DNA of 64,000 nucleotides from Jeotgalibacillus aurantiacus (GTDB taxonomy: Bacteria > Bacillota > Bacilli > Bacillales > Jeotgalibacillaceae): NCBI RefSeq assembly GCF_020595125.1, contig NZ_JACNMS010000003.1, forward strand, positions 310,001 through 374,000, read 5' to 3'. Shown in pieces: positions 1-64,000 of this stretch (position 1 is its first letter; each line of letters opens with the position of its first letter). A program made the translations under genes and the position numbers. The notes below the pieces were generated by a model. It saw nothing but the letters and a program-made list of their open reading frames with translations. It had not been told where the DNA came from and searched no databases.

Positions 1-79
1 ATTGGGATGACGGTATACTATAAAAAGAAATTTTCTGCACGATCAGTATCCAGTGCAGCTTGAAATGGAGGTCTTTTAA

Positions 80-1105
80 ATGGAAAAGGAAGTTGAACGT
101 TTATTTTCAATGGCGCTTTTAGAAGAGGCGGCACAGCGATATGGGGCAACGGCTGCTGATGCGAAAAACCTGAATGGCTTTGAAAATTATGTGTATGAAG
201 TGAAGGTGGGGGATGAAAGTAAAGTGCTCAGACTGACCCATTCCACTCACCGGACGAAAGCACAAGTGGAAAGTGAGCTTCGCTGGATTAACTATCTGCA
301 TGAACAGGGAATCAATGTCTCGCTTGTCCATCAGTCATTACATGGTCAGCTGGTTGAAGAGTTTGAGGTCGAAGGGTCCTACTTTTATGCATGCTTATTT
401 GATAAAGCGCCTGGAAGCTCAGTCAAATTGAACAGTCCGGAGCTGGGTACACCTTTGTTCGAAAAATGGGGTGAGATTACGGCTGAACTGCATCTGGCTG
501 CGGAGAACTTTAATACGTCAGAAATTGACCGTCCGCACTGGTATGAAGATGATCTGATTAAGCTTGAAAAGTATCTGGATGCATCAAGGGATCAAAAAAT
601 TATTGATGAAGGTCGTGAACTGGTGCAGGAGATTCTGAAGCTGCCGTCAGCACCTGACGCTTATGGACTGATTCATTCAGATATACATATAGGAAACTTC
701 TTCTATCATGAAGGAGACATTCATTTGTTTGACTTTGATGATACGATGTATTTTCACTATGTGAGTGACATTGCGATTCCGCTGTATTATATGATTCTCT
801 GGAAATACAATGATCTATCTTTAGATGACCGTTCAGCACATGGAAGAGCCTTTTTAAAGGACTTTTTAAGAGGCTATGAGCGAAAAAGAAAGGCTGAACC
901 AGAATGGATTGAGCAGCTGCCGCTGTTTCTTAAAATGAGAGACTATACATTGTATGGCGTTTTTCATAAGAAAGTGGATCTTGAACATGCGGGTGAGCGT
1001 GAAAGAGCACTTGTAAGCAGTCTTCGTAACCGTCTGATGAAAAATGAGCTAATTGTGGAATTGGATTATCAGGAGATTTTATTAAATTGTAATCAGGCCC
1101 TTTAA
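80..1105 (+). CDS. APH-family phosphotransferase (first of two in window)
   Basis: A 341-residue cytosolic kinase-fold protein of the aminoglycoside phosphotransferase/choline kinase superfamily. The catalytic loop HSDIHIGNFF lies near residues 199-208 (D201 as catalytic base, N206 as metal ligand), followed by the metal-binding DFDD near 218-221. A lysine in KVLRL near residue 48 fits the ATP-anchoring position. The start has a clear GGAGGT ribosome binding site. The physiological substrate cannot be read from sequence: members of this family act on small alcohols, amino sugars or spore-coat components (CotS-like). It stands alone, followed by its own terminator. A second family member lies at 34408-35376. 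Family assignment is firm; substrate is unknown. Confidence 0.85.
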   Translation: MEKEVERLFSMALLEEAAQRYGATAADAKNLNGFENYVYEVKVGDESKVLRLTHSTHRTKAQVESELRWINYLHEQGINVSLVHQSLHGQLVEEFEVEGSYFYACLFDKAPGSSVKLNSPELGTPLFEKWGEITAELHLAAENFNTSEIDRPHWYEDDLIKLEKYLDASRDQKIIDEGRELVQEILKLPSAPDAYGLIHSDIHIGNFFYHEGDIHLFDFDDTMYFHYVSDIAIPLYYMILWKYNDLSLDDRSAHGRAFLKDFLRGYERKRKAEPEWIEQLPLFLKMRDYTLYGVFHKKVDLEHAGERERALVSSLRNRLMKNELIVELDYQEILLNCNQAL

Positions 1106-1120
1106 AACAGGGTCTTTTTT
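1095..1120 (+). terminator. Rho-independent terminator of the phosphotransferase gene
   Basis: AGGCCCT and AGGGTCT form a 7-bp stem (one G-T pair) followed by six T residues. It overlaps the last codons of the phosphotransferase gene. Confidence 0.8.
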
Positions 1121-1166
1121 ATTGTGAATTAATAGCATAAATTTCTTTTAATATGTGACTATTTTC

Positions 1167-1216
1167 TTACATAATGTTAAAGATCATTTACATTATGCAA
1201 ACGATCCTTTACATTT
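1167..1216 (+). promoter_or_regulatory. Repeated TTACAT operator upstream of XRE module 1
   Basis: TTACAT occurs three times at exact 21-bp steps (1167, 1188, 1209), within GATCATTTACATT and GATCCTTTACATT. The core TTTACATTATGCAAA resembles the TTTACATTTTGTAAA core of the palindrome upstream of the paralogous XRE gene at 29860. This suggests both regulators bind related sites, probably by autoregulation. The binding role is inferred from position and similarity. Confidence 0.5.
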
Positions 1217-1249
1217 ACAATAAGTAGAAAAAATAAAAGGAGAAGGAAC

Positions 1250-1459
1250 ATGCTGAAAAATTCTGTGAAGGAATGGCGTATGCGCAACGGATTGACTCAG
1301 CAGGAACTGGCTGATCGGATGGGGATCACAAGGCAGACGATCGGCTTGATTGAAAAAGGGGATTATGCACCTTCAGTCCTGCTGGCGCTGAGAATGGCTG
1401 CAGTAATGGGGGTTCGTGTAGAAGATTTATTCAGAGTAGAGGAGGATAAAAATGCTTAA
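1250..1459 (+). CDS. XRE-family transcriptional regulator
   Basis: A 69-residue single-domain helix-turn-helix protein of the Cro/CI (XRE) class. The motif TQQELADRMGITRQTIGLIE sits near residues 16-35 and has the characteristic Q-E-L-A and TRQTI pattern. Small XRE proteins of this type usually repress their own operon. The start follows AAAAGGAGAAGG. It overlaps the next gene by 8 bp, so the two are translationally coupled. A close paralogue with the same arrangement (regulator then membrane protein) is at 29860-30069. The signal it senses is unknown. Confidence 0.85.
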   Translation: MLKNSVKEWRMRNGLTQQELADRMGITRQTIGLIEKGDYAPSVLLALRMAAVMGVRVEDLFRVEEDKNA

Positions 1460-1877
1460 AAGAATTTTTCAGTCACCATTATTTAATGTGATGCTCGTAG
1501 CTGGACTCGGGTTGGTCATGCTGAGTGAACAGTATAGTGATCAAATGCCTGTCTGGTTTAAAGTAGACTCCATGGTGCTTGGGGTCCCTATTCTTATTCT
1601 GCTTGGATTGATACCAATCTATAACTGGCGCAATCCGCAAAATAAAATCAAACCTCAAATTTTGCCCATGGAGTTAAGGGAAGAGGACGAGGGGATGCAA
1701 TGGCTTACGTTTAAAGCAACCCGCAGCGTGTACGTGTTTTATGCACTGGCTATTCCGCCATCCATTGCGATAACTGCTTATTTTCATGAAATCATCTATA
1801 TTCCAGTGCTGATTCTAATGCTGCTTGGAACTGTACAATACCTTATTTACTGGGGATTTATGAGGCGTCATATTTAG
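1452..1877 (+). CDS. Small integral membrane protein coupled to XRE regulator
   Basis: A 141-residue protein with about four hydrophobic segments (near residues 8-24, 30-53, 92-112 and 115-135). A charged stretch rich in E/D, M-E-L-R-E-E-D-E-G, precedes the third segment. This layout resembles DUF2178/DUF3796-type proteins that are commonly paired with small XRE regulators in Firmicutes. No catalytic motif was seen. It overlaps the regulator and is followed 19 bp later by a CPBP protease gene, giving a three-gene operon. A role with the regulator is inferred from coupling only. Confidence 0.7.
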   Translation: MLKRIFQSPLFNVMLVAGLGLVMLSEQYSDQMPVWFKVDSMVLGVPILILLGLIPIYNWRNPQNKIKPQILPMELREEDEGMQWLTFKATRSVYVFYALAIPPSIAITAYFHEIIYIPVLILMLLGTVQYLIYWGFMRRHI

Positions 1878-1896
1878 ACGAAGAGGGGGATGGATT

Positions 1897-3405
1897 ATGA
1901 GCAGGGATTTAATGATTTCTCTCATCATTTTTGCTGTATTACTCGAAGCGGCATTAATTGCATGGGTGGTTCTCCATAAGCAGGGTAAGCTTCAGGAGAA
2001 CCCGCTTTTGGTAATGGTAAAAAAAGAAGGTCTTATTTTGTATCATGCATTTTTTAAATGGGGTAAAAGAAAGCAGGGCCCAAATTATTTTTATTATCAT
2101 AAAAACTCAGCTTACTTCTGGTTTTTTCTTGCACTTGTTCATGAGCAGGTTTTAGAGATGTTTTTCTTTCATTATTACTTAAAAATTCTTTATCCGGATA
2201 CCGTTTGGATCATGACAGGTTTACATATTTATTCGGTCATTTATCTGATAGGAGATTATCAGATGGTTCGGCACTCTCCTGTGACCATTCAGAATGGTGT
2301 CATCTCAATGAAAATCGGTACAAGAAGAGAATTGACATTTTCAGCAAAAGACATAGATACCTTTGAAAGTTCAGGGCTTGAGTACACAGCTAAAGGGGGA
2401 CTGATTCATCCGAAATCCGCGTTTCATGTTAGTGCATTTCCAAGGGCGCTAACGCGTGTTTTTGGCGTAGGAGATGCCCCGACGCACAAGGTGATATTCA
2501 AAAAACCGTTAAAAGCAAAAGGTTATTTCGGCAGGATTTTTTATGTGAATGAAGCTTATCTTTATCTGGATGAACCGGAAAGATTTATAGAAGCAGCCAG
2601 TGCAGCATCTGAGGAAGTGGTTGAAGAAAAGGTTAATGTTCTGGAGAAAAAAGCTCCGCTTATTAACTGGAAGCTTTATTTCGGGATTATGTTTTTGAAT
2701 TTTGTGGGAGCACTTGCGATTTCACCTTATGCAATGGAAAGAGAGCAGTTACATATAACGATGGGACTCTCTCCGCTTTCCTTTACCGCATTCTATGTGT
2801 TTCAGGTAATCGTGGAAACGGGCATCATGGTATTTCTGGCTTTACTCATCATTAAAAAGTTAGCAGCGTCCCATCATCCTTTTAAAAAGCTGATAGAGAT
2901 ACCTGAATTTAATAAGCGCTGGAGAATTCGGGTAGTTAAAACAGCAGGGCTCGGCATGGCAACGGGTCTGCTGATCATTCTGGTCAGTTTAATCGTTTCC
3001 AGACCGCTTGGCATTGATCAGTCATCTATTAATGAACCTGTATGGTGGCTCGGTACCATGGGGGCAGCAAGAGCAGCTATAAACGAAGAATCAATTTTCC
3101 GGATGTTTTTAATCAGTTTTGTTCTACTCGTCCTTACGAGGCTTGGAAAAGGCAAGCTTACAAGATGGAAAACCTCTTTTGCCATCGTGTTTTCAGCACT
3201 CGTATTTGGCGCGATGCATTTCAGCTTGGCAGCATCTCATTTTGATATGACGCTCGGGTTGTTTCTTAGCATGCTTTTAATTAACGGAATTGGTGGTATT
3301 GTATTTGGAGTATTATTTTTATGGATCGGACTCGAATTTGCGATTATCGCTCATTTTTCCGCAAATGTTGTTATTCATGTCGTTGGTCCATTGCTTGTCA
3401 TGTAA
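1897..3405 (+). CDS. CPBP-family intramembrane metalloprotease with extended N-terminus
   Basis: A 502-residue multi-spanning membrane protein. The C-terminal part carries the CPBP (CAAX protease/bacteriocin-processing) signature: EESIFR at about 397-402, MHFS with H441, and HFSANV with H486 and N489. These glutamates and histidines are the usual metal ligands and catalytic groups. The N-terminal ~250 residues hold further membrane segments and a soluble stretch of about 100 residues not typical of the domain, so it is longer than ordinary CPBP proteins. It is third in the XRE operon with a GAGGGGGA ribosome binding site. Family members give bacteriocin self-immunity or process membrane peptides; the substrate here is unknown. 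Confidence 0.8.
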   Translation: MSRDLMISLIIFAVLLEAALIAWVVLHKQGKLQENPLLVMVKKEGLILYHAFFKWGKRKQGPNYFYYHKNSAYFWFFLALVHEQVLEMFFFHYYLKILYPDTVWIMTGLHIYSVIYLIGDYQMVRHSPVTIQNGVISMKIGTRRELTFSAKDIDTFESSGLEYTAKGGLIHPKSAFHVSAFPRALTRVFGVGDAPTHKVIFKKPLKAKGYFGRIFYVNEAYLYLDEPERFIEAASAASEEVVEEKVNVLEKKAPLINWKLYFGIMFLNFVGALAISPYAMEREQLHITMGLSPLSFTAFYVFQVIVETGIMVFLALLIIKKLAASHHPFKKLIEIPEFNKRWRIRVVKTAGLGMATGLLIILVSLIVSRPLGIDQSSINEPVWWLGTMGAARAAINEESIFRMFLISFVLLVLTRLGKGKLTRWKTSFAIVFSALVFGAMHFSLAASHFDMTLGLFLSMLLINGIGGIVFGVLFLWIGLEFAIIAHFSANVVIHVVGPLLVM

Positions 3406-3535
3406 GTTTAGTTCAGTTTAGTCTTTTTGAATATTTAGAAGAACGGATGCTATGAAAATTTCCTGTGTAGAGCATAATTTTAATCAGGAAGGGTATGAAT
3501 CATAACAGAATGTTTGGAAGGACAGGAGGAGTACA

Positions 3536-4021
3536 ATGATGAACAGAGGGATTGTGACCTCGCTTTCTGCGATTGGCATTGCGCAGGCGCTGAAGATTGT
3601 CACACATAAACGCATGACAGGGAAATGGGATTGGCGGCCGCTCGTTCAGACTGGTGGTATGCCAAGTTCTCACTCAGCTGGTGTGGCGTCTCTGGCTGCT
3701 TATGTGGCAGCCAACAGGGGAACCCGCCATATTGAAACAGCGCTAGCCATCGTCTTCGGATCCATCGTCATGTATGATGCACAAGGTGTCCGCCGGCACA
3801 CGGGTGAAATTGCTCAGCTTGTCAATGACCTTGAAGATCACATGGGTGTGATCGCAGATGATTACCCGAGTTTGAAATACGAAAAGCGTGAAAAGGAATT
3901 GAAGGAACTGCTTGGCCACCAGCCGCTTGAAGTACTCGCCGGAGGCATTTTCGGGGTTGTGTACGGGGTAGCCTCAGCTCTTCTTGAAGATAAAAAGCAT
4001 GGAAAAAATCCGCAGCGTTAA
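3536..4021 (+). CDS. yuiD: Divergent PAP2-family protein, YuiD-like
   Basis: A 161-residue protein of the acid phosphatase/vanadium-dependent haloperoxidase-related family (YuiD in Bacillus subtilis). The motif GGMPSSHSAG is at about residues 40-49 and VRRHTGE near 85-91, matching the two conserved blocks of the family. The N-terminus is hydrophobic and the protein is probably membrane associated. Function is not established for the family. Two ATG codons follow a GGACAGGAGG ribosome binding site. It converges with the HAAS gene on the minus strand, overlapping it by 4 bp, and both end at a bidirectional terminator. Confidence 0.8.
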   Translation: MMNRGIVTSLSAIGIAQALKIVTHKRMTGKWDWRPLVQTGGMPSSHSAGVASLAAYVAANRGTRHIETALAIVFGSIVMYDAQGVRRHTGEIAQLVNDLEDHMGVIADDYPSLKYEKREKELKELLGHQPLEVLAGGIFGVVYGVASALLEDKKHGKNPQR

Positions 4022-4039
4022 ACCGCAGCGGATTTTTTT
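4003..4039. terminator. Bidirectional terminator between yuiD and the HAAS gene
   Basis: AAAAAATCCGC and GCGGATTTTTT are inverted around a short loop, with A and T runs on both sides. This lets it serve both converging genes. Confidence 0.8.
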
Positions 4040-5031
4040 GTGCCTGGTGGTTTAATGGATTTTCTGCATTTTGAAAAGCCTTCATAGGAATCGATAATAC
4101 TGGAAATCAAGATAATGACGATCGTTGTCCAGATGGCCCAATTAATCGAGTTAGTGGTTTCAATTGCTGAGCCCCCGAACAAATCTGTCAAAAATGAAGC
4201 GAGGTCCGGGTGAAGGATGTTTGGGTTTGTCAGGAATACAATCGCTGTTATTGTCCAGATCAGATTATATACTGCGTTGATAACAGCCAGTCTATTAGTC
4301 CACACCTTTACAGCCCATTTATAACAGGTCATGGCAATTTCTGCAGCAATAAAGATAATAACAACCGGCAGATACAAACGAAGGATTTCTTCATTAAAAA
4401 TTGGTACTGTCATGTCACCGTTGATATAAATTCCGATCAGGGAGGAAGCGTTGAAATAGGCGGTTGCCCAGACTGCTGTCCAGATTAGGTTCCCAATTAA
4501 CGATGTTCTGGAAATAGTCCGTTTCGGAAGGGCCGTTTTTTTCAATTCATCCGGTGTCCATTTTGATAGAGGCGTTGAATCCTTCACCGCGCCGCTTCGT
4601 TCAATCATAAAGAAGACAGCAGTGATCCAGAAGAGTACCTGAACGGCAACACTGAAAATGCCTGCACCAATAGAAAGAATGGCATCAATTAATGTATTAA
4701 TGACGTTTGTATTTCCTGAAAATGCTGTGATTTCCCCTATGATGATAGAGATCGTAATGACTGATAAAGCGATTGGCATGGTAATTTTTAATACTGACAC
4801 GTACGAAGGAAAAAGACCTGGACCGATCAAATGCATGGGGCGGTCTGCATACCGTGCAGCCAGAATCATCGGATCACCCATTCTTGCAAGTGTGTCCTTT
4901 ACTTCCTGTTCAGTCGGATGCTCGGGAAGCATATCGGAGATGATCGAATTCAGCTCAAGACCAATATCATGACGGTTCTTTTCGGGAAGACGGCGTGTGA
5001 CCTCATACACATAGGCATCAATCAGATTCAT
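4018..5031 (-). CDS. HAAS-domain membrane protein
   Basis: A 337-residue protein. Residues 1-80 form the soluble helical HAAS domain (pattern E-K-N-R-H-D-I-G-L-E-L followed by DTLARMGDP), and six to seven membrane segments follow. HAAS proteins are usually encoded directly after a PadR regulator, as here: the upstream PadR gene overlaps it by 14 bp. The ribosome binding site is AAAGGAGG. The role is unknown; the family is linked to envelope-stress or signalling modules controlled by the PadR partner. It ends at the shared terminator with yuiD. Confidence 0.75.
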   Translation of the reverse strand: MNLIDAYVYEVTRRLPEKNRHDIGLELNSIISDMLPEHPTEQEVKDTLARMGDPMILAARYADRPMHLIGPGLFPSYVSVLKITMPIALSVITISIIIGEITAFSGNTNVINTLIDAILSIGAGIFSVAVQVLFWITAVFFMIERSGAVKDSTPLSKWTPDELKKTALPKRTISRTSLIGNLIWTAVWATAYFNASSLIGIYINGDMTVPIFNEEILRLYLPVVIIFIAAEIAMTCYKWAVKVWTNRLAVINAVYNLIWTITAIVFLTNPNILHPDLASFLTDLFGGSAIETTNSINWAIWTTIVIILISSIIDSYEGFSKCRKSIKPPGTKKSAAV

Positions 5032-5365
5032 GATCTTCTTCCTCCTTTAAAAGGGTGGTTAAATCCTCATTCATTCTGAACCATTCAGTCTTTAACTGCC
5101 GGAATACTTCATGACCGTAGGAGCTTAATTCGTAATATTTCCTCGGACGGCTTTCAGTCGTATCCCACTCGCTTGTTACCAGCTCCTGTTTTTCAAGACG
5201 TCTTAAAAGCGGATAAAGCGTACTCTGATCCATCTGGATGCTTGCGGCTTCAAGTCTTTGCACAAGGGAGTACCCATACTGTGGTGTTCTGAGCTGACTT
5301 AAGACGGCCAATGTCAACGTTCCGCGACGGAGTTCCGTGGTTAAAGAGGGTACAATTTCTGCCAT
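5018..5365 (-). CDS. PadR-family transcriptional regulator
   Basis: A winged-helix protein of 115 residues if translation starts at the ATG after AGAGGTGATGAA; an upstream start at 5422 has no good ribosome binding site. The segments LRTPQYGYSLVQRLE and DQSTLYPLLRRLEKQEL are the recognition-helix and wing regions typical of PadR. It probably represses its own two-gene operon with the HAAS protein. The 11-bp palindrome at 5396-5406 overlaps the promoter and is the candidate operator. Ligand unknown. Confidence 0.85.
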   Translation of the reverse strand: MAEIVPSLTTELRRGTLTLAVLSQLRTPQYGYSLVQRLEAASIQMDQSTLYPLLRRLEKQELVTSEWDTTESRPRKYYELSSYGHEVFRQLKTEWFRMNEDLTTLLKEEEDHESD

Positions 5366-5392
5366 TTCATCACCTCTTGTTCTTATGCTGTG

Positions 5393-5410
5393 TATTATAC
5401 AGTATAAGTT
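5393..5410 (-). promoter_or_regulatory. PadR operon promoter and candidate operator
   Basis: On the minus strand a TATAAT -10 box sits beside the perfect palindrome TATACTGTATA (5396-5406) about 30 bp upstream of the padR start. Position and symmetry suggest autorepression. No footprint data can be read from sequence. Confidence 0.5.
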
Positions 5411-5522
5411 AACATACATCAATAGGTGATATTTAAACTACAGTGTTGGTGGTTTAAAATCACCATATCTCTAAGCCTTTGTTATAATGAAACCAACGTT
5501 TAGACGGGGAGGTTTTTGGAGG

Positions 5523-6356
5523 ATGAAGGTTGCACTCGTAACAGGAGCCAATTCAGGTATGGGGCTTGCTACAACGGTTGAGCTTGTCAAAAAGGGCTAT
5601 CATGTTGTCATGATGTGCCGTAACACGCGCCGTGGAAAAGTTGCCTGGATCTCGGCAAAGGAAAAAACCAGATCTGAAGAATTAACGTTAATGTATGGCG
5701 ATCTCGGCTCTCTTGAGAGTATCCGGGAATTCGCTGCTGAATTTAAAAAGAAGTTTTCCAGGCTGGATGTTCTGGTGAATAACGCAGGTGTTGTCGCGGT
5801 GAAAAGACAGCTGACGGATGACGGCTTTGAATCGCATCTCGGCGTGAATCACCTCGGGCACTTTCTGCTGACAAATCTTCTGCTGGATGAACTGAAAGCA
5901 GCAGATCAGGGGCGAGTCGTAACGGTAAGCTCAGGTGCGCATAAATGGGGACGCATCGATTTTGACGATCCTCACTTTGAGAAAGGGTACAGCGTAGCAA
6001 AAGCGTATGGGCGTTCCAAGCTTGCCAATATTCTTTTTACGAAAGCACTGTCAAAAAGGCTCGAAGGATCGAACGTAACAGCCAATGCTGTGCATCCCGG
6101 TGCAGTCTCAACCAACCTGGGTGTGAACAGAAAAACTGAATTCGGCCGCGGTGTTCATAAGGTGCTGAAGCCGTTTTTCCAATCCGCTGAGGAAGGGGCA
6201 GAAACAACTGTGTATCTTGCTTCAAGTCCAGAAGTGGAATATGTAACCGGCAAATATTTTTATAAAATGAAAGAAGTCGACGTATCAAAGGACGCTGAAA
6301 ACGAATGGCTCGCAGAAGAACTGTGGGGCTGGAGTGAAGAGCGTACCGGTTTATAA
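5523..6356 (+). CDS. Short-chain dehydrogenase/reductase
   Basis: A 277-residue Rossmann-fold oxidoreductase of the SDR family. It has the nucleotide-binding TGANSGMG near residues 7-14, NNAG near 87, the serine region VSSGAH, and the catalytic Y162-x3-K166 (YGRSK). It resembles the retinol dehydrogenase/WW-domain oxidoreductase-like branch, usually NADP(H)-dependent. The start was placed at 5523 because GGGGAGG lies eight bases before it; the in-frame ATG at 5487 lacks a site. Single gene with its own terminator. Substrate unknown. Confidence 0.85.
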   Translation: MKVALVTGANSGMGLATTVELVKKGYHVVMMCRNTRRGKVAWISAKEKTRSEELTLMYGDLGSLESIREFAAEFKKKFSRLDVLVNNAGVVAVKRQLTDDGFESHLGVNHLGHFLLTNLLLDELKAADQGRVVTVSSGAHKWGRIDFDDPHFEKGYSVAKAYGRSKLANILFTKALSKRLEGSNVTANAVHPGAVSTNLGVNRKTEFGRGVHKVLKPFFQSAEEGAETTVYLASSPEVEYVTGKYFYKMKEVDVSKDAENEWLAEELWGWSEERTGL

Positions 6357-6369
6357 TAGGACGATGGAG

Positions 6370-6402
6370 ACCGGGGTTACGTGATGTGGCTCCGGTTTTT
6401 CT
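6370..6402 (+). terminator. Terminator of the SDR gene
   Basis: ACCGGGG pairs with CTCCGGT (one G-T pair) around a 13-nt loop and is followed by TTTTT. Confidence 0.65.
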
Positions 6403-6459
6403 ATTATTTGTTTGACGCGAAAAGGGTCTGATTGATTGTTGGCGGTTGTGTTTCGCGGG

Positions 6460-6660
6460 ATTCCATCACTGCGGTCAGTGATTCATTCGTTTGAAAATGT
6501 CATTCCCTCTTATAAAAAATGGATTCCTTCTTTCTGGAAATTAATTCGATCACATGCACACCGTTACGAAATTTTTCCTTCATTACAAATGCTGAATTCC
6601 CTCATTCACAATCAGGAACCCTTCACTATAAATGATAATTCCATCAATACCACCAACCCC
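6460..6660. repeat. 21-bp lattice array A1 (core ATTCCNTC)
   Basis: Degenerate tandem units of 21 bp. The core ATTC(C/A/G) starts at 6460, 6481, 6502, 6523 and 6544, then after a 52-bp step at 6596, 6617 (as AACCC) and 6638. The rest of each unit is variable and A/T-rich. The unit CCTTCTTTCTGGAAATTAAT is shared exactly with array A2 at 11718-11737. It occupies most of the gap between the SDR gene and the response regulator. No convincing gene lies in it. Function unknown. Confidence 0.75.
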
Positions 6661-6721
6661 CATTTGCCGCGAAGAGAGCATGACTTGTGGACAAAGTTAC
6701 CGCCGCGTCAAAACGTCCTCA

Positions 6722-6754
6722 CTTCACCTGAATTTCACACAAAGCTGATACAAT
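6722..6754 (+). promoter_or_regulatory. Promoter of the response regulator operon with TTCAC direct repeat
   Basis: TTCAC occurs at 6723 and 6734, 11 bp apart, followed by TACAAT at 6749-6754. The same block, TTTCACACAA then 6 nt then a -10 box, occurs upstream of the FixH-like gene at 9436-9467. Direct repeats with 11-bp spacing next to the -35 position are typical of OmpR-class binding sites, so autoregulation is inferred. Confidence 0.6.
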
Positions 6755-6787
6755 GGAAGAAAATGATTGAAAAGGCGGGGCATTTCG

Positions 6788-7465
6788 ATGGTGAAGGCGG
6801 TCGTTTTGGTAGTAGAGGATGAACAGCCGATGCGTGAGCTGATCAGCTCCTTTTTACGCGATGACGGATATCAGGTATTAGAGGCGGGTGATGGAGCAGC
6901 AGCTTTGCAGGTCCTGGCGCAGCATTCACCCGATTTAATCATTGCGGATATTATGATGCCGTTTATGGACGGATTTGAATTGATAAAAGAAGTAAGAAAG
7001 TCATCTGAGCTGCCTTTTATTTTCCTCTCTGCACGAGGAGAAGAGTGGGATAAGGTGAAGGGATTGCGTCTTGGTGCGGACGATTATATTGCCAAGCCGT
7101 TTCATTCAGGGGAGCTGATTGCCCGGGTGGAAACGGTTCTTCGGCGTGCAGGAAAACAGCTGAAGCTCAATATACTGAAAGCGGGAAAGATTGAGCTGGA
7201 TCCTGAGTACAGAGAGATCATGAATAACGGCGTTCCTGTCACGCTAACGAAAAAAGAATTCGATCTGCTTTCTCTGCTGATGCAGGAAAAAGGAAGAACG
7301 GTTTTAAGAGAACGGATTATGTTTGCTGTATGGGGACCGGATTATCCAGGATCTGACCGGACGGTAGATACGCACGTGAAGACATTGCGCATGAAGCTCG
7401 GCAGTCAGGGAGAACTCATTAAAACAGTTAGAGGTACAGGGTACAGGCTGGAGGATTCTCAATGA
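6788..7465 (+). CDS. OmpR/PhoB-family response regulator
   Basis: A 225-residue two-domain regulator. The receiver domain has the acidic pair in VVEDE, phospho-acceptor D54 in ADIMMP and K103 in AKPF. The C-terminal winged helix includes LTKKEFDLLSLL and a VRGTGYRLE wing. The start chosen follows AAGGCGGGG and matches the usual receiver-domain length. It overlaps the histidine kinase gene by 4 bp (ATGA). The kinase and a SCO copper chaperone follow in one operon. Shared promoter repeats here and at 9436-9467 suggest it controls both its own operon and the FixH-like gene. Confidence 0.9.
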   Translation: MVKAVVLVVEDEQPMRELISSFLRDDGYQVLEAGDGAAALQVLAQHSPDLIIADIMMPFMDGFELIKEVRKSSELPFIFLSARGEEWDKVKGLRLGADDYIAKPFHSGELIARVETVLRRAGKQLKLNILKAGKIELDPEYREIMNNGVPVTLTKKEFDLLSLLMQEKGRTVLRERIMFAVWGPDYPGSDRTVDTHVKTLRMKLGSQGELIKTVRGTGYRLEDSQ

Positions 7466-8856
7466 AGCAGTTGAATTTCAGCAGAAAAATCCTGTTGCTT
7501 TTGCTTGGAAGCATTGCTGTGACGCTGATCAGTGCATTTATATTCCTTCATTTTTCTTATCGTGACTTATATTTAACGACTGTGAGAGAATCTGTGGAAT
7601 ATCAGGGACAGCGGACTGCTTCTCACTATCATTCCGGTGAGCTTTCTGAGGAAATCATTGAGAAAATTCACTGGTATAATGTCGTTTCTGAATACGAGGT
7701 CCTTGTGGCTGATAACCTGGATGAATTGAATACTTCCTTTCCGTATCAAATAGGGGATGAGAGGCTGATTGAAGAGGCGGATCGCGCTTTTCTGGAGAGC
7801 GGCCGTTCCATTATGAAGGAGGGCTATGTGGAAGCATTTAACCGTGAAGTGATCGGGGCAGTATATCCGATTACGGATGGAACGTCACCCGTCGGTTATA
7901 TTTATATTTTCGTTCCCCTTGAAGGGCTTGCGCAGGTGTTTGGCAGCAGTATTCCATGGCTGATTGGCATGGCACTGGTTTTCTTTTTGCTTATCAGTCT
8001 GCTGGTGAATCAGATCAGAAAATCATTATTTAAACCGCTGCTGGCGATTCAGGATTTCTCTAAAAGTGTCTCGATGGGCAGCTATCGCCAGCGTCTTGAA
8101 GTCAGGCAGCTCGATGAAATCGGTCAGGTTTCACAGGCGCTGAATCAAATGACTCAAACGCTTGAAGTAGAAGAGGAGCGCAAAAAAGAATTTTTGTCCA
8201 ACATTGTGCATGAGGTAAGAACGCCGCTTACCTACATTCAGGGCTATACGGAGCGGCTGAAAAAAGCGCCAGAGGCTGAAAAAGAGGTGCTTTTATCCAC
8301 AATTGAAAGTGAGGTCGGGAGAATGAACCGGCTTCTGTCGGATTTGGTGGAGCTGAACCGTCTTCAGGAAAATCAGCTGACGTTTGATCTTCAGCCGATC
8401 GTTGCGGCAGAACTTTTATACGAAACGCTTGGACTTTTCTCTATTTTAGCGAAAGAACGCGGGCTGACTTTTGAGATAGAGGCTGATGAAGAAGTGATCA
8501 TGCTGCAGGATGAAAAACGGCTTCAGCAGGTGTTTTATAATGTCATTGAAAATGCAGTGAAATATTCTCCTGAAAATAGTGTAATTCAGATCTTGCTGAA
8601 AGAGGTTAAGGATTCAGTGCAAATTGAAGTGGTCAACGAAGCGCCACAGTTAACAAAAGCTGAAAAGAAACGTATTGGAGAACGCTTTTACCGGGCAGAT
8701 CGGGATCGCAACAGAAAAACAGGTGGAACAGGACTGGGTCTTGCGATTGTAAAAGAAATCGTCCGGGTACAGGGTGGCCAATGGCTGATTGATGCAGATG
8801 TGGATCAGCTGTTTACCGTCCGGATTATGCTCCCGAAGGAAGGAATGGCACAATGA
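7462..8856 (+). CDS. Membrane sensor histidine kinase
   Basis: A 464-residue sensor. There is one membrane segment near residues 10-30, an extracytoplasmic domain of about 130 residues and a second membrane segment near 165-185. HAMP follows, then HisKA with phospho-acceptor H250 in IVHEVRTPL. The HATPase domain has the N box VIENAVKYS and the G box TGGTGLGLAIV. It forms a two-component system with the preceding regulator and overlaps the following SCO gene by 4 bp. That context suggests copper status or respiratory redox state as the signal, but no metal-binding motif was recognised in the sensor domain. Confidence 0.9.
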   Translation: MKQLNFSRKILLLLLGSIAVTLISAFIFLHFSYRDLYLTTVRESVEYQGQRTASHYHSGELSEEIIEKIHWYNVVSEYEVLVADNLDELNTSFPYQIGDERLIEEADRAFLESGRSIMKEGYVEAFNREVIGAVYPITDGTSPVGYIYIFVPLEGLAQVFGSSIPWLIGMALVFFLLISLLVNQIRKSLFKPLLAIQDFSKSVSMGSYRQRLEVRQLDEIGQVSQALNQMTQTLEVEEERKKEFLSNIVHEVRTPLTYIQGYTERLKKAPEAEKEVLLSTIESEVGRMNRLLSDLVELNRLQENQLTFDLQPIVAAELLYETLGLFSILAKERGLTFEIEADEEVIMLQDEKRLQQVFYNVIENAVKYSPENSVIQILLKEVKDSVQIEVVNEAPQLTKAEKKRIGERFYRADRDRNRKTGGTGLGLAIVKEIVRVQGGQWLIDADVDQLFTVRIMLPKEGMAQ

Positions 8857-9404
8857 AAAAATGGATATTACTAATGACCGTTTTACTATTAACTGCATGT
8901 GGCGGGGAGCCTGCAGGGGATCCTGTCAATGCCTTCAGTTTTACTGATCAGCAGGGCAATGAGTTTGGAACAGAACAGCTTGCGGGAAAGGTCTGGATTG
9001 CCGATTTCATTTTTACGAACTGCGATACGGTTTGTCCGCCGATGACCTATAAAATGGCTGATATACAGGCGCAGCTTGAAGAAGAAGGACTTGAGGCTGA
9101 AATCGTATCCTTCAGTGTAGATCCTGAAATTGATACTCCTGAAGTGCTGCAGGATTATCTTGCTCAGTTCACAGACAATCAGGACAACTGGCATGCGCTC
9201 ACCGGCTACAGCCAGGCTGAGATTGAACGTTTCGCGCTGGATGAATTTCAGACACTTGTCAATAAACCCGAAAATACCGATCAGGTGCTGCACGGCGTAA
9301 CATTTTACGTGATGGATCAGGAAAGCAGGATTGTAAACGAGTATAACTTTACGGAAGAAGACGTCGTGGATAAAATCATTGCTGATGTCAAACGCATACA
9401 GTAA
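8853..9404 (+). CDS. SCO1/SenC-family copper chaperone lipoprotein
   Basis: A 183-residue lipoprotein: signal peptide ending LLLTAC with C16 as lipidated cysteine, then a thioredoxin-like domain. The copper ligands of SCO proteins are present: C57 and C61 in TNCDTVCPP and H147 in VLHGVTF. SCO proteins deliver copper to the CuA centre of cytochrome c oxidase on the outer membrane face in Firmicutes. It is translationally coupled to the histidine kinase gene, which links the two-component system to oxidase assembly or copper supply. Confidence 0.9.
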   Translation: MKKWILLMTVLLLTACGGEPAGDPVNAFSFTDQQGNEFGTEQLAGKVWIADFIFTNCDTVCPPMTYKMADIQAQLEEEGLEAEIVSFSVDPEIDTPEVLQDYLAQFTDNQDNWHALTGYSQAEIERFALDEFQTLVNKPENTDQVLHGVTFYVMDQESRIVNEYNFTEEDVVDKIIADVKRIQ

Positions 9405-9435
9405 TTATAGACAATCTGTGAAGAGTGAAGGCATT

Positions 9436-9467
9436 TCACTTACATTTCACACAAGGGGTCTATAATA
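9436..9467 (+). promoter_or_regulatory. Promoter of the FixH-like gene, matching the regulator promoter
   Basis: TTCAC at 9436 and 9447 (11-bp spacing) is followed by TATAAT at 9462-9467. Sixteen bases separate TTTCACACAA's first T from the -10 box, exactly as in the promoter at 6722-6754. The shared layout points to co-regulation by the response regulator. Confidence 0.6.
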
Positions 9468-9498
9468 AAAGTATCGTTAAATAAAGGAGATTTTTTGA

Positions 9499-10038
9499 AT
9501 GAAGAAATATTCATTTTTACTAATTGGTGCTCTGACATTGCTGCTTGCAGCCTGTACAGAGGAAGAGACTGTCATCAATAATGAAACGCCACAAATGGTT
9601 GAGGTAGATATTCAGCTGCCGGATTCAATTGAAGAAAACACAGTAGTCCCACTGCGCGCTGAGATTACGCAGGGTGGTGAGCCGGTAGAGGATGCCAATG
9701 AGGTTCTTTTTGAAATCTGGAATGATTCGGCGGGAACAGAAAGTGTCCGACATGAAGCTGAGCATGTAGGCGACGGCATTTATGAGCTTGAGCACACGTT
9801 TGAGGAAGTGAGTGTCTATACGGTTCAGGCACATACAACAGCGCGTGATATGCACGTCATGCCCAAAATGCAGTTTAACGTTGGAGAGCCTACTGAAGAA
9901 CAGATCGAGCAGGCGGCTGTAAATGCAGAAAATCAGGAAAGTAACCATATGCATGGAGAAGATTCTGAAGAGCATAGTGAGGAATCACATGATGATGCTG
10001 ATGAAGGGCACGATCATAAAAAAGCGATATATTTTTAG
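9499..10038 (+). CDS. FixH/YtkA-like lipoprotein with histidine-rich tail
   Basis: A 179-residue lipoprotein: signal peptide with lipobox LLAAC (C19), then an immunoglobulin-like FixH/YtkA domain of about 100 residues with a V-x-L-R-A-E-I-T-x-G-G-E-P-V pattern. The acidic tail is rich in histidine (HMH, HSEESH, HDH near the end) and could hold metal ions such as copper. FixH-type proteins are linked to oxidase maturation or copper handling. It has its own promoter with the same repeats as the regulator operon and a strong terminator. A joint role with the SCO protein is inferred. Confidence 0.75.
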   Translation: MKKYSFLLIGALTLLLAACTEEETVINNETPQMVEVDIQLPDSIEENTVVPLRAEITQGGEPVEDANEVLFEIWNDSAGTESVRHEAEHVGDGIYELEHTFEEVSVYTVQAHTTARDMHVMPKMQFNVGEPTEEQIEQAAVNAENQESNHMHGEDSEEHSEESHDDADEGHDHKKAIYF

Positions 10039-10044
10039 GGATTG

Positions 10045-10070
10045 AAAAAACAGCCTCTGTGCTGTTTTTT
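10045..10070 (+). terminator. Terminator of the FixH-like gene
   Basis: AAAAAACAGC and GCTGTTTTTT form a 10-bp perfect stem around six bases, with a T run. Confidence 0.85.
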
Positions 10071-10175
10071 TATTTCTCTTAATAAATGGTTCAAACAAAT
10101 TCATAAAAAAATTGATCCATTTCTCTCGTTGCTCCGTTTCCTGCCTAAACGGTTAAAACAAGGAGAGTGAGCAAC

Positions 10176-11495
10176 ATGAAAAAACAACTTAAAAAAGCAG
10201 CCGCTCCAATTTTGGGAATGGCGCTATTAATGCCAACTGCAGCATCAGCAGAAGAAACAGGATCAGGCGCAGATCTTCGCGCTGACCTTGACTACTTATT
10301 ATCAGAGCATTTCGTACTGGCAACTAACGCAATGGTGAAGGATTATCTGGATGCGCCGGATGAAGAGGCGTTTATTCAAGCGCTTGATCAGAATGCAGCA
10401 GATATGACGCCTGCCATTGCTTCTATTTATGGTGAAGAAGGGGCTGCTGAATTTGAGCGGATCTTCCGTGGACATAATGATTACACGGCGGATATCGTAG
10501 CAGCTGCACAGGCTGAAGATGATGCAGCCCGAGCGGCAGCAGAGGAAGAAGTAGAGGCATTTGTTACTGAGTTTTCAGCATTTTTAGCTACAGCAACTGA
10601 AGGTAACCTTCCACAGGATGCAGCAGAGGAAGCAATTCGTGCTCATGAAGAAGACGTACTTGCCTTCTTTGACGCTTATGTGGCAGAAGACTATGTAGGT
10701 GCCTTTGAAGCATTCCGTGAAGGCTATGATCATATGTTTGTGATTTCTGAAGCATTATCCGGTGCGATCGCAACACAATATCCCGATCAATTTGGAGGAG
10801 ACGTATCATCAGCCGCATCTGATCTCCGTTCAACGCTGAACAGTCTGGCTGGAGAGCACCATGCATTAGCGGTAATGGGTATGATCAGCGGTATTGAAGG
10901 AACTGCAGATTATGATTTTGTTACATGGGCAGAAGATATGCATACACAGGATTTTAAAGCAGCGATTGCTTCTATTTATGGTGATGAAGCAGCCGGTCAG
11001 TTTGAAAGTGTATGGACTGCTAACCATATTGAAGCAGAAGGTGCTTTAGCGGCAGGTCTTGCTGCAGGTGATGAAGAAGCAGTGAATACGGCTAAAGAGC
11101 AATTTGCAACATTTGCTAACGACTTTGGCGCATTCCTTGGCGCTGCAACAGAGGAAAACCTGCCAACTGAAGATGCACAGGCAGCTGTTTTAGGTCATGA
11201 AGAACTGAAACAGGAAGCAGCACAGGCTTATGCAGATGGAGACTATGACACGGCAGTGATGAAGCTGCGTGAAGGCTACCAGTACATGTATGGTGTTGGA
11301 GAAGCATTAGGTGGAGCCATTGCAGCCCAGTTCCCTGATCAGTTCGGCAGTGAAATGCCTGGCGATATGCCGAATGCAGGCTTAGGTGGAAGCCAGACAG
11401 AAGGAAATCCCGACATGGCACTGTGGACCGGACTTGGCGTGATGGCTCTTGCAGCAGGCGGCGTATTCGCAGTTCGCAGAAGAACGCAGAACTAA
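10176..11495 (+). CDS. Secreted membrane-anchored protein with two tandem helical repeats
   Basis: A 439-residue exported protein. A signal peptide (KKQLKKAAAPILGMALL, cleavage near ASA-EE) is followed by two homologous repeats of about 175 residues. Each has LLSEH/LAGEH near its start, an AIASIYG(E/D)E motif, an FL-x-A-AT-E-x-NLP motif, and ends with GAIA-x-Q-(Y/F)PDQFG. The C-terminus is a hydrophobic segment followed by RRR, like a sorting signal but with no LPXTG. Similar Bacillus repeats are sometimes labelled copper amine oxidase, a label I could not support from motifs. The start follows AAGGAGAG. Its position beside SCO and FixH genes may mean a metal-related role; function unknown. 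Confidence 0.7.
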   Translation: MKKQLKKAAAPILGMALLMPTAASAEETGSGADLRADLDYLLSEHFVLATNAMVKDYLDAPDEEAFIQALDQNAADMTPAIASIYGEEGAAEFERIFRGHNDYTADIVAAAQAEDDAARAAAEEEVEAFVTEFSAFLATATEGNLPQDAAEEAIRAHEEDVLAFFDAYVAEDYVGAFEAFREGYDHMFVISEALSGAIATQYPDQFGGDVSSAASDLRSTLNSLAGEHHALAVMGMISGIEGTADYDFVTWAEDMHTQDFKAAIASIYGDEAAGQFESVWTANHIEAEGALAAGLAAGDEEAVNTAKEQFATFANDFGAFLGAATEENLPTEDAQAAVLGHEELKQEAAQAYADGDYDTAVMKLREGYQYMYGVGEALGGAIAAQFPDQFGSEMPGDMPNAGLGGSQTEGNPDMALWTGLGVMALAAGGVFAVRRRTQN

Positions 11496-11510
11496 AGATG
11501 TTTGATGAGG

Positions 11511-11539
11511 CCGGGACAGGTGATGCTGTTCCGGTTTTT
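11511..11539 (+). terminator. Terminator of the tandem-repeat protein gene
   Basis: CCGGGACAG and CTGTTCCGG form a 9-bp stem (one G-T pair) followed by TTTTTT. Confidence 0.8.
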
Positions 11540-11670
11540 TGTTTGGAGAGCGGAGTTTGACGCGGAAGATTGATGATGTGGTGCATAGGGGTGTTTTCGC
11601 GGATGGATTGGGTTGGGTAAATGGTGTTTGAAATCATAAATAATTTCAGAAGACAAAGGTGCCGATGAGA

Positions 11671-11790
11671 ATTCCTTCATTGCTGTGAGTTATTCAATCG
11701 TTTGAAAAATAAATCCCTTCTTTCTGGAAATTAATTCATTCGTTTGAAAAAATGATCCCATCACTCCGCAGATCCATCTTCATAACTAAA
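11671..11790. repeat. 21-bp lattice array A2 (core ATTCCNTC)
   Basis: Core words ATTCC, ATTCA, ATCCC, ATTCA, ATCCC and ATCTT start at 11671, 11692, 11713, 11734, 11755 and 11776, all exactly 21 bp apart. It shares CCTTCTTTCTGGAAATTAAT and TTCATTCGTTTGAAAA-type units with array A1, 5 kb upstream. It lies in the convergent gap between the surface protein and the acyl-CoA synthetase genes, directly before array G1. No gene is seen in 11540-11930. Confidence 0.75.
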
Positions 11791-11938
11791 ATCATTTTGC
11801 CTAAAAGAATGCTGTTTTGACCCCGTTGGTGGATTTCCTAATGAACGGGGAGCTTGGTCCATGGTATGTCGCGTGCTTAGTAGAGCAAAAATCATCTAAC
11901 GACAGATTTTTTGATGTTATGAACAGATTAAGAGGTGA

Positions 11939-12060
11939 TAACAACAGAATTGAAAGACCTGTCAACGTTAATTTCAGTGCAATCGACAAAATAGACTCTA
12001 CTCAACAGTCAATCGACAGAAAAAGTCTATCTGTCGACAGAAGTGGTCGTGTTTATCACA
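11939..12060. repeat. 21-bp lattice array G1 (core TCAACAG/TCGACAG)
   Basis: Cores ACAACA (11941), TCAACG (11962), TCGACA (11983), TCAACA (12002), TCGACA (12013) and TCGACA (12034), then TCACA at 12056. Steps are 21, 21, 19, 11, 21 and 22, so spacings stay near multiples of half a unit. The core matches array G2 at 59773-59990. It occupies the rest of the gap before the acyl-CoA synthetase terminator. Confidence 0.65.
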
Positions 12061-12116
12061 TAAAAAGACAGGATAATGATATGAGAATGAGCGCTGACTC
12101 GCGTGAGAAACAGACA

Positions 12117-12143
12117 AATAAAAAAAGCGTGCACCAGGCACGC
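12117..12143 (-). terminator. Terminator of the acyl-CoA synthetase gene
   Basis: GCGTGC (12127) and GCACGC (12138) pair. On the minus strand the stem is followed by a run of T residues. Confidence 0.8.
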
Positions 12144-12155
12144 TCCTTTAAAAAA

Positions 12156-13739
12156 TCACGCTTGCTGCTTCTGTCTCAACTCAATACGGCGGATCTTACC
12201 CGAAGTTGTTTTTGGCAACTCCTTGATAAATTCAATTTGTCTTGGATATTTATAAGGTGCCGTCATTTCCTTTGTATGATTTTGGAGCTCTTTTACCAGC
12301 GCTTCATCACCTGTCGCATTTTCATCGCGCAGCACAACGTAGGCTTTGACGATGCTTCCGCGGATTTCGTCAGGTGCGGCGACAACGGCACATTCTCTGA
12401 CAGCCGGGTGCTTCAGCAGGGCATCCTCGACCTCAAACGGACCGATTGTGTAACCGGAGCTGATAATAATATCATCGCTTCGTCCTTCAAACCAGAAATA
12501 GCCGTCCTCATCACGGGTTGCCTGATCACCTGTTAAGTACCATTCACCGCGGTAGGCTGCCTGTGTACGTTCATGATCATTGTAATATTCCTTAAATAGC
12601 GCAGGACAATCCTTATGAACGGCAATATCCCCGACTTCACCCGTTTTTGCAGGCTCACCGTGTTCGTTGATAATCTCCACTTTATTCCCAGGGGTTGGCT
12701 TGCCCATGGAACCTGGCTTTACTTCCATTCCCTGAAGGGTCCCGACAAGTAATGTGTTTTCCGTCTGACCGTAGCCGTCGCGCACGATGACATCAAAGGC
12801 ATTTTTAAACGCCTCAATCACCGGGCGATTTAATGGCTCCCCGGCTGATACAGCACTGCGAAGCTCGGGCAGCTTGTAGGAATCAAGGTTATCGAGTTTA
12901 GCCATCAGGCGGTACTCGGTTGGGGTGCAGCATAAAACGTTAATTTCCTCTTTTTCAAGGAACGACAGATACGTATCAGCATCAAATCCCCCGTGGTACA
13001 CGAAGGCTGTAGCGCCAAGTGTGATGGTCGATAAAAACGGACTCCAGATCCATTTCTGCCAGCCAGGGGCAGCAGTTGCCCAGACAAGATCACCCTCCTG
13101 AACGCCGAGCCACTCCTTGGCGGCCGTACGAACATGGGCATAGCCCCAGGCGTGTGTATGAATAACTCCTTTAGGATTTCCTGTTGTACCTGAAGTATAA
13201 GGCAGAAAAGCGGTATCATCACGGGACGTCAGCTCACCATCATAGTCAGTCGGCTGCTGGTCTGCAAGCTCTTCGAGTGATGTCCAGCCGTCTTCTGAAC
13301 CCCCAATAATGAATTTGTTATGTAAGGCTGTCAGATCCTCATCAATCGCATTCACTTCTGCTGTTGTTTCAAAAAATGCGATGACCCCTTTAGCATCGGC
13401 ATGTTTGATCCTGTAGATCAGATCTTTTTTGCGCAGCATTTCCGAACACGGAATCGCGATGATTCCTGCCTTCAGACAGGCAAGGTAGCTCATATAGGCT
13501 TCAGGAAGGCGCGGTAAAATAATGAGTACCTTATCACCTTTTTCAATTCCTCTGCTTTTTAAAGCCAATGCGAACTGATTGGTCCGCTCAACAAGCTCCT
13601 GATAAGATACATCCCGTCTGTTACCTTTTGCATCCAGCCACTTGATGGCGATTCTCGTTTCATCCTGTGCGAATTGGTCCAGCTCTTTTGCAATGTTGTA
13701 CTGCTCTGGTGCAATTAAGTTTTCTGCAGTCATATCCAT
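12156..13739 (-). CDS. AMP-forming acyl-CoA synthetase (YtcI/MbcS-like)
   Basis: A 527-residue ANL-superfamily ligase that activates a carboxylate as acyl-adenylate and then forms acyl-CoA. The P-loop-like YTSGTTGNPKG is at residues 181-191, DGYGQTEN follows mid-protein, YLTGDQATRDEDGYFWFEGRSDD forms the hinge region, and catalytic lysine K515 lies in TTSGKIRR. Length and motifs match acetyl/propionyl/medium-chain acyl-CoA synthetases of Bacillus. The start follows GGGGG AATGG. It is monocistronic with its own terminator, and a perfect cre site upstream predicts CcpA control, as known for acsA in B. subtilis. Chain-length preference cannot be read. Confidence 0.85.
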   Translation of the reverse strand: MDMTAENLIAPEQYNIAKELDQFAQDETRIAIKWLDAKGNRRDVSYQELVERTNQFALALKSRGIEKGDKVLIILPRLPEAYMSYLACLKAGIIAIPCSEMLRKKDLIYRIKHADAKGVIAFFETTAEVNAIDEDLTALHNKFIIGGSEDGWTSLEELADQQPTDYDGELTSRDDTAFLPYTSGTTGNPKGVIHTHAWGYAHVRTAAKEWLGVQEGDLVWATAAPGWQKWIWSPFLSTITLGATAFVYHGGFDADTYLSFLEKEEINVLCCTPTEYRLMAKLDNLDSYKLPELRSAVSAGEPLNRPVIEAFKNAFDVIVRDGYGQTENTLLVGTLQGMEVKPGSMGKPTPGNKVEIINEHGEPAKTGEVGDIAVHKDCPALFKEYYNDHERTQAAYRGEWYLTGDQATRDEDGYFWFEGRSDDIIISSGYTIGPFEVEDALLKHPAVRECAVVAAPDEIRGSIVKAYVVLRDENATGDEALVKELQNHTKEMTAPYKYPRQIEFIKELPKTTSGKIRRIELRQKQQA

Positions 13740-13822
13740 TCCCCCGTTCTGTTCGCTCTGAAAGATGTGAAGACAGTGTGGTGATTGAACGCTCGCTCAC
13801 CATCTGTCCAAGTCCTTCTTAT

Positions 13823-13836
13823 TGTAAACGTTTACA
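13823..13836 (-). promoter_or_regulatory. CcpA cre site upstream of acyl-CoA synthetase
   Basis: TGTAAACGTTTACA is a perfect 14-bp palindrome matching the cre consensus TGWAARCGYTWNCW. It lies about 85 bp upstream of the acyl-CoA synthetase start, in its likely promoter region. Carbon catabolite repression is the expected effect. Confidence 0.8.
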
Positions 13837-13954
13837 AAAACAGACGTCAAGTTTATTTCAGGAATATTCAAACAACTTATATTGTGTAAAATAAATGAAT
13901 CGGAACCTTTAGAGGCTGCGTCTAAATGGTAGGGCGTTTATAAGGGGTGAGATC

Positions 13955-14491
13955 TTGAACGGATCAGGATTAGATCGGCATACGGGCCTTGAATGGGCCA
14001 TGAATGAGTATGGAACATCAATAAAAAGGTTTATTTATTCTTATGTGAAAAACTGGGAGACGGCAGGTGACCTTGCTCAGGATGTTTTTGTGACGGTATA
14101 TGAGAAATGGGCCACCTTTGAAGGGAGAAGTTCATTTAAAACATGGATTTTTACGATTGCTGCCAATCGATCTAAAGATTATTTGAGGAGCTGGCATTAC
14201 AGAAAGATCAGTCTTTCTTATTCAATGGCGGATTGGGGAGGCTCATATGATTCTGCAGAGGCAGAAGTAGAACAAAAAGAAAATGTCCAGGCTGTTTTAT
14301 CAGTGATGATGACACTGCCTGTGAAATACCGTGAAATTTTACTGCTACACCATGATCAGGATTTGAACTATCAGGAAATGGCAGAAATCTTATCCTTACC
14401 GGTCTCAACTGTTAAAACCAGAATCCGGCGCGGGCATGAAAAAGTCAGAAAATCTTTTTTACCAGAACATAGGGGGATCAGCCATGAGTGA
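13955..14491 (+). CDS. ECF-family RNA polymerase sigma factor
   Basis: A 178-residue sigma-70 family protein of the extracytoplasmic-function group. Region 2 contains GDLAQDVFVTVYEKWATFEGRSSFKTWIFTI (residues ~37-67), and region 4 contains LPVKYREILLLHH followed by the helix-turn-helix LNYQEMAEIL and STVKTRIRRG. The start is probably a TTG after AAGGGGTGA; an ATG at residue 16 is the alternative. The stop overlaps the next gene (ATGAGTGA), which encodes the membrane anti-sigma partner. The stress signal is not known. Confidence 0.85.
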   Translation: MNGSGLDRHTGLEWAMNEYGTSIKRFIYSYVKNWETAGDLAQDVFVTVYEKWATFEGRSSFKTWIFTIAANRSKDYLRSWHYRKISLSYSMADWGGSYDSAEAEVEQKENVQAVLSVMMTLPVKYREILLLHHDQDLNYQEMAEILSLPVSTVKTRIRRGHEKVRKSFLPEHRGISHE

Positions 14492-15566
14492 GAAGCAGAA
14501 CGGACTTCCATTAGAGTGGCCATCGCAGTCATCATTTACAACAGAGGATAAAAAGGCAGTCTGGAATAAAATAAAACGGCCAAAAAAGAAGAAAAAACCT
14601 GTCCTTTTCCCAACACTTTTAACAGGGGCTGTAGCGGCGGTTTTTCTGATGGTAAGTGTTCAATTGATCCCTGAGGAACCGGTGGAAAGGCAGGCTGCTG
14701 TCGAAGAGCCGACATCTTCAGAATTGCTGAAGGAAATCCAGCTGCTTTCAAGCGGAGATGAAATCAATGGATGGCAGGTGGAAGTACAGCATAGTGCTGC
14801 ACGTATTTCGAAGTGGACATTTACAGGTGAACAGATAATGTCAGGGGAAGTTTACATTTCTGGATCAGCATCGTCTGTTCAATATACACCTGATCAGGAT
14901 AGCAAAAAGAAGCTTCCTTTCACATCTGCCGGTGAAATGGTTTTTGTTTTTGATGACCATTTTAAAAAGCAGTATATGACTGAAAACCCCATAGAAAGAA
15001 ATACAGGTGAATGGATGGTTTACGGAATAGAAGTGATTCAGATCAGTGGTAAACTCTCAACTATTACTTTGAAAACATTAAATGATGAAGGGTCGTTTAT
15101 TGAGGGGAAAGAAGTGATAGACGGTTTTGATGCTGATCCTGATGTTTTTCGTATTCCTGTAGATGAAAACTTTAATGTTTCTTTAACTGAAGATCAGCTT
15201 AATAGCTATCGGTTGTTTTCACAAACAGGAGATGGAAAGGCGTTAATGGGGCTGGATCCATATACAATATTTCTTTTATATTTGTATGCCGATGAGCAGA
15301 AGGACTATAAAACCCAATATGCACTGTTCAATCACGAATCGGATGAATTTATTGCATTTGAAACGTTTGAGGAGTATGAATCAGCGAAGGGTTCTGACGG
15401 AGCTGACAGGCTGCATGTGTTTAAAAAGAATGAAATAAAGCAGATAATAGAGGGGCAAAATGCTTACATTGCGGTTGATCATCAAAACCCTGAAGAGCAG
15501 GCGTTTTTTGGATTGCATCTGGATCATGAGGGAATCTGGAGGGTCAACTGGCTTCCAATGCAATAA
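14484..15566 (+). CDS. Membrane-anchored anti-sigma factor (DUF4179-like)
   Basis: A 360-residue protein: a short cytosolic N-terminus, a basic stretch KRPKKKKKP, a single membrane segment near residues 35-55, and a large extracytoplasmic domain of about 300 residues. Direct coupling to an ECF sigma gene and this topology mark it as the cognate anti-sigma factor. The outer domain has a pattern seen in DUF4179/DUF5643 proteins. Translation was placed at the ATG overlapping the sigma stop, preceded by AGGGGGATC; an in-frame upstream ATG lies inside sigma region 4. Ligand unknown. Confidence 0.75.
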   Translation: MSEKQNGLPLEWPSQSSFTTEDKKAVWNKIKRPKKKKKPVLFPTLLTGAVAAVFLMVSVQLIPEEPVERQAAVEEPTSSELLKEIQLLSSGDEINGWQVEVQHSAARISKWTFTGEQIMSGEVYISGSASSVQYTPDQDSKKKLPFTSAGEMVFVFDDHFKKQYMTENPIERNTGEWMVYGIEVIQISGKLSTITLKTLNDEGSFIEGKEVIDGFDADPDVFRIPVDENFNVSLTEDQLNSYRLFSQTGDGKALMGLDPYTIFLLYLYADEQKDYKTQYALFNHESDEFIAFETFEEYESAKGSDGADRLHVFKKNEIKQIIEGQNAYIAVDHQNPEEQAFFGLHLDHEGIWRVNWLPMQ

Positions 15567-15571
15567 AAAAA

Positions 15572-15614
15572 GAAGAAAGCGCCTGTTTGAAAGGAGAGCG
15601 GGCGCGCTTTCTTC
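15572..15614. terminator. 11-bp inverted repeat after the anti-sigma gene
   Basis: GAAGAAAGCGC (15572) and GCGCTTTCTTC (15604) are perfectly complementary. The T tract is better on the minus strand (A run before 15572), so this may act in either direction. It is the only likely terminator of the sigma operon. The following ~265 bp to 15881 show no other gene or repeat that I can recognise. Confidence 0.6.
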
Positions 15615-15881
15615 CTAAGCTATATGTGAACTCCGCTGCCCCTGTGGCTGTGGGACAGGGACAGAGAGGATCACGCGTCAGACAAAAGGAGTCTTTAAAT
15701 AGAAAACGCACATGCTATGGATTTGGATCAGTGTTTACATTTATTTTACTCCCGAAGATTTTACTCCACGACTTTTAATGCTTTGACAGTCTGCTGCAGG
15801 TGTGGGAAAGATTTTAGTGGTACGGACCTCTTCGGCGTGTTAAGATTAGCAGGTAGATCTTAAAAAGAAGAAGGTGCCAAC

Positions 15882-16505
15882 TTGAAAAAGGGTTTTATTA
15901 TAGGGATGTTTTATCTCCTTGGCCTGTTGTTTTTGTCTTTTGGAATCAGCTTGATGATTGTCGCTGACCTTGGTGTTGGACCATGGGATGCTTTATATGT
16001 AGGTTTATCTGAAACAATTGGTTTTACGGTTGGAACGTGGGTATTCATTCTCGGTATTATTCTGATTCTGCTGAATGGCTATCTGATGAAAAGAATTCCG
16101 GATTTCCTGGCGATCATCACGATCTTTTTGATCGGTGCTTTTATGGACTTCTGGCTGCTTGTCGCTTTTGCAGGTATAGATTCATTAGCGATGCCGGTAA
16201 GAGCATTCATGCTGGTAGCGGGTGTCGGAATCATTGCACTTGGTATTTCATTTTATCTTCAGGCAGACTTTGCACGCAATCCAATTGACAGTCTGATGCT
16301 GGCCATTCAGGAGCGGACAGGCAAAAGTCTCGCATTCTCTAAAACCGTCATGGAAGTGACCGTTCTTGTCATTGCCTTTTTATTTGGAGGACCAATAGGA
16401 CTTGGAACGGTAATTGTGGCATTTGGAATCGGCGCTATTTTGCAGTTCTTTATGAAACCTGTAACAGCTGTAAGAAAACGCCTTACAAATGAACCTGCTG
16501 TATAA
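15882..16505 (+). CDS. yczE: YczE/YyaS-family integral membrane protein
   Basis: A 207-residue protein with five to six membrane segments. The conserved block LGVGPWDALYVGLSE near residues 30-44 and the later ARNPIDSLM (residues ~129-137) are characteristic of the YczE/YyaS/YitT-like family. B. subtilis YczE is needed for surfactin-type peptide production, but no synthetase is nearby, so function here is open. The start is probably TTG at 15882 after GAAGAAGGTG. It is a single gene with a clear terminator. Confidence 0.75.
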   Translation: MKKGFIIGMFYLLGLLFLSFGISLMIVADLGVGPWDALYVGLSETIGFTVGTWVFILGIILILLNGYLMKRIPDFLAIITIFLIGAFMDFWLLVAFAGIDSLAMPVRAFMLVAGVGIIALGISFYLQADFARNPIDSLMLAIQERTGKSLAFSKTVMEVTVLVIAFLFGGPIGLGTVIVAFGIGAILQFFMKPVTAVRKRLTNEPAV

Positions 16506-16513
16506 ACTTGAGG

Positions 16514-16541
16514 AAAGCGCCGGGATATCCGGTGCTTTTTT
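16514..16541 (+). terminator. Terminator of the yczE-like gene
   Basis: AAAGCGCCGG and CCGGTGCTTT form a stem around a 4-nt loop, followed by a T run. Confidence 0.85.
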
Positions 16542-16635
16542 ATATTCGTATTTTTTGTCTGATTCAAAATGTCCCAATCATGTCACATTTGCATTTCCCT
16601 TAATTTGTTAAAATTAAAGAAAAGGGGGCATTTGG

Positions 16636-16989
16636 ATGAAAAATGATGATCATGTTCACTGGATGGATCAGGCGTTTAAAGACTTTGAAAAAGAAAATAA
16701 CTTAAGCGATAACCCGGGATTCGGGAAGCCGCTTTCAAAGGACTTGTTTAAAGGTGACACGTATGCACAGTTCGAGAAAACAGCGCGTGCTGCCGGTTAT
16801 TTGCCGGAATGGGTGAAAATCCGAAAACAAATTGCTTCAGAAATCGAAATCACTGATGACTTCACCAAAAAGAAAATTGATCAACTCAATGCAAAGGTGA
16901 AAAAGTATAACAAGTGCTGTCCGCCGCCACTCCAAAAGCCCTTGTTTCATATTGATTTAGTTGATAAACAATTACATAATTGGCTGTAA
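16636..16989 (+). CDS. DUF1992 (DnaJ-homologue subfamily C member 28-like) protein
   Basis: A 117-residue protein of the DUF1992 family. The pattern NPGFGKPLSKDLF (residues ~27-39), then AGYLPEWVKIRKQI and a conserved C-terminal KYNKCCPPPLQ, fits this family, which corresponds to the conserved domain of eukaryotic DNAJC28 without a J domain. Probably cytosolic. The ribosome binding site is AAAGGGGGC. No function is established. It sits alone ahead of the SLH protein gene. Confidence 0.8.
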   Translation: MKNDDHVHWMDQAFKDFEKENNLSDNPGFGKPLSKDLFKGDTYAQFEKTARAAGYLPEWVKIRKQIASEIEITDDFTKKKIDQLNAKVKKYNKCCPPPLQKPLFHIDLVDKQLHNWL

Positions 16990-17073
16990 AAATATTTTTC
17001 TGAATAATCTGACTAAATGAGATTCCTGCTATTCTCAGGTGATATAATGAGTATAAAAGGAGGCGTATTTCCC

Positions 17074-18177
17074 ATGAAAAAGCTCGTGATCCTGGCGGCT
17101 GCTTCCATTCTCTTGTTTGCATTATTTCCGGGTAAAGCAAAAGGAGTTGTGTCATTCGATGATGTGCCGATGGATCATCCATTTGTATGGGAAATTATTT
17201 ATCTTTACGGGGAAGGGATTATAGATGGCTATTCGGATGGAAACTTCAGACCATCCAACAATGTGACACGGGCACAGGCGATGAAAATGATCGGGAAGGC
17301 GGTTTATCTATACGATGAGCAACGACCAACACCTTTTTCAGATGTGCCACCCAGTCACTTTGCATCCGGGTTTATCACATCCGCTTATGAATACGAATGG
17401 ATCAGAGGCTATCCGGATGGCACGTTCCGGCCGAATGCTCATTTAACGCGTGGCCAGGCAGCCATTGTGTTAGCGAATGCTTTTAAATGGGGAGAAGCGC
17501 AGCCTGCTCATTTCTCTGATGTTGACGGCAATACAGCCATGGGAAAAGCCATTGCGAAGCTGGCTGACCAGGGAGTAGCAAAAGGTTATCCGGACGGAAC
17601 GTTTAAACCTTATCAGCGGATCACACGCGGACAGTTTTCTGCCATGCTGGCAAGGGCTGCAGAACCGACCTTTGTTCCGGACTATCTGGCGTTGCTTGGA
17701 ACAGCAAACGATATTTTAGCACATCTCCAGAATGAAGAATTTGAGGATGTTGTATCGTATCTGAATGAAGAACACGGGCTTCGGTTCTGCCCTTATGCAG
17801 GCAGCTGTATTGATCATGGAGGAGTCATGTTTTCTGCTGAGGACATACCTGGGTTTATGACAGACACTAATGTTTACTATTGGGGAGATCAGGATGGATC
17901 AGGTTTCCCAATTGAATTAACAACAGATGACTATTACAGCGACTGGCTAATGAATGTACCGTACACTGAAAAAGAGAGATATGGACGATCTATTCAGCCT
18001 GCCACACATGATTTGATCAGGGTAGAATATCCAAACGCCAAAGTTGTTGAATTTTACTTTGCGGGAACAGACCAATACGAGGGAATGGACTGGCAAAGCT
18101 TAAATATGATTTTTGAAAAAGACGAAAATGGTGAGTGGAAGCTTGTTGCAATCATCAATGACCGCTGGACGATCTGA
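17074..18177 (+). CDS. Secreted protein with three SLH domains
   Basis: A 367-residue exported protein. After a signal peptide come three S-layer homology domains, near residues 26-78, 83-138 and 143-200, each with an FSDV-type start, a GY-x-DG-x-F-(R/K)P turn and a (T/N)-x-TRGQ-type block. These bind pyruvylated secondary cell-wall polymer. The C-terminal ~150 residues hold a pair of cysteines (CPYAGSC) and a fold I do not recognise, possibly SnoaL/NTF2-like. The start follows AAAAGGAGGCG and a TATAAT box lies just upstream. Function of the display domain unknown. Confidence 0.85.
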   Translation: MKKLVILAAASILLFALFPGKAKGVVSFDDVPMDHPFVWEIIYLYGEGIIDGYSDGNFRPSNNVTRAQAMKMIGKAVYLYDEQRPTPFSDVPPSHFASGFITSAYEYEWIRGYPDGTFRPNAHLTRGQAAIVLANAFKWGEAQPAHFSDVDGNTAMGKAIAKLADQGVAKGYPDGTFKPYQRITRGQFSAMLARAAEPTFVPDYLALLGTANDILAHLQNEEFEDVVSYLNEEHGLRFCPYAGSCIDHGGVMFSAEDIPGFMTDTNVYYWGDQDGSGFPIELTTDDYYSDWLMNVPYTEKERYGRSIQPATHDLIRVEYPNAKVVEFYFAGTDQYEGMDWQSLNMIFEKDENGEWKLVAIINDRWTI

Positions 18178-18264
18178 TCAGGCATAGAAGATTGATCAGC
18201 AGCTTCGAACTTCCCTGCGGCCAAGGAAGAATGGTTCGAAATTGTCTTATAGATACACAAATGC

Positions 18265-18305
18265 AAGATGGATCAACTCGGTTAAGAGTCGATTCATCTT
18301 TTTAT
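18265..18305 (+). terminator. Terminator downstream of the SLH gene
   Basis: AAGATG...CATCTT and inner ACTC/GAGT pairings form an interrupted stem, followed by TTTTT. Confidence 0.65.
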
Positions 18306-18455
18306 TTACAGAGATATTTATAAAATAGAGGGAAGTAAACAAAATTTTCCTAAAATTCTAACTCTATGATAAATTACGTATTGACTAATTTCTTCCCTGT
18401 CGTAAAATAGTTATATAGTACAATACTAATAGGTCTTATGATTGGTGGTGGGGGT

Positions 18456-20762
18456 ATGAAGCTTCAACAGCAAACGTTATGGGTGATTGGTGGAAGTATG
18501 TTTGTTTTTCTACTTCTCCTCACGACTATTATACGTCCGATGCTATTAGAAGATGCTTTGTCTATGGATGAAGCCGCATTGGATAGAGACCTTGACCGGA
18601 TTGAAAGAGCCATAGTCAATGAAGGAAATGAGTTAAACCGTCTGGCTGATGACTGGGCGCAATGGGATGATACATATGAATACGTTAATGGCCGGTATTT
18701 TGATTTTGTCAGGTCAAATATTAATCAGCAAACATTTGAAAACAATCATTTTTGGCGCATGATTATTATCAACAACAGCAATCAAGTCATGCTGGATCGC
18801 TCTTACGGATATCGTTCTGAAAAGAATTTTCTCGGGGAAGGTGTGCTGAATCTTGAGCCTTCCAGGACGCCTTATCTGATCAAAGGGGAAAATACCTTTT
18901 TTTATGCTGCAGTTAAAGAAATTTATCCGAATGAAGGAAGAAATGCTTCCGGAGGGAAATTTCTTGTGTTCAGGCCGTTGAATGCAGACCATATTGCCTT
19001 TATTGGCAGAGAGCTCTCAATGGATCTTAGCAGTTTTATTAAGGTCGTCCCATCAACTGGACAAAACAGAATGACTCGCGTGGCAAGTGAAGATATCCTT
19101 CAGGGATTTTTGTATCTAAATAGTGCAGATGGTGAATCGCAGCTGGCCATCACAGTTGAAAAAAATAGAAACTATTATTTATCCAAAAAAGACGTGATCA
19201 GCAAGTTTGTTATTTATCTTATCATTTTGCTCTCAGTTATTGCGTTGGTTCTTTTCCTGATTTTTGACCGGTTGCTCGTGTCCAGAATTTCATCGATTTC
19301 GACACAGCTTAACCGAATAGAGGAAACAAAGGATTTTGAATCAAGAGTAAGCTGGAAGATTCACAATGGAGACGAAATTCATCGACTGGGCACTTCTATT
19401 AATGGAATGCTTACATCAGTGGATCAAAGTCAACGTGAAGTCTACAGTATGGCGCAGCATGATCAGTTAACCGGACTGCTGAATCGTTATGGAGTTTATG
19501 AAGAATTTAAAAAAATATCATCTAACCCGGGTTCCAAAGCAGCCTTTATCTTTTTTGATCTCGATGGCTTTAAGCGGATTAATGATTCACTTGGTCATAA
19601 AGCTGGAGACCTCCTGTTAAAGAAAGTATCGAAGCGATTGAAGGAATTTGTGCTGAACGAAAAAGAAATCATCGCACGAATGGGTGGAGATGAGTTTTTA
19701 ATGCTTGCTCCTTGTGGAGATGCGGATGCGTTGATGGAAAGAACGAACGCAATGCTGCGGCATTTAAAGCAGAACTATTCACTTGGAGACATTCAAACCT
19801 TTATCACAACGAGTGTAGGGGTTGCCATTTATCCTCAGGACGGTGAGACGTTTGACGAAGTGCTGCAATCCGCAGATATCGCAATGTATGAAGCGAAGCG
19901 GAAAGGGAAAAATCAGTTTGTTTTTTATCATGCATTAGAATCAGACCTTGATTACCGTAACATCCTGACACTTGAGAATGATTTGAAGTTTGCGCTGAAA
20001 AATAAAGAACTGTATCTTGATTATCAGCCCGTTTATACGGGGAACCGAAACCGGATGACCGGGGTAGAGGCATTAATTCGCTGGAACCATCCGGAAAAAG
20101 GGCTGATCTCTCCAAGTGTATTTGTACCGATTGCTGAAAATGGAAGCTTCATCAGCGACATTGGGGAATGGGTGATGGAAGAAGCACTCCGTCAGCATGT
20201 AAAGTGGCGTGAGATGGGCCTTGGGGAAATCGGTGTCGCCATTAATGTTTCAAAAATGCAGATGAAGAACAAAAATCGCTTTCTCGATAAGCTGGATGAT
20301 CTCCTCTCAAAATTTAAAGTAGATCCATCCATTTTACAAATTGAAATTACGGAAAGTGATATCTTCTTTTTTGATGGGGAAGTGATCGAATTCGCTGCGA
20401 CACTTCAGGAAAAGGGAGTTCGTGTTGCGCTTGATGATTTCGGAGTAGGAACGTCTACATTATTTAACCTGAAGAAACTTCCGGTAGATGTCGTGAAAAT
20501 TGACCGTTCGTTTGTTCAAAACGTGCCAAACGTTCATTTTGACACAAAACTACTATCGGGCATCTATCAGGTGTTAGAGGACCTTGGTTTTCATGTCATT
20601 ACAGAGGGTGTGGAAACGAAAGAGCAGGTTGCCTATATTTTATCGAACAGTGATTCGGATATTCAGGGCTATTACTTCAGCAGACCCGTTAAGCCTGAAC
20701 AGATCGCACTGCTGCTTGAGCAGGAAATTACAGTCAGGGAAGCAGCTGCGGATCAACGATAA
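18456..20762 (+). CDS. CHASE4-HAMP-GGDEF-EAL cyclic-di-GMP protein
   Basis: A 768-residue membrane signalling protein. It has an N-terminal membrane segment, an extracytoplasmic CHASE4 domain (LADDWAQWDDTYEYV near residues 56-70), a second membrane segment near 250-270, HAMP, and a GGDEF domain with intact GGDEF at 410-414. The EAL domain has EALIRW at about 538-543 and the metal-binding DDFG at 660-663. Both diguanylate cyclase and phosphodiesterase motifs look intact, so it could make or degrade c-di-GMP. The start at 18456 follows GTGGGGGT. Ligand unknown. Confidence 0.9.
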   Translation: MKLQQQTLWVIGGSMFVFLLLLTTIIRPMLLEDALSMDEAALDRDLDRIERAIVNEGNELNRLADDWAQWDDTYEYVNGRYFDFVRSNINQQTFENNHFWRMIIINNSNQVMLDRSYGYRSEKNFLGEGVLNLEPSRTPYLIKGENTFFYAAVKEIYPNEGRNASGGKFLVFRPLNADHIAFIGRELSMDLSSFIKVVPSTGQNRMTRVASEDILQGFLYLNSADGESQLAITVEKNRNYYLSKKDVISKFVIYLIILLSVIALVLFLIFDRLLVSRISSISTQLNRIEETKDFESRVSWKIHNGDEIHRLGTSINGMLTSVDQSQREVYSMAQHDQLTGLLNRYGVYEEFKKISSNPGSKAAFIFFDLDGFKRINDSLGHKAGDLLLKKVSKRLKEFVLNEKEIIARMGGDEFLMLAPCGDADALMERTNAMLRHLKQNYSLGDIQTFITTSVGVAIYPQDGETFDEVLQSADIAMYEAKRKGKNQFVFYHALESDLDYRNILTLENDLKFALKNKELYLDYQPVYTGNRNRMTGVEALIRWNHPEKGLISPSVFVPIAENGSFISDIGEWVMEEALRQHVKWREMGLGEIGVAINVSKMQMKNKNRFLDKLDDLLSKFKVDPSILQIEITESDIFFFDGEVIEFAATLQEKGVRVALDDFGVGTSTLFNLKKLPVDVVKIDRSFVQNVPNVHFDTKLLSGIYQVLEDLGFHVITEGVETKEQVAYILSNSDSDIQGYYFSRPVKPEQIALLLEQEITVREAAADQR

Positions 20763-20788
20763 AAAGCGCCGTAGAGCGCTTTTTATCG
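20757..20788. terminator. Bidirectional terminator between the GGDEF-EAL gene and ytrF
   Basis: CGATAAAAAGCGC and GCGCTTTTTATCG are perfect 13-bp arms around a 6-nt loop. It lies between converging genes. Confidence 0.85.
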
Positions 20789-20794
20789 TTTCGT

Positions 20795-22111
20795 TTATAA
20801 TTCTCTCCTCATTGCCTTTAACACATCGACTTCTGTCGCGCGTTTTGCCGGTCTCATGCCAGACATTACAGTGACGGCAAGACAAATCGCAACAGCAATC
20901 AGAATCAGACTCGGTGGAATAGAAGAGAACGTGAAACCTTCGGGAAGCTGCTCATCAGGGAATACCTGCTGTAAAATGAGGGGGAGTCCCAGGTTAACAG
21001 ATATACTAATGACATAAGCAGCGATAATACCAATCACAGCCCCCATCAGGCCGATATAGCTGCTTTCGAGCAGGAAGATCCGTTTTATCACCTTCGGACT
21101 TGCACCGATTGCTTTCATAATGCCAATATCAGGTGCGCGCTCGGTCACCGCCATCGTCATCGTGTTAAAGATTCCGATTGATGCAATCAAAATTGCGATG
21201 GTCCCGATGAAAATCAGTCCGGCTTTTGCGATGTTGAACAGCATATTGATTTGGGACATTTCACTGACGATTGAATAAACGGCATATCCTTCATTCTCGA
21301 GATCGGCCACAACCGGTTTTACATCTTCCAGTGTATTGGCATAGACAGTCGCATACTGATAGTGATCCGTTGTTTCAATCTCTCCAAATTCACCTGTAAG
21401 ACCAGCGATAGCTGCCAGTTCATTATATTTTTCATCCGTAATATACACGTTATGATCCTGTGACCATTCACGGGCAGGCGCTTCGAAAATGCCGGACACG
21501 GTAACAGGCATCGTTTCGATTGTCTCCTCGCCGTTAACAACTGTTTTTATTTCCATGTCAATTGTTTTTCCGACTAAATTCTCTGAGTAACGGTATTCTT
21601 CCAGTGGCACACCAAACTCATTGTATTCAATTTCTTCTGCGTCAGGGTCTGTGAAATTCAGTGCAAAATGATAACCGACCATGACTTCATCCTTATTCTG
21701 CGGGTAAGAACCCTCACTGATTTCAATCCCGGCTTCCGTCATAGATGGGAAATGACTCTGAACCGTTGACGCACTCTGAGTATACTCCTCAATCGAGTAT
21801 GTAAATATGCTCAGATCTCTCTGTCTTGTAACGGCTTTGACCCCGTTCAATTCCTCAATACTATCTATATTTTCATCATTTAATGGCCCGAAATTTCCTT
21901 CTCCATCATTCATTCCATATACTTCAATTTGAGTAACAGCAGGTGATTCAAGATTTTCCTTAATGATCGTACTGTGCAGTCCAAATGCAACAGATGCGAG
22001 TACAATTAAAAAGGCGCAGCCCATTGCGGTTGCCAAAATGGTCATGGATACACGCATGCGGTTTTTCTTCATATTTTGCCTGATAAATCGGAACTGATCC
22101 TTCAGTTTCAT
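20795..22111 (-). CDS. ytrF: YtrF-like MacB/FtsX-type ABC transporter permease
   Basis: A 438-residue permease of the MacB/FtsX class. It has one N-terminal membrane segment, an extracytoplasmic domain of about 220 residues and three C-terminal segments with the FtsX signature ERAPDIGIMKAIGAS. Length and position match YtrF of B. subtilis (436 residues), last gene of ytrABCDEF. It partners with the overlapping YtrE ATPase gene (4-bp ATGA overlap). In B. subtilis the operon is induced by cell-wall antibiotics and by acetoin-related conditions. The substrate is unresolved. Confidence 0.85.
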   Translation of the reverse strand: MKLKDQFRFIRQNMKKNRMRVSMTILATAMGCAFLIVLASVAFGLHSTIIKENLESPAVTQIEVYGMNDGEGNFGPLNDENIDSIEELNGVKAVTRQRDLSIFTYSIEEYTQSASTVQSHFPSMTEAGIEISEGSYPQNKDEVMVGYHFALNFTDPDAEEIEYNEFGVPLEEYRYSENLVGKTIDMEIKTVVNGEETIETMPVTVSGIFEAPAREWSQDHNVYITDEKYNELAAIAGLTGEFGEIETTDHYQYATVYANTLEDVKPVVADLENEGYAVYSIVSEMSQINMLFNIAKAGLIFIGTIAILIASIGIFNTMTMAVTERAPDIGIMKAIGASPKVIKRIFLLESSYIGLMGAVIGIIAAYVISISVNLGLPLILQQVFPDEQLPEGFTFSSIPPSLILIAVAICLAVTVMSGMRPAKRATEVDVLKAMRREL

Positions 22112-22800
22112 ACGAATACCCCGCTTTCTGCAAGCTCGCCATCAGTAATCCGGATCGTCCGGTTTCCGATTTTCGCTACTTCATCATCATGCGTGATAAT
22201 CACAAACGTAATGCCGCGCTCCCGGTTCAGCTTCTGAATAAAACGAAGCAGATCCTGTTCCGTTTCACTGTCCAGGCTTCCTGTAGGCTCGTCCGCCAGA
22301 ATAAGTGGGGGCTCAAGTACCAGCGCTCTGGCAATACTGACCCGCTGCTGCTGTCCACCTGACAGTTCACTCGGATAATGTCCCTGAAAGTGCTCAAGAC
22401 CAACCGTTTTCAGCATATCAATCGTCATCTGCTTCCGCGCAGCTTCCGAAACACCTTTTAAAATCAGTGGCAGTTCCACATTTTCATACGCTGTCATACT
22501 CGGGATCAGCTGAAAGTTTTGAAAAATAAACCCCATGTTTTTAAGACGGAAATCAGCAAATTCACTCTCCGTAAACTCACTCACCTTTTCATCTAAAATA
22601 ATGATTTCTCCTTCAGACGGCTTGATAAAACCACTGATTAAATTCAAAAGTGTTGATTTACCTGAACCACTTCGGCCCACAATCGAGACGATTTCACCCT
22701 GCTGAACATGAAAAGAAATATTTTTGATGACATCGAGCCGGGACTGCTGACCCTTTTTTTCGAGCCTGAAATGATGACTTACCTGATTCACTTCAATCAT
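22108..22800 (-). CDS. ytrE: YtrE-like ABC transporter ATP-binding protein
   Basis: A 230-residue MacB/LolD-type ATPase. It carries Walker [10 protein letters not shown], the Q-loop region IFQNFQLIP, signature LSGGQQQRV, Walker [12 protein letters not shown] and the switch histidine in IITHDD. The start at 22800 has a GGAGGTAGG ribosome binding site, better than the ATG five codons upstream. It overlaps ytrF by 4 bp and is separated from the preceding permease gene by a hairpin that may reduce read-through. Confidence 0.9.
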
Positions 22801-22837
22801 TTTTCCTACCTCCATTCGATTTTTGGCAAAAAGAAAG

Positions 22838-22861
22838 AAGGGACCTGAAAAAAGATCCCTT
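22838..22861 (-). terminator. Intra-operon hairpin before ytrE
   Basis: AAGGGATC and GGTCCCTT (minus strand) pair imperfectly and are followed by TTCTTTCTTTTT. It sits between the long permease gene and ytrE, so it may act as a partial terminator. Confidence 0.5.
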
Positions 22862-22874
22862 ATCTAGTTCGATT

Positions 22875-24839
22875 TTACTGGAACTGCTCGCGGGCGAATT
22901 CCGGTAAAGTTTCTTCGGTGAATCCGTAGAAGGTGTAGCCGTCGGGCGTCTCAATGAACATCACATATCTTTCGTAAGAGTTAGTCGCTCCGGCTTCCAG
23001 CAACTCTTCGATTTGATCTGTGGAAGTGACTTCAATCAGTTCACCATCAAGCTCATCAGGTGTTCTTACCCTTTGATAAGCGACTTCATCTATTTCCATC
23101 ATAAAATCTGCACCTTCATTTAATCTTACCAACTGCACCGAATCAATATTTTCAGGGGTTAGTAGTGCATCAGCGTAGCCATTTTCCTCAAGCCAGCTAA
23201 TGGTTTCAGTAAAATCGTCAGTCAAATAATAAGAGATTGGATAATCAAACTTTGTCTCAAAATAAAGTTCGCCTAAGTTGGAATTCATATAGAAATTCAT
23301 CAGATAAGCAGACGGTTGCTGTTCGAGATCACGTTTAATCGCAGCAATCAATTCTTCAATCTCTGCAAGGTCTGCGATTCTGGACTCACTACCTGCTAAC
23401 GGGCTGTATATATTGACAAAATTGATATCGTCAAGATTTACCGTGTAAATCGGATCGTACGTTTCTTTAAAAGACTGGTTATTTCTTAAAGCTTCAGATG
23501 CTTCTGAGAAAAACTGATCATTCACCGTATATTCCCGACTGATGGTTCTGCCATCAGTAAGCTCGTAGTTAAAGATAACAGAATTCCAATTTTCAAATCG
23601 ATTATAACTTGTATCGATTAATTGCTCGTGGAGTTCTGTAACCAACTGAATCGCTTCAGGATCTGTAAGTTTGCCTACCTCATCAATCGGCATGTAACTA
23701 TTTGTGTTATAGACTGTTACAGCCTCAACATCATTTGGTTCGGGTACGGCATTTTCATAAAATCCTGCCACAAAGTTAACCGGGATGATCAGAAGCGTGA
23801 CGGCAATAGCGTATGCTACAAACCCCTTCCATGGCCACGATAATCTTAAGGTTTTTTGGAGGATCATTTGCAGGAAAGTATAGGCGATGAACGCACCCAA
23901 TACATAACCAACAACTGTCCAGATAAAGCTGCCCTGCTGGATTTCTGTAAAATAGAAGCCTGCAAGCAGCATCGCAAACAATGTTAATCCGTAAAGGAAC
24001 AGTGACCTGAAAAACGGAAAGACAATCGTCTGGTCTGTTGCTTCAGAAGGACGTTTGCTGTAAGCGATATATGTGATCGCGATCAATACCGATGCAATCG
24101 CTGTATAAACTAGATATTCAATTAGACTTAAAGGGTCGTTGTACAAGTCAATTAATCTGCCAAAGAAAATACCGTTTGTCAAAAGTTGTTCTGTATACGT
24201 GTTGAGCGCAAGACCCGTCACATAGTATTGAAGGTTCACCAGGACCAGCAGAATTAATAGGGCGGGCACGACAATCACAATGTAAGTGAGTGCGCCATGA
24301 ATAAGCCCATTTCCAACGAATATTCCCACTGCCATGGTGATGATGAACATAAAAAGCACAATAAGTGATGATAAGCCCATCCACTTCACAATCTCAAAGA
24401 AAGTGAAGAACTTTTGATCCAGGAAAATCCGCAAAATGCTTAGTAAAACCCCGGTCAGCAAAATAGGAGCCAGTAAAGTTAAAGCGCCTGCTGTATAAGT
24501 GTTCGTGAGGATCACCTGACGCGTAAATGGCAGACTGTGCATAAAATCCGTTGCCGATTTTTTTGTTGTAAAGTTCAGCAGAATGATGCCGAGCAACACA
24601 GGAAAGAAGCAGAATGCAATTAACTGGAATGGATAAGAAAATTCAAAAACAGGGTTAAGTTCACTTCTGTAATAGAACCAGTCAGTATTAGTGTAAGGCT
24701 GCATAGTCAATTCGCGTACAAGAATACTCAGCGGCAGCATAATAATCAGGGCCAGTGAAAAGAAAACACCAATCCAGGTAACAGAGCGTGCCTGCTGACG
24801 AAACAACCCTTTATTCAACGATAAGATTCCGGATTTCAT
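22875..24839 (-). CDS. Large ABC transporter permease replacing YtrC/YtrD
   Basis: A 654-residue membrane protein with about six N-terminal membrane segments, several more near residues 270-370, and a C-terminal extracytoplasmic region of about 290 residues. It takes the place of the two ~325-residue permeases YtrC and YtrD of B. subtilis. The start at 24839 follows GGAGGTGTCGGCT; its first 29 bp overlap the end of the ytrB gene. It should pair with the YtrB ATPase. The large acidic outer domain could bind peptides or antibiotics, which is inference. Confidence 0.75.
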   Translation of the reverse strand: MKSGILSLNKGLFRQQARSVTWIGVFFSLALIIMLPLSILVRELTMQPYTNTDWFYYRSELNPVFEFSYPFQLIAFCFFPVLLGIILLNFTTKKSATDFMHSLPFTRQVILTNTYTAGALTLLAPILLTGVLLSILRIFLDQKFFTFFEIVKWMGLSSLIVLFMFIITMAVGIFVGNGLIHGALTYIVIVVPALLILLVLVNLQYYVTGLALNTYTEQLLTNGIFFGRLIDLYNDPLSLIEYLVYTAIASVLIAITYIAYSKRPSEATDQTIVFPFFRSLFLYGLTLFAMLLAGFYFTEIQQGSFIWTVVGYVLGAFIAYTFLQMILQKTLRLSWPWKGFVAYAIAVTLLIIPVNFVAGFYENAVPEPNDVEAVTVYNTNSYMPIDEVGKLTDPEAIQLVTELHEQLIDTSYNRFENWNSVIFNYELTDGRTISREYTVNDQFFSEASEALRNNQSFKETYDPIYTVNLDDINFVNIYSPLAGSESRIADLAEIEELIAAIKRDLEQQPSAYLMNFYMNSNLGELYFETKFDYPISYYLTDDFTETISWLEENGYADALLTPENIDSVQLVRLNEGADFMMEIDEVAYQRVRTPDELDGELIEVTSTDQIEELLEAGATNSYERYVMFIETPDGYTFYGFTEETLPEFAREQFQ

Positions 24840-25716
24840 AGCCGACACCTCCAAGCTCATAAATAAAGATTTCTTCAAGCGTTAATGGCAATAAATCAAA
24901 GATTGCAGGATTAAATGATTTTACATATGGAAGAATCTGATCCTCGTTGCCTTTTACAATAATCAGGAGAACGCTTCCACGCTTTTCGTAGTGAAGAACG
25001 TCCATTCCTTTAAGGAATTCCTCTTTTTCCGGCAGCACTTTAAACGCAACCTGAAGCTTGTGAATATCTGTTTTCAATTCATCAAGATCCCGTTCAAACA
25101 GTAGTCCGCCGTTATGCATGATCCCCACGTAATCACAGAAATCCTCCATTTCACGAAGGTTATGAGATGAAACAATCAGGGTCATCTTGCGGTCCGCAAC
25201 ATCCTGCAGAATTACATTTTTCATTTGCTGGCGCACGACCGGATCAAGTCCATCAAACGGTTCATCCAGAATCAGAACATCCGGCATCGTCGATAAAGTC
25301 AGAATGAATGCTGCCTGACGCTGCATCCCTTTAGACATACGAGTCAGCTTTTTATCCGGGTTCATCCGGAAATGTTTAGTCAACTGCTCAAAACGTTTTT
25401 CGTTCCAGCGGGTATATACTTCCTTGTAAAAGCTGCCCATATCATTCAATGATGACTGATGTAAAAAGTGCGGCTGATCCGGAATGAACAGGACATGCTG
25501 TTTTGTATCAGGTTTTTCAAAAACAGGCTTCTCAGCAATCGTGATGGAGCCGTTATCCTGTTTATAAATACCGGCCATCATTTTCAGCAGCGTTGTTTTG
25601 CCGGCACCATTTGACCCGAGCAGACCATAAATAGAGCCTTTTTTTACGTGCAGCGTCAGGTTCTGGACCGCCTGAAGGTCTTCAAACGTTTTATTAACGG
25701 CCGTCGCCTGAATCAT
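24811..25716 (-). CDS. ytrB: YtrB-like ABC transporter ATP-binding protein
   Basis: A 301-residue ATPase with Walker A GSNGAGKTT, signature region RMSKGMQRQ, Walker B LILDEPFDGLD and switch histidine in VSSHN. The signature MSKGMQRQ differs from the canonical LSGGQ as usual in YtrB-type exporters. It overlaps ytrA by 4 bp and the permease gene by 29 bp, so the operon is tightly coupled. The C-terminal 80 residues form the extra domain typical of this subgroup. Confidence 0.88.
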   Translation of the reverse strand: MIQATAVNKTFEDLQAVQNLTLHVKKGSIYGLLGSNGAGKTTLLKMMAGIYKQDNGSITIAEKPVFEKPDTKQHVLFIPDQPHFLHQSSLNDMGSFYKEVYTRWNEKRFEQLTKHFRMNPDKKLTRMSKGMQRQAAFILTLSTMPDVLILDEPFDGLDPVVRQQMKNVILQDVADRKMTLIVSSHNLREMEDFCDYVGIMHNGGLLFERDLDELKTDIHKLQVAFKVLPEKEEFLKGMDVLHYEKRGSVLLIIVKGNEDQILPYVKSFNPAIFDLLPLTLEEIFIYELGGVGYEIRNLIVE

Positions 25717-26102
25717 TGCGCATCCTCCCTTTCCGCTACTTCAATCTGTTTAATCAAGTCAATCAGATCTTCCTTCGAACCACCCAAAAATAAGAACTCA
25801 CTGACGATTTTTTCAAGGTCCTGTCTCAACATCTCCAATCTCTCCTTATTCGCATCATTCTGAAATGGCGCCACAAAGCTACCCTTACCAGGAACGGAAT
25901 AAATGTACCCCTCACGCTCAAGCTCACGATAGGCTTTCTGGATCGTATTCGGATTAATTGTCAGCTCCTGTGCCAGATTCCTGACCGACGGCAGCTGCTC
26001 ATCCTGCGACAACACATCCCGGATCATCAAGGTCTTCAGCTGATCCATCAACTGCTCATAAATCGGAACCCGGCTTCGCGTATCCAACGTAAACATCCGC
26101 AC
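25713..26102 (-). CDS. ytrA: YtrA-like GntR-family regulator
   Basis: A 129-residue GntR regulator of the YtrA subfamily. The winged-helix domain includes PIYEQLMDQLKTLM, LPSVRNLAQELTINPNTIQKAYRELE and GSFVAP, and a short C-terminal helical dimerisation region follows. YtrA proteins repress their own operon. The candidate operator, a 19-bp dyad, overlaps the -10 region of the promoter just upstream. The start follows GGAGGAGGGTGC. Confidence 0.9.
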   Translation of the reverse strand: MRMFTLDTRSRVPIYEQLMDQLKTLMIRDVLSQDEQLPSVRNLAQELTINPNTIQKAYRELEREGYIYSVPGKGSFVAPFQNDANKERLEMLRQDLEKIVSEFLFLGGSKEDLIDLIKQIEVAEREDAQ

Positions 26103-26129
26103 CCTCCTCCAATATTTAGTGTACTATCT

Positions 26130-26167
26130 GTATTATCTATTGTAATACGGTTAATACGGTAGGTCAA
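26130..26167 (-). promoter_or_regulatory. ytr operon promoter with overlapping operator dyad
   Basis: On the minus strand TTGACC (26162-26167) and TACAAT (26139-26144) are 17 bp apart, a good sigma-A promoter. The dyad GTATTA-N7-TAATAC (26130-26148) covers the -10 box, and a direct repeat CCGTATTA sits in the spacer. This is the expected place for YtrA repression. Confidence 0.65.
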
Positions 26168-26210
26168 TACAGTTTATGGATTTTATTGTGAAAAAATTCA
26201 TGGAGGGTGG

Positions 26211-26335
26211 GTTTGTGAGGTCAGGCGTGGAGTTCGTGAGGTTGAGGGGGAGTTTTGTGAGGTTAGTGTGAGAGTTCGTCAGTTTGGAAGGTGAATTCGT
26301 GAGGTCAAAAAATTTTTCGTGAGTTCAGTATCATT
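26211..26335. repeat. 21-bp lattice array B1 (core GTGAGGT)
   Basis: GTGAGG or close variants start at 26215, 26236, 26257, 26278 and 26299 (all 21 bp apart) and 26319 (20 bp). Each is usually preceded by TTCG or TTTT. The array runs into the last codons of the NERD gene. Array B2, on the other side of that gene, is its inverted counterpart, and both have AGTTCAGTATCATT-type sequence on the gene-proximal side. Confidence 0.75.
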
Positions 26336-27319
26336 TGACCTATGCTCCAACATCGCTAAAGTGTTGCCGGGATATCGATAATAAGTGCCGCCAAATTTTC
26401 TAAAGGCAACTAAATCATTATTAATAAACGCTCGCCTTGCTGTATCCGCCGACTCAATCCTGAGAAAATCCCGGCCCTCCTGATTGGTCAACTGACTTTT
26501 CATAAACGTCAAATACACAAAAAGAGATTCACAAACCGTTTCTGGAGCAGAGAGGTTGCAGTGAATACACCGGAACCGCTTGGCAATCCAGTGCTGAGAC
26601 AGCTTTTCACAAGCAGGACACCAGATGCCTGGGTGTATATCTTCCTTCTGGATTTTAAAGTGGTCTAACGTACTGAAAATTTCTTCTGGAAGGAGAGATT
26701 TTTGGATTTGTTTTATGACCTTTGGAATGTCAGATTTGGGATCAGTATTTTGCTTTAGAAGATCTCTCAATTTCATCTGTAGTCGTTCGCTCCTAATCAC
26801 GTTTTTCGGAAGATTAGAATCATCACCAACAGATTCAAGAAAAACATCGTGGTGAGAAAACACAATTAGTGTGTAAATAGGCAGCGTGACTCCCCATTTT
26901 GAAAAGAGATCCTGCAATCCTTCACGGTGTCGTTCTGCTTGAAGTACAGGATGAAGATAGGCTTTGATGGTGCCGTCAGGATAAATGCGGTACATTTGCT
27001 CGTTGCGGAGGTCCAGCCGGATGTGACCTTTCATGTGTTTAGTCTCAATGATGAGGGCAAAGGACGGGGTAAGCAGAAGGTGATCCATTTGCATTCTAGC
27101 GTTTTCAAATGGAAGTAGGAGGTTTTCTCCGAGGTGAATGTCATCTTGATTTAGGGATTGAATGAGTCTCGTTACTTTTTTCTCGCCAAATTCTCCAGCT
27201 TTCAGGAGTGAAGCTTCTTCGAGAAGCTCGAGTCTGGCTGGATGATGAATTGGAAGATGCCTTGCCAGAATTTCATAGGCGCTGGCGCGAAGGGAGGGGG
27301 TTCGTTTGTGGAAAATCAA
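26279..27319 (-). CDS. NERD-domain protein with zinc-binding segment
   Basis: A 346-residue cytosolic protein. Residues ~40-160 match the NERD (nuclease-related) domain: KAGEFGEKKV, MQMDHLLLTPSFALIIETKH and a later QAERHREGL. The D-x-n-E-x-K arrangement resembles nuclease active sites. Near residue 230, C-P-A-C and later C-I-H-C could bind zinc. The last ~17 codons are read from array B1, so the C-terminus appears to have been built from repeat sequence. The gene is bracketed by inverted arrays B1 and B2. Biological role of NERD proteins is largely unknown. Confidence 0.75.
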   Translation of the reverse strand: MIFHKRTPSLRASAYEILARHLPIHHPARLELLEEASLLKAGEFGEKKVTRLIQSLNQDDIHLGENLLLPFENARMQMDHLLLTPSFALIIETKHMKGHIRLDLRNEQMYRIYPDGTIKAYLHPVLQAERHREGLQDLFSKWGVTLPIYTLIVFSHHDVFLESVGDDSNLPKNVIRSERLQMKLRDLLKQNTDPKSDIPKVIKQIQKSLLPEEIFSTLDHFKIQKEDIHPGIWCPACEKLSQHWIAKRFRCIHCNLSAPETVCESLFVYLTFMKSQLTNQEGRDFLRIESADTARRAFINNDLVAFRKFGGTYYRYPGNTLAMLEHRSNDTELTKNFLTSRIHLPN

Positions 27320-27387
27320 AAAAGATCAGCTCCATTTCTATTTGGTTTACATTATTATACACTTTGAGGATTTTGATATATAGGTCT

Positions 27388-27528
27388 AATGATACTGAAC
27401 TGACAAACTTTTTTAGGAACTCACGAATCAGGCCCGCGAACTCACGAAAGTGTTGTGCAACCTCACAAACTTCACCGCGAACCTCACAAACTCCCCGCCG
27501 AACCTCACAACCCCCATTTTGTCCAACC
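27388..27528. repeat. 21-bp lattice array B2 (core ACCTCAC, inverted copy of B1)
   Basis: CTGAC at 27400 then CTCAC at 27420, 27441, 27462, 27483 and 27504, with steps 20, 21, 21, 21, 21. AATGATACTGAACT at 27388-27401 is the exact inverse of the sequence beside array B1 (near 26320-26335). Including the single 20-bp step next to this flank, the two arrays are mirror images about the NERD gene. It lies between the NERD promoter region and the sucrase gene. Confidence 0.75.
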
Positions 27529-27600
27529 CCTCTTCCTAAAAATCCCCTGCACACCGCAATCGTGCTAAAATACTTTTAATAAATGAAAGCAGGTGACTTG

Positions 27601-29067
27601 ATGAGGGAGCAGATTGAGAAGGCTGAGCAGTCGGTGAGGGAGAAGCAGGCGGAGGAGCAGCGGCATCACTGGTATCCACGGTTTCATGTGGCGCCGCGGG
27701 CTTATTGGATGAATGATCCGAATGGGTTTTCGTTTTTTAAGGGTGAGTATCATTTGTTTTATCAGCATCATCCGTTTTCTCCGGAGTGGGGTCCGATGTA
27801 CTGGGGGCATGTGAAGAGTCGGGATCTGGTGCGTTGGGAGCACCTGCCGATTGCGCTTGCGCCGAGTGAGGATTTTGATAAGGATGGCTGTTTTTCAGGG
27901 AGTGCGATTGAGAAGGATGGCAAGCTGCTGGCGATTTATACGGGGAATGTGTGGACGGGACCGGATCATGATACGGACCTGAAGCAGGTACAGGCTGTGG
28001 CGGAAAGTGAAGACGGCATTTATTTTACGAAATGGGAGGAGCCTGTGATCAGTGAGGCGCCGGATGGTGATGTACACCCGTTTCATTTCCGGGATCCGAA
28101 GGTGTGGCAGCATGAAGATCAGTATTATTGTGTGCTTGGTTCGAGAACGAAGGATCATGTGGGGCAGGTGCTGCTGTATCGCTCGGCAAACCTGAAAGAG
28201 TGGGAATTTGTTGCGGTTTCAGCAAATAAGAAAGAGAATGGCGGTTATATGTGGGAGTGTCCGGATTTCTTCCATTTGGGGGAACATGATGTGCTGGTCA
28301 TGTCTCCACAGGGTGTGAAGCCGGAGGGGGACAGGTTTCATAACCTGCATCAGGCGGTTTACGTTCTCGGGAAGCTGAATTACGAGACAGGTGCATTTGA
28401 CCACGGTGACTTTGAGATGCTGGATGCAGGCTTTGATTTTTATGCGCCGCAAACACTTGAGGATCCTGAAGGCCGCAGAATTCTGATTGGCTGGATGGAC
28501 ATGTGGGAGAGTGAGATGCCGACGCAGAAAATCGGGTTCAGCGGGGCGATGACGATTCCGCGTTTACTTGTGCCGAACGGTAATCGATTGCTCGTTCAGC
28601 CGTTGCCGGAGCTTGCCGAGTTGAGAAAAGAGGCTGTCCTCGTTGAACAGACCACATTTACAGGTAAACAAACGTTTGATTATGTCAGTGGCACGTGTCT
28701 TGAAATGAAGGTGGAGGCGGATGTTGCCTCAACGGATGCTTTACATATTAATATGCGCTGTGGCGAAAGAGAAAAAACTGTTCTGTCATGGACGCGATCT
28801 GATTCAAAGCTGACGCTTGACCGCTCTGAATCTGGTGAAGGAGTAATCGGTGTTCGAACAACAGCTATTGAAACAGTAAATAATCGTTTAAAGCTGCACA
28901 TCTTTTTGGATCAGTCATCAGTTGAAGTGTTTGCTAATGATGGAGAGCGCGTGATGACGGCACGTATTTATCCAAAAGAGGATTCAGACGGTATTGAGTT
29001 TGTGGCAGAAGGAAAAGTGACGCTCCGTATCGAAAAGTGGGATTTGAGTCCTGCGTTTACTTTTTAA
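27601..29067 (+). CDS. sacA: GH32 sucrose-6-phosphate hydrolase / invertase
   Basis: A 488-residue glycoside hydrolase family 32 enzyme without a signal peptide, so intracellular. It has the nucleophile block WMNDPNGF near residues 30-37, FRDPKVW mid-protein, and the acid/base block WECPDFF near 218-224. It cleaves sucrose or sucrose-6-phosphate into glucose (or its phosphate) and fructose. The start at 27601 follows AGGTGACTTG; an ATG 18 bp upstream lies before the ribosome binding site. No sucrose PTS, permease or regulator is adjacent, unlike the usual sac/scr loci, so the uptake route must lie elsewhere. Confidence 0.88.
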   Translation: MREQIEKAEQSVREKQAEEQRHHWYPRFHVAPRAYWMNDPNGFSFFKGEYHLFYQHHPFSPEWGPMYWGHVKSRDLVRWEHLPIALAPSEDFDKDGCFSGSAIEKDGKLLAIYTGNVWTGPDHDTDLKQVQAVAESEDGIYFTKWEEPVISEAPDGDVHPFHFRDPKVWQHEDQYYCVLGSRTKDHVGQVLLYRSANLKEWEFVAVSANKKENGGYMWECPDFFHLGEHDVLVMSPQGVKPEGDRFHNLHQAVYVLGKLNYETGAFDHGDFEMLDAGFDFYAPQTLEDPEGRRILIGWMDMWESEMPTQKIGFSGAMTIPRLLVPNGNRLLVQPLPELAELRKEAVLVEQTTFTGKQTFDYVSGTCLEMKVEADVASTDALHINMRCGEREKTVLSWTRSDSKLTLDRSESGEGVIGVRTTAIETVNNRLKLHIFLDQSSVEVFANDGERVMTARIYPKEDSDGIEFVAEGKVTLRIEKWDLSPAFTF

Positions 29068-29084
29068 GTGAGAGGAGTAGAAAA

Positions 29085-29696
29085 ATGCTTTCAATTGATC
29101 CATTAAAGCAGTCAGAGCGTGATAATTATAAATTATTAACGGGTGGTATTATCCCGCGGCCGATTGCGTTTGTAACGACTATGTCTGAAACAGGCGTGAT
29201 CAATGCAGCGCCATTCAGTTATTTCAACATCGTCACTGCGGATCCGCCGATGGTTTCGGTTTCAGTGCAGCGAAAAGCAGGCGTTCGCAAGGATACTGCG
29301 CTTCATGCAGCTGCGAAAAATGAGTTTGTTGTTCATATTGTAGATGATGAAAATGTAGAAAAAGTGAATCTGACAGCAGCTAATCTGCCAGTTGATGAAA
29401 GTGAAGTGGAGCTGGCAGGACTGACAACGATTCAAAGTGAGGTCATCAGCGTTCCAGGGTTAAAAGAAGCAAAAATCCGGATGGAATGCGAATTGGAACA
29501 GATTGTTGAGCTTGGCGGAAAAGAAGGGACCCCATCAGCAGACCTGTTGATCGGCAGAATTGTCCGCTTTCACATTGCGGAAGAGCTTTATCATCAGGGT
29601 AGAATTGATGCAGAAAAGCTTGGCGCAGTAAGCCGGCTGGCTGGAAGTAACTACGCAAAGTTAGGGGAAATGTTTTCGCTGGACCGCCCGAAATAA
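29085..29696 (+). CDS. Flavin reductase-like domain protein
   Basis: A 203-residue FMN-binding split-barrel protein of the flavin reductase (DIM6/NTAB) family. The motif GGIIPRPIAFVTTM, followed by NAAPFSYFNIVTADPPMVSVSV, is the FMN-contact region. Such proteins supply reduced flavin or act as FMN-dependent oxidoreductases. The start at 29085 follows AGAGGAGTAG, 18 bp after the sucrase stop, so the two may be co-transcribed. A terminator follows. Partner enzyme unknown. Confidence 0.85.
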   Translation: MLSIDPLKQSERDNYKLLTGGIIPRPIAFVTTMSETGVINAAPFSYFNIVTADPPMVSVSVQRKAGVRKDTALHAAAKNEFVVHIVDDENVEKVNLTAANLPVDESEVELAGLTTIQSEVISVPGLKEAKIRMECELEQIVELGGKEGTPSADLLIGRIVRFHIAEELYHQGRIDAEKLGAVSRLAGSNYAKLGEMFSLDRPK

Positions 29697-29745
29697 AGGA
29701 AGTCTGGTGAATTTGGTCAATGCTGCTTGGCACCGAATATATAAG

Positions 29746-29780
29746 AAAGCCTGATTCGAAAATTGGATCGGGCTTTTTTT
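29746..29780 (+). terminator. Terminator after the flavin reductase gene
   Basis: AAGCCTGAT and GATCGGGCTT pair (with a wobble) and are followed by seven T residues. Confidence 0.8.
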
Positions 29781-29791
29781 GGTATTTAAAA

Positions 29792-29828
29792 GTAAAATGA
29801 ACTTTACATTTTGTAAAGTTCATTTTAC
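29792..29828 (+). promoter_or_regulatory. 16-bp-arm palindrome upstream of XRE module 2
   Basis: GTAAAATGAACTTTAC and GTAAAGTTCATTTTAC are perfect inverted arms around ATTTT. The palindrome contains TTTACATTTTGTAAA, the same core as in the operator region of XRE module 1. It lies about 30 bp before the XRE gene and is the probable autoregulatory operator. Confidence 0.65.
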
Positions 29829-29859
29829 AATATGGATATAAATGACTGGAGGAGATTGG

Positions 29860-30069
29860 ATGGCAATCCGGAATCGGGTAAAGGAGCTGCGGGCACGGGA
29901 CGGTTTAACCCAGGGAGATCTGGCTGAGCGGATTGGTGTAACGAGGCAGACGATTGTTTCGCTGGAGAAGGGAAGCTACACACCGTCATTGCTGTTGGCC
30001 CTTAATTTAGCGGAAGTGTTCAAAGAGTCTGTGGAATCGATTTTCTTTAAGGAGGAGATGGGGGAATGA
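29860..30069 (+). CDS. XRE-family transcriptional regulator (paralogue of 1250-1459)
   Basis: A 69-residue helix-turn-helix protein with TQGDLAERIGVTRQTIVSLE near residues 16-35. It is clearly paralogous to the XRE protein at 1250. The start at 29860 follows TGGAGGAG; an ATG six codons earlier precedes the ribosome binding site. It overlaps the next membrane protein gene by 4 bp. The palindrome upstream suggests autoregulation. Signal unknown. Confidence 0.85.
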   Translation: MAIRNRVKELRARDGLTQGDLAERIGVTRQTIVSLEKGSYTPSLLLALNLAEVFKESVESIFFKEEMGE

Positions 30070-30653
30070 AGAAGGTTGTGATTGAAACAACGGTGAGTCT
30101 TGTCTTTTATGTGCTGCTGGCAATTGCGCTGGCTACCACCGTGAATGGATTCTATGAAATGCAGCAGCTTTACGCGCAAATGGAAGAAGTCACTTTTGAA
30201 GAAGGAGAGACCTATCTTTTAGGAAACGAATTTGTGATTGATATCCTGAGGCTGGAAACAACATTTACGGTTTATGGAGGTACGGAGTCAGAACCTGAAA
30301 ATGTTTTGTACACTTTCAGCATGCTGCCGTGGGGCATTCTCATTCTATTCAGTATCCCCTGGATGATTTATTCATACAAAACGCGTAACCGGGCTTTGGG
30401 GTTCAGTATGTTTGCATCAAGTATGACTGAATTTGCTGATTCGGACGAAAGGGAGACACTGATCACAAATGCTGCAACAAGAAAAGCATACCAGTCATGT
30501 GGTTATTCTGCACCGATCCTTGCTACTGTGCTTGTGGTTTATCCTTTGTTTTATGATTATATCCCTGCGCTGCCTGTATTTCTGATTCTTGGCGTACTTG
30601 CGATCGCAACCTCTGTTTACGGAATCGTATGGGTGAGGGAATATCGAAAGTAA
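30066..30653 (+). CDS. Membrane protein coupled to XRE regulator (DUF2178/DUF3796-like)
   Basis: A 195-residue protein with four hydrophobic segments (near residues 6-26, 86-105, 145-165 and 168-188) and an extracytoplasmic loop of about 55 residues between the first two. DSDERETLITNAATRKAY (residues ~119-136) resembles the DERE-type cytoplasmic block of DUF2178/DUF3796 proteins. The ATGA overlap with the XRE gene implies they work together, as in the module at 1250. Function unknown. Confidence 0.7.
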   Translation: MKKVVIETTVSLVFYVLLAIALATTVNGFYEMQQLYAQMEEVTFEEGETYLLGNEFVIDILRLETTFTVYGGTESEPENVLYTFSMLPWGILILFSIPWMIYSYKTRNRALGFSMFASSMTEFADSDERETLITNAATRKAYQSCGYSAPILATVLVVYPLFYDYIPALPVFLILGVLAIATSVYGIVWVREYRK

Positions 30654-30718
30654 AAGGATGAATCCGGAGAATCAGCCTAATTAAAAAAGAACCCAGAAAC
30701 TCTATGGAGGAAACCATA

Positions 30719-31174
30719 ATGAAATTAGAAAGAATAACAAATCAGTCAAAGGATTTTGAAGCCGCTCTGGACCTGTTTTGGGGAACATGGGGTTCGGAAG
30801 ATAACCGGACGTTTTACGGAGATTGTATGAGAAATGCTTCTGGTGATGATGTTCCTCGTTTTTATGTTATGAAGGATGATGAAAAATTGATCGGTATGGT
30901 TGCGCTTCTTCGTAACGAGCTTGTTAGCAGGCAGGATCTGACGCCGTGGCTTGCCTGCCTGGTTGTGGATCCGGATTATCGTGGACAGGGGATCGGATTT
31001 AAGATGATGGAGGAAATGTGCAGAGAGGCTGCTTCCCTTGGATATGAATATGTCCATTTAAGCACGGATCTGGAAGGCTATTATGAAAAGGCAGGGTGGA
31101 CTTATTTTGAAGAGTGTTATGGACTTGGCGGTGGCAAAACAAAAGTATACCGCAGTCCGCGCCTGAATGGATGA
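30719..31174 (+). CDS. GNAT-family N-acetyltransferase
   Basis: A 151-residue acetyl-CoA-dependent acyltransferase. The pattern WLACLVVDPDYRGQGIGFKMMEEMCREA contains the GNAT motif A (R/Q-x-x-G-x-G: RGQGIG). The start at 30719 follows TGGAGGAAACC rather than the ATG inside that site. Acceptor substrate unknown. It is followed by a terminator. Confidence 0.85.
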   Translation: MKLERITNQSKDFEAALDLFWGTWGSEDNRTFYGDCMRNASGDDVPRFYVMKDDEKLIGMVALLRNELVSRQDLTPWLACLVVDPDYRGQGIGFKMMEEMCREAASLGYEYVHLSTDLEGYYEKAGWTYFEECYGLGGGKTKVYRSPRLNG

Positions 31175-31206
31175 TGTGAAAAAGCATGTAACGATAATCG
31201 AGGCAT

Positions 31207-31252
31207 AAAAAGGGAAGAGGAAACGCTATTGCGATTTTCTATTCCCTTTTTA
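31207..31252 (+). terminator. Terminator after the acetyltransferase gene
   Basis: AAAAGGGAA and TTCCCTTTT form the outer stem with a T-rich end. The ~210 bp that follow, up to the ATP-grasp gene, are A/T-rich; a TTGACT/TTGACA stretch near 31354 may belong to its promoter. Confidence 0.65.
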
Positions 31253-31467
31253 ATATGGTATTAAAGACATATTTACGTGCGGAATCTCAATTTTCGTTGT
31301 GCTAAATAAATAAAAACATATATTTAATTAAATAGGAAAATTAGTACAAATGTCTTGACTTTGACATGGTTTTTACGATAAATTAATAAATCGTTACCAA
31401 AAAATTCTTCTATTTTGTTTCTTTTATACTCTTTGTGGTATATAGTTCCTAAGGAGGTGGAGACAGC

Positions 31468-32595
31468 ATGATCATTTTGGATAAACAAATTATTTCTCCC
31501 ATACTGATTCAATCTACAATTGAAAACGAAGTCCCTATTTTTTATAACGGTGATAAGCGTGAATTGCATCTGCCTTTGCAAACCAAGCTTTTAACTAATT
31601 CAGAATCTTGTCTTGCATGGCTTGAAACAATGAACTTTGACCATCCACATATCGCCGCTTCGCGGATTGTGAAGAATAAAGCGACCTTTAGGAGTCTCAT
31701 CACACCGTTAACAAAGGATTATTTCTTTCAATTGGTCAAGCTGAATGAGCTGTCAGAGATTAATGCAGCGGACCTCCCTTTTCCGGTGGTGATTAAGCCG
31801 AATAAAGGATATTCCAGTGTTGGTGTATATATTGTGCACGAGCGACAGGACTGGGAGAAAACGATTCAGTCATTACACAAGGAGCTTCTTGTGACACGTG
31901 GCGTGTACCATGATTCATTGGTTAATAGTGAAGAGATTATTATTGAGCAGTATATTGATGGGCAGGAGTATGCCATTGACTGTTATATCAATCATGATGG
32001 AAAACCAGTGATCTTGAACATTTTGAAAAGAATGTTTATCAATAAAGAAGACACATCTGATCGGATTTACTATACATCCAGTGCCATTTTAAAAGAGGTG
32101 AAGGATGAGATTTTGAAATTTTTATATGAGTTGAATGAAGTTTTTCAGGTGAGGGATTATCCCTTTCATCTTGAGGTAAGAATATCTGAAAATGGCATTA
32201 TACCAATTGAATTAAATCCGCTTCGCTTTGCAGGTGCAGGGACAACGGATATCAGTCATTATGCTTTTGATATCAGAGGGGATGAATCTTACTTTCTCGA
32301 CTATGAGCCCGATTGGGACATGATTGTGAATAGGGATGACTCTTTTATATACAGCTTCTTTTGTGCAGAGATTCCTGAGGACATGCGCAGAGAGAATGTG
32401 AAAACGATTGATCACGAAAAATTAAAGAATGAATTTCATCATTTGATCGAATACAGAGAAATCAAGTCATCCAGCGATCGATTGTTTGCCATCATCTTTT
32501 TCAAAGTGAAATCGTCTGATCAACTGACACGGTTGCTGAATCTGGATTTAACACGCTATATCGACGTACATCCACTAAAGGAGGAGATCAAATGA
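31468..32595 (+). CDS. ATP-grasp domain protein coupled to a chemoreceptor
   Basis: A 375-residue cytosolic protein with an ATP-grasp fold. The small-domain lysine lies in [19 protein letters not shown] (residues ~107-125), followed by the [19 protein letters not shown] block, and [22 protein letters not shown] with the metal-binding E-x-N. Such proteins ligate a carboxylate to an amine or thiol using ATP. The ribosome binding site is AAGGAGGTG. It overlaps the chemoreceptor gene by 4 bp, so the product or substrate may be what the receptor senses. That link is inference; no specific ligase class was recognised. Confidence 0.8.
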
Positions 32596-34295
32596 AAACA
32601 GGAAAACTGAATCCTAGGAAGTCATTAAGATCACAGTTGTTTTTATTCTTTGTTATTCCATTTGTTTTAATGGGTATTTTGGTATTTGGATTTGTTCAAT
32701 ATTTAACAGGTTATATTATTGAAGATCATGTATTACCGCAATTTGAGCAGCTTCTGCAAATTAACGGAGAAGAGCTTGCTACGACCATTGATGAATCACT
32801 GGTAACAGGAACTGTAAACGGTGATGCTTCGGCTGCACAAGGACTTGTTCAGTTTCTGGATGAGTTCATGGAGGGCAAGGAAGGCATGGAATATGCTTAT
32901 GTTTTGAGCAGAGTGAACGGCACGGACTCTATTGTTGGACTGAATGGGATGGAAGAGACATTGGTTGAATCTCCATTTACTGCTGATCAGGCGGCTGCAC
33001 TTGATGAAGGGCGGACAGTGTCTACTGAAATTTATGTTGATCAGTGGGGTAGCCATAAATCTTACTTCATTCCGCTTGAAAATACTGATGCGATTATCGG
33101 AGTTGATATGAGCACGCAGTTTATCGCTGATCTTCAGCAACAGATCTTGACGTTTCTGATCGTGTTCCTCGCGATTGCTGTTGTAACAGGTTCTGTGCTC
33201 GCTTATACGTTTGGCCGCAGATTGATTAAACCAATTGATGTGCTCGTCGGCTCAGTGAATAAAATTGCAAAAGGAGATCTGACAGAGAAGGTTTCCCTGA
33301 ATCGAAAAGACGAGCTTGGACATCTTGCCCGTAACTTTGAAGAAATGCGTTTGAGTTTGATCGAAATCATTAAAAACGTTAAGTCAAATTCAAGTCAGGT
33401 AAATGACACGAGTCTTTATCTGGTCAAAGCATTTGATGAATTAGGTGAAGCATCTTCTCAGATTGCAGTTGGAACCGGTGAAGAAGCGAAGGCGTCTGAA
33501 AGCAGATCGACGCACATTGAAACGATCGCTCAAGGATTTACAGCCATGACCTCGAAAATTCAAAATGTCAACGACCAGACAAAGCAGATTGAACAGCTGA
33601 CAAAAAATACAGGTGAAGTTGCTGAAAAAGGATCGGTTCAAATTCGTGAAATTTCAGATCAGATTACACGTATCCATAAAAACGGAGATGTCAGTCATGA
33701 GCGGATTTCCCTTTTAGGTAAGAAAATCGATCATATTAATGATGATATTAAGCTCATCAAAGCAGTAGCTGATCAGACAAATCTGCTCTCACTTAATGCT
33801 TCCATTGAGGCAGCAAGAGCTGGCGATGCAGGTAAAGGATTCTCCGTTGTAGCCCAGGAGGTTCAAAAGCTTTCTAGTCAGACGGAAAACACAGTTACAA
33901 CGATCACTTCAACATTAAAAGAAATCACCGATCAGTGTGAATTGATGATGCAATCCAACAAGCAGGACCTTGCTGAAATTGAAAATGGTGTAGCCATGAT
34001 CCGTGACAGCGGGGCGTTATTCAATCAGATTTTTGAATACGTCAATGCATTGTCGGAGCAGGTCGATCAAATCGTCGATAACATTGAAGATGTAACGAAT
34101 ACATCCAATCAGTCGGTTGAGTCGATTCATGAAGTGGCTGCTATTTCTGAAGAAGGCGTGGCAACCGTACAGCAGATTTCAGCATCTTCTCAGCAGCAAT
34201 ACGCTACGATCAACATTCTGAAAGACAAGAATATGGAGCTTCAGGAGATGGCAGATTCATTGAATCAGCTAGTTGACCGATTCGCGGTAAACTAA
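32592..34295 (+). CDS. Methyl-accepting chemotaxis protein
   Basis: A 567-residue receptor: membrane segment near residues 16-38, an extracytoplasmic sensor domain of ~135 residues, a second membrane segment near 180-205, HAMP, then a long helical signalling domain. The hairpin tip has [32 protein letters not shown], close to the canonical E-A-A-R-A-G-E pattern. It belongs to the CheA/CheW-dependent class. Co-translation with an ATP-grasp enzyme is unusual. A strong terminator follows the gene. Ligand unknown. Confidence 0.9.
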
Positions 34296-34324
34296 ACGTT
34301 TATATAAAATGCATGTAATCACCG

Positions 34325-34353
34325 AAAAACCCTTCTCATGTGAAGGGTTTTTT
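34325..34353 (+). terminator. Terminator of the ATP-grasp/chemoreceptor operon
   Basis: AAAAACCCTTC and GAAGGGTTTTT form a perfect 11-bp stem with T run. Confidence 0.85.
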
Positions 34354-34407
34354 CTCATTTACGGAGAAATGATAGACAAAGGATAGAATGAAGGGATGGG
34401 TTGATAC

Positions 34408-35376
34408 ATGGTACAAATTAAACATTCTCTCATTTCGGAAGAGGCGGTAAAAGGTTTTGCTCATGCTTACGATCTGGGGGGCATAACGGATTGTCGTTTT
34501 CTGGCCAGAGGCTTGAATGACACGTATGTGATTCATACAAAAGATGATCAGTATATATACCGGATCTATCGACATGGCTGGCGTGATGATGATGCGATTC
34601 TTTATGAATTGGATGCTATTTTATATGCAGCAAAAGAAGGGATTAAATCATCTGTTCCGGTAAAACGGAAAGATGGAGAGTTTCTGACGCCGATTGAGGC
34701 ACCTGAAGGAAGACGTTATGGCGTCATGTTTACGTATTCTAAAGGTGATCGGCCCGAGATTACTGAAGAGAACAGCGGCAGAATTGGCCGTGCACTTGCG
34801 AATCTGCATCATGCGACGGATAAATTCAAAACGAAACATCCAAGAGGTTATGAATTAAATACAGCTCACTTAGTTAAGGTACCCGCATCGATTATCATGA
34901 AGCAGCTTGGGGATAAAATGTCAGAGGAACAGGAAACACTGCTGTATGAAGTAGTCAGTAAAGTAAAGGATAAAGCTGAGAATCCGGGGTTGTCCTACGG
35001 ATTTTGCCACGGTGATTTTCATAATTTTAATTTCCATTTATATGATGGAGAACTGGAAGCCTTTGATTATGATTGCTGTGGACTTGGTTTCAGGGCTTAT
35101 GATCTGGCTGTTTTCTGGTGGAACCTGAAGAATAATTATCCTCAGCAGGAGAAAACATGCTGGCGATCTTTTCTGCATGGATATGAAAGCATCCGTCCCT
35201 TAAAAGATGAGGATAAGGAGGCACTTCCTTATTTTGTGGCTGCACGGAGAATCTGGTTTTTAGGGATTTTGGCAGCAAATGAAGATGTGTGGGGACGTGC
35301 GTGGATGAATAACCAGAACCTGAATCACTTTTTTGGACAGCTGGCGTCGGATGTGAAGGGGTTTGGAGGGAAGTAG
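34408..35376 (+). CDS. APH-family phosphotransferase (second copy in window)
   Basis: A 322-residue kinase-fold protein of the APH/choline kinase superfamily, related to the product at 80-1105. The catalytic loop FCHGDFHNFNFH is near residues 197-208 and the metal-binding AFDYDCCG near 217-224. Homoserine kinase type II or CotS-like activity is possible; the acceptor is not readable. The start is an ATG after AAGGGATGGGTTGAT. It is followed directly by the stem-loop repeat element at 35394. Confidence 0.82.
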   Translation: MVQIKHSLISEEAVKGFAHAYDLGGITDCRFLARGLNDTYVIHTKDDQYIYRIYRHGWRDDDAILYELDAILYAAKEGIKSSVPVKRKDGEFLTPIEAPEGRRYGVMFTYSKGDRPEITEENSGRIGRALANLHHATDKFKTKHPRGYELNTAHLVKVPASIIMKQLGDKMSEEQETLLYEVVSKVKDKAENPGLSYGFCHGDFHNFNFHLYDGELEAFDYDCCGLGFRAYDLAVFWWNLKNNYPQQEKTCWRSFLHGYESIRPLKDEDKEALPYFVAARRIWFLGILAANEDVWGRAWMNNQNLNHFFGQLASDVKGFGGK

Positions 35377-35393
35377 ATTGTGTTGAAAAAAAC

Positions 35394-35779
35394 GGGCTGG
35401 GGGCATCCTTTCCGTTGTCCAGCTTCGGCGACTAGCCCCTCGAGGTCATAAGTCAAAGCTGAACCAGGGCAAAGGTCAGCCCTCTTTTCATCTTCGCCTT
35501 ATGCTTGTCGGGGCTGGACGAGTCGACTCCGCTTTTCCTGATGTCTAGCTCCGGCGTGCAGGGACTAGCAAACTTCCCGTCCCCTCGTCCGATAAGTCAA
35601 CATCAGCTCACTGCGTTCGCTGTGTTTCCTTTATCTCCGTCGGGGCCAGTCCAGTTTGTACGTCCCTAAACGCCCGCCTCCGCTTTTCTGTGGCCGCGCG
35701 GTGAGCCAACTTGCGCTTCGCGCTACGTTGTCTCACCTGTCGCTCCTCTGCCGTAGGAGTCTACGGATGCCCCCAGCCC
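35394..35779. repeat. Stem-loop repeat element copy 1 with perfect 15-bp terminal inverted repeats
   Basis: GGGCTGGGGGCATCC (35394-35408) and GGATGCCCCCAGCCC (35765-35779) bound a 386-bp GC-rich element with no credible gene. The right half (GTGGCCGCGCGGTGAGCC ... CTCACCTGTC ... AGGAGTCTACGG) matches copies 2 and 3. The left part, including TAGCCCCTCGAGGTCATAAG, matches copy 4 in reverse. It looks like a composite of the intergenic repeats common in Bacillaceae genomes. The tail 35780-35893, ending in a TGCTTTCGCAGG hairpin, also recurs after copy 2. Confidence 0.8.
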
Positions 35780-35916
35780 TTTGATCTCTCCGTTCATCAA
35801 AGGAGCATGATGAACTGGGACATTTCTTTGAAATCAAAAGATTGTCAGTCAAAATCATGAAGTGCTTCTGCTTTCGCAGGGGGTTTTTTATGAGGGTTTT
35901 TAAATGAACGGATAGA

Positions 35917-36014
35917 GTTGTTGAATAAGTGTGTAACGTTGTGTAATAGCCTTAATGAGTTGTTTAATAATCTAAAAAAGTTGTCAAATAAAGCTGGAAA
36001 GTTGTCAAATCCCC
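35917..36014. repeat. 21-bp lattice array D (core GTTGT(T/C)NAATA)
   Basis: GTTGT starts at 35917, 35938, 35959, 35980 and 36001, exactly 21 bp apart each time. Several units continue as TTAATAA or CAAATAA. It sits between the tail of stem-loop element copy 1 and the amidohydrolase terminator, in a convergent gap. Array E at 40319 has the same core and is likewise attached to the tail of element copy 2. Confidence 0.75.
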
Positions 36015-36033
36015 ATTCTAATCATGAAGAAAC

Positions 36034-36069
36034 CAAAAGCCTCTGACTCAACGAATCAGAGGCTTTTGT
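36034..36069 (-). terminator. Terminator of the met operon
   Basis: CAAAAGCCTCTGA and TCAGAGGCTTTTG are perfect arms; on the minus strand this ends the amidohydrolase gene. Confidence 0.8.
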
Positions 36070-36072
36070 ATG

Positions 36073-37257
36073 TTACCGGTTATTAAATTCTTCTTTAATA
36101 CCCCTCAGTAATTCAGGCTCGGTCAGAAGGCGGAAGGCTGTTAGGGCAAGTGATTTGGCACCAATTAAAAGCCCTTCATCACCGGCTTTTGATTTAGCCG
36201 CTTCGCGAAATTCTTCTGTATGAAGAACTAATTCTTCGGGACCGATTTTCACATATGGGTGGATGGTCGGCACGACATGGCTGATATTGCCGGCGTCTGT
36301 TGAACCGATTCCGCCGTGTACTTTTTCAGGGAAGCTGCCGCCAAGTGATTCATATGCTTTTTTGTAGACTTCATCAAAAGAAGGCGTAGGGATCAGGTTA
36401 TCCACCTGGTTTTGAAATTCCAGAATGTTTACCTTTGTTCCTGTTGCCAGGGCAGCACCTTGAGCAATCGCTCTGACTTTCTCAGTGACGTGATTTAAGG
36501 TAGCTCGTTCTGCAGCCCTGATATAAAAGCGGGCTTTTGCATAAGCAGGAATGATATTTGGCGCGTCCCCGCCGTGCGTAATAATGCCGTGAATACGGAC
36601 GTCGCTCGTGACATGCTGCCTTAATGAATTAATGCCGTTGAACAATTGAATGACTCCTTCAAGTGCATTGGCCCCATCATGTGGGGAAGAGGCTGCATGG
36701 GCAGGCTTCCCAATGAATTCAAAGTCGAGCGGGTCGACAGCCAGGCTCGTCGTTGTTAGGCCGTTTCTGTAAGATGGATGAATCATCATCGCAGCATCAA
36801 TGCCGTCCAGGTAACCGTGCTGAACAAAGCTGCCTTTTGCGCTTCCGTTTGGTCCGCCTTCTTCAGCAGGGGTGCCAAGCACGACAACCGTACCGCCAGT
36901 TTCATGAATGACACTGCCTATACTGATGGCTGCTGCTACACTGGCGGTTCCGATAATGTTGTGGCCGCATGCATGCCCTAACCCAGGGAGTGCATCGTAT
37001 TCTGCCAAAAAGGCGATGACCGGTCCCGGTTTATCACTTTTCTTGTAGGCGTAAAAGGCTGTTTCGTGACCGGCGATATTCTTTTCAACGTTAAATCCGG
37101 CTGATATTAAATGGCTGGTCAGTAAATCCTGCGCAAAATATTCCTCATTCCCGATTTCAGGGCGAGCATGAATCTGATGGCTGGTTGATAAATACTGTTC
37201 TTTTCTTTCGTCAATGTGCTCAAGGATCTCCTGTTCAAAATAAGTGACAAGGCTCAT
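36073..37257 (-). CDS. M20-family amidohydrolase in the methionine operon
   Basis: A 394-residue zinc metallopeptidase-fold enzyme of the M20/ACY1 amidohydrolase group. It has LAEYDALPGLGHACGHN near residues 84-100, GTPAEEGG near 128-135 with the catalytic glutamates, and a dimerisation domain in the middle. It removes acyl groups from amino acids or similar amides. It starts 11 bp after metQ and shares its SAM-I riboswitch, so N-acyl sulfur amino acids or peptides are plausible substrates. That is inferred from context. The ribosome binding site is AAGGAGGTC. Confidence 0.82.
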   Translation of the reverse strand: MSLVTYFEQEILEHIDERKEQYLSTSHQIHARPEIGNEEYFAQDLLTSHLISAGFNVEKNIAGHETAFYAYKKSDKPGPVIAFLAEYDALPGLGHACGHNIIGTASVAAAISIGSVIHETGGTVVVLGTPAEEGGPNGSAKGSFVQHGYLDGIDAAMMIHPSYRNGLTTTSLAVDPLDFEFIGKPAHAASSPHDGANALEGVIQLFNGINSLRQHVTSDVRIHGIITHGGDAPNIIPAYAKARFYIRAAERATLNHVTEKVRAIAQGAALATGTKVNILEFQNQVDNLIPTPSFDEVYKKAYESLGGSFPEKVHGGIGSTDAGNISHVVPTIHPYVKIGPEELVLHTEEFREAAKSKAGDEGLLIGAKSLALTAFRLLTEPELLRGIKEEFNNR

Positions 37258-37268
37258 GGTTGACCTCC

Positions 37269-38084
37269 TTAATAATTCGTTAATTCATCTAATGACACAA
37301 ATGTTGGAATCATTCCACCGTCATATTCCTCTTCGATAAACTGTGCGACATCCTCTTCCTGATACAGCTCACCGATTCTCTGGTACACTTCATTATCCTG
37401 ATCTTCCGTACGGCTAGCGATGATGTTGATGTATGGTGTTGCTGTATCACTTTCACGGAAAATAGAATCGTCAACCGGGCTGAAGCCTGCGTCTACTGCA
37501 ATACCGTTATTGATGATCGATGCATCCACATCAGGGAGTACACGTGGAGTCTGCCCGGCAACAATCGGTTCAATCGTGATGTTTTTCGGATTTTCAGTAA
37601 TGTCCTCCGGTGTTCCGGTTAATCCAGCATCATCGCTTAATTCGATGAGTCCTGCTTCTTCAAGTAAAAGCAGTGCACGGCCCAGGTTTGTTGCTTCATT
37701 TGGAACCGCGATCGTTGCACCTTCTGGAAGTTCATCCACTGATGACACTTTTTCTGAATATAGTGCCATTGGTGCGATGACAGTGGAAGCGATTGGCGCA
37801 AGGTCCAGATTACGGTCCTCAATAAATTCATCGAAATAAGAAATCGTCTGGAATGCATTCAAATCAATATCGCCTTCTGCAAGCGCAACGTTAGGCTGAA
37901 CGTAATCAGAAAAGCTGACGATTTCAATGTCAATATCCTCTTCAGCTGCCTTTTCCGCAACGAAATCCCAAATTCGCGTGTCAGATCCGCTCACCCCGAT
38001 CGTAACGGTTTCACTGTCTCCACCACATGCGGCAAGTAATGCTGTAGTTGATGCGATTAATACGGTTCCGATTGTTTTCTTCAT
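37269..38084 (-). CDS. metQ: MetQ methionine-binding lipoprotein
   Basis: A 271-residue NlpA/MetQ-family substrate-binding lipoprotein. The signal peptide ends in LLAAC with lipidated C20, and the first strand is TVTIGVSG. Conserved blocks include NAFQTISYFDEF and ATIAVPNEATNLGRALLLLEEAGLI. It delivers methionine to MetI/MetN. It lies 14 bp after metI. Expression is predicted to be controlled by the SAM riboswitch. Confidence 0.92.
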   Translation of the reverse strand: MKKTIGTVLIASTTALLAACGGDSETVTIGVSGSDTRIWDFVAEKAAEEDIDIEIVSFSDYVQPNVALAEGDIDLNAFQTISYFDEFIEDRNLDLAPIASTVIAPMALYSEKVSSVDELPEGATIAVPNEATNLGRALLLLEEAGLIELSDDAGLTGTPEDITENPKNITIEPIVAGQTPRVLPDVDASIINNGIAVDAGFSPVDDSIFRESDTATPYINIIASRTEDQDNEVYQRIGELYQEEDVAQFIEEEYDGGMIPTFVSLDELTNY

Positions 38085-38098
38085 GATAAATCCTCCAT

Positions 38099-38749
38099 TT
38101 AGCTTCTTCTGATTTTTTTCGATACGATATTTCCTGTTGTTTGAAGTCCCTGAACCATGACGACCAGAATTCCGACTGTGATCAGCATAACGGCTGTATC
38201 AAAACGCTGATAACCGTAAGTGATTGCAAGATCTCCAAGACCGCCGCCTCCAACGGCTCCAGCCATGGCTGATGCACCGACCAGTCCGACTGTTGCAATG
38301 GTTAAAGCAAGGACAAGTGAGCTTAATGCTTCCGGGATCAGGAATTTGAAAATGATTTGGCCCGGTGTTGCACCCATTGCTTCTGCAGCTTCGATGACAC
38401 CTTTATCAACTTCTAAAAGAGAGTTTTCGATAAGCCGCGCGATGTAAGGACCAGCGTAAAAAACAAGTGGTACAACAGCAGCTGCTGTCCCGATTGAACT
38501 TCCTACAATCAGTCTTGTAATCGGTATAATGGCAACCATCAGGATGATAAACGGAATCGAGCGAAAGACGTTAATCACGCCGTTTAAAACGTTAAAAACA
38601 GCTGTATTCTCAAGTAAATGTCCTTTTCTCGTCACGACAAGCAGAATCCCTAGCGGAAATCCGATCAGTGAGGAGAAGAGGAGGGAAAAGCCGACCATGG
38701 CCAGTGTTTCCCAAAGTGCTTCAATGATTTGATCTGTATTAACCAGCAT
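38099..38749 (-). CDS. metI: MetI methionine ABC transporter permease
   Basis: A 216-residue permease with five membrane segments and the EAA loop EAAEAMGATPGQIIFKFLIPEALSS. It is of normal MetI (MetP) length. It overlaps metN by 11 bp, which supports translational coupling in the methionine uptake operon. Confidence 0.92.
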   Translation of the reverse strand: MLVNTDQIIEALWETLAMVGFSLLFSSLIGFPLGILLVVTRKGHLLENTAVFNVLNGVINVFRSIPFIILMVAIIPITRLIVGSSIGTAAAVVPLVFYAGPYIARLIENSLLEVDKGVIEAAEAMGATPGQIIFKFLIPEALSSLVLALTIATVGLVGASAMAGAVGGGGLGDLAITYGYQRFDTAVMLITVGILVVMVQGLQTTGNIVSKKIRRS

Positions 38750-39767
38750 GTCGGGTCACATCCTTTACATACACATTTTCCTGTTGGATATAATGCAGTG
38801 CTTTTTGAATATCAGACTGCTGTCCATCGAATTCTACAATCAGATTGCCGTACGGGATGTCCTGCAGTTCGGTAATGTTTCCGTAAAGTACATTGACATC
38901 CAGATTGAACTTCCGTGAAAGTCTCGAAAGAAGGGGGGATCCGGCGGAATGCCCTGTGTACTGGATCCGGTAAACGTTCTTGAAGCTCTTCTTTTCAAGC
39001 TCCCTGACAATACTTTCAGGTAACTGATCATTCATGACGGAACGTACAAACCGTTTTGTTGTAGGGTGCTGCGGGTTCGTGAAGACTTCAAAAACAGTCC
39101 CTTTTTCTTTAATGATTCCTTCCTCGATGACTGCAACTTTATCGCATATCTCCCGAATGACAGTCATCTCATGCGTGATGATCAAAATCGTGATGTTGTA
39201 CGCTTTATTGATTTTTTTCAGCAGGTCCAGAATCGACTGGGTCGTCTGCGGATCAAGCGCTGAAGTCGCTTCATCACATAACAGGATGGAAGGGTTGGTG
39301 GCAAGGGCCCGGGCGATACCGACACGCTGCTTTTGCCCACCGGATAACTGGTCAGGATATTGATCTGCCTTATCTCCGAGACCGACAAAGTCCAGCAGCT
39401 CTGTTACTCTGTTCCGGATTTTATCTTTCGGCTCCCGGCTGAGCAGCAGGGGAGTCGCGACATTCTGAAAAACAGTTTTAGAGTTCAATAGGTTAAAATG
39501 CTGAAAGATCATCCCGATGTCTTTTCTAATCGTTCTGATTTCCTGTTTGGAGCGGCTGTTTAAATCCTGTCCATGAATCAGGACTTTTCCTTCTGTTGGT
39601 TGTTCAAGCCAGTTCACACAGCGTATAAGTGAACTTTTTCCTGCACCGCTGAAGCCGATGACGCCATAGATTTCACCCGTCTCCACGGTCAAATCGATCC
39701 CTTTCAGTGCATGAACAGCCTCTTGGCCTTCACCGTATGTTTTTTTAACGTTTTCAAATTGAATCAT
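38739..39767 (-). CDS. metN: MetN methionine ABC transporter ATPase
   Basis: A 342-residue ATPase with Walker A GFSGAGKSS, signature LSGGQKQRV, Walker B LLCDEATSALD and switch histidine in IITHE. The C-terminal ~90 residues form the NIL (ACT-like) domain that in MetN binds methionine and inhibits transport. First gene of the operon, about 90 bp downstream of the riboswitch terminator. The ribosome binding site is GAGGAGGATCCTG. Confidence 0.93.
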   Translation of the reverse strand: MIQFENVKKTYGEGQEAVHALKGIDLTVETGEIYGVIGFSGAGKSSLIRCVNWLEQPTEGKVLIHGQDLNSRSKQEIRTIRKDIGMIFQHFNLLNSKTVFQNVATPLLLSREPKDKIRNRVTELLDFVGLGDKADQYPDQLSGGQKQRVGIARALATNPSILLCDEATSALDPQTTQSILDLLKKINKAYNITILIITHEMTVIREICDKVAVIEEGIIKEKGTVFEVFTNPQHPTTKRFVRSVMNDQLPESIVRELEKKSFKNVYRIQYTGHSAGSPLLSRLSRKFNLDVNVLYGNITELQDIPYGNLIVEFDGQQSDIQKALHYIQQENVYVKDVTRHAG

Positions 39768-39856
39768 CAGGATCCTCCTCTAAATATATGTTTTCAGGGC
39801 TGTTTAATCGGATTAAAGTTAAAAATATTATCCTGCTTTATTCAGGAAGAAACAGA

Positions 39857-40012
39857 AAAAAGCCTCTTCCTGCAAAACAAGAAGAGGCTGCTTATCGCAA
39901 ACACTCTTCTCATCTGTCAGGCAAATCGCCTGCTGGAGTTGGCACGGTGCTTATTAATAAGTCCGCTGCCGAGGTATCATAGGGCCAGTCCCTCCACCTC
40001 TCTGGATAAGAA
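39857..40012 (-). promoter_or_regulatory. SAM-I (S-box) riboswitch with terminator
   Basis: Minus strand: the S-box core CAGAGAGGTGGAGGGACTGG, then CCCTATGATACCTCGGCAGC, then GTGCCAACTCC and the AGATGAGAAG block, in the canonical order. The terminator hairpin AGCCTCTTC/GAAGAGGCT followed by TTTTTT lies at about 39857-39890. High SAM should stop transcription of metN-metI-metQ and the M20 gene. A sigma-A promoter (TTGACA at 40065-40070, TAAAGT at 40042-40047, 17-bp spacing) lies just upstream. Confidence 0.95.
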
Positions 40013-40041
40013 GAAATCGTTCTATTCAAATGTTGTCACTT

Positions 40042-40070
40042 ACTTTACTATGCTGAAATAAGATTGTCAA
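40042..40070 (-). promoter_or_regulatory. Promoter of the SAM-riboswitch met operon
   Basis: Minus strand TTGACA and TAAAGT separated by 17 bp, about 30 bp before the S-box core. Confidence 0.7.
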
Positions 40071-40090
40071 CCCTGTATTTCAGAAAAAAC

Positions 40091-40203
40091 GGGCGGGGAC
40101 CATCCTCCGCTTTCCGTGGCCGGGCGGTGAACCCGCCTGAGCTTCGCCCAGTCGGTTTCACCTGTCCCTTTCCGCCACAGGAGTCTACGGATGGTCCCAG
40201 CCC
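40091..40203. repeat. Stem-loop repeat element copy 2
   Basis: GGGCGGGGACCATCC (40091) and GGATGGTCCCAGCCC (40189-40203) are 15-bp terminal arms with one mismatch, bounding 113 bp. Internal pairings include GCCAC/GTGGC and a CTGAGC-TTC-GCCCAG hairpin. The 110-bp tail up to 40315 (CAAAATCATGAA ... TGCTTTCGCAGG hairpin) matches the tail of copy 1. Confidence 0.8.
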
Positions 40204-40318
40204 TTTGATATCTTCGTTGATCAACGGAACATGATGAGCTAGGACATTTTTAAAAATCAACAGATTGGTAGTCAAAATCATGAAAAGCCCCTGCTTTCGC
40301 AGGAGTTTTTTGATGGGT

Positions 40319-40380
40319 GTTGTTTAATAAGCTGGAAGAGTTTTAACTCAATTGTGAATGTTTTAGCAGTTCTCTTAACT
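40319..40380. repeat. 21-bp lattice array E (core GTTGT/GTTTT)
   Basis: GTTGTTTAATAA at 40319, then GTTTT at 40340 and 40360 (21- and 20-bp steps). It is a short version of array D, attached in the same way to the tail of a stem-loop element, and lies between element copies 2 and 3. Confidence 0.6.
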
Positions 40381-40419
40381 ATTACACTTTTTAATACGGA
40401 TTTTAATTAATCAAAAAGA

Positions 40420-40531
40420 GGGAAGGATTTCCCCGGAGACTCCTACGGCGGAGGAGGGACAGGTGAAACCGTTGTGCGTAGCACAAGGGGTTCACCGCCC
40501 GGCCGTGGAAAGCGAAGGGGAAATCCTTCCC
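40420..40531. repeat. Stem-loop repeat element copy 3, inverted relative to copy 2
   Basis: GGGAAGGATTTCCCC (40420) and GGGGAAATCCTTCCC (40517-40531) are perfect 15-bp arms bounding 112 bp. The interior matches the reverse complement of copy 2 (GACTCCT, GGGACAGGTGAAACC, GGTTCACCGCCCGGCC). Its arm sequence is entirely different from copies 1 and 2 yet complementary to itself. It ends 29 bp from the siderophore permease stop and may act as its terminator. Confidence 0.8.
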
Positions 40532-40559
40532 GGTTTTCATTTGCACAAATATCTATAAA

Positions 40560-41567
40560 TCACTTCTTCAACAACAAATAAACAAAATAAGGTGCACCAA
40601 TAATCGCGACGACTATGCCTGCAGGGACGCCGGTTGGGTCGATGAGGTTTCGGCCGATTGTGTCTGCGGTGAGCAGAAGCCAGCCGCCAATGAGCATGGC
40701 GATTGGGATAAAGAGCTGGTTACGCGGGCCGACCAGTGACTTTGCGATATGTGGTGCCATCAGACCGATGAAGGCAATACCACCGGATACGGATACGGCT
40801 GCAGCGGCAAGGGCTACGGCAGTCAGCATGAGGATGATTCGTTCTCTGTTTACTTTTACGCCGACACCGATTGCCACTGGCTCACTCATGTTTAAGATAT
40901 TCAGCCGCTGTGCGTTATATAAGATAAATGGCACGAGAATGACGAGCCAGGGGAGAAGAGCCCAGACGAATGGCCAGCTTGTTCCCCATACATTTCCTGC
41001 AAGCCACTGCGCGATGAAGTCGACTTTGTCGCGATCTGTAGAAGAGATCAGGACGACCATCAATCCTGACAGTGCCGCTGAAAAACCGACGCCAATCAGG
41101 ATCAGGCGAATTGGCTGCAGTCCACTATCCCGCTCATAGGCGAAAAGATAAATTAATATTGCGGTAATCAATGCTCCTGCAAAAGCTACTGCCGGAATGA
41201 CGTAGGTGAAGGCCCCCGTTTCGATTGGAACAAAAAGAAAGAACACGGCAACGGCAGCGCCGGCGCCGGAGTTGATTCCGATGATACCAGGATCAGCCAG
41301 ATCATTTCGGGTGATGCTTTGTAAGACAGAGCCTGATACAGCCAAAGCCATTCCTGCTAAAAGAGTGACCAGCATGCGCGGGAGTCTCAGTTCAAATAAC
41401 ACGAATTCATCTACGAACTCTCCCTGCCCAAGGATTGTCGGGATGATGCGATCATAGGAAACGGAAGAAGCACCGAATCCAATGCTCACGATCATGATGA
41501 TAAGTACGAGCAGTGAAAAAGCAATCATAAAAATACGTTGTTTTCTAATAACAGATGGATGGATCAT
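40560..41567 (-). CDS. FecCD-family iron-siderophore permease (importer 1)
   Basis: A 335-residue permease with about ten membrane segments. It has the FecCD blocks LPRMLVTLLAGMALAVSGSVLQ, RNDLADPGIIGINSGAGAA and the cytoplasmic loop GGIAFIGLMAPHIAKSLVGP that contacts the ATPase. It overlaps the other permease gene by 4 bp. It is last in the Fur-controlled operon of ATPase, binding protein and two permeases. Siderophore specificity cannot be read directly. Confidence 0.9.
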   Translation of the reverse strand: MIHPSVIRKQRIFMIAFSLLVLIIMIVSIGFGASSVSYDRIIPTILGQGEFVDEFVLFELRLPRMLVTLLAGMALAVSGSVLQSITRNDLADPGIIGINSGAGAAVAVFFLFVPIETGAFTYVIPAVAFAGALITAILIYLFAYERDSGLQPIRLILIGVGFSAALSGLMVVLISSTDRDKVDFIAQWLAGNVWGTSWPFVWALLPWLVILVPFILYNAQRLNILNMSEPVAIGVGVKVNRERIILMLTAVALAAAAVSVSGGIAFIGLMAPHIAKSLVGPRNQLFIPIAMLIGGWLLLTADTIGRNLIDPTGVPAGIVVAIIGAPYFVYLLLKK

Positions 41568-42571
41568 GCTGACATATTCACTCCTTTACGTACGACGTAT
41601 AAGAAGAATGGGAGTCCGAGCACGGATACGATCGCTGCAACCGGTGTTTCGAAAGGCGCATTCAGCAGTCTTCCTGCGGTATCAGCAAACAGCATAAAGG
41701 TACCTCCAACAAGTACACACATTGGCAGAATGTAACGGTAATCTGTTCCGACAATCGAGCGCACAATGTGTGGAACGAGAAGGCCTGCAAACGCTAAGTT
41801 TCCGGCAAGAGCAACCGCTGAACCGGCAAGAATAACCGTCAGTACAAAAAATACCGCTTTGACCTGGCCGATTCTTGAGCCGAGCCCTACCGCTACTTCC
41901 TCACTTAAGCTCAGGATGGTCAGCTGTTTCGAGAAGAGGATAGCGGCTAAAATACCACCTGCTGTAATGGGAATCAGCAGATTCAGCTGGCTCCAGGTCG
42001 TTCCGATCAGTCCGCCTGCTGTCCATTGTGCAACGTTTTGTGATAAACGGAAGGTCAGTGCAATACCTTCTGCAATTGCGAAAAGAAAAGCGGAAACGGC
42101 TGCGCCCGCCAGCACGACACGAATAGGTGAAAAGCCGCCTCTTCGCAATGAAGCAATCCCGAACACAAGTCCCGCACCGACGGCAGCCCCGATGAAGCTT
42201 GCGGCGATAATGCCCATATAATTGATGCCCGGAATGAACGCAAAGGCAACAGCAAGGGCAGCATTGGCACCTGCTGTCAGACCTAAAAGTCCAGGGTCGG
42301 CAAGCGGATTTCTTGTCATTCCCTGCATGATGGCACCTGATACGGCAAGTCCTGCACCTACAACGATGGCTGCGACTTCACGTGGGAAGCGGATCTCAAT
42401 CAGTACGAGGGAGGTCGAGCTGCGATCCCCTGTGAATATAGCACGGAAAACGTCTTTCAATGATGTATCGGCCGCACCAAACGTGATGGCGACCAGAAAC
42501 ATCGCAATCAGGACAAGAAATGCCCCGATAAATTTAATGGTTAACGCACGTTCTTTATTCATCATCTTCAC
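41564..42571 (-). CDS. FecCD-family iron-siderophore permease (importer 1, partner)
   Basis: A 335-residue permease with the same family blocks: FPREVAAIVVGAGLAVSGAIMQ, RNPLADPGLLGLTAGANAA and GNLAFAGLLVPHIVRSIVG. It forms the heterodimer with the 40560 product. The start may be GTG at 42571 or ATG two to three codons later; no ribosome binding site clearly favours one. A hairpin lies between it and the binding-protein gene upstream. Confidence 0.88.
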   Translation of the reverse strand: MKMMNKERALTIKFIGAFLVLIAMFLVAITFGAADTSLKDVFRAIFTGDRSSTSLVLIEIRFPREVAAIVVGAGLAVSGAIMQGMTRNPLADPGLLGLTAGANAALAVAFAFIPGINYMGIIAASFIGAAVGAGLVFGIASLRRGGFSPIRVVLAGAAVSAFLFAIAEGIALTFRLSQNVAQWTAGGLIGTTWSQLNLLIPITAGGILAAILFSKQLTILSLSEEVAVGLGSRIGQVKAVFFVLTVILAGSAVALAGNLAFAGLLVPHIVRSIVGTDYRYILPMCVLVGGTFMLFADTAGRLLNAPFETPVAAIVSVLGLPFFLYVVRKGVNMSA

Positions 42572-42582
42572 TCATTTCACAC

Positions 42583-42612
42583 AAAAAAGGCTGTAGAGGG
42601 CTACAGCCTTTT
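42583..42612 (-). terminator. Intra-operon terminator-like hairpin after the binding-protein gene
   Basis: Minus strand AAAAGGCTGTAG and CTACAGCCTTTT are perfect arms with T run. Placed between the binding protein and the permeases, it would give more binding protein than permease, a common arrangement. Confidence 0.75.
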
Positions 42613-42617
42613 GGAAT

Positions 42618-43544
42618 TTATTCGTTACCAAGGAAATTTTCTTTAAAGAATTCAAGCTGAATTTCCAGTGTGATTGGATCATTAAAATAGAATTCCTCAG
42701 CGTTTGCGACAAACATATTTCCGTTTTTAACCGCAGGAATATTTTTAAACGTTTCAGTTTCCATAAACGAATTGTCCTGATCTGCGACGCGGCTGACGAT
42801 TAAGTAGTCGCCTGCATATTCAGGAAGAACTTCAGCTGAAAGGGTGTAGTAACCTGGCTCAAGTGCGACTTCCTTTACTTTTTCAGGCATTTTCAGCCCC
42901 ATTTCCTGATAAAGAATTTCTGTTCCGCGCGCCCAGTTGTCGCCGAATACGTAAAGCTGTTTATCGAAGTTCTCGATGACGCTGACGGTTGCGTCCTCAC
43001 CGATTTTTGCTTTGATTTCTTCTCCGGCTTCCTGTGCACGTGCCTGGAAGTCTTCAACCCATTCTGTTGCTTCTTCTTCCTTGTTCAGAAGCTTTCCAAT
43101 TTCAATCTGCTGCTCAAGGTAATCAAGGGCACCGTAAGTATAAGTGACAGTAGGTGCAATTTCCTGAAGCTGTTCAAGGTTTGGCGTTGTAGAAAGACCG
43201 ATTATCAGGTCAGGATCAAGCTCGATGATCTGCTCAAGGTTATCTGCTGTCACTTCCTGTGCATCTTCAAGGTCGTAGTTTGGACTTCCTTTCGAATAGG
43301 AGTCAACACCTACAATATCGTCATCAAGTGCGAGCACATTCCCTGCGTATGTTGAGAGAACAACGATACGTTCAGGGTCTGCCGGCACTTCAACAGGGCC
43401 GTTTTCTGATTCATAAGTGATGGTTTCAGGTTCTGTAGAAGCATTGTCAGCAGCTGCGTCAGTGGAAGAAGTTTCAGCGTTTGAATTGCAGGCTGCAAGA
43501 ACGAGAGCGGCTAAGAGAGAAACGGGTAATAAAGATTTTTTCAT
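42618..43544 (-). CDS. Iron-siderophore substrate-binding lipoprotein (importer 1)
   Basis: A 308-residue class III binding protein. Signal peptide with lipobox VLAAC (C19), then a serine/threonine-rich linker and the FecB/FhuD-like fold. It has PERIVVLSTYAGNVLALDDDIVGV near the start, DLIIGLS mid-protein, and a C-terminal EFYFNDPITLEIQLEFF. It captures ferric siderophore outside the membrane and delivers it to the permeases. It resembles the YfiY/FhuD-type group more than FpuA, but the ligand is not certain. Confidence 0.88.
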   Translation of the reverse strand: MKKSLLPVSLLAALVLAACNSNAETSSTDAAADNASTEPETITYESENGPVEVPADPERIVVLSTYAGNVLALDDDIVGVDSYSKGSPNYDLEDAQEVTADNLEQIIELDPDLIIGLSTTPNLEQLQEIAPTVTYTYGALDYLEQQIEIGKLLNKEEEATEWVEDFQARAQEAGEEIKAKIGEDATVSVIENFDKQLYVFGDNWARGTEILYQEMGLKMPEKVKEVALEPGYYTLSAEVLPEYAGDYLIVSRVADQDNSFMETETFKNIPAVKNGNMFVANAEEFYFNDPITLEIQLEFFKENFLGNE

Positions 43545-43551
43545 GATGTGG

Positions 43552-44343
43552 TTAAGCTCCTTTTACTAAGTTGTATGATAAACACATAGGTTTATTAGTG
43601 AGTGGATCGCGTCCAATCGTTGCATCAATATTGAAGACTGTACGGAGAATTTCCGGCTGGATGATTTCTTCCCCGGAGCCTGCTTTTACAATTTCCCCGC
43701 TTTTTAAAGCGATAAGATAATCGGCAAAACGCGCTGCCTGATTCAGGTCATGAAGTACCATGACAATTGTGCGGCCCTGTTCCTGATTCAGCCTTTGCAA
43801 TAATTCGAGCACTTCAAGCTGATGGGCCATGTCGAGATAGGTAGTAGGTTCATCTAAAAAGATAATATCCGTTTCCTGTGCAAGTGCCATGGCTATCCAT
43901 ACACGCTGTCGCTGGCCACCCGATAAAGCATCGACAGGACGGTGCTTATAGTCAATCGTATCCGTCACTTCAAGTGCCCAGTCGATGACCTCAATATCCC
44001 GTTTTGTCAGGCGACCCAAACCTTTTTGATGAGGAAACCTTCCATAGGAAACAAGTTCACCGGCTGTCAGACCGGCTGCACTTTCCGGTGTCTGGGGGAG
44101 AATGGCCATTTTTTTTGCCAGTGCTTTTGTGCTTTCTTTTGAAATCGGCTTTCCATCCAGCACAACTGAACCGGACTGGTGGGAGATAATACGGGTGACC
44201 GCTTTAAGTAATGTAGACTTTCCGCAGCCGTTCGCTCCGATAATGGTCGTGATTTTCTGATCGGGGATTTTTATACTAAGGTTTTTGACAATCGGCTGAT
44301 CGCCATAACCAATTGAAATATCTTCTGTATACAAACGTACCAT
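43552..44343 (-). CDS. Iron-siderophore ABC transporter ATPase
   Basis: A 263-residue FecE/YusV-type ATPase: Walker A GANGCGKST, signature LSGGQRQRV, Walker B IIFLDEPTTYLD and switch histidine in VLHDLN. It is first in the operon behind a Fur box. It is the only siderophore ATPase in the window, while two permease pairs are present. In B. subtilis YusV serves several permeases, so this one may also energise the pair at 46395-48448. Confidence 0.9.
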   Translation of the reverse strand: MVRLYTEDISIGYGDQPIVKNLSIKIPDQKITTIIGANGCGKSTLLKAVTRIISHQSGSVVLDGKPISKESTKALAKKMAILPQTPESAAGLTAGELVSYGRFPHQKGLGRLTKRDIEVIDWALEVTDTIDYKHRPVDALSGGQRQRVWIAMALAQETDIIFLDEPTTYLDMAHQLEVLELLQRLNQEQGRTIVMVLHDLNQAARFADYLIALKSGEIVKAGSGEEIIQPEILRTVFNIDATIGRDPLTNKPMCLSYNLVKGA

Positions 44344-44374
44344 AGGAGAGCCTCCAAATGTATTTTCACTATGT

Positions 44375-44389
44375 TGATAATGATTCTCA
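44375..44389 (-). promoter_or_regulatory. Fur box of the siderophore importer operon
   Basis: TGATAATGATTCTCA matches the 7-1-7 Fur consensus TGATAATNATTATCA with two differences. It lies about 35 bp before the ATPase start. Confidence 0.8.
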
Positions 44390-44478
44390 CTATCAGCAAT
44401 TCTTACTATAAGCCGCTAAATTTGAATTGTCAACACAATTCAGATTGCTTTTGTGCTACAATACGCTTATGATGTAAA

Positions 44479-44493
44479 TGAGAATGAGAATCA
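44479..44493 (+). promoter_or_regulatory. Fur box upstream of the ferredoxin-NADP reductase gene
   Basis: TGAGAATGAGAATCA resembles the 7-1-7 Fur consensus (overlapping GAGAAT repeats). It lies about 60 bp before the reductase start and 90 bp from the divergent importer Fur box. Confidence 0.7.
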
Positions 44494-44553
44494 ATCGCTT
44501 ATGTATCAACGGTTCACGGATGATTTGAGGAACAACAATCGGGAGTGAAAATA

Positions 44554-45594
44554 ATGCGCGATGAATTATACGATGTAACGATTATTGGTGGAGGCCCCGC
44601 AGGTCTATATTCCGCTTTTTACAGCGGTCTGCGCGGAATGAAAACGAAAATCTTAGAATATCAGCCGCATTTAGGCGGAAAAGTGAATGTATATCCTGAA
44701 AAAATGATCTGGGACGCAGGGGGTATGCCACCGGTCACAGGTGCCAAAATGGCAGAGCAGATGATCGAACAGGGACTGACTTTCAACCCATCTGTTTTTT
44801 TGAATGAGAAAGTGGAAACTATCAGGAAAAATGAAGATGGGCATTTTGAGGTGACTGCAGCCAGTGGTAACGTCCACCTATCCAAAACAGTGATTGTGGC
44901 AGTAGGAAGTGGAATCCTCAATCCTCAAAAGCTTCAAATTGAGGGAGCCGAGCGTTTTGAAGTCACAAACCTTCACTACACAGTTCAATCGCTGAAAAAG
45001 TTTAAGGACAAGACCGTTTTAATCTCAGGTGGAGGAAACACTGCTATTGACTGGGCAAATGAACTCGAGCCGATCGCAAAAAAAGTGTATATCACACACC
45101 GCAGCTGTAACTTTAAGGGTCATGAATCACAAATCGGGCAGCTGTTGCAAAGTACAGCTGTATGTCTGCTGAACACGCAGATTACAAAGCTTCAGGCATC
45201 AGCTGCACACGATGCTATAGAGCAGGTTGAATTGACACATAGCATCACAAACGAAGTCAGCCATCTTGATGTGGATGATGTGATCATTAATCATGGTTAT
45301 GAAATAGACGCATCACTGATCAAAAACAGCGAGCTGCCAATTGATATGGCTGATGATTATTTTATTAAAACAAATGCGGCCGGGGGATCAAACGTCCCAG
45401 GCATATATGCGGCAGGCGACATTGTCAAGCACGACGGCAAACTCAATCTGTTAATGGGTGCCTTTCATGACGCGGCCAATGCTGTTAATCAGGCAAAGCT
45501 TTATATCACACCTGATGCAGGAGCAGCGGCGATGGTTTCTTCGCACAATGACGTCTTTAAAGACCGAAACCGTGAACTAGTAAAAAAATTATAA
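44554..45594 (+). CDS. Ferredoxin-NADP(+) reductase-like flavoprotein (YumC type)
   Basis: A 346-residue thioredoxin-reductase-fold flavoprotein. The FAD-binding GGGPAGLYSAFY is near residues 11-22 and the NAD(P)-binding SGGGNTAIDWAN near 160-171; there is no redox CxxC. The late block GIYAAGDIV completes the FAD site. This matches type-2 ferredoxin/flavodoxin-NADP reductases (YumC/YcgT). The Fur box suggests it supplies electrons for iron release or heme degradation. The start at 44554 follows GGGAGTGAAA. Confidence 0.85.
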   Translation: MRDELYDVTIIGGGPAGLYSAFYSGLRGMKTKILEYQPHLGGKVNVYPEKMIWDAGGMPPVTGAKMAEQMIEQGLTFNPSVFLNEKVETIRKNEDGHFEVTAASGNVHLSKTVIVAVGSGILNPQKLQIEGAERFEVTNLHYTVQSLKKFKDKTVLISGGGNTAIDWANELEPIAKKVYITHRSCNFKGHESQIGQLLQSTAVCLLNTQITKLQASAAHDAIEQVELTHSITNEVSHLDVDDVIINHGYEIDASLIKNSELPIDMADDYFIKTNAAGGSNVPGIYAAGDIVKHDGKLNLLMGAFHDAANAVNQAKLYITPDAGAAAMVSSHNDVFKDRNRELVKKL

Positions 45595-45640
45595 AATGAA
45601 AAGCCGGGGCTGAGATCTCCAGGTTTTTCAAAACTCCCAT

Positions 45641-45669
45641 GCCGAATGCGCTGCGCATTCGGCTTTTTT
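45641..45669 (+). terminator. Terminator of the reductase gene
   Basis: GCCGAATGCG and CGCATTCGGC form a perfect 10-bp stem with a 3-nt loop and T run. Confidence 0.85.
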
Positions 45670-45711
45670 ATTTTTGTATCATTGTCCGGATCATGAAAAG
45701 TAGAGGGGGGA

Positions 45712-45830
45712 CGTTTGGTCAGCGTTGATTTGACCACCTTTTCGGAGTATTTAACCACTCTTTTAGGTTATTTAACCACTCTTGAGCAACGTTCGACCAC
45801 TTTACGAAGTCATTTAACCACTCATCCTCA
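45712..45830. repeat. 21-bp lattice array C (core TTTAACCAC)
   Basis: ACCAC starts at 45733, 45754, 45775, 45796 and 45817, each exactly 21 bp apart, within TTTGACCAC, TTTAACCAC (three times) and TTCGACCAC. The other ~12 nt of each unit vary. It ends two bases before the DnaA-box repeat copy 1. Between the reductase terminator and hmo, no gene was seen. Confidence 0.8.
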
Positions 45831-45831
45831 C

Positions 45832-45899
45832 TTATTCACATGTGGATAAAAGAATACACTGTGTAATCCCGTGGATATGTGCACAAAGTCTGTGTATAA
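45832..45899. repeat. DnaA-box repeat copy 1
   Basis: TTATTCACA and TGTGGATAA abut as inverted DnaA-type boxes (45832-45849). A third box, TGTGTATAA, is at 45891-45899. The first 55 bp are nearly identical (two differences) to copy 2 at 58223. All three boxes match TTATNCACA or its complement. A role in DnaA binding is inferred. Confidence 0.65.
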
Positions 45900-45954
45900 C
45901 AGAGGTCTTATTAACGACCATTTAAAAGACCTGTATACAAATGCAAAATATTTC

Positions 45955-45984
45955 TTGAAAATGATATTCATTATCAATTATAAT
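45955..45984 (+). promoter_or_regulatory. Promoter with overlapping Fur boxes for the heme monooxygenase gene
   Basis: TTGAAA (45955) and TATAAT (45979) are 18 bp apart. Two overlapping 7-1-7 Fur sites, TGAAAATGATATTCA (45956) and TGATATTCATTATCA (45962), fill the spacer. Iron repression is expected. Confidence 0.85.
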
Positions 45985-46013
45985 GACAAACAATGACATT
46001 GAAGGAGGAATCA

Positions 46014-46352
46014 ATGATGTTTATTCAGTTAAAGACGATTCGTGTAACAGAGGGCCATGCAGAAAAAATGATTGAGCGTTTTGCGGGAGAAGGAATCATT
46101 GAGGAGCAGCCGGGATTTATTGATTTATCTGTTCTCAAACGAAAGCAGCGTCGTGGAGAAGAAGAGGTTCTGGTAATGATTCGCTGGCAATCGGAAGATG
46201 ACTGGAAAGCGTGGGAAACGAGTGATGTGCATCTGGCTGGACATCGTGCCAGAAGAGGACAGCCTTCACCGGAATTTATTCTGGACAGTCGCCAGGATCT
46301 TTATGAAGTGATGGGATCGAAGCCTGCACGTGTTCCCTCAAAAAACGTATAA
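46014..46352 (+). CDS. IsdG/HmoA-like heme-degrading monooxygenase
   Basis: A 112-residue ABM-fold protein. FIQLKTIRVTEGHAEKMIERF starts the fold, and WQSEDDWKAWETSDVHLAGHR includes the tryptophan and a histidine where HmoA/IsdG enzymes bind heme. It would degrade heme to release iron, using electrons from a reductase such as the product at 44554. The start at 46014 (or 46017) follows GAAGGAGG. The Fur-box promoter and perfect terminator make it a single-gene unit. Confidence 0.8.
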   Translation: MMFIQLKTIRVTEGHAEKMIERFAGEGIIEEQPGFIDLSVLKRKQRRGEEEVLVMIRWQSEDDWKAWETSDVHLAGHRARRGQPSPEFILDSRQDLYEVMGSKPARVPSKNV

Positions 46353-46387
46353 AAAGTACCGGTTAAGCCTGTCTTAACCGGTACTTT
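46353..46387. terminator. Bidirectional terminator between hmo and the permease pair
   Basis: AAAGTACCGGTTAAG and CTTAACCGGTACTTT are perfect 15-bp arms around a 5-nt loop. Confidence 0.85.
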
Positions 46388-46394
46388 CAGCTTT

Positions 46395-47420
46395 TTAAGT
46401 TTTTAGTCCCTGAGAGGTTCTGGTCAGCAGCATATAGATCAGGTAAGGTGCACCGATCACAGAGATCACGATTCCCACAGGAATATCGGCTGGTGCTAAT
46501 AAATTTTTTCCAATCAGATCTGCTGTTAGTAACAAAAAGGCTCCAATTAATGCTGAGACGGGAATCAGACTGTAGAAATTCGGTCCTGTCAGTTTTCGGG
46601 CTAAATGAGGGGCAAGCAGTCCGAGAAATGAAATACCTCCTCCTACAGCTACACAGGCTCCTGCTAATGCAGCAGATAAGACCAGGAGGGTTCTTCTTTT
46701 TCTTTCAGTATGTAAACCTAGAACACCTGGAAGCGGATCGCTAAGCTGCATAATATTGAGTGATTTTGCCTGGATAAAAACAGCAGGAATCAGCACGATC
46801 ATCCATGGTACCAGAGCAAGGACGTATCGCCACTGCGTTCCCCACAGACTTCCGGTCAGCCAGATGGTTGCCTCCTGAAAATCCCGCGGGTCCATTTTCA
46901 GCTGAAGAACCATCAATAAAGCACCACAAAGGGCATTGAAGCCGATTCCAGTCAGGAGAAGCCTTGTAGGTGTCACACCATTTTTCCATGAGAATAGATA
47001 AATCAGAAGTGCGACCGTTACGGCACCGGTAAAAGCAAACAGGGGAAGAATAAAAGGTGATTCTCCCCAGTTGGCAGATTGAAAAAAGAAGATGAAAGCG
47101 ACAACGGCTAATCCAGCTCCTGCATTAATACCTAAAATACCTGGGTCGGCAAGCGAGTTGCGTGATAATCCCTGTAATACGGCACCGGATACAGCTAGTC
47201 CCGCACCAATCAGCATCGCAATGATCATTCGGGGAAGTCTGAGCTCATATAAAATCAATTCCTGTTGAGCGGTCCCCTGACCCGAGAAAGTATGAAAAGC
47301 GTCCATCAGTGTGACAGGTAAAACACCTGTTGTCAGACTGATCATAAAAACGATCATTAAGAACAGGCTGAAAAGCAGCATCCAACTGCGTGACTGCTTA
47401 AAAGCGATACGCCAATCCAT
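46395..47420 (-). CDS. FecCD-family permease (importer 2, FeuC-like)
   Basis: A 341-residue permease with the blocks LPRMIIAMLIGAGLAVSGAVLQ, RNSLADPGILGINAGAG and GGGISFLGLLAPHLARKLTGP. It overlaps its partner by one base (TAATG). With the AraC-type regulator and binding lipoprotein next door it resembles the feu locus of B. subtilis, which imports bacillibactin or enterobactin. No ATPase is encoded with it. Confidence 0.88.
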   Translation of the reverse strand: MDWRIAFKQSRSWMLLFSLFLMIVFMISLTTGVLPVTLMDAFHTFSGQGTAQQELILYELRLPRMIIAMLIGAGLAVSGAVLQGLSRNSLADPGILGINAGAGLAVVAFIFFFQSANWGESPFILPLFAFTGAVTVALLIYLFSWKNGVTPTRLLLTGIGFNALCGALLMVLQLKMDPRDFQEATIWLTGSLWGTQWRYVLALVPWMIVLIPAVFIQAKSLNIMQLSDPLPGVLGLHTERKRRTLLVLSAALAGACVAVGGGISFLGLLAPHLARKLTGPNFYSLIPVSALIGAFLLLTADLIGKNLLAPADIPVGIVISVIGAPYLIYMLLTRTSQGLKT

Positions 47421-48448
47421 TACAAATCCCTCCCGTTTCTTCGGGCTAAATATAAGAAAAATGGTACGCCAAGAATTGCAGTAATTGCACCGACAGGCGT
47501 TTCAAACGGAATGTTTACAATACGTGCGCCGATATCAGACAGCACAAGTAATGCGGCACCCATTAAGATGCTTAAAGGCATGATCAGCCGATAATCAACA
47601 CCAATCAGTGATCGGACCATATGAGGGACCATCAGGCCGATAAATCCGATGACTCCGGCAACGGCAACAGCGGCTCCGGATAACATCACAACGGCTGCAA
47701 ATCCGATCCACCTTATCTTTCCTGCAGATTGCCCTAACCCGGTTGCAATTTCGTCCCCCATCGTCAGAATCGTTAAGGGACGGCTGATCCACATGGCAAG
47801 AATAAAGCCTATTACTAAAACAGGTACCAGAATCCATACGTCAATCCACTGAGATCCGGCCAGTCCACCCGCATACCAGAAGGACAGATCCTGAGCTACC
47901 TGAAAATACAGAGCCAGTCCGGTGGAAAGTGCACCAAATAAAGTGCTTAAAGCAGCTCCGGCCAGTGTCAGTGTGACAGGTGAGTGACGATCTTTTGCAA
48001 TCATTGAAAATAAGATGACAAGACCTGCACCAACAGCCGCTCCACCGAAAGCAAACAGCAGTAGCGTCCAGAAAGTATGCGTAGCCACAAATACTAACGC
48101 CATAGCAATCGCCAGTCCTGCTCCGTGAGTGATGCCGATAATGGAGGGATCTGCAAGCGGGTTGCGTGTCATTCCCTGCATAATCGCTCCGGCTGCTGCC
48201 AGCGCACCACCGGTTATAACGGCTGTCAGTGCTCTGGGTATCCGGACTTCACGGATCAGCTGGTGATGGATATTTGAAGCATCGAACGAGACAATCGAGT
48301 CCCAAACGACTGAAGGGGGGATCCAGATCGCACCGATCCCTATGGACACAATGGTTAAAACAATAAGGGCTGCAAGAGTGACAGTAAAAGTAACACACAC
48401 TTTCACTTCTTTATTTGTCTGTCTTTTTAATACTGTAATAGATTGCAT
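47420..48448 (-). CDS. FecCD-family permease (importer 2, FeuB-like)
   Basis: A 342-residue permease with IPRALTAVITGGALAAAGAIMQ, RNPLADPSIIGITHGAG and GVIGFIGLMVPHMVRSLIG. The ribosome binding site is AAAGGAGTTAAGCC. It is first in the two-gene unit behind a Fur box shared with the divergent AraC-type gene. The substrate is probably a siderophore captured by the lipoprotein at 50168; petrobactin is likely from the neighbouring asb genes, but this is inference. Confidence 0.88.
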   Translation of the reverse strand: MQSITVLKRQTNKEVKVCVTFTVTLAALIVLTIVSIGIGAIWIPPSVVWDSIVSFDASNIHHQLIREVRIPRALTAVITGGALAAAGAIMQGMTRNPLADPSIIGITHGAGLAIAMALVFVATHTFWTLLLFAFGGAAVGAGLVILFSMIAKDRHSPVTLTLAGAALSTLFGALSTGLALYFQVAQDLSFWYAGGLAGSQWIDVWILVPVLVIGFILAMWISRPLTILTMGDEIATGLGQSAGKIRWIGFAAVVMLSGAAVAVAGVIGFIGLMVPHMVRSLIGVDYRLIMPLSILMGAALLVLSDIGARIVNIPFETPVGAITAILGVPFFLYLARRNGRDL

Positions 48449-48484
48449 GGCTTAACTCCTTTGAAGAAATAACGAACTAATAAT

Positions 48485-48499
48485 TGATAATCATTTTCA
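48485..48499. promoter_or_regulatory. Fur box between permease pair and AraC-type regulator
   Basis: TGATAATCATTTTCA matches the 7-1-7 Fur consensus with one to two differences. It lies 37 bp from the permease start and about 70 bp from the regulator start, so it may control both. Confidence 0.8.
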
Positions 48500-48567
48500 A
48501 TTAAAGATGTTTTTAAATTTACTACCAATTACCATTGCGTGTCAATTCTTTTCAGAAAGAAGTGGAA

Positions 48568-50070
48568 ATGATGTATTCACTGAATCCGCTAAATTGGATA
48601 TTGAAAAAATATCAGCTCAAACCTGGGCAGTCCATCAATAAGGAGAATGCGCTGATCTATATCGAAGCAGGCTCAGTTGAGTTGAAAAATGACTTAGAAA
48701 ACGTTGATATGCCAGAAGGAAAAAGTTATTACAGTGAAGTTCCCTTTTCTCTTCATAACCCTTCTGTGTCTGAAGCTGTTATACATATGCTCGACGGTTG
48801 TGATGCCCTGAGAAATGATCAGCTGCAAAGAGTGTCACCCGAATCGGTCGTTCCTCTATTCCATCAGGTGATGCGGTTGCAGCAGTCAGGGCTGTTCTGT
48901 GACGGATTACGAAAAACATCACTGTTATTTGAAATACTGGCCAAGCTTTCAGAGCCTGTAACAGAAGACTGGGAAAGACTGAAACAATATATTGATGATC
49001 ATCTTCATGAAGCCCTCACAGTACAGGATCTGGCTAAAAGAGCAGGAATGACCCCGCCTGCATTCTCCCGGGCCTTTAAAAAAGCAGAGGGTGTTTCTCC
49101 GAAGGAATATTTCCTCACAAAAAGAATCAGACTTTGTAAGGAAACAATTGCTCAATATCCACAGACTCCTGTCAAAAAGCATGCGGAGGCTCTGGGATTT
49201 CAGGATGAATTTTATTTCAGCAGATTCTTTAAAAAGCATACAGGCTATTCACCAAGAGAGTTTGCCACCCGTTTTCAACCTAAAGTGGCGGTTGTCAGTC
49301 AGTTGTTTTTGCAGGATCATCTGCTCTCTTTAGGTATACAGCCGGTTATGGCACCTGGATACCCTTCAGAGTTTGAACATGGGGGTCTGCCCTCTTATTT
49401 GAGAAGTGAACTGGAGGGTACAGCGCTTTTTCACGCAGAGAAGCCACTTTATTTTACCGATGTTATGTATCGTCAGCCTGACTACATTTTTAAAACGGCT
49501 TTACATGAAGAAGGCACTTCACCGTCATTTTGGGAGCAGGATGACCGGGTAAAAACGATTCCCTTTCAGAAAAGCTGGGAGGACTATCTTTTGTTGCTGG
49601 CAGTCCAGCTCGGTAAAAGGGTAAAAGCTGAGAAAGTCATCAGAGAAGTAAAGGAGCAGGAGAACAGAACAAGATCTAATATCGCTGCAGCAGTAAAGGG
49701 AACGTGGGCCATTATCTGGATTCGTCAAAATGACATCAGACTGTATGGACGTAACAGTCATGCCTGTTCCCAACTCTTTTATGATGCATTGGGCTTTCAA
49801 CCATGCAAAGGACTTCCTGAAAAAGAATACCGCACCATTTCATTGAGCGAACTGTATCAGATTGATCCCGAGCACATTCTCGTTTTGTGGAGCAGAAGCC
49901 ACGACATTCAGCGGGTTGCCATACAAAAGGAGTGGAATGAACTATCCGCTGTAAAAGAAAATTGTGTGTATTATCCGAAAAGCCAGGAATGGGATCCTTG
50001 GGGCCCAAAAGGCAGAATGCATATGCTGCGGGAAATAGAGCAATTTTTCAACCTCAAACACAAGCTGTAA
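48568..50070 (+). CDS. AraC-family regulator fused to siderophore-binding domain (Btr-like)
   Basis: A 500-residue cytosolic regulator. The N-terminal ~115 residues resemble the cupin part of AraC proteins. An AraC double helix-turn-helix follows (LTVQDLAKRAGMTPPAFSRAFKKAEG and HAEALGFQDEFYFSRFFKKHTGYSPREF, residues ~145-240). The C-terminal ~250 residues resemble a class III periplasmic binding domain without a signal peptide. B. subtilis Btr has this layout and activates the feu operon when siderophore binds. Here it should activate the importer or the asb genes. The start follows GAAGTGG. Confidence 0.85.
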   Translation: MMYSLNPLNWILKKYQLKPGQSINKENALIYIEAGSVELKNDLENVDMPEGKSYYSEVPFSLHNPSVSEAVIHMLDGCDALRNDQLQRVSPESVVPLFHQVMRLQQSGLFCDGLRKTSLLFEILAKLSEPVTEDWERLKQYIDDHLHEALTVQDLAKRAGMTPPAFSRAFKKAEGVSPKEYFLTKRIRLCKETIAQYPQTPVKKHAEALGFQDEFYFSRFFKKHTGYSPREFATRFQPKVAVVSQLFLQDHLLSLGIQPVMAPGYPSEFEHGGLPSYLRSELEGTALFHAEKPLYFTDVMYRQPDYIFKTALHEEGTSPSFWEQDDRVKTIPFQKSWEDYLLLLAVQLGKRVKAEKVIREVKEQENRTRSNIAAAVKGTWAIIWIRQNDIRLYGRNSHACSQLFYDALGFQPCKGLPEKEYRTISLSELYQIDPEHILVLWSRSHDIQRVAIQKEWNELSAVKENCVYYPKSQEWDPWGPKGRMHMLREIEQFFNLKHKL

Positions 50071-50114
50071 ATTTGTGCATGGAATTGGACAAGAAATGAC
50101 ATGTTCTCTTTAAA

Positions 50115-50132
50115 TGAAAATGATTATCATTA
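50115..50132 (+). promoter_or_regulatory. Fur box upstream of the siderophore-binding lipoprotein
   Basis: TGAAAATGATTATCATTA contains a strong 7-1-7 match, TGAAAATGATTATCA, and the dyad AATGATTATCATT. It lies about 36 bp before the start codon. Confidence 0.85.
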
Positions 50133-50167
50133 GCAACAGATAGCAACGTAACCAAGGAGGATACATC

Positions 50168-51130
50168 ATGTTAAAGAGAACATTTCAACTGGCTGCTGTC
50201 CCTGCAGCATTTGCACTTATATTGGCTGGATGTGGAGGGGAAGATGCTGAAACCCAGCCGGTGTCCGGGGAAGAGAATTCATCCGGCACAGAAGCAACAT
50301 CTTCAGAAGGTACTTATACAGTAAAACACCATCTTGGAGAAGCGGAAATTCCTGAAAATCCAGAGAAGGTTGTTGTACTGTCTCACGTTTCCTGGGAGGG
50401 TTCGCTTTTATCAGTAGGTGTTCAGCCACATGCAGTAATGGCCTATGATAATGAATGGCCACCGCATCTGACGGAGGAGCTTCAGGAGACAGAAGCACTG
50501 CCTTATACGGAAGAGATCAACCCGGAAGAAATGCTTGCATTGGATCCGGATCTGTTAATCATCAGTGACCGTTACGCGCCTTTATATGAACAGCTTTCTG
50601 ATACGATTCCAACCGTTGTTGTTGAAATTGGAGGAGATTGGAAAGAAGATCATCTGCTTGTAACAGAAGCAGTCGGAAAGAAGGAAGAAGGACAGCAGGT
50701 GATTGATGACCTTCAGGCGAAAGCGGAGGATATTGGACAGCGGATTAAAGAAGAAGTGGGCGATGAAACCTTTATGGGCGTTGCAATCAATCGTGAAGAC
50801 ATCCGGGTATACGGAACGAAAGATCATGCCGTTAACACACTGCTTTATGAAGACATTGGTTTAACACCTGCTGAAGGTTTGCCGGAAGAGTTTGGCGAAA
50901 ATGTCTCAATTGAAGGGCTGGCGAAATATAATCCTGATCACATTATTGACCTGACTTTCTTCAATAGTGGTGAGTATTACGAAAGTGTTAAGGATAGTGA
51001 AGTGTGGAACGGGTTAAACGCAGTACAAAATGATCAGGTTCATACCATCTCCACAACCTGGGGCTTCTGGGATCCGATCGAGCGCGAAAAAGGACTTGAA
51101 GAAATTGAAAATCTTCTTTTAAGAGAATAA
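50168..51130 (+). CDS. Siderophore-binding lipoprotein (importer 2)
   Basis: A 320-residue class III binding protein: signal peptide with lipobox LILAGC (C22), an acidic/serine linker, then PEKVVVLSHVSWEGSLLSVGV. Mid-protein are ALDPDLLIISDRY and, near the end, TWGFWDPIEREKGLEEIENLL. It should bind ferric siderophore for the FeuB/C-like permeases. The position between the Btr-like gene and asbA suggests petrobactin or its photoproduct, not shown by sequence alone. It is followed by a terminator. Confidence 0.88.
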   Translation: MLKRTFQLAAVPAAFALILAGCGGEDAETQPVSGEENSSGTEATSSEGTYTVKHHLGEAEIPENPEKVVVLSHVSWEGSLLSVGVQPHAVMAYDNEWPPHLTEELQETEALPYTEEINPEEMLALDPDLLIISDRYAPLYEQLSDTIPTVVVEIGGDWKEDHLLVTEAVGKKEEGQQVIDDLQAKAEDIGQRIKEEVGDETFMGVAINREDIRVYGTKDHAVNTLLYEDIGLTPAEGLPEEFGENVSIEGLAKYNPDHIIDLTFFNSGEYYESVKDSEVWNGLNAVQNDQVHTISTTWGFWDPIEREKGLEEIENLLLRE

Positions 51131-51138
51131 ATGAAAAG

Positions 51139-51163
51139 AAAACGGGGGCAATCCCCGTTTTTT
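51139..51163 (+). terminator. Terminator after the binding lipoprotein gene
   Basis: AAAACGGGG and CCCCGTTTT form a 9-bp perfect stem with T run. Confidence 0.85.
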
Positions 51164-51175
51164 CACACTAGTAAA

Positions 51176-51190
51176 TGAGAATGGTTTTCA
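51176..51190 (+). promoter_or_regulatory. Fur box of the asb operon
   Basis: TGAGAATGGTTTTCA matches the Fur 7-1-7 consensus with a few changes. It is 40 bp before asbA, with no other promoter block between it and the preceding terminator. Confidence 0.75.
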
Positions 51191-51229
51191 ATTATAGGCT
51201 AAAGGTCCAAAAAAGAAGGTGGAAACAAA

Positions 51230-53002
51230 ATGATGAACGCAAAACAAAAAGCGAATGCAGCCTCTTTTCAGGCGTTTATGAACAGCTATGTCAGAGAGGC
51301 AGAGAACACTGTCTGGCTGTCAGATCTGGAGAGACAAACACTGAGTGACATTCCGTTTTCTCAACGGTCAAAATGGCTGAAGGCTGGAGAGTTTTTGATT
51401 GAAGTTCCTTACTATTCCTTAACAGGTGGCCATACATATGGGCGGCTGTATCACTATACTGCAGGGAGGTGGAGCTCAGCAGAACCTCTTCAGGTCATGA
51501 TTGCGCTATGTCAAAAGCTGCACGTGCTCACAGGCCACTGTTCTCATTATGATGATCTGCTGTTCAGGCTACTTGATAGCTGGCGGGCAATGGAGCTGAC
51601 AGTGAAGGCTTATTTAAAACATCCAATAGAGTCTCACCCATCGCGTTTTTCATTTATCCAATCAGAGCAGAGTATACCTTTTGGTCACTGGATGCACCCG
51701 ACACCAAAAAGCAGGCAGGGGGTTTCAGAATGGCAGTATCCTGCATATGTTCCTGAAATGAAGAGCTCCTTTCAGCTGTCTTTGTTTGCGGTGAATGAGC
51801 GAATCGTTCATCAGGAGTCCAGTCGATTACAGTCATCAGCTGAACAAATCTCAGCGATGTTTCCTGAAATCAAATTGAAGGAGAATGAAATCCTTTTTCC
51901 ATTACATCCTCTGCAGGCTGACTATTTGCTGCAGCAGGATTGGGTAAAAAAAGCGATCAATCATTGTCAGATCCGGTTTCTTGGAAGACAGGGAGCTGCC
52001 TTTTATCCGACTTCGTCGTTCAGAACGCTTTATCATCCTTCAAGTGATGTGATGATAAAGGGCTCAATACCAGTACAGCTCACCAATTCACTCCGTGTGA
52101 ATAAGCGGCACGAGCTGACAGCTGGTGTGATCATGTCCCGCTACATTCATCGAACGCGGATTCAGGAGCGTTTTCCAACCTTGTCTTTTATTCATGATCA
52201 TTCTGCACTGACCGTCCAATCTGACCAGCAGGAATCCGGTTTCGAACTGATTTTGAGGGATAACCCGTTCCGTCATCAAAAAGGGATCGTTTCTCTGGCT
52301 TTTCTTGTGCAGGATCCCGTGGGTGAAACGAGTTATATGAAAAAGCTGATCCTGTCTTTGCAGGAACCGAGGGAAGAGCTGGCGGTTACGGTGGAAAAGT
52401 GGTTTCTCACTTATCTGGAACAGGTGATCTATCCATTTATCCGTCTGTATGACGAAGAGGGAATTGCCCTTGAGGCCCATCAGCAGAATGTTCTCATTGA
52501 TATTTCAACAGGGCTTCCTAAAAAGGCCTATTTCCGTGATAATCAGGGCTTTTATTTATCGAATCAGAAACGCAGTAACATGATGCTGTCACTGCCTGAG
52601 ATGAAACAGCTGCAGGAGGAATTTTTTGATGAGGGTGAGATTGAGCCCCGTTTCACTTATTACTTGTTTATCAATCACTTGTTTGCGGTGATCAACCGGC
52701 TCGGCAAAGATGGACTGATCACGGAGAAAGCATTGCTGCGGATCACTGTGGATAAACTACATGACTATGCAGCTGCATCCACAGGCTCAGCGAACAGGTG
52801 GATCAAGCATATTTTGACTGAACCGGAACTTCCTTTTAAAGCGAATCTGATGACGAGGCTCCAGAATATTGATGAGCTTGAGGCAGTTGCTGAAAAAGCG
52901 GTTTATTCCAGTCTTCCTAATCCATTGTTAAAAGGAGGGATCAAGGGTGAATCGGTCAGAGAAAAGAGTGATCAGGCAGCTACTCGAAGCGCTGCTTTTT
53001 GA
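51230..53002 (+). CDS. asbA: AsbA-like NIS siderophore synthetase
   Basis: A 590-residue IucA/IucC-family (NRPS-independent siderophore) synthetase, close in length to AsbA. The ATP-binding region includes HPLQADYLLQQDW, TSSFRTLYHPSSDVMIKGSIPVQLTNSLR and, later, EAHQQNVLIDISTG with KKAYFRDNQG. It would condense citrate with spermidine in petrobactin assembly. First gene of asbABCDEF, behind a Fur box. It overlaps asbB by 56 bp. Substrate assignment rests on the full operon order. Confidence 0.88.
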   Translation: MMNAKQKANAASFQAFMNSYVREAENTVWLSDLERQTLSDIPFSQRSKWLKAGEFLIEVPYYSLTGGHTYGRLYHYTAGRWSSAEPLQVMIALCQKLHVLTGHCSHYDDLLFRLLDSWRAMELTVKAYLKHPIESHPSRFSFIQSEQSIPFGHWMHPTPKSRQGVSEWQYPAYVPEMKSSFQLSLFAVNERIVHQESSRLQSSAEQISAMFPEIKLKENEILFPLHPLQADYLLQQDWVKKAINHCQIRFLGRQGAAFYPTSSFRTLYHPSSDVMIKGSIPVQLTNSLRVNKRHELTAGVIMSRYIHRTRIQERFPTLSFIHDHSALTVQSDQQESGFELILRDNPFRHQKGIVSLAFLVQDPVGETSYMKKLILSLQEPREELAVTVEKWFLTYLEQVIYPFIRLYDEEGIALEAHQQNVLIDISTGLPKKAYFRDNQGFYLSNQKRSNMMLSLPEMKQLQEEFFDEGEIEPRFTYYLFINHLFAVINRLGKDGLITEKALLRITVDKLHDYAAASTGSANRWIKHILTEPELPFKANLMTRLQNIDELEAVAEKAVYSSLPNPLLKGGIKGESVREKSDQAATRSAAF

Positions 53003-54581
53003 AAAGCTGATCCCTTACAAGTTTAATGAGGATGAATTTTGTATGACTTGTCAGGATGGTAGTGAAATGATCGTTCATGGGAGAAAAAGTGCTTTTGGAC
53101 GAATCCGCCTTGATATTGAGACGATAAGAGGAACAGATGGAACGCTGACATTTAAAAAAATATTAGACGCTCTTTCCATTGATGACCGCTTTTCAGATGA
53201 ACTCAAAAGAACCGCGAACTTTTCAGCAGATTCGCCGGTTTCTGATCATAGGCGTAAACAAACCGGTGACCGTCTTGATTCTGCACTTTCTGAAGGTCAT
53301 CCTTACCACCCCTCTTTTAAATCGAGAATCGGATTTTCAAAGAAGGATCACCGCTGTTTTGGACCGGAGCACGGTCAGTCATTCCCTGTAATGATCGCGG
53401 CTTTTCCGAAAGAAAATAGCAAACAAAGCTTTGCTGATGAACAGTCATTTTTCCGTAAAGAATTCGGAGAAAAGGCGGAATACTGGCTTAAGCAATGTCC
53501 GGATAGTCATGCGTTAATGCCTGTTCACCCCTGGCAATGGCAACGCTTTGAGCATGAATTGGGAGCTGAAGGTGTGACCCCGATTGGATTTACGGATCAA
53601 CATTATTTTGCATCTCAATCTGTTCGGACACTATGGCATCCCAAACAAAATCATTTAAAGCTTTCAATGAATATGAAGCAGACTTCATCACTGCGCACGA
53701 TTAAGCCGGAAAATGCATTGGCAGCACCACATATTTCAGATTGGCTTTCGGGAATTGTTCAAAGCGATCCTGATTTAGCGGGAGTAAAAATGCTGAAAGA
53801 ATATGCGTCATGTGCTTACGAATCTACCCGTTTTAGTGATGGGGAATTCAGTGCAATCTGGAGAGAGCGGCCTGAGTCATTCTGTATTGGAAATGAATAT
53901 GTCGTTCCGATGAACGCACTCGCTGTTGTGGAAGCAGATGATCTATATCCGGGTCACTGGCTCAATCGTTATGGAGCGGTAGCCTGGGTCCGGCAGCTGG
54001 TTCAGTGTTTTGTTATTCCGGTGCTGCATCTTCTGATCAAACATGGGGTAGCGATCGAAGCGCATGCGCAAAACAGTCTGCTTGTACTGGAAGATGGCTG
54101 GCCAAAGCGGATCATGCTGCGTGATTTTCATGATAGTGTGGAATATTGTCACGGCTTTCTTGCTGATCCTGCTGCTTTACCTGACTTTGACCGTATTCAT
54201 CCATCCTTCAACAATTGGGAACTGAATGAATATTATGAAATGACCTCTCCTGACCTATTAACCGAGCTGATAACAGATACCTTATTTGTTTACCATCTGA
54301 GCGATTTCAGTTATGCATTGGAACGTCATCAGTATATGAAGGAAAACCGGTTCTGGGAAATCGTCCATGACGAAATTGGAAAATGGCTTCAGCGTCACCC
54401 TGACTGTCAAAAAAGAGTGAATGTTGCAGGGTTATTAAAAATAAATTGGACAGCTGAATCACTTCTCGCAGCGAAATGGGGAGTGGATCAAAAAATCATC
54501 GTACATAATCCGTTTGCAGACCAGAGAGAAAGGTTGATCCAACATGTTTCAGGTAGATCAAAAGTTATATTCAACAGCTGA
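52947..54581 (+). CDS. asbB: AsbB-like NIS siderophore synthetase
   Basis: A 544-residue IucA/IucC-family synthetase, somewhat shorter than the AsbB proteins I recall. Conserved blocks are GHPYHPSFKSRIGFS, LMPVHPWQW, TLWHPKQNHLKLSMNMKQTSSLRTI and EAHAQNSLLVLEDGWPKRIMLRDFHDS. It would join the second spermidine-catechol arm to citrate. The start is GTG at 52947 after AAAGGAGGG. It overlaps asbA by 56 bp and asbC by 38 bp, so translation is tightly coupled. No frameshift is seen. Confidence 0.87.
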   Translation: MNRSEKRVIRQLLEALLFEKLIPYKFNEDEFCMTCQDGSEMIVHGRKSAFGRIRLDIETIRGTDGTLTFKKILDALSIDDRFSDELKRTANFSADSPVSDHRRKQTGDRLDSALSEGHPYHPSFKSRIGFSKKDHRCFGPEHGQSFPVMIAAFPKENSKQSFADEQSFFRKEFGEKAEYWLKQCPDSHALMPVHPWQWQRFEHELGAEGVTPIGFTDQHYFASQSVRTLWHPKQNHLKLSMNMKQTSSLRTIKPENALAAPHISDWLSGIVQSDPDLAGVKMLKEYASCAYESTRFSDGEFSAIWRERPESFCIGNEYVVPMNALAVVEADDLYPGHWLNRYGAVAWVRQLVQCFVIPVLHLLIKHGVAIEAHAQNSLLVLEDGWPKRIMLRDFHDSVEYCHGFLADPAALPDFDRIHPSFNNWELNEYYEMTSPDLLTELITDTLFVYHLSDFSYALERHQYMKENRFWEIVHDEIGKWLQRHPDCQKRVNVAGLLKINWTAESLLAAKWGVDQKIIVHNPFADQRERLIQHVSGRSKVIFNS

Positions 54582-55764
54582 TATAGAAAAAAGATTTTCC
54601 TATTATGAACAGCTCAATTGGCTTAAAGAACATCGAAACAGCGGGATTGCTGTCAGGCTTGAGGATACGGGGGAATGGCTTACTTTTCTACTGTATGCGA
54701 GAAAGCATCGACTCAGCCTGTTGCCGCTTCATAAGGATGAAACAGCTGATCGGTCCCAACGCCTCTCCGACAATGCGGGTTGTTCCGTTCTAATAGATGG
54801 AACGATAGAAGAAGCCCGCGTGCTGAATGAAAGTGCTGGGAAAACAGCATATGGCCTCCATTTTTTCAGTTCCGGAACAACAGGTGAACCAAAAAGAATC
54901 AGCCGGTCATGGGAGGAGATCGAAACAGAGCTGAAAAGCTATCGGATGGCTTTTCCACTTTCTGAAGAAACGCGTTCCATTGTCGCGTGCCCGGTTACAC
55001 ATGCTTATGGCATGCTGTGCGGTTTTCTGGCAGGTATTGACCGCGGAACCACACCCGTTGTCATCACAACATTGAATCCGTCTTATGTGCTCTCAGCGGT
55101 GCGTCAATATCCTCACAGTATTTTGTATGCAGCACCTGCCTATTTACATGCGATCGTCCGTTTATCAAAGGAAAAGATTCCAGCTGTTATGATGTCCGGA
55201 ACGTCTTTGCCTGTTAAATGGCTGGAACAGATTAAACAAAAATCCACTCATGTGCTTCAGCAGTATGGCTGCTCTGAAGCGGGATGTGTGTCGATCGCTG
55301 ATCATGTTAAGGAGCCGGGCCATATCGGAAAAACGCTGCCGCACGTGCAGATCACCGGTGGTACAGCATCAAATCCTGCTGAGATGATCATTCATCTAAA
55401 AGATAAAATGATCCCATCAGGAGACCTCGGCTGGCAGGACGCCAATGGTGATTGGCATTTTTCAGCCCGGCTGGACGATATGATCAATGTCGCCGGCCGA
55501 AATGTGTATCCGGCGGATGTTGAGGAAGTCCTCCTGCGACACGAAGAGGTGGAAGAAGCGGTCGTCTTTAAAAAAGGAGATGACTGGAGCGGGGAAAGAG
55601 TATGTGTCTGTATCAAAGGAACGAGGGCTGAAGGTGATGTGAAGGCTTTTTGCCGTCCGTTTCTCAGCTCCTATCAGCTGCCAAAAGAGTGGCATTTTGT
55701 TGACACGATTCCTACTCTTCCAAATGGAAAAATCAGCCGCAGGCAGTTAGGAGTGATGTTATGA
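54544..55764 (+). CDS. asbC: AsbC-like 3,4-dihydroxybenzoate adenylating enzyme
   Basis: A 406-residue ANL-family adenylation enzyme, shorter than acyl-CoA synthetases and matching AsbC length. It has FFSSGTTGEPKR near residues 106-117, YGCSEAG near 241-247, LDDMINVAGRNVYPADVEEVL near 313-333, and K in NGKISRRQ near 398. It would activate 3,4-dihydroxybenzoate and load it on AsbD. It overlaps asbB and asbD. Confidence 0.88.
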   Translation: MFQVDQKLYSTADIEKRFSYYEQLNWLKEHRNSGIAVRLEDTGEWLTFLLYARKHRLSLLPLHKDETADRSQRLSDNAGCSVLIDGTIEEARVLNESAGKTAYGLHFFSSGTTGEPKRISRSWEEIETELKSYRMAFPLSEETRSIVACPVTHAYGMLCGFLAGIDRGTTPVVITTLNPSYVLSAVRQYPHSILYAAPAYLHAIVRLSKEKIPAVMMSGTSLPVKWLEQIKQKSTHVLQQYGCSEAGCVSIADHVKEPGHIGKTLPHVQITGGTASNPAEMIIHLKDKMIPSGDLGWQDANGDWHFSARLDDMINVAGRNVYPADVEEVLLRHEEVEEAVVFKKGDDWSGERVCVCIKGTRAEGDVKAFCRPFLSSYQLPKEWHFVDTIPTLPNGKISRRQLGVML

Positions 55765-56027
55765 AAACAGCAAAACAACTGGAGCAACTGGTCGTGAGGT
55801 TGATTGTCGAAACTTTTAACCGGCATCATCCAGAAGAAATCGATACAAGATCTGATTTACAGGATGATCTCGGTCTTGATTCGGTCATGATGCTTCATCT
55901 GATTGTAGAGATAGAGCTTACAACTGGACTTGAAATCCCCGATGAATGCCTGAGTGTGGAAAATCTTAAAACCGTTCAGTCACTCGTTCAACTGATGGAA
56001 GAACGTCAAATGGAGGAAATCAAGTGA
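55761..56027 (+). CDS. asbD: AsbD-like aryl carrier protein
   Basis: An 88-residue carrier protein with the phosphopantetheine attachment motif DLGLDSVMMLHL, serine near residue 41. It holds the 3,4-dihydroxybenzoyl thioester between AsbC and AsbE. ATGA overlap with asbC and GTGA overlap with asbE. Length matches known AsbD. Confidence 0.9.
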   Translation: MKTAKQLEQLVVRLIVETFNRHHPEEIDTRSDLQDDLGLDSVMMLHLIVEIELTTGLEIPDECLSVENLKTVQSLVQLMEERQMEEIK

Positions 56028-57001
56028 TAAAAGTGCATTGTTTTGTCAGTTGTGTATGTGAAGCAATCAAACGTCACCATGAGGCTGACCACCGTCCCTT
56101 TTATTTTGGTGTGTGGGATGCGGACTTTGCCGTAACGGATGACTATCAGCTCCGTTACCATGCAGAAAGCGTCTCTCATGATTTCTTTAAAAGCTGGTAT
56201 GAAACGCTTTACAAAATCGAAATCATAGAATGGTTTGATAAAGCTAAGCCAAAACAAGACAACGTTCAGTCCTTTCTTGAATTAATTGATCATAAACCAA
56301 AAGACCGCAATGTCATGGTCATGCTTGATTTATCAAGAATTCCATCGCGGGAAAATAAATTTCATGAACCTGAATTCCCACATTACGTCATGATCGAAAA
56401 AACGGACGATCCTGACCAGTGGATGATGTATGATCCGGATTTCAGATGGGAAGGTGTTCTCGCGAAAGAGGAAGTATTGCATGCGATTGAGTCGCCAGTT
56501 GCACAGGGTGGTTTTTATTTTGATGCAGCCGGGATTCAGCCTGCTTCAGATGACGCAGTCCGTGCTTACTTCGGCACATGCCTGAAGGAAAATCAAAATC
56601 CGTTTACAGAAGCCATTAAATCCATTGTTGAAGCTTATTCAACAGGTGATATGCGGAAGCACCGTGAACAATTAAGTGATGCGATTCATCAGATTCCGGT
56701 GCTCACGATTCGCAAATATGCCTACGAACATGCTTTTGCTTTTTTCAGTCATGCGCTTAGTATTTCTGAGGATCAGTTTGAACGCTGGTGTGATGAGATT
56801 GAAGAGCTGATCCAGGGTTTTCGGGCACTCCATTTCCATGCGATCAAATACGCTAAAACAGGCTCTGACAAAATACTTGCTGATCTTTATGAAAGAATCG
56901 ATCGGCAGCATCATCGAGAATACGCAATCAAAAAGTCTTTATTAACATGTTTCAGAAAATGGGAACAACAAACTTCCACGATAAAGGAGTACGCAGGATG
57001 A
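56024..57001 (+). CDS. asbE: AsbE-like petrobactin aryl transferase
   Basis: A 325-residue protein matching AsbE in length and operon position. AsbE transfers 3,4-dihydroxybenzoate from the carrier to a spermidine amine. An early cysteine (HCFVSCVCEAIKRH, residues ~4-17) and HEPEFPHYVMIEK near 116-128 may form the active site, by analogy with butirosin-type acyltransferases. Translation starts at GTG after AAATGGAGG, overlapping the asbD stop. It overlaps asbF by 4 bp. Confidence 0.85.
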   Translation: MIKVHCFVSCVCEAIKRHHEADHRPFYFGVWDADFAVTDDYQLRYHAESVSHDFFKSWYETLYKIEIIEWFDKAKPKQDNVQSFLELIDHKPKDRNVMVMLDLSRIPSRENKFHEPEFPHYVMIEKTDDPDQWMMYDPDFRWEGVLAKEEVLHAIESPVAQGGFYFDAAGIQPASDDAVRAYFGTCLKENQNPFTEAIKSIVEAYSTGDMRKHREQLSDAIHQIPVLTIRKYAYEHAFAFFSHALSISEDQFERWCDEIEELIQGFRALHFHAIKYAKTGSDKILADLYERIDRQHHREYAIKKSLLTCFRKWEQQTSTIKEYAG

Positions 57002-57813
57002 AACTGTCACTTTGTACGATCAGCTATCGCCATCACCTTAGATCGCTGCCCAATATCGCTTCCTTTGCAACATCCAACGGTTTTGATTCCCTTGAATTGT
57101 GGGGCATCCATGCGAAAAACCTTAATCCGCTCTGTGACCCTTCTAAGCTAAATGGAATCAAAATCAGTATGATCAGTGACTATTTGCCGCTGGATGGGAA
57201 CCTCAGTGATTTATATAAAAAAACGGATGAGTTAATCGCGCTTGCAGAGAAGTGGGAGACTTCAAGGATCAGGACTTTTGCGAGCACAAAAGGAAGTGAG
57301 TCCGTTCTGCCTGCTGAAAGGAAAGAAATCACAGGAAGGCTGAGAGATATTTGTACCCGGCTACCGGAAGGACAAAAACTCCTGATAGAAACGCATCCGG
57401 GAACACTCGCGGATACTCTGGACTCTACTTTGAAATTAATCGAAGAGGTGAGACATCCTGCATTCCACATCAACTTTGACGTGCTTCACGTATGGGAGTC
57501 AGGAGTTGATCCAATAGAGGCATTTAATCAACTTGAACCCTACATTGACCATTTGCATTTAAAAAACATAGCCAACCGTTCTCTTCTGCACGTGTTTAAT
57601 CCCGCAAACGTCTATGCAGCAGCCGGCAGCCGGGAAGGAATGGTCCCATTATTTGAAGGAGCAGTTGATTACACACACTTCTTCGAACAACTCGGGTCCA
57701 GACTCGATTCACTCACAGGGAGCCTTGAATGGTTCGGCCCGGATCCTGACACCGTGTTAAAACATGACAGCCAGCTCATTCAAAACGCAGGAAAATTGAT
57801 GAGTGTAAAATGA
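56998..57813 (+). CDS. asbF: AsbF-like 3-dehydroshikimate dehydratase
   Basis: A 271-residue TIM-barrel enzyme of the AP-endonuclease-2/xylose isomerase fold. SLCTISYRH begins the barrel; metal ligands are expected in LLIETHPG, HINFDVLHVWESG and HLHLKNI. AsbF converts 3-dehydroshikimate to 3,4-dihydroxybenzoate, the catechol precursor of petrobactin. The ATG overlapping the asbE stop, after AAAGGAG, is the likely start. Last gene of the operon, with a hairpin 20 bp downstream. Confidence 0.9.
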   Translation: MKLSLCTISYRHHLRSLPNIASFATSNGFDSLELWGIHAKNLNPLCDPSKLNGIKISMISDYLPLDGNLSDLYKKTDELIALAEKWETSRIRTFASTKGSESVLPAERKEITGRLRDICTRLPEGQKLLIETHPGTLADTLDSTLKLIEEVRHPAFHINFDVLHVWESGVDPIEAFNQLEPYIDHLHLKNIANRSLLHVFNPANVYAAAGSREGMVPLFEGAVDYTHFFEQLGSRLDSLTGSLEWFGPDPDTVLKHDSQLIQNAGKLMSVK

Positions 57814-57831
57814 ATATAGCCCACCATATAA

Positions 57832-57868
57832 AAAAGTCTGCCAGGATTATGATCTTAGGCAGACTTTT
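57832..57868 (+). terminator. Terminator of the asb operon
   Basis: AAAAGTCTGCC and GGCAGACTTTT are perfect 11-bp arms. The T tract is short. The next ~85 bp hold nothing recognisable. Confidence 0.7.
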
Positions 57869-57953
57869 GACATACTCGTTTACAGGATGATGCTAGGTTT
57901 TCTCCTATAAATTAATGTAGATACTAGCGAATCATATGAATGAAGTAAGTGTC

Positions 57954-58004
57954 GTGTTTATCCCCTGAAACTCTTTTTTTAAAAGAGTTTCAGGGGATAA
58001 ACAC
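57954..58004. repeat. Perfect 24-bp inverted repeat (hairpin)
   Basis: Arms 57954-57977 and 57981-58004 are exact complements around a 3-nt TTT loop, beginning GTGTTTATCC and ending GGATAAACAC. There is no T tract after it, so an ordinary terminator is unlikely. It ends four bases before stem-loop element copy 4. Confidence 0.85.
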
Positions 58005-58007
58005 AAT

Positions 58008-58199
58008 GGGCCAGCGACATCCGAAGATTCCCTCGACAGAGAAGCGCCTGGTGAGACTGCGTAGCGCGTAGCATTAGCTGACTCACTGCGCGGCCTTAGA
58101 AAAGAGGGCTGCCTTTCGCCCTCGTTCAGCTTTGACTTATGACCTCGAGGGGCTAATCGCCAGAGCTGGACAAAAGGATGCGAAGGATGTCCCCGGCAC
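58008..58199. repeat. Stem-loop repeat element copy 4
   Basis: GGGCCAGCGACATCC (58008) and GGATGTCCCCGGCAC (58185-58199) are 15-bp arms with three mismatches, bounding 192 bp. The interior holds TTATGACCTCGAGGGGCTA, the reverse complement of a copy 1 segment, plus GGTGAGAC/CTCACTGCGCGGCC blocks. It lies between the asb operon and the DnaA-box repeat copy 2. Confidence 0.75.
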
Positions 58200-58222
58200 G
58201 GTTTCTCAACGTCCGTCCCAAT

Positions 58223-58288
58223 TTATTCACATGTGGATAAAAGAATACACTGTGCAATCCCGTTGATATGTGCACAAGTCCCGTGAAT
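58223..58288. repeat. DnaA-box repeat copy 2
   Basis: TTATTCACA and TGTGGATAA abut (58223-58240) exactly as in copy 1. About 55 bp match copy 1 with two differences. The third box of copy 1 is here CGTGAATAA, one base from consensus. It lies about 55 bp before the rRNA methyltransferase start. Confidence 0.65.
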
Positions 58289-58344
58289 AAAAGGAATCCT
58301 GATTTCTGATATGATAAAAGAAAAACAATCAGGAGCAAACAGAA

Positions 58345-59214
58345 ATGAAATTAAAGAAAAGAGAAGCAGCCGCACTCAGGATCCGGGAATCCTTTCCACA
58401 TTTAACATGCCCGGTCTGTCAGGAAAAGCTTACAGTGAACGAAACATCTCTCATCTGTACGAATCGGCATCAGTTTGACATTGCAAAAAATGGATCTCTC
58501 CATTTAATGAAGAAATCAGTCAAAACCAACTATACAAAGGAGCTGTTTCAGGCAAGACGATATCTGATGGATGAAGTCGGCTTTTTTCGACCGGTAACAG
58601 ATCAGATCGTTCATGTATTGCATGGGAAAAAAGAGTTAACCATTCTGGATGCAGGGTGCGGTGAAGGGACGCATCTGACGTACATTCTGAAAAAATGTAT
58701 AGAGAATCAATTCACAGGAATCGGGATGGACCTTGCAAAGGATGGTATCCAGACAGCGGCGAGCCATGATGAATCAGCATTGTGGATAACCGCGGACCTG
58801 GCAAAAGCCCCTGTGGAAAACGAATCCATTGATGTTATTTTAAATATTTTATCCCCGGCAAACTATCGTGAATTCAGCCGGTTATTAACAAAGAGTGGTC
58901 GGGTTATCAAGGTTGTCCCCAGGAAAGATTATTTAAAAGAGCTGCGTCACCATTACTTTAGTGAGGAATACTCAAAAGAAGAAACAACGGCAGCCTTTTA
59001 CGATCAATTTGATGTAGTGGACAAAATCACAGTGCAGCATACTCAACAGCTTGATCATGCGGGCATTAATGCTCTTGTCAAAATGACGCCGCTCAGCTGG
59101 CGTGCAGATCACGACAAGGTGCAATCATTTCTGGATAAAACAATGGCGGAAATGACAATCGATGTGGATATTTTAATCGGTGTGAAAAAAGTGGAGCAGG
59201 TGGTGTCAGAATGA
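58345..59214 (+). CDS. rlmA: RlmA-like 23S rRNA (guanine-N1) methyltransferase
   Basis: A 289-residue SAM-dependent methyltransferase. The N-terminal zinc finger has C-P-V-C and C-x3-H (residues ~23-44: LTCPVCQEKL, LICTNRHQFD), followed by LDAGCGEGTHL (motif I, residues ~104-114) and LNILSPAN. This layout matches RlmA(I/II) enzymes that methylate G745/G748 of 23S rRNA. The ribosome binding site is AGGAGC. It is followed by overlapping small membrane protein genes. Confidence 0.85.
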   Translation: MKLKKREAAALRIRESFPHLTCPVCQEKLTVNETSLICTNRHQFDIAKNGSLHLMKKSVKTNYTKELFQARRYLMDEVGFFRPVTDQIVHVLHGKKELTILDAGCGEGTHLTYILKKCIENQFTGIGMDLAKDGIQTAASHDESALWITADLAKAPVENESIDVILNILSPANYREFSRLLTKSGRVIKVVPRKDYLKELRHHYFSEEYSKEETTAAFYDQFDVVDKITVQHTQQLDHAGINALVKMTPLSWRADHDKVQSFLDKTMAEMTIDVDILIGVKKVEQVVSE

Positions 59215-59402
59215 AAATCATGATTCGGTTCTTTTTATATGCAACGATTTATTTTATTTTTGCACTCGTATGGGATCTTCTTTTGGCAGATTCGATAAAG
59301 TGGACAGTTAATCTGATACAGGCAGCCTTATTCAGTCTGCTGTTTACGTTGCTTTTATGGAATTTCGAATTGAAAAAACGCAGGAAAGAACAGCAATCAT
59401 GA
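59211..59402 (+). CDS. Small membrane protein downstream of rlmA
   Basis: A 63-residue protein with two hydrophobic segments (residues ~4-24 and 33-53) and a basic tail KKRRKEQQ. It overlaps rlmA by 4 bp and the next, broken, reading frame by 4 bp. Such tight packing supports it being real. Function unknown. Confidence 0.65.
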   Translation: MKIMIRFFLYATIYFIFALVWDLLLADSIKWTVNLIQAALFSLLFTLLLWNFELKKRRKEQQS

Positions 59403-59578
59403 AAAGACGTGCGTTTGGCGTGTATTCAGTCGTCTTTGGTTGATTGAGTTTATTCGATCTCATTCAGACTGGTGAAGTCGCTTTTGTAGTAAACCTTATA
59501 GCGGCAGCCGTATTTGCACTTGCGTATTACCTTGTGTGGACGAAAATGGGCTGGTTAAAGGGGAAATCTTCGGAGTGA
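59399..59578 (+). pseudogene. Small membrane protein gene interrupted by in-frame TGA
   Basis: A 60-codon frame starts with ATG overlapping the preceding stop (ATGA) and runs to TGA at 59576, but codon 15 (59441-59443) is TGA. The frame reads MKRRAFGVYSVVFG, stop, LSLFDLIQTGEVAF and a hydrophobic segment ending KGKSSE. One change (TGG to TGA) would explain it. The downstream part keeps membrane-protein character. No selenocysteine signal is evident. It could also be a sequencing error. Confidence 0.6.
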
Positions 59579-59596
59579 GTGCGAGGTGCGGAGAGG

Positions 59597-59715
59597 GTTC
59601 GCGAGATTTTGAGCGGGTTTCGGAGAATATTGAGCCTGGTTCATGAGATTTTGTGATATGTTCGCAAGATATTCATACAGGTTCGCACAATCTTACCGTT
59701 GTTTCATAAGATTGG
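59597..59715. repeat. 21-bp lattice array F (core GTTCGCGAGATT)
   Basis: TTC of the core starts at 59598, 59619, 59640, 59661, 59682 and 59703, exactly 21 bp apart each time. Units begin GTTCGCGAGATTTT, GTTTCGGAGAATAT, GTTCATGAGATTTT, GTTCGCAAGATATT and so on. It begins about 20 bp after the broken membrane protein gene. Confidence 0.8.
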
Positions 59716-59772
59716 GACCAATGACTTACTTGGCGATTTTTTCATGAATCAAAGATCGGGTGTTTTTATAGT

Positions 59773-59990
59773 TAACGACAGTTTTCACCCGGTTATGAAC
59801 GTTTATTGAAACGTTATCAACAGTTTGCATGTGCCTATTTACATTCATTATGCCGCTACCAACAAAATCAGCTGGTTCCGGGGCAGTCTATCAATATTAA
59901 TTACCTTTCTATCAACAGAATGAGCCGGCCGATCGACAGTAAGAGTCACTGGATCAACATCAGCACGTTTATGCACAGCATATCCACATC
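59773..59990. repeat. 21-bp lattice array G2 (core TATCAACAG)
   Basis: Core positions 59773, 59794, 59815, 59836, 59857 (21-bp steps), then 59889 (32), 59910, 59931, 59952 (21), then 59981 (29). Words include TATCAACAG, TACCAACA, TATCAATA, GATCGACAG, GATCAACA and TATCCACA. It shares its core with array G1 at 11939. The core is one base from a DnaA box in several units, and TTATGCACA (59969) is a full match. Confidence 0.75.
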
Positions 59991-60017
59991 GTGCACCGGA
60001 CAATCGTCGTTTAGATA

Positions 60018-60057
60018 AGCAAACAGCCCCCATCAATCCAGATGGGGGCTGTTTGCT
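60018..60057. terminator. 17-bp-arm hairpin at the end of the YvrJ gene
   Basis: AGCAAACAGCCCCCATC and GATGGGGGCTGTTTGCT are perfect complements around a 6-nt loop. It begins one base after the YvrJ stop (minus strand), with a weak T tract. Confidence 0.7.
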
Positions 60058-60058
60058 G

Positions 60059-60193
60059 TCACTGGCTTCGCTCCGTCAAGCCGTGTATGGATTGAATAAC
60101 CGCCTCAAGTTTCGCTTCGATCCGGTGAAGGAGATAAAGCGTGACAATGATCGGGAATCCAACATCACTGATAAGCGTGATCCACTGTTCCAC
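60059..60193 (-). CDS. yvrJ: YvrJ-family small protein
   Basis: A 44-residue protein starting at GTG after AAAAGGAGGG. MEQWITLISDVGFPIIVTLY is the YvrJ N-terminal block with a single membrane segment, followed by LLHRIEAKLEAV. YvrJ proteins are holin-like small membrane proteins of unknown role. It is third in a three-gene unit with DUF1659 and DUF2922 genes, a frequent combination in Firmicutes. Confidence 0.8.
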   Translation of the reverse strand: MEQWITLISDVGFPIIVTLYLLHRIEAKLEAVIQSIHGLTERSQ

Positions 60194-60251
60194 GGGACTT
60201 TCCCTCCTTTTAGAAAAAAGCAGCCAGCATCAGCTGACTGCCCCTTTTTGA

Positions 60252-60473
60252 TTACAATGCAAAATCTACAGGTTCAACTCCGCGCGTAAGAACGCGGGCA
60301 CTTTTGATCCCGACCAGGCTGCCGGATGTGGAAACAAAAGCGTTTTGGTCAATGATCGTCTGCATCGCTGTTTGTACAGCGGCGGGATCGATCGGTTCAG
60401 CAGGTCCGTCGACTGAAAGGGAAGTCGTGCTGCCTTCAGACGTGATGAAGATAAGCTCTAACGTTTTATCCAA
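60252..60473 (-). CDS. DUF2922 protein
   Basis: A 73-residue protein: MDKTLELIFITSEGSTTSLSVDGP then a helix with VQTAMQTIIDQNAF and the conserved end IKSARVLTRGVEPVDF. It matches DUF2922. The gene lies between DUF1659 and YvrJ genes. No function is known. Confidence 0.85.
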   Translation of the reverse strand: MDKTLELIFITSEGSTTSLSVDGPAEPIDPAAVQTAMQTIIDQNAFVSTSGSLVGIKSARVLTRGVEPVDFAL

Positions 60474-60508
60474 GAAAATCCCTCCTTTCTGTCAGATTAA
60501 CGAGTCAC

Positions 60509-60727
60509 TTACACCTCAAGAATTGATGAGGTTTCGAGACGGTCGATGTCCAGCAGGTTGTGCTGACTTAATGAAGCGAGTGCAGATCCTGTGTAAAACA
60601 GCTGATCAGCAGTTGCGCCAGAACGTACGCGGCTGTATGTTCTGCGTTTGAAAACCGGCTTGCCGTCCTTGAATCCTGCGTCAAAAACAAGTCTCAGACG
60701 GATATCCATTACGTGTGCGTTTGCCAT
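60509..60727 (-). CDS. DUF1659 protein
   Basis: A 72-residue protein matching DUF1659: LRLVFDAGFKDGKPVFKRRTY and a C-terminal half with TADQLFYTGSALASLSQ. The start at 60727 follows GGAGGTGATACAC; a GTG three codons earlier sits too close to that site. First gene of the DUF1659-DUF2922-YvrJ unit. No function is known. Confidence 0.85.
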   Translation of the reverse strand: MANAHVMDIRLRLVFDAGFKDGKPVFKRRTYSRVRSGATADQLFYTGSALASLSQHNLLDIDRLETSSILEV

Positions 60728-60871
60728 GTGTATCACCTCCTTTCATGAAACAGATCGCATCAAAGGAGGAAAATAGATACCCTGCTTTCAAAAAAGTTGA
60801 TCACAGGTTTTTAGAAAGTCTGTCACTAAATGATAGAATACAAGAAAGGCAAACAGACAGGAGCGGGTAAT

Positions 60872-62326
60872 GTGGCAGAATATGTGGCGGGAATTGACCT
60901 TGGGACGACGAGTGTAAAAGCCGTTGTATTTGATCAGAGCGGCCAAGTGATGACTCAGAATGAAGTGAAAGTAGAAACGATTTTCGGTTCTGATGGTTCA
61001 GCTGAGCAAAATCCTGAAGAGGTACTGACTGCAGCGGGACAAGCATTAACTGAGGCGGTTCAGTCAGTGGACGGCACAGTCATCGCGGCCGGATTCTCAA
61101 ATGCGATGCACGCTATTTTGTGTATGGATGAAGAGGGAAATGCATTGTCAAACGCCTGGATCTGGTCGGATCGGAGGGCACACGCGGAGGCAGATGGTCT
61201 TTTAAAAGGAGAGGGACTGAAGCTGTTTCAGAAATCAGGTACACCGATTCATCCAATGTCCCCTTTTATCAAATTGCTCTGGATGAAGAATAATCAATAT
61301 AAGCCTTATTTGAACGCTGCTAAATACATATCTTTAAAGGAATATATTTTATGGCACTGGTTTGGGACAGAAGTAGTTGATTTTGCGACAGCGTGTGCAA
61401 CGGGCCTGATGGATATTGAAAAGAAAACATGGGATGAGGAGCTTTTGCAGCTTGCAGGGATTCAGGACGGTCAGCTTTTTGACATTGTGTCCCCTGATAC
61501 CGTGCTTGGACATGTAAGTAAGCGGGTTTCAGAACAGACCGGAATCCCGGAAACGATATCATTCGTGATCGGCGCGGCGGATGGACAGCTTGCGACACTT
61601 GGAAGCGGTGCTGTAGAGCAGGGAGAAATGACGATTTCAGCCGGAACGAGTGCTGCAGTCAGACAATGGACAAATGGTTTTCAGACACAGGAAAGTCATG
61701 CTGCCTTCTGCTATTTATTTGATCAGCAACATTCCATTGTTGGCGGGGCTTCAAACAATGGTGGTGTCGTGATCGAATGGCTCAAAAAGACGCTGAATGC
61801 ACCGGAGGATTTTCAGGCGTTTTTAGAAAAGGGCTTTACCGCAGCGCCTGGTTCGAATGGACTTCTGTTCCTTCCATTTATCAATGGAGAAAGAGCCCCA
61901 TTATGGGACGCGCAGGCAACAGGCGAGTTTGCTGGCTTATCCATTACACATCAGCAGCACGATTTGATTCGTGCTGTCCTTGAAGGAGTCACGCTGAATC
62001 TTTATCACATTACAGAAGAACTCGGAAAGTCGGTCCCGCCGGCCCACACGATCTATGTTAATGGGGGACTGGCAAGATCCGATCAATGGCTTCAGTTAGT
62101 GGCAGATATTTTCGGTAAAAAAGTGATCGTCACAGAAACGCATCACACAGCTGCTTGGGGAGCAGCCTGGACGGCGATGGTTGGTCTGGGCATGCAACAT
62201 CATTATCAGGAGATTAAATCCACGCTTACTTTTCAGGAACCGGTCCTGCCGGATATGGAACAGCACCGATTCTATCAGGGGGTCTATGGCAGGTATAAGG
62301 AGCGGGTGGCGTTGCGCATGAGGTAA
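60872..62326 (+). CDS. gntK: Gluconokinase (FGGY family)
   Basis: A 484-residue sugar kinase. The phosphate-binding GIDLGTTSVKAV starts the fold, followed by the substrate region RTGTPIHPMSP-like KSGTPIHPMSP, GAADGQLATLGSG, and INGERAPLWD. It converts gluconate to 6-phosphogluconate. Resemblance to Bacillus GntK is good, though xylulokinase-like substrates are not fully excluded. The start is probably GTG at 60872 after AGGAGCGGG; an ATG at 60830 lacks a ribosome binding site. Isolated from other gnt genes. Confidence 0.75.
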   Translation: MAEYVAGIDLGTTSVKAVVFDQSGQVMTQNEVKVETIFGSDGSAEQNPEEVLTAAGQALTEAVQSVDGTVIAAGFSNAMHAILCMDEEGNALSNAWIWSDRRAHAEADGLLKGEGLKLFQKSGTPIHPMSPFIKLLWMKNNQYKPYLNAAKYISLKEYILWHWFGTEVVDFATACATGLMDIEKKTWDEELLQLAGIQDGQLFDIVSPDTVLGHVSKRVSEQTGIPETISFVIGAADGQLATLGSGAVEQGEMTISAGTSAAVRQWTNGFQTQESHAAFCYLFDQQHSIVGGASNNGGVVIEWLKKTLNAPEDFQAFLEKGFTAAPGSNGLLFLPFINGERAPLWDAQATGEFAGLSITHQQHDLIRAVLEGVTLNLYHITEELGKSVPPAHTIYVNGGLARSDQWLQLVADIFGKKVIVTETHHTAAWGAAWTAMVGLGMQHHYQEIKSTLTFQEPVLPDMEQHRFYQGVYGRYKERVALRMR

Positions 62327-62360
62327 CGGGTTTGATTTCAGGGTAAAGCTCATACAAATA

Positions 62361-62392
62361 GAGGCAGGAACAGTAACACTGCCCCTGCCTCT
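62361..62392 (-). terminator. Hairpin at the 3' end of hmp
   Basis: GAGGCAGG and CCTGCCTC are perfect outer arms, with an inner CAGT/ACTG pairing. It lies between the converging gntK and hmp genes. Confidence 0.6.
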
Positions 62393-62398
62393 TACTTA

Positions 62399-63604
62399 TT
62401 ATCCGGCGGACACGGTCTCAAGCTCAAGCGCCGGTCCGAAAAATTCATGATGTATCTGATCTGAGGACAGTCCGCAGTCCTGCAATCCACGGATGACTGC
62501 TTCCATAAATGGAGCCGGTCCGCACACATAAACGAGGCTGTCCTTATGAACAATTTCCTTTAATATCTCCGTTTTCAAATATCCTTCGAAATCACCGGAA
62601 AGGCCCTTCTGTTCATAAATAACATAGCTTTCACCTGAAGAGAGTTTATTCATGGCGTTCTGTACTTCGCGCTCAAAAGCACGTACTTCTGCATTTCTTG
62701 CTGCATGTATAAAAGTGACGCTTCTTCCGCTGTTATGTTCAGCAATGGATGTGAGCATGCTGAGCATTGGGGTGATGCCAACACCGCCGCTGATCAGTGT
62801 AATCGGTGTCTGATCGTGAACATCTGCATAAAAATCACCGGCCGGCACACTCGCTTCAAGAGACTGCCCGACTTCCAGTTCGTCATGTAAATAGGTGGAG
62901 ACTCTGCCGTTTGGCGTGTGATCCGCTTCTCTCTTCACCGAAATACGGTAATAGTCAGGTGTGTAAGCGCTTGAAAGACTGTACTGACGATTGAGCAAAA
63001 ATTTCTCATCATTGATTTGCATTCTGACGGTAATATACTGCCCGGGTTCATAGGAAGGCAGAGCCTGACCATCTTCAGGCTGAAGATAAAAAGATGTGAT
63101 CAGTGAGCTTTCCTGTTCTTTCTTGACGATGCGGAACGCTTTAAAGCCTTCCCAGCCGCCATCTTTTGATTCAGCATCCTCGTACATCTCTTTTTCAACA
63201 GAAATAAAGGCATCTGCAATAACACCATATGCTTCTGCCCACGCCGATAAAATGTCATCCGTTGCCACATCACCAAGCACATCCTTGATCGCTTTTAGTA
63301 AATACTCTCCAACGATTGGATAGTGCTCAGGCTTTACACCGAGGCTTCGGTGCTTATGCGCAATCCTTTTTACGGCAGGAATAATGGCTTCCAACTGATC
63401 GATATGGACCGCTGCTGCGTATACTGTATTAGCAAGGGCTGTCTGCTGTCGTCCCTGCTCCTGATTGGAATGATTAAAAATGTTTAACAGCTCTGGATGA
63501 GCCTCGAAAAGCATTTGATAAAAACGGGTTGTAATATCGGTTCCTTTGACCTCGAGTACAGGGACAGTCGCTTTAATCGTCCGGATCGTCTGTTCAGATA
63601 ACAT
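62399..63604 (-). CDS. hmp: Flavohemoglobin (nitric oxide dioxygenase)
   Basis: A 401-residue flavohemoglobin. The globin domain (residues 1-140) has the proximal heme histidine region AIKRIAHKHRSLGV. FAD-binding RQYSLSS is near residue 210, NAD-binding GGVGITPMLSML near 275, and CGPAPFMEAVI near 360. It oxidises NO to nitrate using O2 and NAD(P)H. The start at 63604 follows GGAGTGGAATTG. A divergent nsrR gene and an NsrR-type operator upstream give the expected NO-responsive control. Confidence 0.93.
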   Translation of the reverse strand: MLSEQTIRTIKATVPVLEVKGTDITTRFYQMLFEAHPELLNIFNHSNQEQGRQQTALANTVYAAAVHIDQLEAIIPAVKRIAHKHRSLGVKPEHYPIVGEYLLKAIKDVLGDVATDDILSAWAEAYGVIADAFISVEKEMYEDAESKDGGWEGFKAFRIVKKEQESSLITSFYLQPEDGQALPSYEPGQYITVRMQINDEKFLLNRQYSLSSAYTPDYYRISVKREADHTPNGRVSTYLHDELEVGQSLEASVPAGDFYADVHDQTPITLISGGVGITPMLSMLTSIAEHNSGRSVTFIHAARNAEVRAFEREVQNAMNKLSSGESYVIYEQKGLSGDFEGYLKTEILKEIVHKDSLVYVCGPAPFMEAVIRGLQDCGLSSDQIHHEFFGPALELETVSAG

Positions 63605-63623
63605 CAATTCCACTCCAGTCATT

Positions 63624-63696
63624 AAAGATATATTTTAAATGCATCTTTATCTTACTCCGTTGAGATATAAAAGCAATATATAAAATACATCTTTTG
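63624..63696. promoter_or_regulatory. NsrR operator region between hmp and nsrR
   Basis: ATATATTTTAAATGCAT inside a near-perfect dyad (63624-63648) fits the Bacillus NsrR site. A second, weaker site (ATATATAAAATACAT, ~63675-63690) lies 50 bp closer to nsrR. The first overlaps the hmp leader. Confidence 0.75.
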
Positions 63697-63781
63697 AAAA
63701 ACAGACACAAATGAGCAGGATAATGACAGAAACAGCATACGGCTTGTATACTGAAATCAGACATAGAAAAGGTGGAAACGA

Positions 63782-64000
63782 ATGAAGCTGACACTATATA
63801 CAGATTATTCACTGAGGGTATTGATTTATCTGGGAGCAAGGGAGCAGGACGAGCTGTCGAACATACAGCAGATCGCGGATGCTTATTCCATTTCTAAAAA
63901 TCATCTGATGAAAGTCACGCATGAATTAGGAAAGCTTGGATATATTGAAACGATTCGAGGCCGTAACGGAGGAATCCGGTTGAAGCGGGCGAAGCAGGAT
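63782..64000 (+). CDS. nsrR: NsrR, Rrf2-family nitric-oxide-sensing repressor (partial)
   Basis: The first 73 residues of an Rrf2-type winged helix: MKLTLYTDYSLRVLIYLG, then LSNIQQIADAYSISKNHLMKVTHEL and the wing GYIETIRGRNGGIRL. The cysteines of the [4Fe-4S] cluster lie beyond the window. It is divergent from hmp, the usual NsrR target. The ribosome binding site is AAAGGTGG. Confidence 0.88.
   Translation, partial: MKLTLYTDYSLRVLIYLGAREQDELSNIQQIADAYSISKNHLMKVTHELGKLGYIETIRGRNGGIRLKRAKQD

What the first reader, a model, noticed from the sequence alone, without database searches (positions are those of the whole stretch)
6460..59990. Many intergenic arrays share an exact 21-bp period but have different core words
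Seen directly: at least nine arrays (6460, 11671, 11939, 26211, 27388, 35917, 40319, 45712, 59597, 59773) consist of degenerate units whose 5-9 nt core recurs at 21 bp with very little drift. In arrays A2, C, D and F every step is exactly 21. The remaining ~12 nt of each unit are variable, so this is not recent slippage. There are at least five unrelated core words. Twenty-one bp equals two turns of B-DNA, so all cores in an array face the same side. Inference: these are phased protein-binding arrays or a class of chromosome-organising elements whose period, not sequence, is conserved. I know of no named element with this design.
Basis: partly seen in the sequence, partly recalled or inferred. 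Interest (0 to 1): 0.88.

Follow-up and report, generated by a model that had tools for sequence, protein, structure and literature searches.

The report
Phased DNA arrays paired with nucleases
Scattered between the genes of this Jeotgalibacillus bacterium are short ladders of DNA words spaced exactly 21 letters apart, and each word seems to belong to one particular nuclease-like protein whose gene sits between two such ladders, a partnership I could not find described.

Summary
The 21-bp arrays are real and genome-wide: in 864 kb of this Jeotgalibacillus genome, three-unit lattices form 125 clusters at lag 21 against 1-29 at other lags from 15 to 30. Several words belong to particular paralogues of a NERD-domain (PD-(D/E)XK-like) protein with a zinc ribbon and a C-terminal domain, whose gene lies between two arrays of that word. 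The window holds one such unit: ORF 26279-27319 between the arrays at 26211 and 27388. Of 67 NERD loci in 16 genomes, 23 have arrays on both sides, 37 on at least one, 30 on none. In 21 of the 23, a gene's own downstream array is the best match to its upstream array. Protein tree and word co-vary. At one locus two species carry different NERD alleles and flanking words, and array units elsewhere differ in the same direction (15 G>T, 0 T>G). Cores are conserved, spacers are not. Arrays favour convergent over divergent intergenic regions. The system works like REP/RAYT but from unrelated parts. Binding is implied, not shown; mobile, architectural or defensive function is open.

The parts
26279..27319 (-). 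NERD-domain protein (346 aa, TTG start): PD-(D/E)XK-like domain, zinc ribbon, C-terminal domain; proposed partner of the F4 word. Its last ~27 codons run into the cap and first units of the 26211 array
   Evidence: Pfam PF08378 E 1.1e-17; E46, D79, E92, K94 and C234, C237, C251, C254 invariant in 23 aligned proteins; ORF
26211..26336 (+). F4 array (GTTCGTGAGgTT), on the 3' side of the NERD gene, followed in-lattice by the cap GACCTAT at 26337
27388..27513 (-). F4 array on the 5' side of the NERD gene, inverted relative to 26211; cap AGACCTAT (minus strand) near 27370-27383
6460..6564 (+). F5 array (ATTCCnTCnTT), with a second short cluster near 6596-6650; proposed partner NERD outside the window at G000 C1:315538-316497
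11671..11775 (+). F5 array with an order of unit types like that at 6460
11897..11985 (+). F3-type array (AACAGA words); proposed partner NERD at G000 C1:59294-60271
35896..36021 (+). F2 array (GTTGTnnAATAA), six units, after a terminator-like stretch (my reading)
   Evidence: T-type in both species at the orthologous array
45712..45837 (+). F1 array (ATTTGACCACTCTTT; AGTGGTnnAATA on the other strand); proposed partner NERD at G000 C4:35158
59597..59722 (+). F6 array (GTTCGCaAGATTTTG), followed by cap GACTTAC at 59723
59771..59822 (+). F3-type array, short
59888..59962 (+). F3-type array (ATCAACA)

Best explanation
The arrays are the cognate DNA sites of a family of chromosomal NERD nuclease-like proteins. 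Shown: several word families go each with one NERD paralogue; the gene lies between two arrays of that word; more arrays of the same word lie elsewhere in the genome, with a bias to gene 3' ends; cores are conserved against spacers; words differ together with the NERD allele. Inferred: the C-terminal part (zinc ribbon plus the last ~80 residues) reads one core word per protomer; up to 5-6 protomers bind side by side on one face of the helix at a fixed 21-bp step; the conserved PD-(D/E)XK-like site can cut DNA at or near an occupied array. The most likely evolutionary logic is that of REP/RAYT: an inherited nuclease that maintains (and perhaps spreads) a genome-wide population of small extragenic elements that it recognises.
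For: NERD assignment: (23 of 23 aligned members hit PF08378). Flanking arrays within 1 kb: both sides in 23, at least one side in 37 of 67 NERD loci. In the G000 sample 2 of 3 NERD genes and 3 of 753 other ORFs have arrays within 600 bp on both sides (Fisher p 1e-4); one of the 2 depends on array 27388, which lies under a spurious ORF call and was added by hand. Same word on both sides: median similarity 0.81 against 0.30 for mismatched pairs, own partner best in 21 of 23, 0 of 10000 permutations. Tree versus word: Mantel rho -0.235, p 5e-4, n=36. Abundance: F4 word 181 hits in G000 and 160 in G004 (both with an F4-flanked NERD), 5 in G006, 0 in 14 others, reversed control 0; GTGACC word 103 in G007. 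Allele switch at one locus: flanks 96% and 88% identical, NERD part 82%, zinc ribbon 52%, C-terminus 59%, flanking word AGTGGT in G000, AGTTGT in G004. Genome-wide: AGTGGT:AGTTGT hits 66:20 in G000, 33:43 in G004; 105 orthologous units in 21 arrays, G>T 15, T>G 0, 10 and 0 without the NERD locus; other core columns changed in 0-4% of units. Core 7.4% against spacer 22.8% divergence. Active-site-like and Cys residues invariant in 23. F5 NERD 89.0% aa identity between G000 and G004 against a median of 97.1% for 71 proteins.
Against: No binding or cutting was shown. 30 of 67 NERD loci have no array within 1 kb, some near contig ends: among them 9 of 13 in G094, five proteins of 173-191 aa and two of 637-643 aa. 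Orphan words: F2, F7 and F8 arrays occur in G000 but none of its five NERD genes is flanked by them; AGGTGAT arrays occur in G005, G007 and G008 where no NERD typed has that word. The GTGACC reversed control gave 4 hits in G094. With close relatives collapsed the tree-word correlation is weak (rho -0.11, p 0.042, n=27). No target-site duplication or clean empty site. The C-terminal part has no significant Pfam or PDB match; the AlphaFold model is unusable (mean pLDDT 38). Pattern hits overlap, so the 66:20 and 33:43 counts are not independent. The unit filter (>=6 of 8 core matches) lowers core divergence. 8 of 29 arrays had no orthologue in the G004 DNA fetched, which was chosen around pattern hits.
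Confidence: 0.77

Rival explanations
1. Architectural or transcription-boundary elements: NERD proteins act as site-specific nucleoid or roadblock proteins at gene 3' ends and the arrays are fixed functional sites rather than mobile ones; cutting is rare or absent.
For: Arrays in 17/54 convergent but 2/65 divergent intergenic regions; cores conserved; several units differ by one substitution beside unchanged spacer in orthologous arrays, as selection for binding would give (in the array at C2:880151 some spacers differ too).
Against: PD-(D/E)XK-like residues invariant in 23 of 23; arrays differ in presence and unit number between two close species; only 25 of 64 gene ends facing an array show a terminator-like hairpin before it by my simple finder.
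Confidence: 0.35
2. Self-marking in a defence system: the NERD nuclease attacks incoming DNA that lacks arrays, or arrays hold it in an inactive store on the chromosome.
For: Nuclease-like domain with conserved site; fast divergence of the F5 protein; several paralogues per genome.
Against: PADLOC and NCBIfam give only weak matches. No modification partner was looked for. No relative on viral contigs (window protein), plasmids (F1 protein) or phages (window protein), one query each.
Confidence: 0.12
3. Ends of DDE transposons (IS21, Tn7 or Mu-like), whose transposases are known (recalled) to bind tandem ~20-bp sites.
For: Tandem asymmetric sites; inverted flanking arrays in 7 of 23 loci.
Against: The gene between matching arrays is NERD in the 23 loci, but these loci were chosen by NERD and no search for DDE genes beside arrays was made; 16 of 23 pairs are direct, not inverted.
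Confidence: 0.04
4. Ordinary tandem-repeat slippage or 7-codon coding repeats.
For: One orthologous array differs by exactly one 21-bp unit and others by 21-bp gaps; 70 of 82 arrays keep at least one open frame, so a stop-codon test does not exclude coding.
Against: Spacers differ from unit to unit while cores are kept, words match NERD paralogues, and simulations give almost none.
Confidence: 0.02

Closest known systems
REP / RAYT (repetitive extragenic palindromes and REP-associated tyrosine transposases)
   Same: Chromosomal gene flanked by its cognate repeats; many more copies of the repeat in extragenic DNA; repeat and protein co-evolve; abundance follows presence of the gene; protein evolves faster than neighbours; orthologous genes stay in place while flanking repeats change (RAYT side from the abstract and section 7 of PMC2817692).
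   Different: Protein is NERD with a zinc ribbon, not a Y1/HUH transposase; repeats are direct, asymmetric units at exactly 21 bp, not 20-40 bp palindromes; flanking arrays are direct in 16 of 23 loci where REPs flanking rayt genes are inverted.
NERD domain proteins (PF08378)
   Same: Same domain, over the curated cut-off.
   Different: The one NERD study I opened (passages of PMC9040797) concerns the membrane protein SmdA and states that the importance of the domain had not been studied before in any bacterial protein; the passages seen mention no repeats.
Plasmid iterons (recalled, no call)
   Same: Several direct asymmetric repeats of about two helical turns bound by one initiator family.
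   Different: Chromosomal, dispersed in many copies with many words, nuclease-like partner. Presence of replication initiators near arrays was not tested.

Membership tests
NERD (PF08378) | Match to the curated profile over its cut-off | tested here: met
   65 bits against 22.1 for the window protein; 23 of 23 aligned proteins match
NERD (PF08378) | Nuclease activity | not testable with these tools
   E46, D79, E92 and K94 invariant in 23; catalysis not shown
REP/RAYT | Gene encodes a Y1 (HUH) transposase | tested here: not met
   NERD is the family found in the 23 proteins of A1. Two Y1_Tnp-like paralogues exist in the genome; the nearest array is some 3.5 kb away
REP/RAYT | Repeat is a short palindrome | tested here: not met
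   Asymmetric words at 21-bp direct spacing
REP/RAYT | Gene flanked by two cognate repeats | tested here: met
   23 of 67 NERD loci on both sides, own pair best in 21 of 23; 30 of 67 have none, so it defines a subset of NERD proteins
REP/RAYT | Repeat and protein co-evolve | tested here: met
   Mantel p 5e-4 (n=36), 0.042 (n=27); allele switch and 15:0 unit difference
REP/RAYT | Repeat abundance follows presence of the gene | tested here: met
   F4 and GTGACC words; the AGGTGAT word follows poorly
REP/RAYT | Repeats are mobilised by the protein | not testable with these tools
   Presence/absence differences between two species, no clean empty site
DDE transposon ends (IS21/Tn7/Mu-like) | DDE transposase gene between the ends | tested here: inconclusive
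   NERD lies between matching arrays in 23 loci, but loci were picked by NERD; no DDE search was run
Known structured RNA families | Rfam match at the arrays | tested here: not met
   Only a SAM riboswitch in the window, away from the arrays, at gathering thresholds

The most novel reading that the evidence does not exclude
A third kind of extragenic-repeat drive in bacteria: across an order of Bacilli, inherited NERD nucleases each own a private 21-bp code, keep themselves between two arrays of it, and hold large numbers of chromosomal arrays in register with their own changing specificity, so that swapping one protein allele rewrites array units around the genome.
Probability: 0.5. Interest if true: 0.94.

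Novelty: categorically new. Interest (0 to 1): 0.9.

Why it matters
It gives a protein family of unknown role, with matches to my whole-protein model in 330 of 397 genomes searched in the order, a DNA partner and testable predictions. It explains a dense class of unannotated intergenic DNA. It offers natural pairs of protein and DNA variants from which a recognition code could be read, and a second, independent case beside REP/RAYT for asking why bacteria keep large populations of extragenic repeats.

Tried and rejected
One search used a wrong spacing (22 bp) and found nothing even in the own genome; it served only as an accidental control. Early PWM families drifted and merged words and were dropped for explicit patterns. 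Off-phylum hits of the F1 pattern were inspected: L109 and L110 are coding repeats; the Pedobacter, Bartonella, Desulfamplus and several MAG hits look like near-perfect tandem repeats and were left out. G058's ~1-kb composite intergenic repeats showed arrays nested among other repeats and no coding element. The empty-site search gave no clean boundary. Samples of 18-40 kb of G002, G003 and G010 and 20 kb of G012 and G095 showed no lag-21 intergenic cluster, too little to prove absence. PDB profile searches gave no convincing match. One search's array list included by hand four places hidden under ORF calls, one of which (27388) makes the window NERD two-sided. Literature searches: (open-access PMC library only; one search listed 25 of 31 papers, 10 of 101). 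From titles and abstract starts none joins NERD genes to intergenic repeats. Papers opened: PMC2817692 (outline with abstract, section 7) and PMC9040797 (passages).
Full report
OBSERVATION. The arrays are there. With a fixed rule (at least 6 of 9 adjacent columns identical over three successive units) the window has 12 clusters at lag 21 and none at lags 20 or 22. In its intergenic pieces the count is 8 at lag 21, 1 at lag 17 and 0 at the other lags from 15 to 30; 200 first-order Markov simulations gave a mean of 0.12 and a maximum of 2 at lag 21. In 864 kb of the own genome (G000, 3.5 Mb; C1:1-400k, C2:600-920k, C3:250-394k including the window) lag 21 gives 125 clusters, 82 intergenic; other lags give 1-29 clusters, 0-6 intergenic. 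The 82 intergenic arrays have 3, 4, 5, 6 or 7 detected units in 31, 12, 22, 16 and 1 cases; with word-specific patterns 24 of 41 arrays show 5 or 6 units.

ORGANISM. G000 carries no name. Its relative G004 (same genus) has contigs of the same lengths as Jeotgalibacillus sp. R-1-5s-1 records (152402, 371239, 30484, 44366 and 107488 bases), so the window is from a Jeotgalibacillus.

ANATOMY. Words in G000: F1 ATTTGACCACTCTTT, F2 TTATTTAACAACTTTT (a one-base variant of F1's core), F3 CTATCAACAGAAA, F4 TAACCTCACGAACT, F5 ATTCCTTCnTT, F6 GGTTCGCAAGATTTTG, F7 AAGTGTCCAAGCTG, F8 GAACGGTACAATTC. Within an array a core of roughly 10 nt is kept and the rest varies. F5 arrays repeat a similar order of unit types at different places, which suggests common ancestry. 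Of 18 GTTC-type arrays in G000, G004, G007 and G009, a distinct GACCYAT-like unit follows in the same lattice in 13 by my reading (9 in the very next unit, the others one or two units on), which gives the array a polarity.

PLACEMENT. Of intergenic regions of at least 150 bp, arrays occur in 17 of 54 convergent, 31 of 178 same-direction and 2 of 65 divergent ones (convergent against divergent, Fisher p 2.4e-5; genes were called by a simple ORF rule). A terminator-like hairpin lies between stop codon and array at 25 of 64 gene ends facing an array, by a simple finder. Rfam sees only a SAM riboswitch in the window.

SELECTION. In 15 orthologous arrays of G000 and G004, core columns differ at 45 of 608 sites, spacer columns at 55 of 241 and intergenic flanks at 441 of 2617 (core against spacer p 2.6e-9). 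One orthologous array differs by exactly one 21-bp unit. Some arrays are found in one species only, without a clean boundary.

THE PARTNER. Clustering 756 ORFs of the sample showed three paralogues of 319, 325 and 346 aa, each between arrays of one word: F5, F3 and F4 (the window ORF 26279-27319). Pfam places them in NERD. Across the 16 of 17 genomes with a PF08378 match, 67 loci were examined: 23 have arrays within 1 kb on both sides, 37 on at least one and 30 on none (9 of 13 in G094, five proteins of 173-191 aa, two of 637-643 aa, others; some near contig ends). In the G000 sample 2 of 3 NERD genes but 3 of 753 other ORFs have arrays within 600 bp on both sides, with one array added by hand as told above. 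In the 23 two-sided loci the gene's own downstream array is the best match to its upstream array in 21 (median similarity 0.81 against 0.30; 0 of 10000 permutations); 16 pairs are direct, 7 inverted. NERD loci with arrays on one or both sides also come from families f2, f32 and f47 and, in single loci, f3 and f4. The whole-protein model matches (E <= 0.001) in 330 of 397 genomes of the order and 116 of 135 genera; not every match need be full length. Three congeners without a match (G001, G003, G010) had no hit for the F1/F2, F4, AGGTGAT and GTGACC patterns; this is weak, since genomes with other NERD proteins lack these words too.

THE PROTEIN. In 23 aligned proteins G42, G45, E46, Q77, D79, E92, K94, G98, Q127, P147, G231 and four cysteines (234, 237, 251, 254) are invariant: in my reading a PD-(D/E)XK-like site followed by a zinc ribbon. 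The last ~80 residues have no significant Pfam or PDB match; I guess a helix-turn-helix-like domain, unproven. The AlphaFold model is not usable.

CO-EVOLUTION. On a NERD tree, protein distance and word similarity correlate (Mantel rho -0.235, p 5e-4, n=36; collapsed to n=27, rho -0.11, p 0.042). Word abundance in 17 genomes: F4 word 181 and 160 pattern hits in the two genomes with an F4-flanked NERD, 5 in G006, 0 in 14; GTGACC 103 in G007, 3-8 in G006, G008, G009 and G011, 0 in 12, with 4 reversed-control hits in G094; AGGTGAT is spread over eight genomes, some without a NERD flanked by that word.

A NATURAL EXPERIMENT. The F1 NERD of G000 and the F2 NERD of G004 are alleles at one locus (beside what I recall as a leucyl-tRNA synthetase gene, not tested): flanks 96% and 88% identical, but NERD part 82%, zinc ribbon 52% and C-terminus 59% identical, and the flanking arrays read AGTGGT in one and AGTTGT in the other. 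Two orthologue pairs that keep their word have a more similar C-terminus (F4 87%, F5 82%). Genome-wide, three-unit hits are 66 AGTGGT and 20 AGTTGT in G000 but 33 and 43 in G004. Of 29 F1/F2 arrays of G000 in hand, 21 had an orthologue in the G004 DNA fetched; among their 105 units the fourth core base is G in both 43 times, T in both 36, G>T 15, T>G 0, other combinations 11. Without the NERD locus G>T is 10 and T>G 0; other core columns differ in 0-4% of units. Several differences are single substitutions beside unchanged spacer. Arrays far from the gene therefore track its allele, which is hard to explain without recognition in trans.

MECHANISM. Shown: association, matching words, co-variation, core conservation, conserved catalytic-type residues. 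Inferred: binding of one protomer per unit on one face of the helix at a two-turn step, C-terminal specificity, DNA cutting. The logic resembles REP/RAYT on the points I could test except the nature of the protein, the form of the repeat and the mostly direct flanks. In-place unit changes favour selection for being bound over mere copying, so an architectural or boundary role is the main alternative.

NOVELTY. Within the searches listed under Tried and rejected I found no description of this pairing. The library holds open-access PMC papers only, so a report elsewhere cannot be excluded.

Noticed in passing
window 39907-40012 (-): SAM riboswitch (RF00162).
   Followed up: no
G000 C1:174756-175628 and C1:206023-206790: Two Y1_Tnp-like paralogues, the first confirmed as PF01797, with the look of RAYTs; any palindromic repeats of their own were not looked for.
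   Followed up: no
window 40424-40528 and G000 C1:22706-22800: Another intergenic repeat, GGACAGGTGAAACC...GGGTTCACCGCCCGG...GGAAAGCG, seen at both places.
   Followed up: no
L128 8772-9803 and related G058 loci: About 1-kb composite non-coding repeats that begin near GAGACTGGGACAAAAC and end near a TATCCCAGCCTC, holding a 21-bp array and ~119-bp repeats; copies roughly 80-95% alike.
   Followed up: partly
L192 2439-4334 (-), G000 C1:851004: NERD fused to a UvrD-type helicase with an F6-like array upstream; it may be the partner of the F6 word.
   Followed up: partly
window 1163-1215: Short 21-bp repeat (TTACATTATGCAAAAGATCAT, 2.3 copies) that fits none of the named words.
   Followed up: no
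window 26279-26360: The last ~27 codons of the window NERD gene coincide with the array cap and first array units; the G004 orthologue has the same extension.
   Followed up: partly
L109 and L110: Phage-like proteins with a 7-residue repeat (QLSN...) whose DNA mimics a 21-bp array.
   Followed up: no
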